DNA of 22,238 bases from a virus: positions 1 through 22,238 of the IMG/VR virus record IMGVR_UViG_3300007960_000227, one strand, 5' to 3'. Below the pieces are notes generated by a model. It saw only the letters and a program-made list of their open reading frames with translations, had not been told where the DNA came from and searched no databases. Both the position numbers and the translations under genes were made by a program. This document shows, one piece after another, positions 1 to 22,238 of the stretch (position 1 is its first letter; each line of letters begins with the position of its first letter).

Positions 1-189
1 GCGCTTCAGGTCCCGCAGCAGTTCGTCCTTCGACCGCTCGTCCTTGGTGTAGTGCTTGTGCGCCAGTGCCCCAGCGCTGCCTCCCGCGAGCGCCCCGAGG
101 GCCACGGTAGCTGGGGTCACCTTCGCGATCTTGACCAGCTCGCCCTGGAAGGCGCGGACGGTTGCGACGGAGAGGGTGGGCATGATCAT
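1..189 (-). CDS. Glycine-rich small protein with N-terminal EKxA-like motif, cut by window edge
   Basis: The reading frame starts at ATG 189-187 and is still open at base 1, so only about 63 N-terminal residues are visible. The start overlaps the stop of the upstream zinc-ribbon gene as ATGA, with GGGAG nine bases before it. A second ATG two codons later (183) is also possible. The N terminus holds Phe-Gln-Gly-Glu-Leu-Val-Lys-Ile-Ala, a variant of the F-x-x-E-L-E-K-x-A motif seen at the N termini of several other small proteins here. A small-residue hydrophobic segment rich in Gly and Ala follows (about residues 25-45), then a charged Lys/Asp/Glu/Arg stretch. This could be a membrane-active or internal virion protein; the function is unknown. 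Confidence 0.6.
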   Translation of the reverse strand, partial: MIMPTLSVATVRAFQGELVKIAKVTPATVALGALAGGSAGALAHKHYTKDERSKDELLRDLKR

Positions 190-1097
190 AGGCCAAGCTC
201 CCGCTTCGCTCGACGGTGACTGTCGAGGTTCGTAGCATTGATGTACTGCCTGTAGGGCGTGGCCGCCACCGGGTCGATGTCCCACTCGTCAGCCGAGATC
301 GGGATGTCGTACTCCACCTGGTCCTTGGACAGCTCGCGCACCTGCACGGTCTGTCGGGTGAGAGCCCACAGCTTCTCGTGCCGCTGAATGTCGATGACGC
401 GCCAGCGCCGCCCATCAGCATCGATGACCAGGTCACGCGGGACCACCCGTGGACGCGACGACATCCACAGGAGCGCGTCGTTGTTCTGCATCTCGAACAG
501 CGGGGTGAGCTGTACGGATGCCCGGTGGGGTACCTTGGCGGCCCAGGCCTGCTTGGGGAAGTAGTACCCCCCGGAGACCCCCACGCCGTAGCAGGTCAGG
601 CACTTGCTCTTGGTACGTCGCCTCTTCAAGTTGTCCCAACACTCGGCACAGCGCTGCCCAGTGGACCTGTGGTTGAGCACCAGGAGCTCCCGCCCGATCT
701 TGGTCTGCAGGAGCATGTCGAAACGCCGGATGGCCTCGAGGGCCACCAGGTCGGGCAAGCTCTCCAGCACGACGCCGCCGGCGTCGTCTCCAGCCAGGAC
801 CCTCTTGTAGTCCACCGAGCCGAAGTCCGTGGTCGAGCCATCGGGCGCCGTGACCCGCAGCCGGTAGAAATACTCCCGCCACTTGGAGTGCAGGACTACC
901 TCGGAGTCCACGAACTCCACGGTCGCGTCTGCCGCGAAGGCGCTCGAGATCTCCTCGTACCCTCCCGCAGCGGAACCAGACCGCAGCACCGTGATGCTGT
1001 AGTCGCCCAGCGCTGCCGTGGTGTTGCGGAACGCCCAGGAGATGGTCAGGGAGTCGCGGGAGAGGGTCCAGACCCGGATGTTGACGGGAACGAGCAT
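186..1097 (-). CDS. Probable neck or tail structural protein with fibronectin-like domain and zinc ribbon
   Basis: A 303-residue protein. Residues about 5-95 form an alternating beta pattern with the W, Y and L spacing of a fibronectin type III domain (ISW near 19-21, YFYRLRV near 76-82). A four-cysteine knuckle follows: C150-x2-C153 and C166-x2-C169, separated by a basic stretch, which would bind zinc. The C-terminal third is beta-rich with a GRRWRV segment (229-234). It lies at the downstream end of the head genes, where neck or early tail genes usually sit, and no EKxA motif was found in it. The ATG at 1097 has only a weak GGGG ribosome site; no better start was seen. Its virion role is inferred from position and domain type. 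Fibronectin domains are common on phage tails and capsids. Confidence 0.6.
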   Translation of the reverse strand: MLVPVNIRVWTLSRDSLTISWAFRNTTAALGDYSITVLRSGSAAGGYEEISSAFAADATVEFVDSEVVLHSKWREYFYRLRVTAPDGSTTDFGSVDYKRVLAGDDAGGVVLESLPDLVALEAIRRFDMLLQTKIGRELLVLNHRSTGQRCAECWDNLKRRRTKSKCLTCYGVGVSGGYYFPKQAWAAKVPHRASVQLTPLFEMQNNDALLWMSSRPRVVPRDLVIDADGRRWRVIDIQRHEKLWALTRQTVQVRELSKDQVEYDIPISADEWDIDPVAATPYRQYINATNLDSHRRAKRELGL

Positions 1098-1116
1098 GGC
1101 CCCATACTACCCCACG

Positions 1117-1605
1117 TCAGCTGACTGCGCCCCGCGCCAGCGCGGGGCGCGGCCCCGCACGGACCTCTTCCTTGGTGCTGCGACGCACCCACCCCTTCAG
1201 CTTGGTGGGCTTGGAGGTGGCGCGCTGGGATGCGGCGGGGGCTCCACGCGGGCGGATGGTCCAGGCGCGTGTCTGGTTGATCATCCCGGACGGATTGGGG
1301 CGCACTGCCTTCTCCCAACCACTACGGGCCACGCGGGTGGTGTTCTTCGTGACCACCTTGGCGAAGGACCGCTTCTCGAGGTCCTTGAGGAACTGCCGAG
1401 CGATGCGGTTGGTCTCCGCTTGGGAGGGCGGTGCCTCGAGGTAGCCGTTGCGCACGACCCCGGGCTGGTGCCCGGAGTTGGCCTTCACCCGGAAGCGACG
1501 TACGCGCTTCGGCGGCGTCTTGGGCTTGGCCCGCCGGAGGGTCTTGAGGAAGGCGATCTTCTCCAGCTCGGCGATGAAGGCATCCTGTAGCGGCGCAGAG
1601 AGCAT
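1117..1605 (-). CDS. Small basic protein with N-terminal FIAELEKIA motif
   Basis: A 162-residue, very basic protein rich in Arg and Lys, especially around residues 23-42 and 85-150. Near the N terminus (residues 10-18) it has F-I-A-E-L-E-K-I-A, one of the clearest copies of the motif shared by the head-block proteins; a degenerate LEKRS lies near residue 76. Its charge suits a DNA-binding internal head protein or a completion protein, but no domain was recognised. It lies between a glycine-rich small protein and the zinc-ribbon gene on the same strand, with gaps under 20 bases. A ten-base-pair GC hairpin sits in its last codons. Confidence 0.65.
   Translation of the reverse strand: MLSAPLQDAFIAELEKIAFLKTLRRAKPKTPPKRVRRFRVKANSGHQPGVVRNGYLEAPPSQAETNRIARQFLKDLEKRSFAKVVTKNTTRVARSGWEKAVRPNPSGMINQTRAWTIRPRGAPAASQRATSKPTKLKGWVRRSTKEEVRAGPRPALARGAVS
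1127..1150. repeat. Perfect 10-bp GC inverted repeat at a gene end
   Basis: GCGCCCCGCG at 1127-1136 and CGCGGGGCGC at 1141-1150 are perfect inverted repeats with the loop CCAG. They lie within the last coding codons of the basic protein on the minus strand, about 30 bases before the next start at 1097. No T run follows on either strand, so this is not a typical intrinsic terminator. It could slow ribosomes, stabilise an mRNA 3' end or be a rho-type pause site. Confidence 0.6.
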
Positions 1606-1612
1606 GGGTCAC

Positions 1613-2203
1613 CTACTTGGCGGCGGCGGGCACCTGCTGGGGAGCCGGGATCTTCTTGCGCAGCTTGACCGCCTTCTTGCCGGTGCGGCGCAGCAGGTTG
1701 CGCTGGGTCTCTCGCTGGGAACTCCGGGCCAGCTGGAACACGAACGCAGCGCCCCCCGGCTGCGCCGGACCGGCGACGGAGATAGCGACCTTCTCGACCG
1801 AGCCCTTCTTCTCCTTCTGCTCGGCGAGGGCTTCGCGCACGGCCTTCTTGGTGGCTTCCCGGTGCTTTGCCCGGCGCTCCTGGGCGTGCTTCTTGGCCAG
1901 GCGCCCGCCGGCGACGCCGCCCAGAGCCTCTCCAGTGAGGACGCCGAGAGCGGTCAGGGCCGAGATCTTCCCTCGCCCACGGCGTGCCTTCTTGGGGGTG
2001 TCGCGCGCCATCTGAGCGAGAGCGCCCGGGGTCGCGCCAGCCATGGCGCCCAAGATGCCTCCGGCACCTCCGTACAGCGCACCCTCGCCCCGGTTCCCTT
2101 GACCGGCAGCGACCGCTCCGGTGCCGGCACCGAGGAGGATGGCAACCTTCTCCAGCTCGGAGAAGAACCCGCGGGCGAGCTCGGGGGGCAAGGAGTGGCT
2201 CAT
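1613..2203 (-). CDS. Glycine-rich hydrophobic protein with two EKVA motifs
   Basis: A 196-residue protein. Residues 13-21 carry F-F-S-E-L-E-K-V-A, followed by a long Gly/Ala-rich hydrophobic region (about 22-60) that resembles a glycine-zipper membrane segment. A second small-residue hydrophobic segment lies near residues 80-103. A strongly basic and charged stretch follows (about 105-135), then a second motif copy (VEKVA, near 137-141) and a Lys/Pro-rich C terminus. The start lies just 3 bases after the upstream stop (TAG ATC ATG), suggesting translational coupling. The build of tag, glycine-rich hydrophobic segment and basic tail resembles other small proteins in this block and would suit an internal head protein ejected with DNA. 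That role is inference. Confidence 0.65.
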   Translation of the reverse strand: MSHSLPPELARGFFSELEKVAILLGAGTGAVAAGQGNRGEGALYGGAGGILGAMAGATPGALAQMARDTPKKARRGRGKISALTALGVLTGEALGGVAGGRLAKKHAQERRAKHREATKKAVREALAEQKEKKGSVEKVAISVAGPAQPGGAAFVFQLARSSQRETQRNLLRRTGKKAVKLRKKIPAPQQVPAAAK

Positions 2204-2206
2204 GAT

Positions 2207-2845
2207 CTACTCGCGTGGGACGGAGACCTGAACCGCCGGCTCCGCCTCCCGTTGAGGTTGGGTGGGGGCGCCGCCCTGCTGTTGCTGCTTCCAGGCCAGG
2301 TACTTGGCCTCGAGGGCCGTGCGGCGCGCTCGACGAACGGCCCAGCGGTTGGACACCGGCCTGGCCGCCTGCTTGGCTGCACGAGCAGCCTCCATCTCGG
2401 CGTCGCGCTTCTCCAGCTCGATGGCCTGCTGGTAGTAGGGCGACCCCTTGAAGGCGTCAGACCACTCGACGGGACCGCCACCCTCGACGCACTTGGCCAC
2501 GTGACCGCACAGGGCCGCGGTCTTGGCCAGCGAGGTGGCCTGCCCCTTGGAGAGCCCCATGTTCTGGTAGCGCCACTCCACGAGAGCGGCCTCCAGCTGG
2601 GCGATCTCGACTCGGAGAGCAGACTCGGCCGCGTGCGAGGACTCCTGCTCGACGTGCTCGCGGGCCTCCTGCGCCTCCTCGAGAGCCTCCTGGCGTTCGA
2701 TCTCCAGGGCCTCCCGGTAGAAGGGGGTGCCCTTGTAGCGATCAGACCAGGAGTACTCCCCAGGAGTCAGGGGGATGTTGCCGTAGATGCGAGCGACCTT
2801 CTCCAGGGTGCCCGCAACCCGGACGAAGGCGCCGGGGCGGTGCAC
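2207..2845 (-). CDS. Charged alpha-helical protein with duplicated WSDxxKGxPxY module
   Basis: A 212-residue protein, GTG start with a strong AGGAGG ribosome site. Residues 14-18 are LEKVA, followed by Arg-Ile-Tyr-Gly, recalling the IYG near the N termini of two neighbouring proteins. A module of about 33 residues occurs twice (31-63 and 127-159): W-S-D-x-(Y/F)-K-G-(T/S)-P-(F/Y)-Y, then a long Glu/Ala-rich helix. Between them lies a coiled-coil-like segment (about 64-95) and LAKTA (106-110). The C terminus is basic, then Gln/Pro-rich. No known family was recognised. It may be a head core or accessory structural protein, based on motif content and neighbours. Confidence 0.65.
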   Translation of the reverse strand: MHRPGAFVRVAGTLEKVARIYGNIPLTPGEYSWSDRYKGTPFYREALEIERQEALEEAQEAREHVEQESSHAAESALRVEIAQLEAALVEWRYQNMGLSKGQATSLAKTAALCGHVAKCVEGGGPVEWSDAFKGSPYYQQAIELEKRDAEMEAARAAKQAARPVSNRWAVRRARRTALEAKYLAWKQQQQGGAPTQPQREAEPAVQVSVPRE

Positions 2846-2854
2846 GCCGCCCTC

Positions 2855-3238
2855 CTACTGCAGGCCGGCGCGGCGCTGCAGCTCCGCGGCGATGGCTTCG
2901 CGCGCGGCGTGACGGGGGTCGGGCTCACCGCCGTCGTCGAACTCGACATCGGCGAAGAAGGCCTCGAGGGCCTCCGTGTCACCCGCGGCCGCCATCTTCT
3001 CCATCTCGGTGAACTCGTGGTGGGCCATGGCGCGTCCGGCGCGATCGAAGGACACCAGGTCGGCGAAGACCTCCTGGTGCGCCTCGGCGACCTTCTCCAT
3101 GTCCGCGCCGTCACCGAGACTGTCGACGACGATGACGGTGGCCAGGTCGTCGAGGGTCATCTGGCGGGTCGGGTCCACGGGGGAGGCGACCTTCTCCATG
3201 TCGCCGGTGCCGTAGATGCCTGCGAGCAGTTCGTTCAT
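2855..3238 (-). CDS. Small acidic head-block protein with three EKxA motifs
   Basis: A 127-residue protein. The ATG at 3238 is chosen because GGAGG lies six bases upstream; the frame extends further upstream, but that part has a poor codon pattern. The N terminus reads L-L-A-G-I-Y-G, then MEKVA (14-18). Further copies are MEKVA (47-51) and MEKMA (79-83). The last lies in a segment A-M-A-H-H-E-F-T-E-M-E-K-M-A that resembles segments in the 310-aa and 143-aa proteins of this window. The chain is acidic overall. It looks like a member of a small paralogous set, perhaps prohead core or other processed head proteins. The biochemical role is unknown. Confidence 0.7.
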   Translation of the reverse strand: MNELLAGIYGTGDMEKVASPVDPTRQMTLDDLATVIVVDSLGDGADMEKVAEAHQEVFADLVSFDRAGRAMAHHEFTEMEKMAAAGDTEALEAFFADVEFDDGGEPDPRHAAREAIAAELQRRAGLQ

Positions 3239-3308
3239 GGGGTGCCTCCTGCTTGGGGCATGGTGCCCTTGACGCAGGCACCCAGTCGTGGGGGGTAGGG
3301 GTAGGGGC
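3239..3308. other. 70-base gap between two acidic head-block genes
   Basis: This gap separates the stop of the 310-aa gene from the start of the 127-aa gene. It holds the GGAGG ribosome site of the latter and C-rich sequence. No convincing promoter, terminator or additional gene was found. Confidence 0.4.
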
Positions 3309-4241
3309 CTAGTCCAGCGCGGCCTTGGTGCCCGCGGCGAGTCCGCCAGCGGCGGCCAGGCCACCGCCGTAGACCGCGGCGCTCTGCCCGGCCTTCTTGT
3401 AGCCCTTGCGGCGCAGCTTGCGGGCTTCCTTCTTGGCGGCCTTGCCGGCCTTGTGGGCGTCGCGGCCGCGCTTGAAGGCATCGACGACGGCCTTGTCGTC
3501 GCCCTTGCCCGCCGCCTTGGCGGCGTCCTTGGCGGCGCTCTTGCGCGCCTTCAGGGCCTCCTCGGCCGTCTCGCCGGCCTTCCGGGAGCCCTTGAAGGCC
3601 TTCCGGGCGCCCTTGAACTTCAGGAGGCTGCCCAGCCCGCCGGCGGTCTTCTCCACCTGGGGCTCGTCGTCCTCGACGAACTCGTAGTGCTCCATGAGCT
3701 CCACGAGATCGGCGCCGGTGATCTTGCTCATGTCGATCTCGAGCTCGTCGGGCATCTGCTCGGAGGACAGCTTCTCCAGCTCGGAGGCGTAGCCGCGCGC
3801 CATCAGGGCCCCGGCGTCGAGCCAGTACTGCTGCTCGGCGGCGACCTTCTCCTGCTCCCCGGGGTCCTCGTTGAGCGAGTTGGCCAGCTCGATGAGCTCC
3901 TCGGCCGACATGCTCTCGAGCTGCTCCTGGGTGAGGCTGTCGAGGTCGAAGCCCGCGGTCTTCTCGGCCTCGGGATCGCTGCCGTCGTCGAACACGATCT
4001 CGCCGCTCTCGAGCCCCTGCAGGAGCTGGGTCGCGCTCATGTTGTCGAGGTCGAGCTCTCCCTCGTCGCCGGCGGTCTTCTCGGCCTCGGGCTCGTCCCC
4101 GTCGACGTAGACGATCTCGCCGCTCTCGATGCCGGCGAGGAAGTCGACGGCGCTCATGTTGTCGAGGTCGAGCTCCGTCTCCTGCTCGGAGGCGGTCTTG
4201 TCGAGGCCGTAGATGCGGGCGAGGACGTCGTGGATGGCCAT
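3309..4241 (-). CDS. Acidic repeat protein with tandem EKTAG-ended units and basic C terminus
   Basis: A 310-residue protein starting at ATG 4241 (GGAG six bases upstream). It opens with V-L-A-R-I-Y-G-L-D-K-T-A. Two tandem 39-residue acidic units follow (about 22-60 and 61-99), each with ELDLDNMSA, ESGEIV and a closing EAEKTAG; a diverged third unit spans about 166-202 and ends VEKTAG. Between them is a segment with MSAEELIELA (111-120), EKVAA (131-135) and a GALMARGYASELEKLS stretch (144-159), closely matched in the 143-aa protein. From residue 205 the chain becomes Lys/Arg/Ala-rich and ends in a Gly/Ala hydrophobic segment. If the repeated motif is a protease site, the acidic units would be released as peptides, leaving a basic fragment. 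That is inference; the repeats are seen directly. Confidence 0.75.
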   Translation of the reverse strand: MAIHDVLARIYGLDKTASEQETELDLDNMSAVDFLAGIESGEIVYVDGDEPEAEKTAGDEGELDLDNMSATQLLQGLESGEIVFDDGSDPEAEKTAGFDLDSLTQEQLESMSAEELIELANSLNEDPGEQEKVAAEQQYWLDAGALMARGYASELEKLSSEQMPDELEIDMSKITGADLVELMEHYEFVEDDEPQVEKTAGGLGSLLKFKGARKAFKGSRKAGETAEEALKARKSAAKDAAKAAGKGDDKAVVDAFKRGRDAHKAGKAAKKEARKLRRKGYKKAGQSAAVYGGGLAAAGGLAAGTKAALD

Positions 4242-4302
4242 GAGGAACTCCGGGGGAGGATTGGTCGGCACGCTTGCAGCGTATGGGGAAAAGGAAGACG
4301 AG

Positions 4303-4767
4303 TCAACTACCATACCACCCGTGGAGTTGCCCGTAGGTAGAGCCCACTCCGGCTCCCCAACCGCCTGCAATGTTCAGCGAGATCTTGAGGTCCCGCATCA
4401 CAGGGTCGACTTGAGCGCGCAGGACCTGAATCCACTGCTTGTAGAGACGTTCCTGGGCCTCGTTGTCCTGCACCGAGAAGCCGCCATCGTTGTAGGTGAT
4501 GGAGTTCCTGGCCTTCAGCAGCCCGACGGACGTGAGGAGGTGGATGATGGTGAGAAAGAGAAGGATGAACCGCGACGGGAACGTCGCGAAGGTGGCCGAG
4601 CTGACCGGAGGCCGCACGTTCCACTCGTCGATGGCCAGCCAGGCGGCGAAGCGAATCTGCCTGTTGGTACTCTCCTCGCCGTAGATCAGCTGGTTCAGGT
4701 CCGGGTGGTCCCGCATGAAGCCGCGGACTTCGGAGATGAACTGGTCCTCGGAGATAGGAGTTGCCAC
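4303..4767 (-). CDS. Putative head-tail connector or neck protein
   Basis: A 154-residue protein without EKxA motifs. The GTG start lies 4 bases after the upstream stop (TGA GCCT GTG), so it is probably coupled. An N-terminal helical part is followed by a W-L-A-I-D-E-W-N segment, a hydrophobic helix around FPSRFILLFLTIIHLL (64-79), a Y-N-D-G-G-F-S-V-Q segment and a C-terminal glycine-rich I-A-G-G-W-G-A-G-V-G-S. This layout, with FPSR then a hydrophobic helix then SYxDGGxSV and a GGWG end, matches from memory small proteins just after the major capsid gene in other tailed phages. Position supports a connector or neck role, but no search was possible. Confidence 0.55.
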   Translation of the reverse strand: MATPISEDQFISEVRGFMRDHPDLNQLIYGEESTNRQIRFAAWLAIDEWNVRPPVSSATFATFPSRFILLFLTIIHLLTSVGLLKARNSITYNDGGFSVQDNEAQERLYKQWIQVLRAQVDPVMRDLKISLNIAGGWGAGVGSTYGQLHGWYGS

Positions 4768-4771
4768 AGGC

Positions 4772-4972
4772 TCACTTGACGCAGGTCACCTTGAGCTTGC
4801 CACGCTCGCGTGCCCTGCGGATCTTGATGAGGCCGTTGGCTTCCTTCCGACGCTCGGAGGGGCCGACAGCGGACTCATCCACGGTGGTGGACTGCCCCTT
4901 GCGCAGCAGCTCGCCGCACACCGAGACGGAGTCGGGCCGCTTGGTGCGCAGAGGAGACGAGAGCTTGGACAT
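4772..4972 (-). CDS. Small basic protein of unknown function
   Basis: A 66-residue basic protein. Its ATG shares one base with the upstream stop (TGATG), with AGGAGG four bases before it, so it is well set for coupled translation. Codon third positions are nearly all G or C, as in the other real genes. It has two cysteines (V-C-G near 18-20, T-C-V near the end) and many Arg and Lys residues, but no recognised domain and no EKxA motif. Confidence 0.6.
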   Translation of the reverse strand: MSKLSSPLRTKRPDSVSVCGELLRKGQSTTVDESAVGPSERRKEANGLIKIRRARERGKLKVTCVK

Positions 4973-5469
4973 CAGGCCTCCTGGGCGCCGATGATGCCGT
5001 CGATGATGTCAGCCTTGCGGAGACCGCTCGGGCTGGCGTCGGTCAGGCGCGTGTAGAGCGGGCGAAGCTCGGGGAGGGTCTTGCCCTCGAGCTCATCCCG
5101 CGTCCACTGCTTGGGCGGGGGAGAGGGTTCTGGCGCAGGTGCAGGCTCCGGCTCGGGCTCCGGCTCGGGATCGACAGGCGGCTCGGGGGCGGGCTCCTCT
5201 TCGACGGGCGTCGGCTCCTCCGACGCTGCTGCAGGAGCTGGGGGCTCGTCGCGAGGCGGCGTCACCGCCGTCCCGGACCGCCCGACGATCTCGATGCGCT
5301 TCAGCGCGAGCAGGCGTTGCACGGTGCTGGAGGCGAGCTGCTCCTCGGTGATGTCCAGGGTACCGCCCTTCCCCGCGGCCTTCTGGACGCGGGTACAGGC
5401 GAGGTAGCGCCCGCAGACCTTGACGGTCTTGCGCGGGCGCCGGTTCCTGATGGTCACCATCACAGGCAT
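4972..5469 (-). CDS. Head-block protein with Pro-Glu linker and possible HeH/SAP-like C terminus
   Basis: A 165-residue protein directly after the major capsid gene, with GGAGG seven bases before its ATG. The N-terminal 65 residues are a compact basic/beta region containing two cysteines (V-C-G, A-C-T), VQKAAG (about 28-33, a weak motif copy) and an ALKRIEIVG strand. Residues about 70-118 form a low-complexity Pro/Glu/Ala linker with repeated Pro-Glu pairs. The C-terminal 45 residues (WTRDELEGKTLPELRPLY, then G-L-R-K-A-D-I-I-D) look like the helix-extended-loop-helix fold of HeH/LEM or SAP domains, which often bind DNA. Small proteins with this build are common near phage capsid genes. The exact job is unknown. 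Confidence 0.6.
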   Translation of the reverse strand: MPVMVTIRNRRPRKTVKVCGRYLACTRVQKAAGKGGTLDITEEQLASSTVQRLLALKRIEIVGRSGTAVTPPRDEPPAPAAASEEPTPVEEEPAPEPPVDPEPEPEPEPAPAPEPSPPPKQWTRDELEGKTLPELRPLYTRLTDASPSGLRKADIIDGIIGAQEA

Positions 5470-5489
5470 CGCTCAGCCTCCGTCCGGGC

Positions 5490-6518
5490 CTAGTAGTGGC
5501 TGACCTGCGGGAAGGTCAGACCATCGTCGGCCTCGTTGTAGACCGTGGTGCCGACCTCATCCTCGGAGATCAGGACGTCGGTGGTGTCGTTGTAGAGCTC
5601 GAGCTTGGCCATGCTGGCGATGTTGCCGATGCCCATGCCGATGTCCTCCCAGGCCTGCCACATGACCAGGTTGTACACCTTGTCGATGTAGAACTTGGTG
5701 GCGTTCAGGATGAGGAACTTGCCGAGCCACTCGGGCGCGCAGAAGCCGTAGATGTTGCCGGTCTGGAGGATGTCCGTCTTGATGGTACGGATGATCTTCC
5801 GACCCATCAGGCGGTCGTAGGTGTAGCCGTCGACGGTCACCGAGGCCTGCTTGTCGCCGAAGTCCTCGATGGTCCAGTTCAGGACATCGTCCCAGTTCTC
5901 CTCGTTCATCAGCACCGTGGCCAGGCGGCGACGACGGGAGTCGAGCTCCTTGAACAGCAGGACCAGGTCGGCGCGCTCGAGGGTGCCGCGGAAGCCGGAG
6001 TTCAGCCCGTTGGCCTCGATATCGTCCTGGGCCTGGGTGCCCTTGACGATCTGCTCGGTGTTGGAGATGGCCGCATCGACGTAGACCAGGAAGCGGTAGT
6101 CCTCGATCTCCTGGATGTCCTTGACCGAGTTGTCCTCGATCACCCGGGTGATGGGCATCCGGTAGGCGAGGAGCTCCTGCTCCGTCTTCTCGAAGCGCTC
6201 GCTCGAGATGGTGAAGATGGGGATCTCGTAGCGGGAGGCGCGGATGTAGCGCGCGGTGGGCTGGCCGCGGAAGGTCAGCGACATGGCCCTGGAGTTGGGC
6301 TCGATCTCGTCGATGTAGACGAGGGTGTCGTGGTTCACGGACACCTGCATGTCGGCCTTGGTGACCATCTGGGGCGGGAGGATCTTGCGGGCGAAGCTGT
6401 TCTCGCGCAGCTTGTCACGCACGTAGGTACGGCCCACGGCCGCGAGCTTCTCCTTGCCCTCGGGGTGCTCCAGATGGGCCAGGAAGAGCTGGTTCAGGGT
6501 GGCAGCGTCGGTGCTCAT
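5490..6518 (-). CDS. Major capsid protein (HK97-fold type)
   Basis: A 342-residue protein that forms the capsid shell. Support comes from length, position (after protease, scaffold-like and decoration-like genes) and layout: an N-terminal arm, then an E-loop-like stretch near 60-100, a beta-rich ERFEKTEQELLAYR region, a conserved helix-rich middle (V-Y-V-D-A-A-I-S; LERADLVLLFKELDSRRR) and a C-terminal domain with YGFCAPEWLGKFLI. From memory this resembles major capsid proteins of large tailed phages. Residues 23-27 read E-K-L-A-A, a copy of the block-wide motif placed where an N-terminal propeptide would be removed. GGAG lies six bases before the ATG. Removing about 25 residues would be a short propeptide; cleavage itself is inference. 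Confidence 0.85.
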   Translation of the reverse strand: MSTDAATLNQLFLAHLEHPEGKEKLAAVGRTYVRDKLRENSFARKILPPQMVTKADMQVSVNHDTLVYIDEIEPNSRAMSLTFRGQPTARYIRASRYEIPIFTISSERFEKTEQELLAYRMPITRVIEDNSVKDIQEIEDYRFLVYVDAAISNTEQIVKGTQAQDDIEANGLNSGFRGTLERADLVLLFKELDSRRRRLATVLMNEENWDDVLNWTIEDFGDKQASVTVDGYTYDRLMGRKIIRTIKTDILQTGNIYGFCAPEWLGKFLILNATKFYIDKVYNLVMWQAWEDIGMGIGNIASMAKLELYNDTTDVLISEDEVGTTVYNEADDGLTFPQVSHY

Positions 6519-6568
6519 GTTGGTCTCCTGGTGGGAGGTTCTCCGGAAGGTGGAGAGAGCAGGGTGGA

Positions 6569-6603
6569 GGTCAAGCTGACGGGGAGCTACCCGTCAGCTG
6601 ACC
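6569..6603. repeat. 14-bp hairpin between decoration-like and major capsid genes
   Basis: GGTCA plus GCTGACGGG (6569-6583, with one bulged A at 6574) pairs with CCCGTCAGC plus TGACC (6590-6603) around a six-base loop. It includes the stop codon (6594-6596) of the upstream 156-aa gene and lies about 50 bases before the capsid start. No T run follows in the minus direction, so it is probably not a full terminator. It may be an mRNA stability, processing or attenuation element that sets the ratio of the two structural proteins. Confidence 0.65.
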
Positions 6604-7064
6604 CAGAGGTAGGCGGGGGAGCGACGGTACTTGATCAGCCCGCCGTTGTCGTCGGGGTCGGTGATGACCACGCCGTAGACGTACTCACCCGCGGCGGCCT
6701 GGGTGAGACCGGTGCGGAAGTCCTCGCCATCGACGTCGGAGAGGGTCTTCACGGTGAGCTTGGTGCCGGGGGCGAAGCCGGCGCCGCCGTCCTCGAACAT
6801 GTCGGTCTCGGCCTCGTACTCGTGCAGCTGGATCACGGCGATCTTGGAGATGGCCTGGGCGGCGGTGTCGCCCTTCTGGGTCCAGATCTGCATGGCGTCG
6901 GACACCGAGTCCGCGCCCACGCGCTCGAGGTTGCCGGAGGAATCGCGCACGAGCCACTCGCCCTGGTCGTAGGCCTCGGCCTCGGTCGGGTTGAGGTAGG
7001 TCTCGTCCGCCACGGGGATGTCGCGACGGAAGTTGTCGCTCACGGAGCTGATGAGGTTCAGCAT
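6594..7064 (-). CDS. Putative capsid decoration (head-stabilising) protein
   Basis: A 156-residue acidic protein immediately upstream of the major capsid gene, where tailed phages usually encode the capsid cement protein. The start has AGGAG six bases before it. The sequence is beta-rich: residues about 30-50 (EGEWLVRDSSGNLERVG-like pattern) and TKLTVKTL, plus a G-E-Y-V-Y-G-V-V-I segment, suggest a compact barrel. One ISKIA occurs near residues 72-76 but sits inside a strand and may be chance. The assignment rests on size, position and composition, with no conserved catalytic features. Confidence 0.6.
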   Translation of the reverse strand: MLNLISSVSDNFRRDIPVADETYLNPTEAEAYDQGEWLVRDSSGNLERVGADSVSDAMQIWTQKGDTAAQAISKIAVIQLHEYEAETDMFEDGGAGFAPGTKLTVKTLSDVDGEDFRTGLTQAAAGEYVYGVVITDPDDNGGLIKYRRSPAYLWVS

Positions 7065-7091
7065 GGGATGCTCCTGCGGAGGGAAAGCGGT

Positions 7092-7478
7092 CTAGTGGAC
7101 GATGCCACTGTTCGTGAGGAAGGAGGCGAACTTCTGCTCGGCGGCGCCCGGGACGACTCCGGAAGCGCCGTCGCCGTCGGCAGCCTCCTTGGTGAGTTCG
7201 CCCAGGGGGAGTCCAGCGGCGGCGTGGCTGACCAGTTCCTCGACGTCATCGAGGTTCCGGGAGCCGGAAGCGAGGGTCTGCGCGTACTCGGCCTGCGCGT
7301 CCTCGGCCACGATGCCGCGCTCGACCGCCACGCTGGCGATCTTGACGGCGTGCTCGCGCCGGTCCTTCTTGGCGAGCTGAGCACGCAGCTGCTCGTTCTC
7401 GGCGGAGAGGTCGCGGATGGCGGCGGCGGACTTGATGAGGAGCCCGTTGAGCTCGGCGGATCCGATCTTGGTGAGCAT
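7092..7478 (-). CDS. Coiled-coil head-block protein
   Basis: A 128-residue protein whose ATG overlaps the upstream stop by one base (TGATG), so it is probably coupled to the gene before it. Residues about 18-42 form a heptad-like coiled coil (IRDLSAENEQLRAQLAKK). Weak motif-like sites are LIKSA (14-18), VKIAS (45-49) and LTKEA. The C terminus is Gly/Ala-rich and ends in a hydrophobic F-A-S-F-L-T-N segment. With the preceding disordered protein, it sits between protease and capsid, the usual place for scaffold and core proteins. A scaffold partner role is possible but unproven. Confidence 0.6.
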   Translation of the reverse strand: MLTKIGSAELNGLLIKSAAAIRDLSAENEQLRAQLAKKDRREHAVKIASVAVERGIVAEDAQAEYAQTLASGSRNLDDVEELVSHAAAGLPLGELTKEAADGDGASGVVPGAAEQKFASFLTNSGIVH

Positions 7479-8167
7479 CAGGCCTGCCCTCCGTCGTTGA
7501 CGCGGCGCGCGAGCTCTTCGCGCACCTGCTCGAGGTTGACCCCCGGGGGGAGCTGGGGAGCGGCCTCGTCCGAGGCGGTCTTGGCCTTGCCCGCGTTGAT
7601 GTTGCGCTCGCCGGCCTTGCCCGCGTTGCGCAGGTTCTCCTTCACCTTGGGGTCCGCGAAGGGGGTGGCGGAGAGCAGCTTGGAGAGCGCGGGGGCGACG
7701 AGCTTGGCCTTGTCGGCCTTGGTGACGCCGATGGCGGCTTCGTTGCTCTTGAGGCCGGGGTGGCTGGCGCCCTTCTGGGTGCTCGAGGTGTCGGGCGAGG
7801 GGGCGTTGCCGCCCGGGCGCTGGTGCTCGTTGTCGTCGGGAGCACCCGTGGCCTTGGGCTTCATGGGAGGAGCGCCCTTGTGCGGCTGCACCTGGGACTG
7901 CTTCTTCTCGCCGTGCGTCTGCCCGGCGTTGGTGCCCGCGGGCGGCGCGGCGGCGCTGGCGTCCTTCTCGAGCACCAGCAGGGACTCGACACCGCGGGTA
8001 CCGACGAACTCCAGCGCGCTGGCGAGCTTGCTCAGCTCACCGTGGTCGATGCTCGCACCGGAAGAGGCGGGGGGAGCCGCCTGCACTTCGGGAGTGGTCG
8101 GGGCCGACTGCTCGGCCTCTTCCGCGTCCCCGATGGCCTGACGGATCATGTCGTTCAGAGAGAGCAT
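7478..8167 (-). CDS. Disordered Pro/Ala-rich scaffold candidate
   Basis: A 229-residue protein; the start at ATG 8167 is preferred because GAGGA lies eight bases upstream and the frame before it is codon-poor. A short N-terminal helix (1-20) precedes LSKLAS (46-51) and LEKDAS (66-71). Residues about 70-145 are low-complexity Pro, Ala, Gly, Ser and Lys, probably disordered. The C-terminal part holds N-A-G-K-A-G-E-R-N-I-N-A-G-K-A-K-T-A-S and a final charged helix. Its place between the protease and the capsid gene suits a scaffold, and the KTAS site would allow processing. There is no sequence-level proof. Confidence 0.55.
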   Translation of the reverse strand: MLSLNDMIRQAIGDAEEAEQSAPTTPEVQAAPPASSGASIDHGELSKLASALEFVGTRGVESLLVLEKDASAAAPPAGTNAGQTHGEKKQSQVQPHKGAPPMKPKATGAPDDNEHQRPGGNAPSPDTSSTQKGASHPGLKSNEAAIGVTKADKAKLVAPALSKLLSATPFADPKVKENLRNAGKAGERNINAGKAKTASDEAAPQLPPGVNLEQVREELARRVNDGGQA

Positions 8168-8183
8168 GGGTGGTCCTCGTAGG

Positions 8184-8483
8184 TCACGCACGCACCAAGG
8201 TATCACCTCGGAGCGGGGTTGGTACAGTCTTGATCCCGCGAGCGGGGTCGATCTTGGCGCCAAGCCGTCCCGTGCTGGGGGTCTTGACCGCCTTGCTGCT
8301 CATTCCCCGCGGCGGTCGAGGCATCGGAGGCTGGTGCTTGATTCCCAGGCCGCGCGCCGACGAAGTTCGCACACCAGCACCGCTGTTCCCAGACGGCAGG
8401 GTCATGCCCAGGCCGACTTGAGGGACGTTCTTGGTGGCGGTGTTGGCCAACTTCTCGAGCTCCGTGGCGAAGGATTCCAGCAT
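8184..8483 (-). CDS. Small basic protein with N-terminal FATELEKLA motif
   Basis: A 99-residue protein whose N terminus (residues 5-13) is F-A-T-E-L-E-K-L-A, a clear copy of the N-terminal motif. The rest is basic and rich in Pro, Gly and Ser (P-M-P-R-P-P-R-G near the middle), probably disordered. No clear ribosome site was found, but the ATG lies only 4 bases after the upstream stop (TAG CGCT ATG), suggesting re-initiation. It may be a small internal or core component of the prohead. No family was recognised. Confidence 0.6.
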   Translation of the reverse strand: MLESFATELEKLANTATKNVPQVGLGMTLPSGNSGAGVRTSSARGLGIKHQPPMPRPPRGMSSKAVKTPSTGRLGAKIDPARGIKTVPTPLRGDTLVRA

Positions 8484-8487
8484 AGCG

Positions 8488-8919
8488 CTATTCGGCGCTG
8501 TCTGCCTCGGCGTGGCAGGCGCTGCAGATGGAGCTGCCCTGGATGTCCATGGCGTTCTCCTTGCACACGCGGCACTTGCCGTTGATCATGGCGACCTTCA
8601 TGAGCCCCAGCTCGTGGGTGAAGGCGTGGGCCATCAGCTGCCCGCCGAAGGTGTCGTAGGCCACCTTCTCGAGCTCGGAGGTGTCCTCGGGCTCCGCCGC
8701 GGCCGGCTGGGCGGAGGCCGTCTTCTCGGTGCCCTCGTCGGCCTCGAGCTGCGTGGCCAGGGCGATGAGCTCGGCGGTGCTCATGTCGCGCAGCGCGCCG
8801 GCGGTCTGTCCGGACTGCCCCAGCTGCTCGAGCATGGCCGCCTCGGCGGTCTTCTCGAGGGGGCTCACCCGCTGGTCGGAGTTGTAGATGGAGTCCAGGA
8901 GGGAGGCCATGTCGCTCAT
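8488..8919 (-). CDS. Head-block protein with four EKxA-type motifs and C-terminal zinc knuckle
   Basis: A 143-residue protein; ATG 8919 overlaps the protease stop (ATGA) and has GAGGA upstream. The N terminus is S-L-L-D-S-I-Y-N, then LEKTA (21-25). MSTAELIALA (46-55) and TEKTAS (64-69) follow, then LEKVA (83-87), a GGQLMAHAFTHEL segment (92-104) and LMKVA (106-110). This order matches the central part of the 310-aa acidic repeat protein, and the MAH segment also matches the 127-aa protein. The end carries C116-x2-C119 and C132-x2-C135, a likely zinc knuckle. It looks like one of three related processed head proteins; the zinc part could bind DNA or RNA. Function is inferred from context only. 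Confidence 0.7.
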   Translation of the reverse strand: MSDMASLLDSIYNSDQRVSPLEKTAEAAMLEQLGQSGQTAGALRDMSTAELIALATQLEADEGTEKTASAQPAAAEPEDTSELEKVAYDTFGGQLMAHAFTHELGLMKVAMINGKCRVCKENAMDIQGSSICSACHAEADSAE

Positions 8920-10601
8920 GAGAGATCCTCGATTCCGAGCAGTGCCCGTGCGGCTGTGTGTGGAGGTAGTACCCGATCCCACGAAGAAGGAACACCACCG
9001 CGATCACGGTGCGCAGCCGTAAGGTATACCGATACGGGGGGCGGAGACAACCCCTTCTCGGTACTCCCCGACGCGAGCTTCTCCCAGGAGTTCTCGAAGA
9101 GTTCTCCCAGATAGTGCTCCCGGTAGAAGGCCGGGTCGTTGTCGATAGCCTGCGGTAGCAGGCCTGGAAGGTAGACAAGTGCCTTCCTGTAGGCGTCGTA
9201 GGCCTCCGCAACCTTCTGCAGAGGTGGCGTGTTCTCGACCTGCTCTCGCTTGGGCGGGAGCTTGGGAGACTTCACCACGACGAGCTGCAACGAGCGCGCG
9301 GGAAGGTGCGGATGGAAGGCAGACCGGGACGCCAGCAAGGACGCCAACAGGCGCGCGAGGTTCGGACTGTAGCTCTCGCAGCTCAGGCGAAGCGCACTCT
9401 CGGAGGTAGCCGGCGTGAACACCTGGCGCTTCGCGCTCAGCTGGGACGCCAGGTCACCCAGGCCCGCGCCTGTGAGCGCTCCGTGCTGGAACTCGTGTGG
9501 CTTGAGCACGATCCCCAGCAGCGCCAGCGTGTTGACGAGCTGCTCGAAGTCGCCCCCCAACAGGCCGGTTGGAATGTCGGGTTCGCGCGCAGTCAGGCGC
9601 TCCACATTCGGGCCAGCGTTGGGGAGGATCTCCTTGGTCACTTCGGCGCTCTTGGCAGCTTCGGCCTGCTTGTCGTGCGCCACCTTGACCAGCACGCCTT
9701 CGCGCGTCACCTCGATGGCGTCCGCTGGCGGCCGCGTACCAATGCGCTCGAAGTAGGAGTGCGGCACGAAGAAGCGGGTCCCTGCCGCCGAGGCCACCTT
9801 GAGCAGTACCCCGGACTCCTTCGCTGCCGGAACGAAGACGTCCGAGAGGTCGAAGAAGCGGGGGAAGAGGTTGACCATGCCGACGATCCGCCCGTCAGGC
9901 AGGATCTGTGCCCGCTGCGTGAGCAGGCACTCGCAGTAGTCGCGCGTGGTCTTCGAGATGGAGCCGCACTTGGTGCAGACGTCGAAGGGAACCTTGCACC
10001 CCATCGAGATCTGGCGAGGCTTGCGCTCGTCGATGTCGTCGATGACATCCTGCGCCCCCACCTTCTTGGCCATCTCCCGGTCGTGCCGGACGATGACCTC
10101 CACGCGGTGCATCGCGGGGTTGTAGACCGCCACCACGATGTCCCCGTAGGCGATCTCGGGGTTCTTGTTGACGTGGTGCAGGTAGCGCTTGGCGTTCAGG
10201 AACGTCTTGTGCCCGAACTCGTGGTAGTTGCCCGGGGGGAGGCGTCGCCCGTGCGGGGTCACCCAGCGTGCCTCGAGGCGCCTGATGACGTCTCGGGGGT
10301 TCTGCTTGAGGTGGTCGTGCGCCAGCGCGATCTCGGGGAAGATGTCCCCGTTGACGTTCATCCCCCAGTACTCGTAGGCCCCCAGCGGGGTCATGAGCAC
10401 GAACTGGTAGGCCGGATCCGGCCGCAGCTGCTTCAGGTAGGCGTCGATCTCGGGATGCAGCTCGCGCACGCCGGCGATCTTCTCCAGGCCCCCACCGCCC
10501 GCGCGCGTGACGTCGACCGCCTCGGCGAAGCACCGCCCCAGCGGATCGGAGCCGCCGACGGTGACGGGAAGCGTCTTGGGGATGCCTGGGAAGTCGGACA
10601 T
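8916..10601 (-). CDS. Prohead maturation protease with long C-terminal extension
   Basis: A 561-residue protein. The first half resembles prohead proteases of the assemblin-like serine type, which cut scaffold and capsid precursors inside the prohead: MNVNGDIFPE (81-90), a histidine region GHKTFLNAKRYLHHVN (130-145), a GDIVVAVYNP strand (153-162) and I-S-M-G (198-201), whose Ser199 is the likely nucleophile. H142 or H143 is the likely catalytic histidine, from family layout. A cysteine cluster (C202, C209, C212, C223, C225) follows the serine and may bind zinc. The protein carries motif copies LEKIAG (39-44), LLKVAS (267-271), LVKVA (304-308), LQKVA (461-465) and WEKLAS (506-511), so it may process itself. 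The last 250 residues were not recognised. The start follows the upstream stop by three bases. Confidence 0.8.
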   Translation of the reverse strand: MSDFPGIPKTLPVTVGGSDPLGRCFAEAVDVTRAGGGGLEKIAGVRELHPEIDAYLKQLRPDPAYQFVLMTPLGAYEYWGMNVNGDIFPEIALAHDHLKQNPRDVIRRLEARWVTPHGRRLPPGNYHEFGHKTFLNAKRYLHHVNKNPEIAYGDIVVAVYNPAMHRVEVIVRHDREMAKKVGAQDVIDDIDERKPRQISMGCKVPFDVCTKCGSISKTTRDYCECLLTQRAQILPDGRIVGMVNLFPRFFDLSDVFVPAAKESGVLLKVASAAGTRFFVPHSYFERIGTRPPADAIEVTREGVLVKVAHDKQAEAAKSAEVTKEILPNAGPNVERLTAREPDIPTGLLGGDFEQLVNTLALLGIVLKPHEFQHGALTGAGLGDLASQLSAKRQVFTPATSESALRLSCESYSPNLARLLASLLASRSAFHPHLPARSLQLVVVKSPKLPPKREQVENTPPLQKVAEAYDAYRKALVYLPGLLPQAIDNDPAFYREHYLGELFENSWEKLASGSTEKGLSPPPVSVYLTAAHRDRGGVPSSWDRVLPPHTAARALLGIEDLS

Positions 10602-10604
10602 GTC

Positions 10605-11213
10605 TCAGCCAGGGAACGGCGGCATCGCGATCATCTTGCCGCTGTCCGTCACCTTGCGCAGGAAGGGGTAGCGCGTCTCCTGAGCGGCCCGCTCGGTGTC
10701 GAGGATGCTCTTCACCTTCCGCTCGTCGATGGCCGCGGAGTCGACCATGGAGCGCACGGTAGCCGCGGCGATGACCGGCTCGCTTGCCAGGTAGGGGCTG
10801 GCCCGATGGAGCACGCGGAAGTAGGCCTGGGTGTGGGGCGTGTTGTCCAGCGACGGATCGGCCTTGAGCATGGCCTGGTAGTCCGTCCCCATGCGGTTCT
10901 TCCGCATCTTGTCCATCACCCGGCCCACGCCGTGCCCCGCCAGCTGCTGCCCAGCGCCGAGCCCGGTACCGAGCGCCGCCAGGCCGAGCACGGTGAGTGC
11001 CCAGCGCCCCACGCTCATCTTGGCCTTCCGCTTGCCCTGCTTGGCTCCCTCCTGGGCCGCTTGCCCAGCCGCGGCCCCGACGCCACTTCCAGACCCGAGC
11101 AGCAGGCTCTTGGGGAGGCGGAAGGGCCCCGCGGTCTTCTCCAGCGGGCGAGCGGAGAGGATGGACCTCACCGCCATGGCTCGTTGCAGGTCGCTTTCGT
11201 AGATGTGGCTCAC
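10605..11213 (-). CDS. Head-block protein with LEKTAG motif and one membrane-like segment
   Basis: A 202-residue protein. GTG 11213 overlaps the upstream stop (GTGA) and has AGGAGG five bases before it. Residues 24-29 are LEKTAG. A Gly/Ser/Ala stretch and a basic patch (KQGKRKAKMS, 58-67) lead into a hydrophobic segment of about 20 residues (W-A-L-T-V-L-G-L-A-A-L-G, 71-82), then basic residues. The C-terminal half (112-165), with DP, YFRVLHRASPYLASEP and AAATVRSMV, is the pattern of a small helical family that I have seen in other phage head blocks, from memory. It sits directly before the protease. A membrane-active or internal protein is possible; the function is unknown. Confidence 0.6.
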   Translation of the reverse strand: MSHIYESDLQRAMAVRSILSARPLEKTAGPFRLPKSLLLGSGSGVGAAAGQAAQEGAKQGKRKAKMSVGRWALTVLGLAALGTGLGAGQQLAGHGVGRVMDKMRKNRMGTDYQAMLKADPSLDNTPHTQAYFRVLHRASPYLASEPVIAAATVRSMVDSAAIDERKVKSILDTERAAQETRYPFLRKVTDSGKMIAMPPFPG

Positions 11214-11755
11214 GTCGGCCTCCTGACTTGCCCCATGTATCGCTTGGTAGCCGTTCTCGCTTGTGCGGTCCCTCGTCGGAGCGCACTGGCGCCGTGCCCA
11301 GCTCCGGCGTAGGCGAAGTAGCCCGTCATCGCGGCGCCGAGGGGCTGCTTGCGGATGACCGTCCCCGCGGTACGGGCGACTCCCTTGGTGACCGCCTTCG
11401 TGCCCTGCCACACGGCCTTGGCCGGAACACCCACGAGCATCCTGGCAGGCGTGCGCAAGGCGCGGCCTACGCCCTCGCCGCCAGCTTGGATGCCCCCGCC
11501 GATGCCGCCCACACGGACCGTCGACGGACCTCCGATGAAGGGAAGCTTCCCGAGCTTCCCCCCGATGCCGGGCGTCTGAACTTCCTTGCCGCTCCAGAGC
11601 ATGTCCAGCGCCTTGTTGAAGCGCTTGGCTCCGGGCCGCGACGATTCAGCCGCCCCCCGCCAGTGGCTTCGGTACTGCCCGAACCACGAGTCGGCCGTCG
11701 CGTCTGCGATCTTCTCCAGCTCCTGCTGGAACGCCAGGGCGAGCACCACGTTCAT
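11210..11755 (-). CDS. Basic glycine-rich protein with N-terminal FQQELEKIA motif
   Basis: A 181-residue protein. The ATG shares one base with the upstream stop (TGATG) and follows AGGACGG. Residues 9-17 are F-Q-Q-E-L-E-K-I-A. The middle (about 60-135) is Gly/Val/Ala-rich with G-I-G-G-K-L-G-K-L, and the C terminus is basic. It shares its build with the other small basic or glycine-rich proteins of the block: tag, then small-residue region, then basic tail. An internal head protein is the working idea. No enzyme motif is visible. Confidence 0.6.
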   Translation of the reverse strand: MNVVLALAFQQELEKIADATADSWFGQYRSHWRGAAESSRPGAKRFNKALDMLWSGKEVQTPGIGGKLGKLPFIGGPSTVRVGGIGGGIQAGGEGVGRALRTPARMLVGVPAKAVWQGTKAVTKGVARTAGTVIRKQPLGAAMTGYFAYAGAGHGASALRRGTAQARTATKRYMGQVRRPT

Positions 11756-12639
11756 CAGGCCGTCCTGAGCTTGTCCCGCAGGTAGTCTCCGGAGAGCTTG
11801 CGGGCGTCGGCGGCCTGCTGGGCCGCGCTGCGCGCCACCCGAGCCGCATGCGCGGTCTTCTCGAGAGAGGCGTAGGTGGTCAGGATGGGGTGCTCGGTAT
11901 CGACCGTGACCGCCATCGCGAGCTTCTGCATCTCGCTGGCGCGGTTGATGATCACCCCGTTGCGCTGAAGACGCTGGGCCACCTTCTCCATGGCCGCCCG
12001 AGCGAAGGGGGGCTCCTCGCAGATCTCACCGACGGCGCCGGCGATCTGGAGGATGCCGTGCCCGTGCTGCAGGTGCGCCTGCTTGACCAGCTCGTAGAAG
12101 GTGTCCTCGAGGCGCCCCACCTCGATCTCCAGCCGGTCCGCGTCAGAGCGCAGGAAGCCTTCCGCCGCAGCCGTCTTGGTGTGCAGCGCCGCCGCCCCGG
12201 CCGCGGGGTTGAGCTCGGGGTACTCGTCCTGGGAGGCCGTCTTGTCCACCCCGAAGGCCTCCTCCAGAGAGACATCCGACGGCAGCTGCTCCCCCACCGG
12301 GGGCTCCAGGAAGTCCATGCTCTGCTGAAGGGGAGCCGGCGAAGCCTCGGGCTGCTGGATCACCTCGTCGATCTTGGCCGGGGAGAATTCGATGTTGGGG
12401 TCCTGCTCACCCTCGTGGAACAGTCCGCGCCAGGCAGCCTGGTTTGCGGCCTGGGTGACGCGCTCCACCTGGTCACGGTTCAGCGATTCCTCGCCGACCA
12501 CGCTCCGCACAGCCGCACTCAGCGAGTCCGCCTCCTTGGTCATGAAGCGACTGGCCGCTCGCTTGCCCAACAGGGAGAGATGCTCGGAGGTAGTCCCGCC
12601 GGTGGTGCCCTCGGCGAGCTTGGTGAGGAAGTCCTGCAT
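11755..12639 (-). CDS. Helical head-block protein with about seven EKxA-type motifs
   Basis: A 294-residue protein and the first gene of the head block, next to a divergent promoter region. It starts M-Q-D-F-L-T-K-L-A and has the segment H-L-S-L-L-G-K-R-A-A near 20-29, followed by SAAVRSVVGEESLNRDQVERV (41-61, broken in motif here only for display). From memory, such helical N termini occur in conserved proteins near head genes of large phages. Motif copies: LTKLA (5-9), MTKEA (33-37), VDKTAS (131-136), HTKTA (153-157), MEKVA (217-221), MQKLA (237-241), LEKTA (259-263). The central part is acidic, Pro/Gln-rich and probably disordered. It may be a core or scaffolding protein, or a virion component processed by the protease. 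No portal features were seen. Confidence 0.65.
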   Translation of the reverse strand: MQDFLTKLAEGTTGGTTSEHLSLLGKRAASRFMTKEADSLSAAVRSVVGEESLNRDQVERVTQAANQAAWRGLFHEGEQDPNIEFSPAKIDEVIQQPEASPAPLQQSMDFLEPPVGEQLPSDVSLEEAFGVDKTASQDEYPELNPAAGAAALHTKTAAAEGFLRSDADRLEIEVGRLEDTFYELVKQAHLQHGHGILQIAGAVGEICEEPPFARAAMEKVAQRLQRNGVIINRASEMQKLAMAVTVDTEHPILTTYASLEKTAHAARVARSAAQQAADARKLSGDYLRDKLRTA

Positions 12640-12721
12640 GGTGTCTCCAGTGTAGTGGCCGACTGGATTTTACGTCAACGGGGCTCTGTGAGTGACCCGA
12701 GCTTCGTGTTATCGTCGGTCC
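12640..12721. promoter_or_regulatory. Divergent promoter region between head block and regulator
   Basis: These 82 bases separate the minus-strand 294-aa gene (start 12639) from the plus-strand regulator (start 12722). On the minus strand TTGACG (plus 12673-12678) is followed after 18 bases by TACACT (plus 12649-12654). A better -10 alone, TAAAAT (plus 12667-12672), overlaps that spacer and leaves a normal leader with its GGAG. On the plus strand TTATCG (12709-12714) lies seven bases before the ATG, which would give a leaderless mRNA. These are sequence matches only. Confidence 0.4.
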
Positions 12722-13432
12722 ATGGAAGGATTCTACGACAAGAACGGAGCGGCGTCTGTCCTGGGAGTAACACCCAGGCAGGTGACCAACTACTTGAGCG
12801 AGGGCCTTCTGCGACGTGTACCGCACGCAGGGAAGGTCTGGATCCCCAAAGCCGACGTGCACAACCTGTACGACAGCAAGACCAAGGGGGTTGCTCCGAG
12901 CCGGGTGGAGTTCCGCCGGCTCGAGCAGATGGTCGCCAAGCTCCAGTCGGAGGTCGAAGTCATCAAGCTCGGCCTCGGCGTCGGCGCCCCAGCCAGAAAC
13001 CGAGACGAGGCCGAGCTGTTGACTCTCCGCGCGCTGTACCTCGACTACTTGGCCAAGCCAGGCTGGGCTACCCGGCGCATAGCCGAGGTGGCTGACGAGA
13101 TGCTCTCCTTGACCGAAGAGGAGATCACGACGCTCTGCGACGCGGTGGGACCTACTGCGTGGGCTCCGCTCTTCGACCTGGTGAAGCGCATGGTCACCTG
13201 GGTCGAGCACCAGGACGCCTTTCCCGAGCACGGACTGGACACACTGCACCAGCGCCTCATCCGCGCCCGGGATCGCATGCTTGGAATGCTCCACGCCTCC
13301 ACCGTGGTCGCTACGGAGGTGCCTGCGACCCTTGCAACCAGCCTGCACGCGCAGCTCGAGCTGACGCCAACCGAGATCGACCGCTTCGTGGCGCGCTACG
13401 TCCGCGCCTACGGGGAATCGCGGGAAAACTGA
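12722..13432 (+). CDS. Helix-turn-helix DNA-binding regulator (MerR/excisionase-like N terminus)
   Basis: A 236-residue plus-strand protein in an otherwise minus-strand region. Residues 1-50 form a winged helix-turn-helix of the HTH_17 or excisionase type: NGAASVLGVTPRQVTNYL (about 7-24) then a wing (GKVWIPKADVHNLY), which binds DNA. A coiled-coil-like segment follows (RRLEQMVAKLQSEVEVIKLG), suggesting dimerisation, and a helical C-terminal part of unknown type. No ribosome site precedes ATG 12722, so translation may be leaderless; a GTG ten codons earlier (12692) is an alternative. It sits beside the divergent promoter of the head block and may control it or its own cassette. It could instead bind DNA in the terminase or packaging pathway. 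Confidence 0.75.
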   Translation: MEGFYDKNGAASVLGVTPRQVTNYLSEGLLRRVPHAGKVWIPKADVHNLYDSKTKGVAPSRVEFRRLEQMVAKLQSEVEVIKLGLGVGAPARNRDEAELLTLRALYLDYLAKPGWATRRIAEVADEMLSLTEEEITTLCDAVGPTAWAPLFDLVKRMVTWVEHQDAFPEHGLDTLHQRLIRARDRMLGMLHASTVVATEVPATLATSLHAQLELTPTEIDRFVARYVRAYGESREN

Positions 13433-13453
13433 AAAAAATCAACGCTTTGCCTC

Positions 13454-13459
13454 TATAAG
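13454..13459 (+). promoter_or_regulatory. Possible -10 element of the membrane-protein gene
   Basis: TATAAG lies about 50 bases before the next plus-strand start, inside an AT-rich patch (13420-13460) that stands out in this GC-rich DNA. A weak CTGAAA sits about 19 bases upstream as a -35. The match to a sigma-70-type promoter is modest and no experiment supports it. Confidence 0.3.
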
Positions 13460-13507
13460 CTCTGTGAGCGAGGAAGAACACCCACGCTCGAGCTGCACGG
13501 AGGCAGC

Positions 13508-13942
13508 ATGTCCGACAAGACCAACGTCCCCCCGGCTGCCCAGGTGGATCGGTTGATGGCGGAGCATCTTCCTGCCGCACTGCGGGCGCTCCCGCAGTCG
13601 GTCGCGAAGCTGGACCGCATCATCCATCTGCTCGAGAACCAGGGGACCACCCACGGAGACTCCAACATGAGCGACAAGAAGAACACCACGGGCATCCCCG
13701 CCGAGCTCAAGGCCGGCGAGGCCATCGAGATCGTCCCCACCGAGGGCGACGTGAAGCGCTGGAAGAACGGCAAGCGCTCCTGGACCCCCCGCAACGAGCC
13801 CGCCACCTACCTGGTCGGCGCCACGGCGCTGGTCATCGGCGGCGGCATCGGCTTCGCGGTCGGCTCCAAGGTCGGCAAGGCCAAGGCCAACGCCAAGGCC
13901 GAGGAGGCCCCCGAGGCCCAGGCCGAGCTCCAGGCGCTGTAG
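13508..13942 (+). CDS. Small single-span membrane protein with possible dual start
   Basis: A 144-residue plus-strand protein with GGAGG five bases before ATG 13508. A second in-frame ATG at 13667 (residue 54) has CGGAG eight bases upstream, and both start with Met-Ser-Asp-Lys. From the second start the protein would be 91 residues. The C-terminal half has a hydrophobic glycine-zipper segment Y-L-V-G-A-T-A-L-V-I-G-G-G-I-G-F-A-V-G (about residues 98-116), then Lys/Ala/Glu-rich tail. Two start sites and one membrane span recall dual-start holins, but the type is uncertain. It could also be a membrane anchor or a superinfection-type protein. It is probably co-transcribed with the regulator and ends before the terminator at 14082. 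Confidence 0.6.
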   Translation: MSDKTNVPPAAQVDRLMAEHLPAALRALPQSVAKLDRIIHLLENQGTTHGDSNMSDKKNTTGIPAELKAGEAIEIVPTEGDVKRWKNGKRSWTPRNEPATYLVGATALVIGGGIGFAVGSKVGKAKANAKAEEAPEAQAELQAL

Positions 13943-13983
13943 CACTCGGCGAGCGTCACACTACAGAGCCCCCGGAACAGGAG

Positions 13984-14054
13984 GCTCCGGTGAGTCCGCA
14001 GACCCATCCCCAAGAGGCAGCACCTCACGGGCGGTCGTAGGGACTCACCGGAGC
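13984..14054. repeat. 14-bp perfect inverted repeat with 43-base spacer
   Basis: GCTCCGGTGAGTCC (13984-13997) and GGACTCACCGGAGC (14041-14054) are perfect inverted repeats, separated by 43 bases, in the gap between the membrane-protein gene and the terminator. As RNA it would form one long stem with a large loop. The whole is 71 bases long but is not a tRNA, since the seven-base acceptor continues straight on and no D, anticodon or T arm fits. It may be an RNA element in the 3' untranslated region, a protein binding site or a DNA cruciform. Confidence 0.7.
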
Positions 14055-14081
14055 GCGTACTCCGAGGGGGGCACAGGAAGC

Positions 14082-14106
14082 AAGGGGGACACCCCCTTCT
14101 TCTTTT
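14082..14106 (+). terminator. Intrinsic terminator of the plus-strand cassette
   Basis: AAGGGGG (14082-14088), loop ACA, then CCCCCTT (14092-14098) and a T-rich tail CTTCTTTT (14099-14106). This is a rho-independent terminator for plus-strand transcription from the regulator and membrane protein. It stops that transcript before the antisense of the terminase gene. In the minus direction the hairpin is followed by GCTTCC, not T-rich, so terminase transcripts may read through. Confidence 0.8.
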
Positions 14107-14112
14107 GCCCTC

Positions 14113-15810
14113 TCAGCGCTTCCGCCGCCGTGATCGAGTGAAGTCCGTAGCCGGGTCCGGGGCGTGCAGGTCGGGCCGGCGGACATCGAACTGGCTCACC
14201 AGAAGAGCGTAGCAGACCGTGTGGAGGAAGTCGTCGGGGACCCCACGCGGGTGGTTGTAGACGATCTCGCCCTTGGTCTCCGACAGCTCCATCGACACGC
14301 ACAGGATGTCGTTCATGAAGGTCTCGGCCTCGTCCCAGTTGAAGAAGGCCATGCCCCCCGAACGCGGTCCCTTCTTGATGAGGGTGAAGACGTCCTGGAG
14401 TACGCGGGACCTGTGCGTAGTGAACTTCCCGCCGAGCTTGTCGACCTTGATCTTCTCCTTCTGCTTCCCCACGTGGTTGAACAGCACCACCTGCCCCGCG
14501 CCTAGAATGCGCCGCAGCTCGGCGTTGCTGCCGAAGCCGAATCCCCAGTCGGCCCCCACCCGGTTGACCTTGAAGCGCCGGCACCAGTTGGCGATGTCCC
14601 GCACGGCGTAGTCGCCGTCGCTCTCTTCGCCTTCGTACCGCTTGGCGAAGACCAGGCTGAACCTTCCCTTGGAGTCGTAGCGGAAGATGGAGAGCACCGT
14701 GTAGGACGCGTCGCCGGTCCCCCAGTCCACGCCAGCCCAGGTCTTCGTAGACTGGATACGCCGGTCAGGCTCGTAGACGCAGTCGTACTCGCTGAGGCAG
14801 CAACGCCGAACCTCATCGAGCGTGACCGGCTTGGTGCCTGCGTCGTAGCTGCGCCCCATGACCTCGTTCATGAAACGGGGACGGGGGTAGCGCTTCTTCT
14901 TCTGGAGGATCTCCTGCCAGAGCCGGTTGAACACCCGGGGCTTGTTCTTGTACGCGTAGACGACGATGGGCTGACAGAGGTGGAACCCTTCCCACTCGGC
15001 ACTCTGCCTGCCGTAGGTGACCCACTGCGCCACGCCGTCCACCGGATTGAGCTCACGGCTGCAGTGGTGGCAGATGAGGCCCCGCTCTCCGATGTTGCGC
15101 ATGTCCGGGAGGACCCACTCGCCACAGCTGCAGCGAGGAAGCCACTCGTTCTGGGTCGAGAACCTCCCCCAGTACTCCTCGATGGGGTTGTCGAACGTCT
15201 TGGGCGTGCCGGAGTAGACCGAGATCGGCCCGTCGTCCAGTTCGCAGTGGAAGAGCGTCTCCTCGATGACCGGGAGGTCGTCGATGTGGATGTCCTGAAT
15301 CTCGTCGATGCACAGCAGGTCGGCCGGGATACCGCGAGCACGGTCGGCGTTCTTGTACACCGAGCGCAGCGTGATCTTGGAGAAGTTCCTCCAGCGCTTC
15401 GTCAGGACGTTCTGCGTGTGGCGGACGCCAGGGCCGGTCATCCCCGCCAGGCGCATCAACACCGGGCTGTCCTGCACTACGGCGCGGAGGCGCTCGTCAG
15501 AGAACTCACGCATCTGCACGTTGGATGCCGTGACGTAGAGCGAGCGCAGGTAGGGGATGAGGTTGGAGTAGGAAATCAGAGCGTTCCCGAGAGTCGTTGA
15601 CTTCTCGGACTGGCGCCCGAACATGAGCATCAGCTTCCGGCGCATGATTTCTTCGCCGGGAAAGTGCCTGATGGGTATGGTGTAGATGCCCTGGAGCCAC
15701 GGACGACGCGACAAGTCGATGGGCTCGCCCTTCAGCCGAATCGCGAACTCCGTGAACTCGTAGGGCGAGAACTCCAGGGCGTCGTACTTCTCGGCGGCCG
15801 CTGTACTCAT
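14113..15810 (-). CDS. Terminase large subunit
   Basis: A 565-residue ATPase and nuclease that packages DNA into the prohead. ATPase motifs: Walker-A-like G-R-Q-S-E-K-S-T (65-72), Walker B L-L-C-I-D-E (165-170) and coupling motif Y-S-G-T-P (199-203). A zinc-ribbon insertion follows, C227-x-C229 and C247-x2-C250. Nuclease aspartates are D362 in V-D-W-G-T-G, D421 in A-D-W-G-F-G and D526 or D527 in G-V-P-D-D-F. A basic tail ends the protein. GAGG lies eight bases before the ATG. Its length and motif order are typical; the zinc ribbon between ATPase and nuclease is less usual but known in some terminases. No EKxA motif is present. The small subunit was not identified. Confidence 0.92.
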   Translation of the reverse strand: MSTAAAEKYDALEFSPYEFTEFAIRLKGEPIDLSRRPWLQGIYTIPIRHFPGEEIMRRKLMLMFGRQSEKSTTLGNALISYSNLIPYLRSLYVTASNVQMREFSDERLRAVVQDSPVLMRLAGMTGPGVRHTQNVLTKRWRNFSKITLRSVYKNADRARGIPADLLCIDEIQDIHIDDLPVIEETLFHCELDDGPISVYSGTPKTFDNPIEEYWGRFSTQNEWLPRCSCGEWVLPDMRNIGERGLICHHCSRELNPVDGVAQWVTYGRQSAEWEGFHLCQPIVVYAYKNKPRVFNRLWQEILQKKKRYPRPRFMNEVMGRSYDAGTKPVTLDEVRRCCLSEYDCVYEPDRRIQSTKTWAGVDWGTGDASYTVLSIFRYDSKGRFSLVFAKRYEGEESDGDYAVRDIANWCRRFKVNRVGADWGFGFGSNAELRRILGAGQVVLFNHVGKQKEKIKVDKLGGKFTTHRSRVLQDVFTLIKKGPRSGGMAFFNWDEAETFMNDILCVSMELSETKGEIVYNHPRGVPDDFLHTVCYALLVSQFDVRRPDLHAPDPATDFTRSRRRKR

Positions 15811-15909
15811 GCAGGGAACCTCGTGCAGCTCGATAGTCTACTCCGTAGCCTGGCCTCTGTCTCCGGTGGACGCATCCTACCTCACTGCGAGCAGACCACC
15901 GAAGATGAC
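15811..15909. promoter_or_regulatory. Divergent intergenic region between terminase and small plus-strand gene
   Basis: These 99 bases separate the terminase start (15810, minus) from a small gene (15910, plus), so promoters on both strands would be expected. The terminase ribosome site GAGG is seen at its left side. No convincing -35 and -10 pair was found by eye on either strand, and no clear operator repeat. Confidence 0.3.
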
Positions 15910-16203
15910 GTGACCAAGGTACTGATCCCCGTAGCTCGGCAGAACTCGGGGGACATGAAGGACGTCGCCATGCGACGCTTCGCCAAGGACTGGGTGAAGC
16001 GGAACGCCCCCGGTCGGGTGGGGGTGGAAGCCCGATTCGTCGAGCTCGGAGTCGGCGTGTCCTTCTACCACGCGGGGGAGGAGTACCCCGTCGTTGCCCA
16101 GATCGAGATCACCTGGTGGGCGAAGCCCGAGAAGAGCGAGGACGAGGAAGACGACGAGGACGAGACGCCAAGGCCTATGCACAGCCCGAAGCGGAAGCGC
16201 TGA
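15910..16203 (+). CDS. Small plus-strand protein with acidic then basic tail
   Basis: A 97-residue protein starting at GTG 15910; a later ATG (15955) is an alternative. The codon third positions are strongly G or C, as in real genes here. The body (about 1-70) is a mixed alpha/beta segment ending in W-W-A-K-P, followed by a run of Asp and Glu and then a basic P-K-R-K-R end. No family was recognised. It lies opposite to both neighbours; its stop abuts the stop of the 132-aa minus-strand gene with no gap, leaving no room for a terminator. It may be a nucleic-acid or protein-binding accessory factor, but this is only a guess. Confidence 0.55.
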   Translation: MTKVLIPVARQNSGDMKDVAMRRFAKDWVKRNAPGRVGVEARFVELGVGVSFYHAGEEYPVVAQIEITWWAKPEKSEDEEDDEDETPRPMHSPKRKR

Positions 16204-16602
16204 CTACCCGCTGACGTAGAAGGTGTCGGTCTCGTAGATGAGCACCCACTTGAGCGACTGGGCACACTGCCCCAGGAAGTGCACGTCGTCCATGGCGATG
16301 GGGTTCCGGCAGATGCGCCAAGACAGGCCGGTACGGTCGACGCCGCCCACCTCGGTCATCTCCAGGTTGGTCTCATCGGTGACCGAGTCAACCGCGAAGG
16401 TGCCTACCCCCGCCTCGCCGTCGGACCCCCCGATGTACAGCACATCTCCCGCCGCCACGAGGTCTGCCTCGAAGGTGGCCTCGGCGTCGGTGAAGGTCTC
16501 GTCAGCGGCGGCGAGGACGCCGCCGGTGCCTTCGGCGATCAGCTGCCCGTTGAGGGCCTGGGTCAGCGCCTTGTAGCTGTCGAACTTCCGGCTGATGATC
16601 AT
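16204..16602 (-). CDS. Unrecognised virion-type protein
   Basis: A 132-residue protein starting at ATG 16602 with GGGAG seven bases before it. Codon use is typical for coding DNA. A beta-rich segment A-G-D-V-L-Y-I-G-G (about 51-59) followed by F-A-V-D-S-V-T-D-E-T-N-L resembles small repeated beta domains in phage head and tail proteins, from memory. The C-terminal part has C-A-Q-S-L-K-W-V-L-I-Y. The first hundred bases overlap the end of the upstream gene in another frame. Role unknown; probably structural. Confidence 0.6.
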   Translation of the reverse strand: MIISRKFDSYKALTQALNGQLIAEGTGGVLAAADETFTDAEATFEADLVAAGDVLYIGGSDGEAGVGTFAVDSVTDETNLEMTEVGGVDRTGLSWRICRNPIAMDDVHFLGQCAQSLKWVLIYETDTFYVSG

Positions 16603-17017
16603 CGGTGAGCTCCCGGGCCTTGTTGTTGACGAACTCGAAGACCGTCGTGGTGAGGAACTGGTCTGCCATGGGCTTACCGGCCCATCCTATCACGCGGACG
16701 TAGAAGCTGGGCATCGGGACGAAGATGGCCTTGTCCGATCGCATCAGCTCGTTGCGGGCGCAGTCCACCTTGTCGAAGAACTCCGCAGCGACCTGCGCGG
16801 ACTCGGGTAGGACCTCCTTGAACCCGTCCTCGAGGATCCGGTGGAAGTTGGGGCAGAACGCATCGCGCCCCTCTGCCGGCCAGAAGTGGTAGATGAAGTC
16901 CTTCCCCTGCACGACGTACTCGACGTGAAGCGTCTCGTAGTCGCGGTGGGTGAAGGTGAGGGCGAGAGGGCTACGAACCCTCGATGAGGCGTAGGTGTCC
17001 GCGCTCGTTGGGCACAT
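16502..17017 (-). CDS. Unrecognised protein, C-terminal end uncertain
   Basis: A 171-residue reading from ATG 17017, which has AGGGAG six bases upstream and overlaps the end of the 246-aa gene by 47 bases. The body (about 20-135) looks real: F-T-H-R-D-Y-E-T-L, F-I-Y-H-F-W-P-A, V-D-C-A-R-N-E-L, I-F-V-P-M-P-S-F-Y-V-R-V-I-G-W. After about residue 140 it enters the 132-aa gene in a different frame, and becomes an arginine-rich tail with poor codon third positions. The tail may be real only as overlap, or the true end may involve a frameshift or sequence error. No function was recognised. Confidence 0.5.
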   Translation of the reverse strand: MCPTSADTYASSRVRSPLALTFTHRDYETLHVEYVVQGKDFIYHFWPAEGRDAFCPNFHRILEDGFKEVLPESAQVAAEFFDKVDCARNELMRSDKAIFVPMPSFYVRVIGWAGKPMADQFLTTTVFEFVNNKARELTDDHQPEVRQLQGADPGPQRAADRRRHRRRPRRR

Positions 17018-17711
17018 CTTCGGCTCCCTGTAGGGGGTCACTGCTGAGTTCATCGATAGTGGGGAAACGCGCAGGCGCTTCGATCTTCCCCAGCTTGAAG
17101 GCCAACGCCTTCTCGCGGAGGTCCTCGTCGTTGCCCTCCGACAGCTGGTCCATCTCGTCGCGCTCACGCATGGCGTCGATACCCTGGCGGCTGATCGCTG
17201 CCAAGCCCATGAGAGTCGCCCCGGACAAGGCGCCGCCCACCTTGCGCGCTTCGACCACCTGCTGGTTGGCCAACGCGATGACGTTGTCGAGGAAGTTCTC
17301 CTTGGAGACGCGCTCTCGCAGCCCGAGCTTGCCGTAGGTGGTAGCCAAGTCGCCCTTGGCTGCCGCCACCAGCTCGTCCCGGTTCTGGGCCACCTGCAGG
17401 TACTCGAACAGCTCCCGGGCAGTCAGCGCCCCGAGGTTCCAGAAGTACTCGCAGAAGAGCTCGAGCACAGGGAGGTCCGGTACGTAGCTCTCGGGGTACT
17501 TCACCAGCAGCTCGGTGCGCGCCGCCTCCGCGTCACCCCGCATGAGCATCAGCCCCTCGAAGTCCTTGCGCACCTGCCCCCGGAACAGGAAGTCCTTCGC
17601 CTCTTGGACCGTCCCCGTGTCCTTCCACAGAGCCAGCACCCCTTGCTGGCGCAGCCACCGACGGAAGGACGCGGGCGCCCCCTTGAGCGAGGCGCGCCAG
17701 GCCTTCGGCAC
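16971..17711 (-). CDS. Unrecognised helical protein
   Basis: A 246-residue protein. The GTG at 17711 is preferred because AGGGG lies seven bases upstream; a TTG three codons earlier (17720) is possible. It is mostly helical and charged: W-L-R-Q-Q-G-V-L-A-L-W, A-K-D-F-L-F-R-G-Q-V, L-L-V-K-Y-P-E-S-Y-V-P-D-L and F-C-E-Y-F-W-N-L. The end is acidic and disordered-looking. It lies in front of the terminase region in a tail-to-terminase block and has no EKxA motif. A packaging or tail accessory role is possible; nothing diagnostic was seen. Confidence 0.6.
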   Translation of the reverse strand: MPKAWRASLKGAPASFRRWLRQQGVLALWKDTGTVQEAKDFLFRGQVRKDFEGLMLMRGDAEAARTELLVKYPESYVPDLPVLELFCEYFWNLGALTARELFEYLQVAQNRDELVAAAKGDLATTYGKLGLRERVSKENFLDNVIALANQQVVEARKVGGALSGATLMGLAAISRQGIDAMRERDEMDQLSEGNDEDLREKALAFKLGKIEAPARFPTIDELSSDPLQGAEDVPNERGHLRLIEGS

Positions 17712-17723
17712 ACTCCCCAACCC

Positions 17724-17855
17724 CTAGGCCATCTCACGCAGCACGTCCTCGTTCGGAGGTACCAGCTCCCGCGCCGTGCAGGCCTGCTGCACGTCGTAGA
17801 CGGTCATCTTCTTGGTCAGAAGGTAGACCAAGTAGAGGCGGTGGGGGTACTTCAA
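17724..17855 (-). CDS. Possible 43-aa small protein with TTG start
   Basis: A 43-residue reading between the 672-aa gene and the 246-aa gene. It starts at TTG 17855 with a weak TAGG site and ends in TAG at 17724-17726. It contains H-R-L-Y-L-V-Y-L-L and V-Y-D-V-Q-Q-A-C-T-A-R, and codon third positions are mostly G or C, suggesting a real gene. The next gene is in the same frame only two codons later. It may be a small phage protein, or an in-frame N-terminal part of the next one separated by an amber stop. Confidence 0.4.
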   Translation of the reverse strand: MKYPHRLYLVYLLTKKMTVYDVQQACTARELVPPNEDVLREMA

Positions 17856-17862
17856 GGGCGGC

Positions 17863-19881
17863 CTACTGGGTCTTGGCCCTCAGCTCGTGCAGTCCGTCGA
17901 GGACCTCGTCCACGTTCCTCAGCGCGTTGCGCGCCGCCTGTTCCCGTACGTCGTCCATGCCGAGCCTGGACGCCACCAGGATCTCGGCCAGCTTGCTGGA
18001 GACCTTCTCCAGCTGGGGGATGGCGTCCACGTAGGCCTGCACGTTCTCGGGGGTCACGAAGTTGAGCGAGAGGATGGCGTCCGCCGTCTCGCGGTCGATG
18101 ATGACAGAGGCATGCTTGGAGAGCGAGGAGTGCTCGGACGGCTGACGCCGCAGAACGGCCAGCTCGGGCACCAGGTTCCGCTGCAGCCCGCGGTCCACCT
18201 CGCGGAAGGCCGAGGCGACCTTCATCATGGTGCGCGCCTTCAGCTCGGTCTCCTTGACCACGGGGCGCGTGTGGGGCACCGTCACGGGGGCTTGGGCCGA
18301 CGCTGCCTTCTCGATGAAGTGCCGGGCGCTGCTTCCCCGGACGCCCAAGGCGCCGAGGGCGAACTCGGCCCCGGACTCGGAGAGGAACTGCCCGTGGAAG
18401 GACGCCGCGTTCTGCCCGCGCAGGGAGAAGGCGGCGCCGTCGGAGAGCAGCTCCACGGAGTCCACGCCGGCGACCTTGAGCATCTCACGCCCGTCCACGT
18501 CGCGTGGATCCTCCGCCACGCCCACCTGGGAGCCCCGCAGCGGCACGAAGACGAAGGAGTCGGGCACGGCCACCTCGGCTCCCCCGAGGGCCGCGATCTT
18601 GTCGATGCCCGGGACCAGCGTGATGCGCACCGGCTGGCCGGACCCGAGGCGGACTGCCTGCAGCGACGCGGTCTTGGTCTTGCCGTCACCGACCGGGAGC
18701 TCGTACTCGTGCTGGATGTCCACCGGCTCGGTGGCGATGGCCTGACGCCCGACCTGGTACACGAAGACCCCGCGGCCGCGGGGGTGCGCCCCCTGAAGCG
18801 TGAGGTCGGCTTCGAACACGCCGGCGACCTTCTCCTGAAGCGCGTGCTCGTTCCCGCCCAGGAACATGTGCCCGCTCATCGGGACTCCCTCGATGGACAT
18901 CACCGCGGGGACCACCACACCCTGCACTTCCTTCCCCCCAGCGTAGGTCGTGTAGACCCCCACGCGATCAGCGACCTGGGCCACCTTGACCTTGGACGCC
19001 GTATCCACCGCGTCGGTGGCGAAGGTGACGAAGCCGCGCTCGCGCAGCACCTTCATGCTCTCGCCCGAGAGCATCGACTCGGCCTCGAAGCGCGTGATCT
19101 CGTTCTCCACGGGAGCGAAGCAGGCGTGGTTGGCCGTCTTGACCTTGTAGCCCATCCCGTGCTCCCGGAGCTGGACCACCGTGGGGCGGGTCAGCGCGCG
19201 CCGCAGCTGCCCGACCTCGGCCGCGGTCTTCTCCTTGGCCGTGGTGAGGGACAGGAGGGACTGCCGCATCTCCCCATCCTGCAGGAGCGCCGCGCGCACC
19301 GGGGTGTCCTCGCGGAGCTGGGCCCTGAACCGCTCCACGTCGGCTGCACGGAGCGTCGAAGCCACCTTCTCCAGCAGCACGGAGCCCGTCTTGATGACCG
19401 AGCTGGCATCGGGCGACCCCTGATTCGTCGGGGGCTGCATCTGGCTGCCGATGTCGGTGCCCTTGAACCTGTCGGGCTTGGCCGTGCCGGCGAACACGTC
19501 GGGGTTCTGCAGAGCACTGGCCACCTTCTCCTCGTTGACCGAGTGCGCGTCCCCCTTGTGGAACATCACGTCCAGGGGAGCCACTTCCCGCTCCCGGACG
19601 ACCAGGGGGAAGATGAGCAGCTGCTTGTTGCTGGCCGCCGCCTTCTTGGTCATGCCCGGAGGGTAGGCCATGAGCTTGCCGATAGCGTAGCCCCGGGCCT
19701 CGTCGACGCGCTCGAGAGCGACATCGATCTGGGTCTGGTGCAGGTACGGGAGCTGGGAGTAGGCCCCCTTGGTGATCTCCGTGGGCCACTCGTCGGCATC
19801 GCCCTCCAGCTTGAGGCCGAAGCCGCTGGCGCGCTTCTCGAGCTTGATCTCAGCGGAGTGGAAGAGGGGCTGGTGAGACAT
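17863..19881 (-). CDS. Large protein with about fourteen EKxA-type motifs
   Basis: A 672-residue protein; the ATG at 19881 has AGGAG seven bases upstream. No known domain was recognised. The first 100 residues include Y-P-P-G-M-T-K-K and an A-P-L-D-V-M-F-H-K-G segment, and residues about 310-510 are beta-rich. Motif copies lie near residues 15-19 (EKRAS), 118-122, 171-175, 217-221, 246-250, 298-301, 350-354, 402-406, 427-431, 468-472, 524-528, 553-557, 588-592 and 625-629. Four successive sites (alanines 250, 301, 353, 405) are 51-52 residues apart. It is surrounded by tail-side genes without the motif. It may be a virion protein tied to the prohead pathway, or a substrate or carrier of the motif. 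Function unknown. Confidence 0.6.
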   Translation of the reverse strand: MSHQPLFHSAEIKLEKRASGFGLKLEGDADEWPTEITKGAYSQLPYLHQTQIDVALERVDEARGYAIGKLMAYPPGMTKKAAASNKQLLIFPLVVREREVAPLDVMFHKGDAHSVNEEKVASALQNPDVFAGTAKPDRFKGTDIGSQMQPPTNQGSPDASSVIKTGSVLLEKVASTLRAADVERFRAQLREDTPVRAALLQDGEMRQSLLSLTTAKEKTAAEVGQLRRALTRPTVVQLREHGMGYKVKTANHACFAPVENEITRFEAESMLSGESMKVLRERGFVTFATDAVDTASKVKVAQVADRVGVYTTYAGGKEVQGVVVPAVMSIEGVPMSGHMFLGGNEHALQEKVAGVFEADLTLQGAHPRGRGVFVYQVGRQAIATEPVDIQHEYELPVGDGKTKTASLQAVRLGSGQPVRITLVPGIDKIAALGGAEVAVPDSFVFVPLRGSQVGVAEDPRDVDGREMLKVAGVDSVELLSDGAAFSLRGQNAASFHGQFLSESGAEFALGALGVRGSSARHFIEKAASAQAPVTVPHTRPVVKETELKARTMMKVASAFREVDRGLQRNLVPELAVLRRQPSEHSSLSKHASVIIDRETADAILSLNFVTPENVQAYVDAIPQLEKVSSKLAEILVASRLGMDDVREQAARNALRNVDEVLDGLHELRAKTQ

Positions 19882-19891
19882 GGAGGGGCTC

Positions 19892-21097
19892 CTACTCGGG
19901 GAAGATGTCTGCGAAGGCCGCGTCGATGTTCGCAGCCAGGGTGTCGGTTCCGGTGACGAAAGCGTCGGCTTGGAGGCCCAGCATCTCCCAGAAGCGCTGC
20001 ATGTGGTTGGCCATATCATCTCCGGTCACGATACCGACGACACCCACAACAATACCATCTGATCCGAAGTCAGGCAGGTTCTCGGCGGTAACGGCCCGGT
20101 TGATGAAGTTGGCCATCCCGCCTGGCTCGTCGTCGGGAATCCAGATGAAATGCACGTTTCCACTGCGCAAGAAGGCGATCAGGCTCTCGATGCTCTCGAG
20201 CAGCTCCCCCACCTCGTCCAGCGAGTCGGAGAGCAGAGCTGCCTTGTTCGCGATGAGGCTGGCAAGCAGGGCGATCTGCTCGGCCTTGTCCAGCGAGGGC
20301 TTGATGGACTCGCGCAGCTGGCGCAGCTTGTCGATGAGCTGCTTCATCGCAGGGACCGTGGCCGCCATGGGCAACGACGCCCACTTCGGGTAGTTGCCTC
20401 GCAGAGGGAGGAAGTCCTCGACCGTGGTGGCCCCGATCTGCTCCAGCACAGCTGCTCCCTCCTGCTCGGGGTCACAGACCAGCGCGTGCATGAGCGAGCT
20501 CGCCATGGCAGGGCCCAGCCTGGTGAGGGGCTTGTTGGCCTCGGTGACGTTCCCCAGGCGATCGTAGGTGTCGAGCGTCTCGCGGAACGCGGACATGTTG
20601 GTGAACATGTCGAAGAGCGCCTTGAGGTCCTCGAGCTCCTCGTGGCTGGAGACGCCCTGCAGCAGGATGAAGCCACCCACGTAGGTGTCGTCGTCCGTCA
20701 GGGGGCGCAGGGGGTCCGACTCATCCCGCGTGGAGGCGGCGACATCGGCCAGCCAGTTGGTCACCCCGCGGGCCTTCCACGGAAGCTGGGAGTTCTCCAG
20801 CCAGGACTCGTCGTAGGTCCAGTCGGGATCCCACTCCAGGTTCAGGTGGAGACAGAGCCCCACGTTGTTCTGGAGCACATCCATGATCAAGGAGTCGATG
20901 AGCGCTACGAGAGCCAGGGAGATGGCGCGCGCCGCGTTGACGTCGCTCACGGCGAAGGCCGAGATGACGTTGAGCACCGTAGCCACGCCGTCGAGCACCG
21001 TAGCCACCGTACTCAGTGCGGCCTGCCCTTCATCGACCGCGGCCGCGATCTGGGACGCCTGCTCCGGCATCGTCTCGAACTGAACCCAACTCGCCAC
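19892..21097 (-). CDS. Unrecognised, probably tail or baseplate protein
   Basis: A 401-residue protein starting at GTG 21097, with GGAG five to seven bases upstream, right after the stop of the preceding gene. The frame extends further upstream, but that part overlaps the previous gene and was rejected. The N-terminal 60 residues are helical and hydrophobic (V-A-T-V-L-D-G-V-A-T-V-L-N-V-I-S-A-F). The middle is mixed with W-D-P-D-W-T-Y-D-E, and a long helix near 265-330 (I-A-L-L-A-S-L-I-A-N-K-A-A-L-L) recalls a coiled coil. It has no EKxA motif. By position beside the spike gene it is probably a tail or baseplate component. Confidence 0.5.
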   Translation of the reverse strand: MASWVQFETMPEQASQIAAAVDEGQAALSTVATVLDGVATVLNVISAFAVSDVNAARAISLALVALIDSLIMDVLQNNVGLCLHLNLEWDPDWTYDESWLENSQLPWKARGVTNWLADVAASTRDESDPLRPLTDDDTYVGGFILLQGVSSHEELEDLKALFDMFTNMSAFRETLDTYDRLGNVTEANKPLTRLGPAMASSLMHALVCDPEQEGAAVLEQIGATTVEDFLPLRGNYPKWASLPMAATVPAMKQLIDKLRQLRESIKPSLDKAEQIALLASLIANKAALLSDSLDEVGELLESIESLIAFLRSGNVHFIWIPDDEPGGMANFINRAVTAENLPDFGSDGIVVGVVGIVTGDDMANHMQRFWEMLGLQADAFVTGTDTLAANIDAAFADIFPE

Positions 21098-21105
21098 GCG
21101 CTCTC

Positions 21106-21786
21106 CTACAAGATGCTGCCCGATACGGGCTCTGTAACCAAGACCGAGGTGCCGGTGCCGCCGACGTAGGGAACCGAAGCCACGATCCCGGCGAACGCCA
21201 TGGAGTAGGCCGCGGCGTAGTTGGGCAGCTGCGCTGCCAGAGTAGCATTGACGGGGGCACCCGGGACATCGCCTTCCCCGAAGACCCCTGCTGCAGTGAA
21301 CGCTGCAGGGAGGGTCCCTTGCAGCAGGGTCTCCAGCTCGGCCTGCAGCGTGGGGTTCGATGCGAGGGAGACGAGGGCGGTCCCGGTACCCGCTACCTTG
21401 CTGGGAGCGAGCTGAAGCCAGGACGTCGCCACCAGGTGCGTCAGTACGGACGTGATGAAGGTAGCGACTGCCCCCGCAGCGCCAGAACCCGTCCATCCCT
21501 GCGCCGCGAGGAACTGGGAAGCCGCAGCGGGAACGGTCGTCAGGGTATAGGGGACGGGGGAAGCCGTTGCCGGGGGGATGGCGATGCCGGTGAGCACCCC
21601 GCGAACACGCACCTGCTGCACCGCGGTCACCAGCCCAGCGCACAGCGCCTCGATGAAGGCCTCGGGCACACAATGGAGCGCTACCCCGGTGGCAGCGTTC
21701 TCGCGACAGGCGTCCGCCGCGAGCGGGAACTGCGCCAAGTGGTCTCGGAAGACCAGGGCAGCGATCGCGGGAGCGCTCAGGCTCAT
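21106..21786 (-). CDS. Ala-rich protein of unknown function, baseplate neighbourhood
   Basis: A 226-residue protein whose ATG overlaps the stop of the spike gene (ATGA), so coupled translation is likely. It is rich in Ala, Val, Thr, Leu and Gly, with hydrophobic helices across its length (A-F-I-E-A-L-C-A-G-L-V-T-A-V). No motif was recognised. The order next to the spike-like protein suggests a baseplate part. Low-complexity composition limits confidence. Confidence 0.5.
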   Translation of the reverse strand: MSLSAPAIAALVFRDHLAQFPLAADACRENAATGVALHCVPEAFIEALCAGLVTAVQQVRVRGVLTGIAIPPATASPVPYTLTTVPAAASQFLAAQGWTGSGAAGAVATFITSVLTHLVATSWLQLAPSKVAGTGTALVSLASNPTLQAELETLLQGTLPAAFTAAGVFGEGDVPGAPVNATLAAQLPNYAAAYSMAFAGIVASVPYVGGTGTSVLVTEPVSGSIL

Positions 21787-22238
21787 ACCAGGAAGGCCGA
21801 GGCGAAGCTGGTAGCCGGTACCGCGGCGGGGGACGCGATCCCGCCGGCCGCCACAGTGGCACTCCCGAGGATCGGCGTGCCTGTCACGAGGTCCACCGGG
21901 TGCGTCTGGGTGGTGACCACGGCGCCCCGCGGGGGCACTGCCCCTCCGAGAAGCACCAAGCCGGCCTGGTCGAGCTCGATGATCCCGCCCGCGGTGCTGA
22001 TCTGGATGCCGCTGCTGTTGACCTCGACGGTAGCCAGGCCTCCGGAGCTGCTCAGTTGGATGGCTCCAGCAGGCGTGATCGTGACTCGCGCAAGAGCTGC
22101 CGCAGGGTCGGACCCTCCGCCCGACGACAACTCCACGTTGCCCAGCGCATCGTGGATCTCGAGCTTGCCCGAGTAGACGTAGATCTCGTAGCCGTTGCCG
22201 TCGGCCTGGCTGTTGAGGACCTTGGTGACCTTCTTGCC
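21783..22238 (-). CDS. Baseplate spike-like protein, N terminus outside window
   Basis: The frame is open to the right edge; 151 C-terminal residues are visible. It has alternating beta-strand repeats with Ser/Gly/Ile patterns: E-I-Y-V-Y-S-G-K-L-E-I-H-D-A, S-G-G-L-A-T-V-E-V-N-S-S-G-I-Q-I, I-I-E-L-D-Q-A-G-L-V-L-L-G-G. This fits a trimeric beta-helix spike as in phage gpV or gp5 C-terminal parts. The end carries V-V-T-T-Q-T-H-P-V-D and G-T-P-I-L-G-S-A-T-V, like the conserved tip of baseplate spikes. No enzyme domain is visible because the N terminus is missing. The call is based on the beta pattern. Confidence 0.6.
   Translation of the reverse strand, partial: GKKVTKVLNSQADGNGYEIYVYSGKLEIHDALGNVELSSGGGSDPAAALARVTITPAGAIQLSSSGGLATVEVNSSGIQISTAGGIIELDQAGLVLLGGAVPPRGAVVTTQTHPVDLVTGTPILGSATVAAGGIASPAAVPATSFASAFLV

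Follow-up and report, generated by a model that had tools for sequence, protein, structure and literature searches.

The DNA examined here is a 22,238-nt stretch of viral DNA (IMG/VR record IMGVR_UViG_3300007960_000227, positions 1 to 22,238; hereafter the window), which carries a block of head genes on its minus strand. As our home-made codon-usage caller was not suited to this short GC-rich sequence, we used 30 hand-curated window proteins, whose starts are uncertain; genes of relatives were called with the caller, and some calls in a 67% GC contig may be wrong. Pfam named none of ten window proteins above its cut-offs. Two landmarks are the major capsid protein gene (5490–6518, minus strand; phrog_2522) and the gene of a 561-aa probable capsid maturation protease (8916–10601, minus strand). 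Three to seven annotated or predicted genes lie between the corresponding two genes in the window, Salmonella phage Arash, Vibrio phage D69 and Bacillus phage G.

Most other proteins of the block carry one or several copies of a short motif ending in K-(V/T/I/L)-A. All the following genes are on the minus strand. Five have a copy within an N-terminal leader: a small protein cut by the window end (1–189, FQGELVKIA), a 162-aa protein (1117–1605, FIAELEKIA, body net +29), a 196-aa protein (1613–2203, FFSELEKVA, second site at residue 138, body net +24), a 99-aa protein (8184–8483, FATELEKLA, body net +12) and a 181-aa protein (11210–11755, FQQELEKIA, body net +20). A 127-aa acidic protein (2855–3238, net -18) carries three MEK[VM]A sites and a second leader type, MNELLAGIYGTGDMEKVAS. 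In a 310-aa protein (3309–4241), acidic stretches end in K-T-A or K-V-A (first 200 residues net -47) and are followed by a basic 110-aa tail (net +19). Sites are also found in a 212-aa protein (2207–2845, residues 16 and 108), a 128-aa protein between the protease and capsid genes (7092–7478, residue 46), a 229-aa protein (7478–8167, two sites), a 143-aa acidic protein (8488–8919, net -15, four sites), a protein of about 204 aa with uncertain start (10605–11219, one site LEKTAG), a 294-aa acidic, mostly helical core or scaffold-like protein (11755–12639, six sites) and a 672-aa protein (17863–19881, eleven K[VTILM]A sites).

The motif is enriched in head proteins

A sequence-only reading of the window had noticed this motif in about 15 minus-strand proteins, including the major capsid protein, the protease and an acidic repeat protein, and had proposed counting it against shuffled controls. 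We observed EK[VTILM]A 26 times in 13 of 30 window proteins, against a shuffled mean of 0.89 and a maximum of 5 in 5000 shuffles. The looser K[VTILM]A was found 49 times in 18 of 30 proteins (mean 11.8, maximum 27); taken singly, 7 of those 18 proteins reached P < 0.05 for the looser form. The observation is thus confirmed. The named copies were present: residues 23–27 of the major capsid protein, five in the 561-aa protein (41, 268, 306, 463 and 508), and five K[VTILM]A plus one LEKLS, six in all, in the acidic repeat protein. The motif was absent from the terminase, the two plus-strand genes counted and most tail-side proteins. Single K[VTILM]A copies in a 226-aa protein (21106–21786, P = 0.07) and a 156-aa protein (6594–7064, P = 0.14) are both compatible with chance. 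One detail needed correction: variation among V, T, I and L (once M), described as affecting two positions, concerns the residue between Lys and Ala, while the residue before Lys is Glu in 26 of 49 copies.

A DNA-level repeat was rejected as the explanation. Lys is always encoded by AAG, but the Ala uses four codons and the other positions vary, and the same amino-acid motif persists in relatives of 45–59% GC.

We then examined seven related phages: Arash, D69, phage G and four others labelled here G002, G007, G009 and G015. In each, the motif was enriched in the head block and not, or only weakly, in the rest of what was compared. For phage G this comparison used only the next 26 kb; genome-wide it has 52 against 41.6 outside N termini (head block included) and 15 against 6.2 at N termini. 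Mycobacterium phage ET08, whose protease is related, showed no enrichment in the 45 kb examined. In 112 head proteins, K[VTIL]A occurred 230 times against 54.9 expected, while five permuted versions gave 43–56 against 53.5–55.4. However, K[DEGNPQ]A, meant as a control, was also raised (115 against 75.3).

Over the 230 head sites the consensus is (L/M)-E-K-(V/T/I/L)-A-S-A. After the Ala, Ser is 4.0-fold enriched, whereas Leu (3 against 19.5 expected) and Pro (3 against 10.8) are rare. Compared with 492 sites elsewhere in the genomes of the seven relatives, Ser is found at 27% against 9% (p = 2e-9). This remains a sequence preference. The permutation and residue analyses left out the capsid proteins and used 16 of the 30 window proteins.

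The copy in the major capsid protein (6438–6452, minus strand) behaved differently. It lies in a conserved N-arm and is followed by Glu in 67 of 84 sequences, and K-(V/T/I/L)-A is lost from the homologous arm of Arash, D69 and phage G. This copy thus behaves like an ordinary conserved residue run; it is probably incidental, and we rejected it as evidence of a cut.

In contrast, copies shift position freely in a core protein family: 31 aligned core proteins carry 140 copies against 22.1 expected, over 36 alignment columns, few of them widely shared. All six sites of the 294-aa protein are assigned helix in its model, four of them at high confidence.

Copies bracket the predicted protease domain

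In an AF2 model, the 561-aa protein consists of a domain (about residues 47–270) with disordered flanks, including a linker (272–331), and a helical C-terminal part. A Foldseek search against PDB alone gave no significant match, with mostly MCE-type proteins on top. Structural alignment with VIA-align, limited to 795 aligned chains of Foldseek's own list, placed first the T4 gp21 protease (5jbl, Z 9.6, rmsd 2.8, 131 residues), followed by the VZV (1vzv, Z 8.3) and PRV (4v08, Z 8.0) proteases; further herpesvirus rows at Z 5.2–6.9 mix with unrelated MCE-domain rows at Z 5.0–6.0. BFVD matches included phage G gp19 and, from E 1.1e-6, annotated prohead proteases. The predicted fold thus agrees with that of herpesvirus-like capsid maturation proteases. 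S199 and H143, the putative catalytic Ser and His, are invariant in 28 sequences, an observation from alignment alone, without superposition on a known active site.

Two motif copies lie at the borders of this domain: LEKIA (residues 39–43; 10473–10487, minus strand) and LLKVA (residues 266–270; 9792–9806, minus strand). Among 28 aligned proteases, K[VTILM]A was found at the first column (K41) in 21 and at the second (K268) in 25, including Arash, D69 and phage G, while the motif Lys occurred within residues 45–260 only 3 times. At the N-terminal border the Lys itself is present in 28 of 28, phage G, Arash and D69 keeping the Lys but not K[VTILM]A. A further K-(T/I)-A at residue 261, just inside the border, is present in 14 of 28 sequences; it was not counted as inside the domain, since the zone used ended at 262. 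Of the five sites of the 561-aa protein, two lie in helices and the one at 268 in the last strand.

A longer form clusters at N termini

A longer form, F-x-D-E-L-x-K-I-A, starts within residues 1–25 of 31 proteins against 0.30 expected. When the whole leader was allowed within 70 residues, 37 leader proteins were obtained; they fall into 29 BLAST clusters, so that a short N-terminal leader is shared by mostly unrelated proteins, as for T4-type capsid targeting sequences, although that they are internal head proteins is inferred. Phe is present in 22 of 37 and Asp in 18 of 37 at fixed places; the Glu was demanded by the pattern itself. Bodies of 29 leader proteins of 70–420 aa are basic (p = 5e-14).

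Leader proteins of G007 and G009, homologous to each other, carry DUF5661 and InPase domains, and a published analysis calls InPase a phage polyvalent domain likely packaged in the virion (PMC5512222). Of 13 InPase matches in 12 of 28 records, however, only 4 carry the leader and these are homologous to each other, which limits their use as an independent test; the start of one of the three minus-strand loci (L192) is uncertain. In Arash virions, the protein with most spectra is the RNA polymerase beta subunit gp206, which has no leader, nor has beta' gp216. Packaging thus does not always need one.

A putative maturation site and targeting leader

With fair confidence, we interpret (L/M)-E-K-(V/T/I/L)-A-(S/A/G) as the recognition site of this phage group's own capsid maturation protease, most likely cut after the Ala, probably at Ala|Ser as in herpesviruses and not after Glu as in T4 or phiKZ. 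In this view, the protease would free itself by cutting on both sides of its domain, then chop the multi-site core and scaffold-like proteins and trim short leaders from internal head proteins. The extended form F-x-D-E-L-x-K-(I/V/L)-A would also work as a capsid-targeting leader, bringing otherwise unrelated, mostly basic, probably DNA-binding proteins into the prohead before being removed. Our analysis establishes the motif, its enrichment, its occurrence in head blocks and not, or only weakly, elsewhere, its turnover, its bracketing of the predicted protease domain and its N-terminal clustering; proteolytic activity and self-cleavage, the bond that is cut, and targeting by the leader are inferred. 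No cut end has been observed: the only virion proteome found, that of Arash, reports coverage, not cut ends, in the parts consulted (PMC10585845). The sequence-only reading, which offered either a protease site (unlike the Glu-ending sites of T4 and phiKZ-type phages) or a prohead targeting tag, is partly supported. Indirect evidence supports both ideas at once (copies bracket the protease domain, the residue after Ala behaves like the far side of a cut site, and the extended N-terminal form marks dozens of mostly unrelated proteins) and the difference from Glu-ending sites holds, but the capsid-protein copy is weak evidence and cutting remains inferred.

Among alternatives, the motif could be a protease site only, the leader being a site with helper residues and packaging being directed by other parts of the proteins. 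The core L-E-K-x-A is indeed common to internal and N-terminal copies, and some virion proteins lack any leader. We consider this doubtful, since N-terminal copies share extra upstream residues and lie close to the protein start. Still less likely is a targeting tag that binds a head component, such as the core or the C-terminal part of the protease, and is never cut. The leader on mostly unrelated proteins, the copies in predicted helices and the high virion coverage of motif proteins in Arash (gp220 95.77%, gp242 100%) agree with it, but it does not explain copies on both borders of the protease domain with few inside it, Ser enrichment with Leu and Pro depletion right after Ala, or up to eleven copies per protein. 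Finally, coincidence through Lys- and Ala-rich amphipathic helices or shared descent, although compatible with sites in predicted helices, the mildly raised K[DEGNPQ]A and the capsid-protein copy, which is explained by descent, is very unlikely given the composition-preserving shuffles, the permuted motifs, the turnover over 36 columns and the 29 clusters among 37 leader proteins.

A broader reading, about as likely as not, is that of a code readable from sequence: in a phage group spanning phage G, Arash, D69 and many uncultured relatives, one protease signature would run through the head proteins, and in the uncultured relatives a portable leader would address basic DNA-binding and polyvalent effector proteins to the prohead, to be removed by a herpesvirus-type Ala|Ser maturation protease. 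That specificity could be older than the Glu-cutting proteases of T4 and phiKZ. Which proteins large phages pack into their heads and inject is mostly found by mass spectrometry of cultured virions. Such a leader would predict packaged and injected proteins of uncultured phages from sequence alone and give a possible tag for loading proteins into large heads, and a phage protease with herpesvirus-like Ala|Ser sites would bear on the shared ancestry of phage and herpesvirus capsid maturation.

Comparison with known systems

Our literature searches found no description of this motif. In T4, internal head proteins carry 10–20 residue N-terminal leaders and core proteins are cut into pieces (PMC5694885), and gp21 is the best structural match of the protease domain. 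T4 sites end in Glu, while here the invariant residues are Lys and Ala, the motif ends in K-x-A-(S/A/G) and the likely cut is after Ala. With the SPN3US gp245 and phiKZ gp175 prohead proteases, the system shares one short motif present in many head proteins; those proteases cut themselves, and cut after Glu, at A-X-E in SPN3US, where several propeptides are over 100 residues long.

In herpesvirus assemblin (UL26), whose fold is similar, the protease domain is released from a C-terminal part at R and M sites ending in Ala with Ser or Thr next, such as PrV YLQA-T and VQA-S, themselves predicted (PMC4498786). These sites have a hydrophobic residue third before the cut; here, if the cut follows Ala, Lys stands at that place by definition of the motif. 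For the HK97 gp4 head maturation protease, a cut of the capsid protein only is described, and a motif shared by many head proteins is not known. The BFVD matches of the 561-aa protein include proteins labelled COG3740 phage head maturation protease, the group to which HK97 gp4 belongs.

The motif in head-block proteins and its distribution

The 22,238-base virus record is 99.9% identical to part of a 110,689-base IMG/VR contig, and encodes a major capsid protein (phrog_2522) and a large terminase. Among 220 pattern-matched stretches in IMG/VR, 215 encode capsid relatives, of which the best 80 loci were kept. Four phage records of the annotated collection match the capsid protein: Salmonella phage Arash and Vibrio phages D69, D181 and D148. 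Phage G matches through its protease and its solved capsid protein (E 2.6e-4; entry 6wkk is listed as Gp27 and was taken to be that of phage G from its gene gp27).

We first examined the sequence-only reading that a short EKxA motif recurs among head-block proteins, and this observation holds. In 30 hand-curated window proteins, EK[VTILM]A occurs 26 times in 13 proteins, against a shuffled mean of 0.89 and a maximum of 5 in 5000 shuffles. In an unbiased scan of gapped residue triples, EK.A ranked first in the close relative G002 (35 against 6.0). In the relatives G009 and G015 and in Arash, related triples (K.AS, L.K.A, EK.A) were among the 14 listed, while only K.A.A and K.AA were listed in the relative G007 and none of these in D69.

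The motif is a head feature of a wide phage group. We counted (L,M,I,V,F)-x-K-(V,T,I,L)-A separately in the head block and in the rest, with expected values in parentheses: 23 (2.6) and 2 (3.0) in G002, 17 (1.9) and 24 (16.0) in G007, 16 (1.6) and 23 (15.0) in G009, 10 (1.8) and 16 (14.5) in G015, 13 (1.5) and 20 (17.5) in Arash, 9 (1.5) and 18 (15.6) in D69. For phage G, the first 24 kb gave 16 (2.6) and the next 26 kb 2 (2.2), while 45 kb of Mycobacterium phage ET08 gave 3 (2.5). When a small residue or Glu was required after the Ala, the rest of G007 and G009 also exceeded every one of 300 shuffles (12 against 5.4 and 13 against 4.6 respectively), partly through N-terminal leaders elsewhere in those genomes. 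Over 112 head proteins, K[VTIL]A gave 230 occurrences against 54.9 expected, whereas the permuted versions A[VTIL]K, KA[VTIL], [VTIL]KA, [VTIL]AK and AK[VTIL] gave 43-56 against 53.5-55.4. K[DEGNPQ]A was mildly raised (115 against 75.3).

Residues around the motif resemble a protease site

We then analyzed the surroundings of the 230 head sites, and these look like a protease site. Leu and Met were enriched 3.0-fold two places before the Lys, Glu 4.4-fold just before the Lys, Ser 4.0-fold just after the Ala, and then Ala 2.6-fold. Leu (3 against 19.5) and Pro (3 against 10.8) were rare just after the Ala. Compared with 492 K[VTIL]A sites elsewhere in the genomes of the seven relatives, Ser after the Ala was found in 62 of 230 against 45 of 492 (p = 2e-9), and Leu or Pro in 6 of 230 against 44 of 492 (p = 0.0014).

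The predicted capsid protease

The 561-aa protein has a well-predicted domain at residues 47-270, located between a disordered N terminus and a disordered linker (272-331), which is followed by a helical part. Foldseek against PDB found nothing significant, but a second comparison by VIA-align ranked T4 gp21 first (Z 9.6, rmsd 2.8, 131 residues, model 59-258), then the VZV (8.3) and PRV (8.0) proteases; other herpesvirus rows at Z 5.2-6.9 overlapped with unrelated MCE-domain rows at 5.0-6.0. BFVD gave phage G gp19 and many annotated prohead proteases. In 28 aligned proteases, K[VTILM]A falls at residue 41 in 21 and at residue 268 in 25, and only 3 times within 45-260, while 32 copies fill the variable linker against 5.2 expected and 35 the C-terminal part against 9.8. 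A K-(T/I)-A at residue 261 occurs in 14, and phage G, Arash and D69 keep the Lys at 41 but not the full motif there. Thus copies bracket the domain, as self-cleavage sites would. In five protease genes of relatives (L056, L059, L060, L070 and L081), large inserts carry LAGLIDADG domains with Hint-type or intein-splicing domains; in the relatives G013, G014 and G015 the gap lies near the conserved S-M-G-C stretch, indicating inteins in a capsid protease, possibly at its active site.

Selection acts on the motif itself. In 31 aligned members of the 294-aa core protein family, 140 copies against 22.1 expected are spread over 36 alignment columns, and in no column filled by most sequences does the motif occur in more than 18 of 31. 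The model of this protein is mostly helical, and all six window sites are assigned helix, two of them in poorly predicted stretches.

An N-terminal leader form on basic proteins

The longer form, matched as [FLMYIVW]..E[LMFI].K[ILVTM]A, starts within residues 1-25 in 31 proteins against 0.30 expected among 2060 de-duplicated proteins. The 37 proteins carrying it wholly in the first 70 residues fall into 29 clusters at BLAST E 1e-3. Among proteins of 70-420 aa, the bodies of 29 leader proteins, some of them homologues of each other, have a median net charge of +0.082 per residue against -0.017 for 1589 others (p = 5e-14). In the window, the leader proteins have bodies of net +12 to +29 (the truncated one +3), while six of the nine multi-site proteins are net negative, down to -28. 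This resembles the division of labour of T4 internal and core proteins, charges included. The roles of these T4 proteins are described in PMC5694885. In one window protein (3309-4241), acidic stretches each ending in the motif precede a strongly basic 110-aa tail, possibly an acidic mask that would be cut off. A second type of N-terminal leader, about L-x-x-I-Y-(G) ... K-(V/T)-A, was observed on acidic multi-site proteins at window positions 2855-3238, 3309-4241 and 8488-8919 and in G002 at 41766-42971.

Leader proteins of G007 and G009, homologous to each other, carry DUF5661 and InPase domains, one also a C92 peptidase. Such InPase domains are called phage-type polyvalent and likely packaged (PMC5512222). 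Only 4 of 13 InPase matches have the leader. In phage G (L143 and L145-L167), several small proteins start with R-L-x-K-(T/L/I)-A type sequences, with 15 N-terminal hits against 6.2 expected.

Limits of the cleavage model and comparison with other capsid proteases

While the enrichment and placement of the motif were observed directly, cleavage at the motif and targeting by the leader are inferred from sequence, no cut end being known. The capsid copy keeps its Lys in 81 of 86 sequences but is followed by Glu in 67 of 84, and K-(V/T/I/L)-A is lost from the homologous arm of Arash, D69 and phage G. Arash virions contain the motif proteins gp220, gp222, gp225 and gp242, but coverage does not show cuts, and the protein with most spectra, RNA polymerase beta gp206, has no leader, nor has beta' gp216.

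The T4, phiKZ and SPN3US proteases cut after Glu, while herpesvirus assemblin sites end in Ala with Ser or Thr next. In sequence preference the present motif shares the Ala and Ser, but if cut after the Ala it has Lys where herpesviruses have a hydrophobic residue. We regard it as a probable variant of the already known combination of capsid-protease site and targeting leader. Literature searches for this idea and for six motif words, in a collection lacking most subscription papers, listed no description of it.

The 110-kb contig encodes a predicted DNA helicase (L084:6372-8147) with the motif at residue 8, which may be packaged. It also encodes, outside the window, a 380-aa protein (L086:17875-19017) with six K[VTILM]A sites and no match in Pfam or PHROGs.
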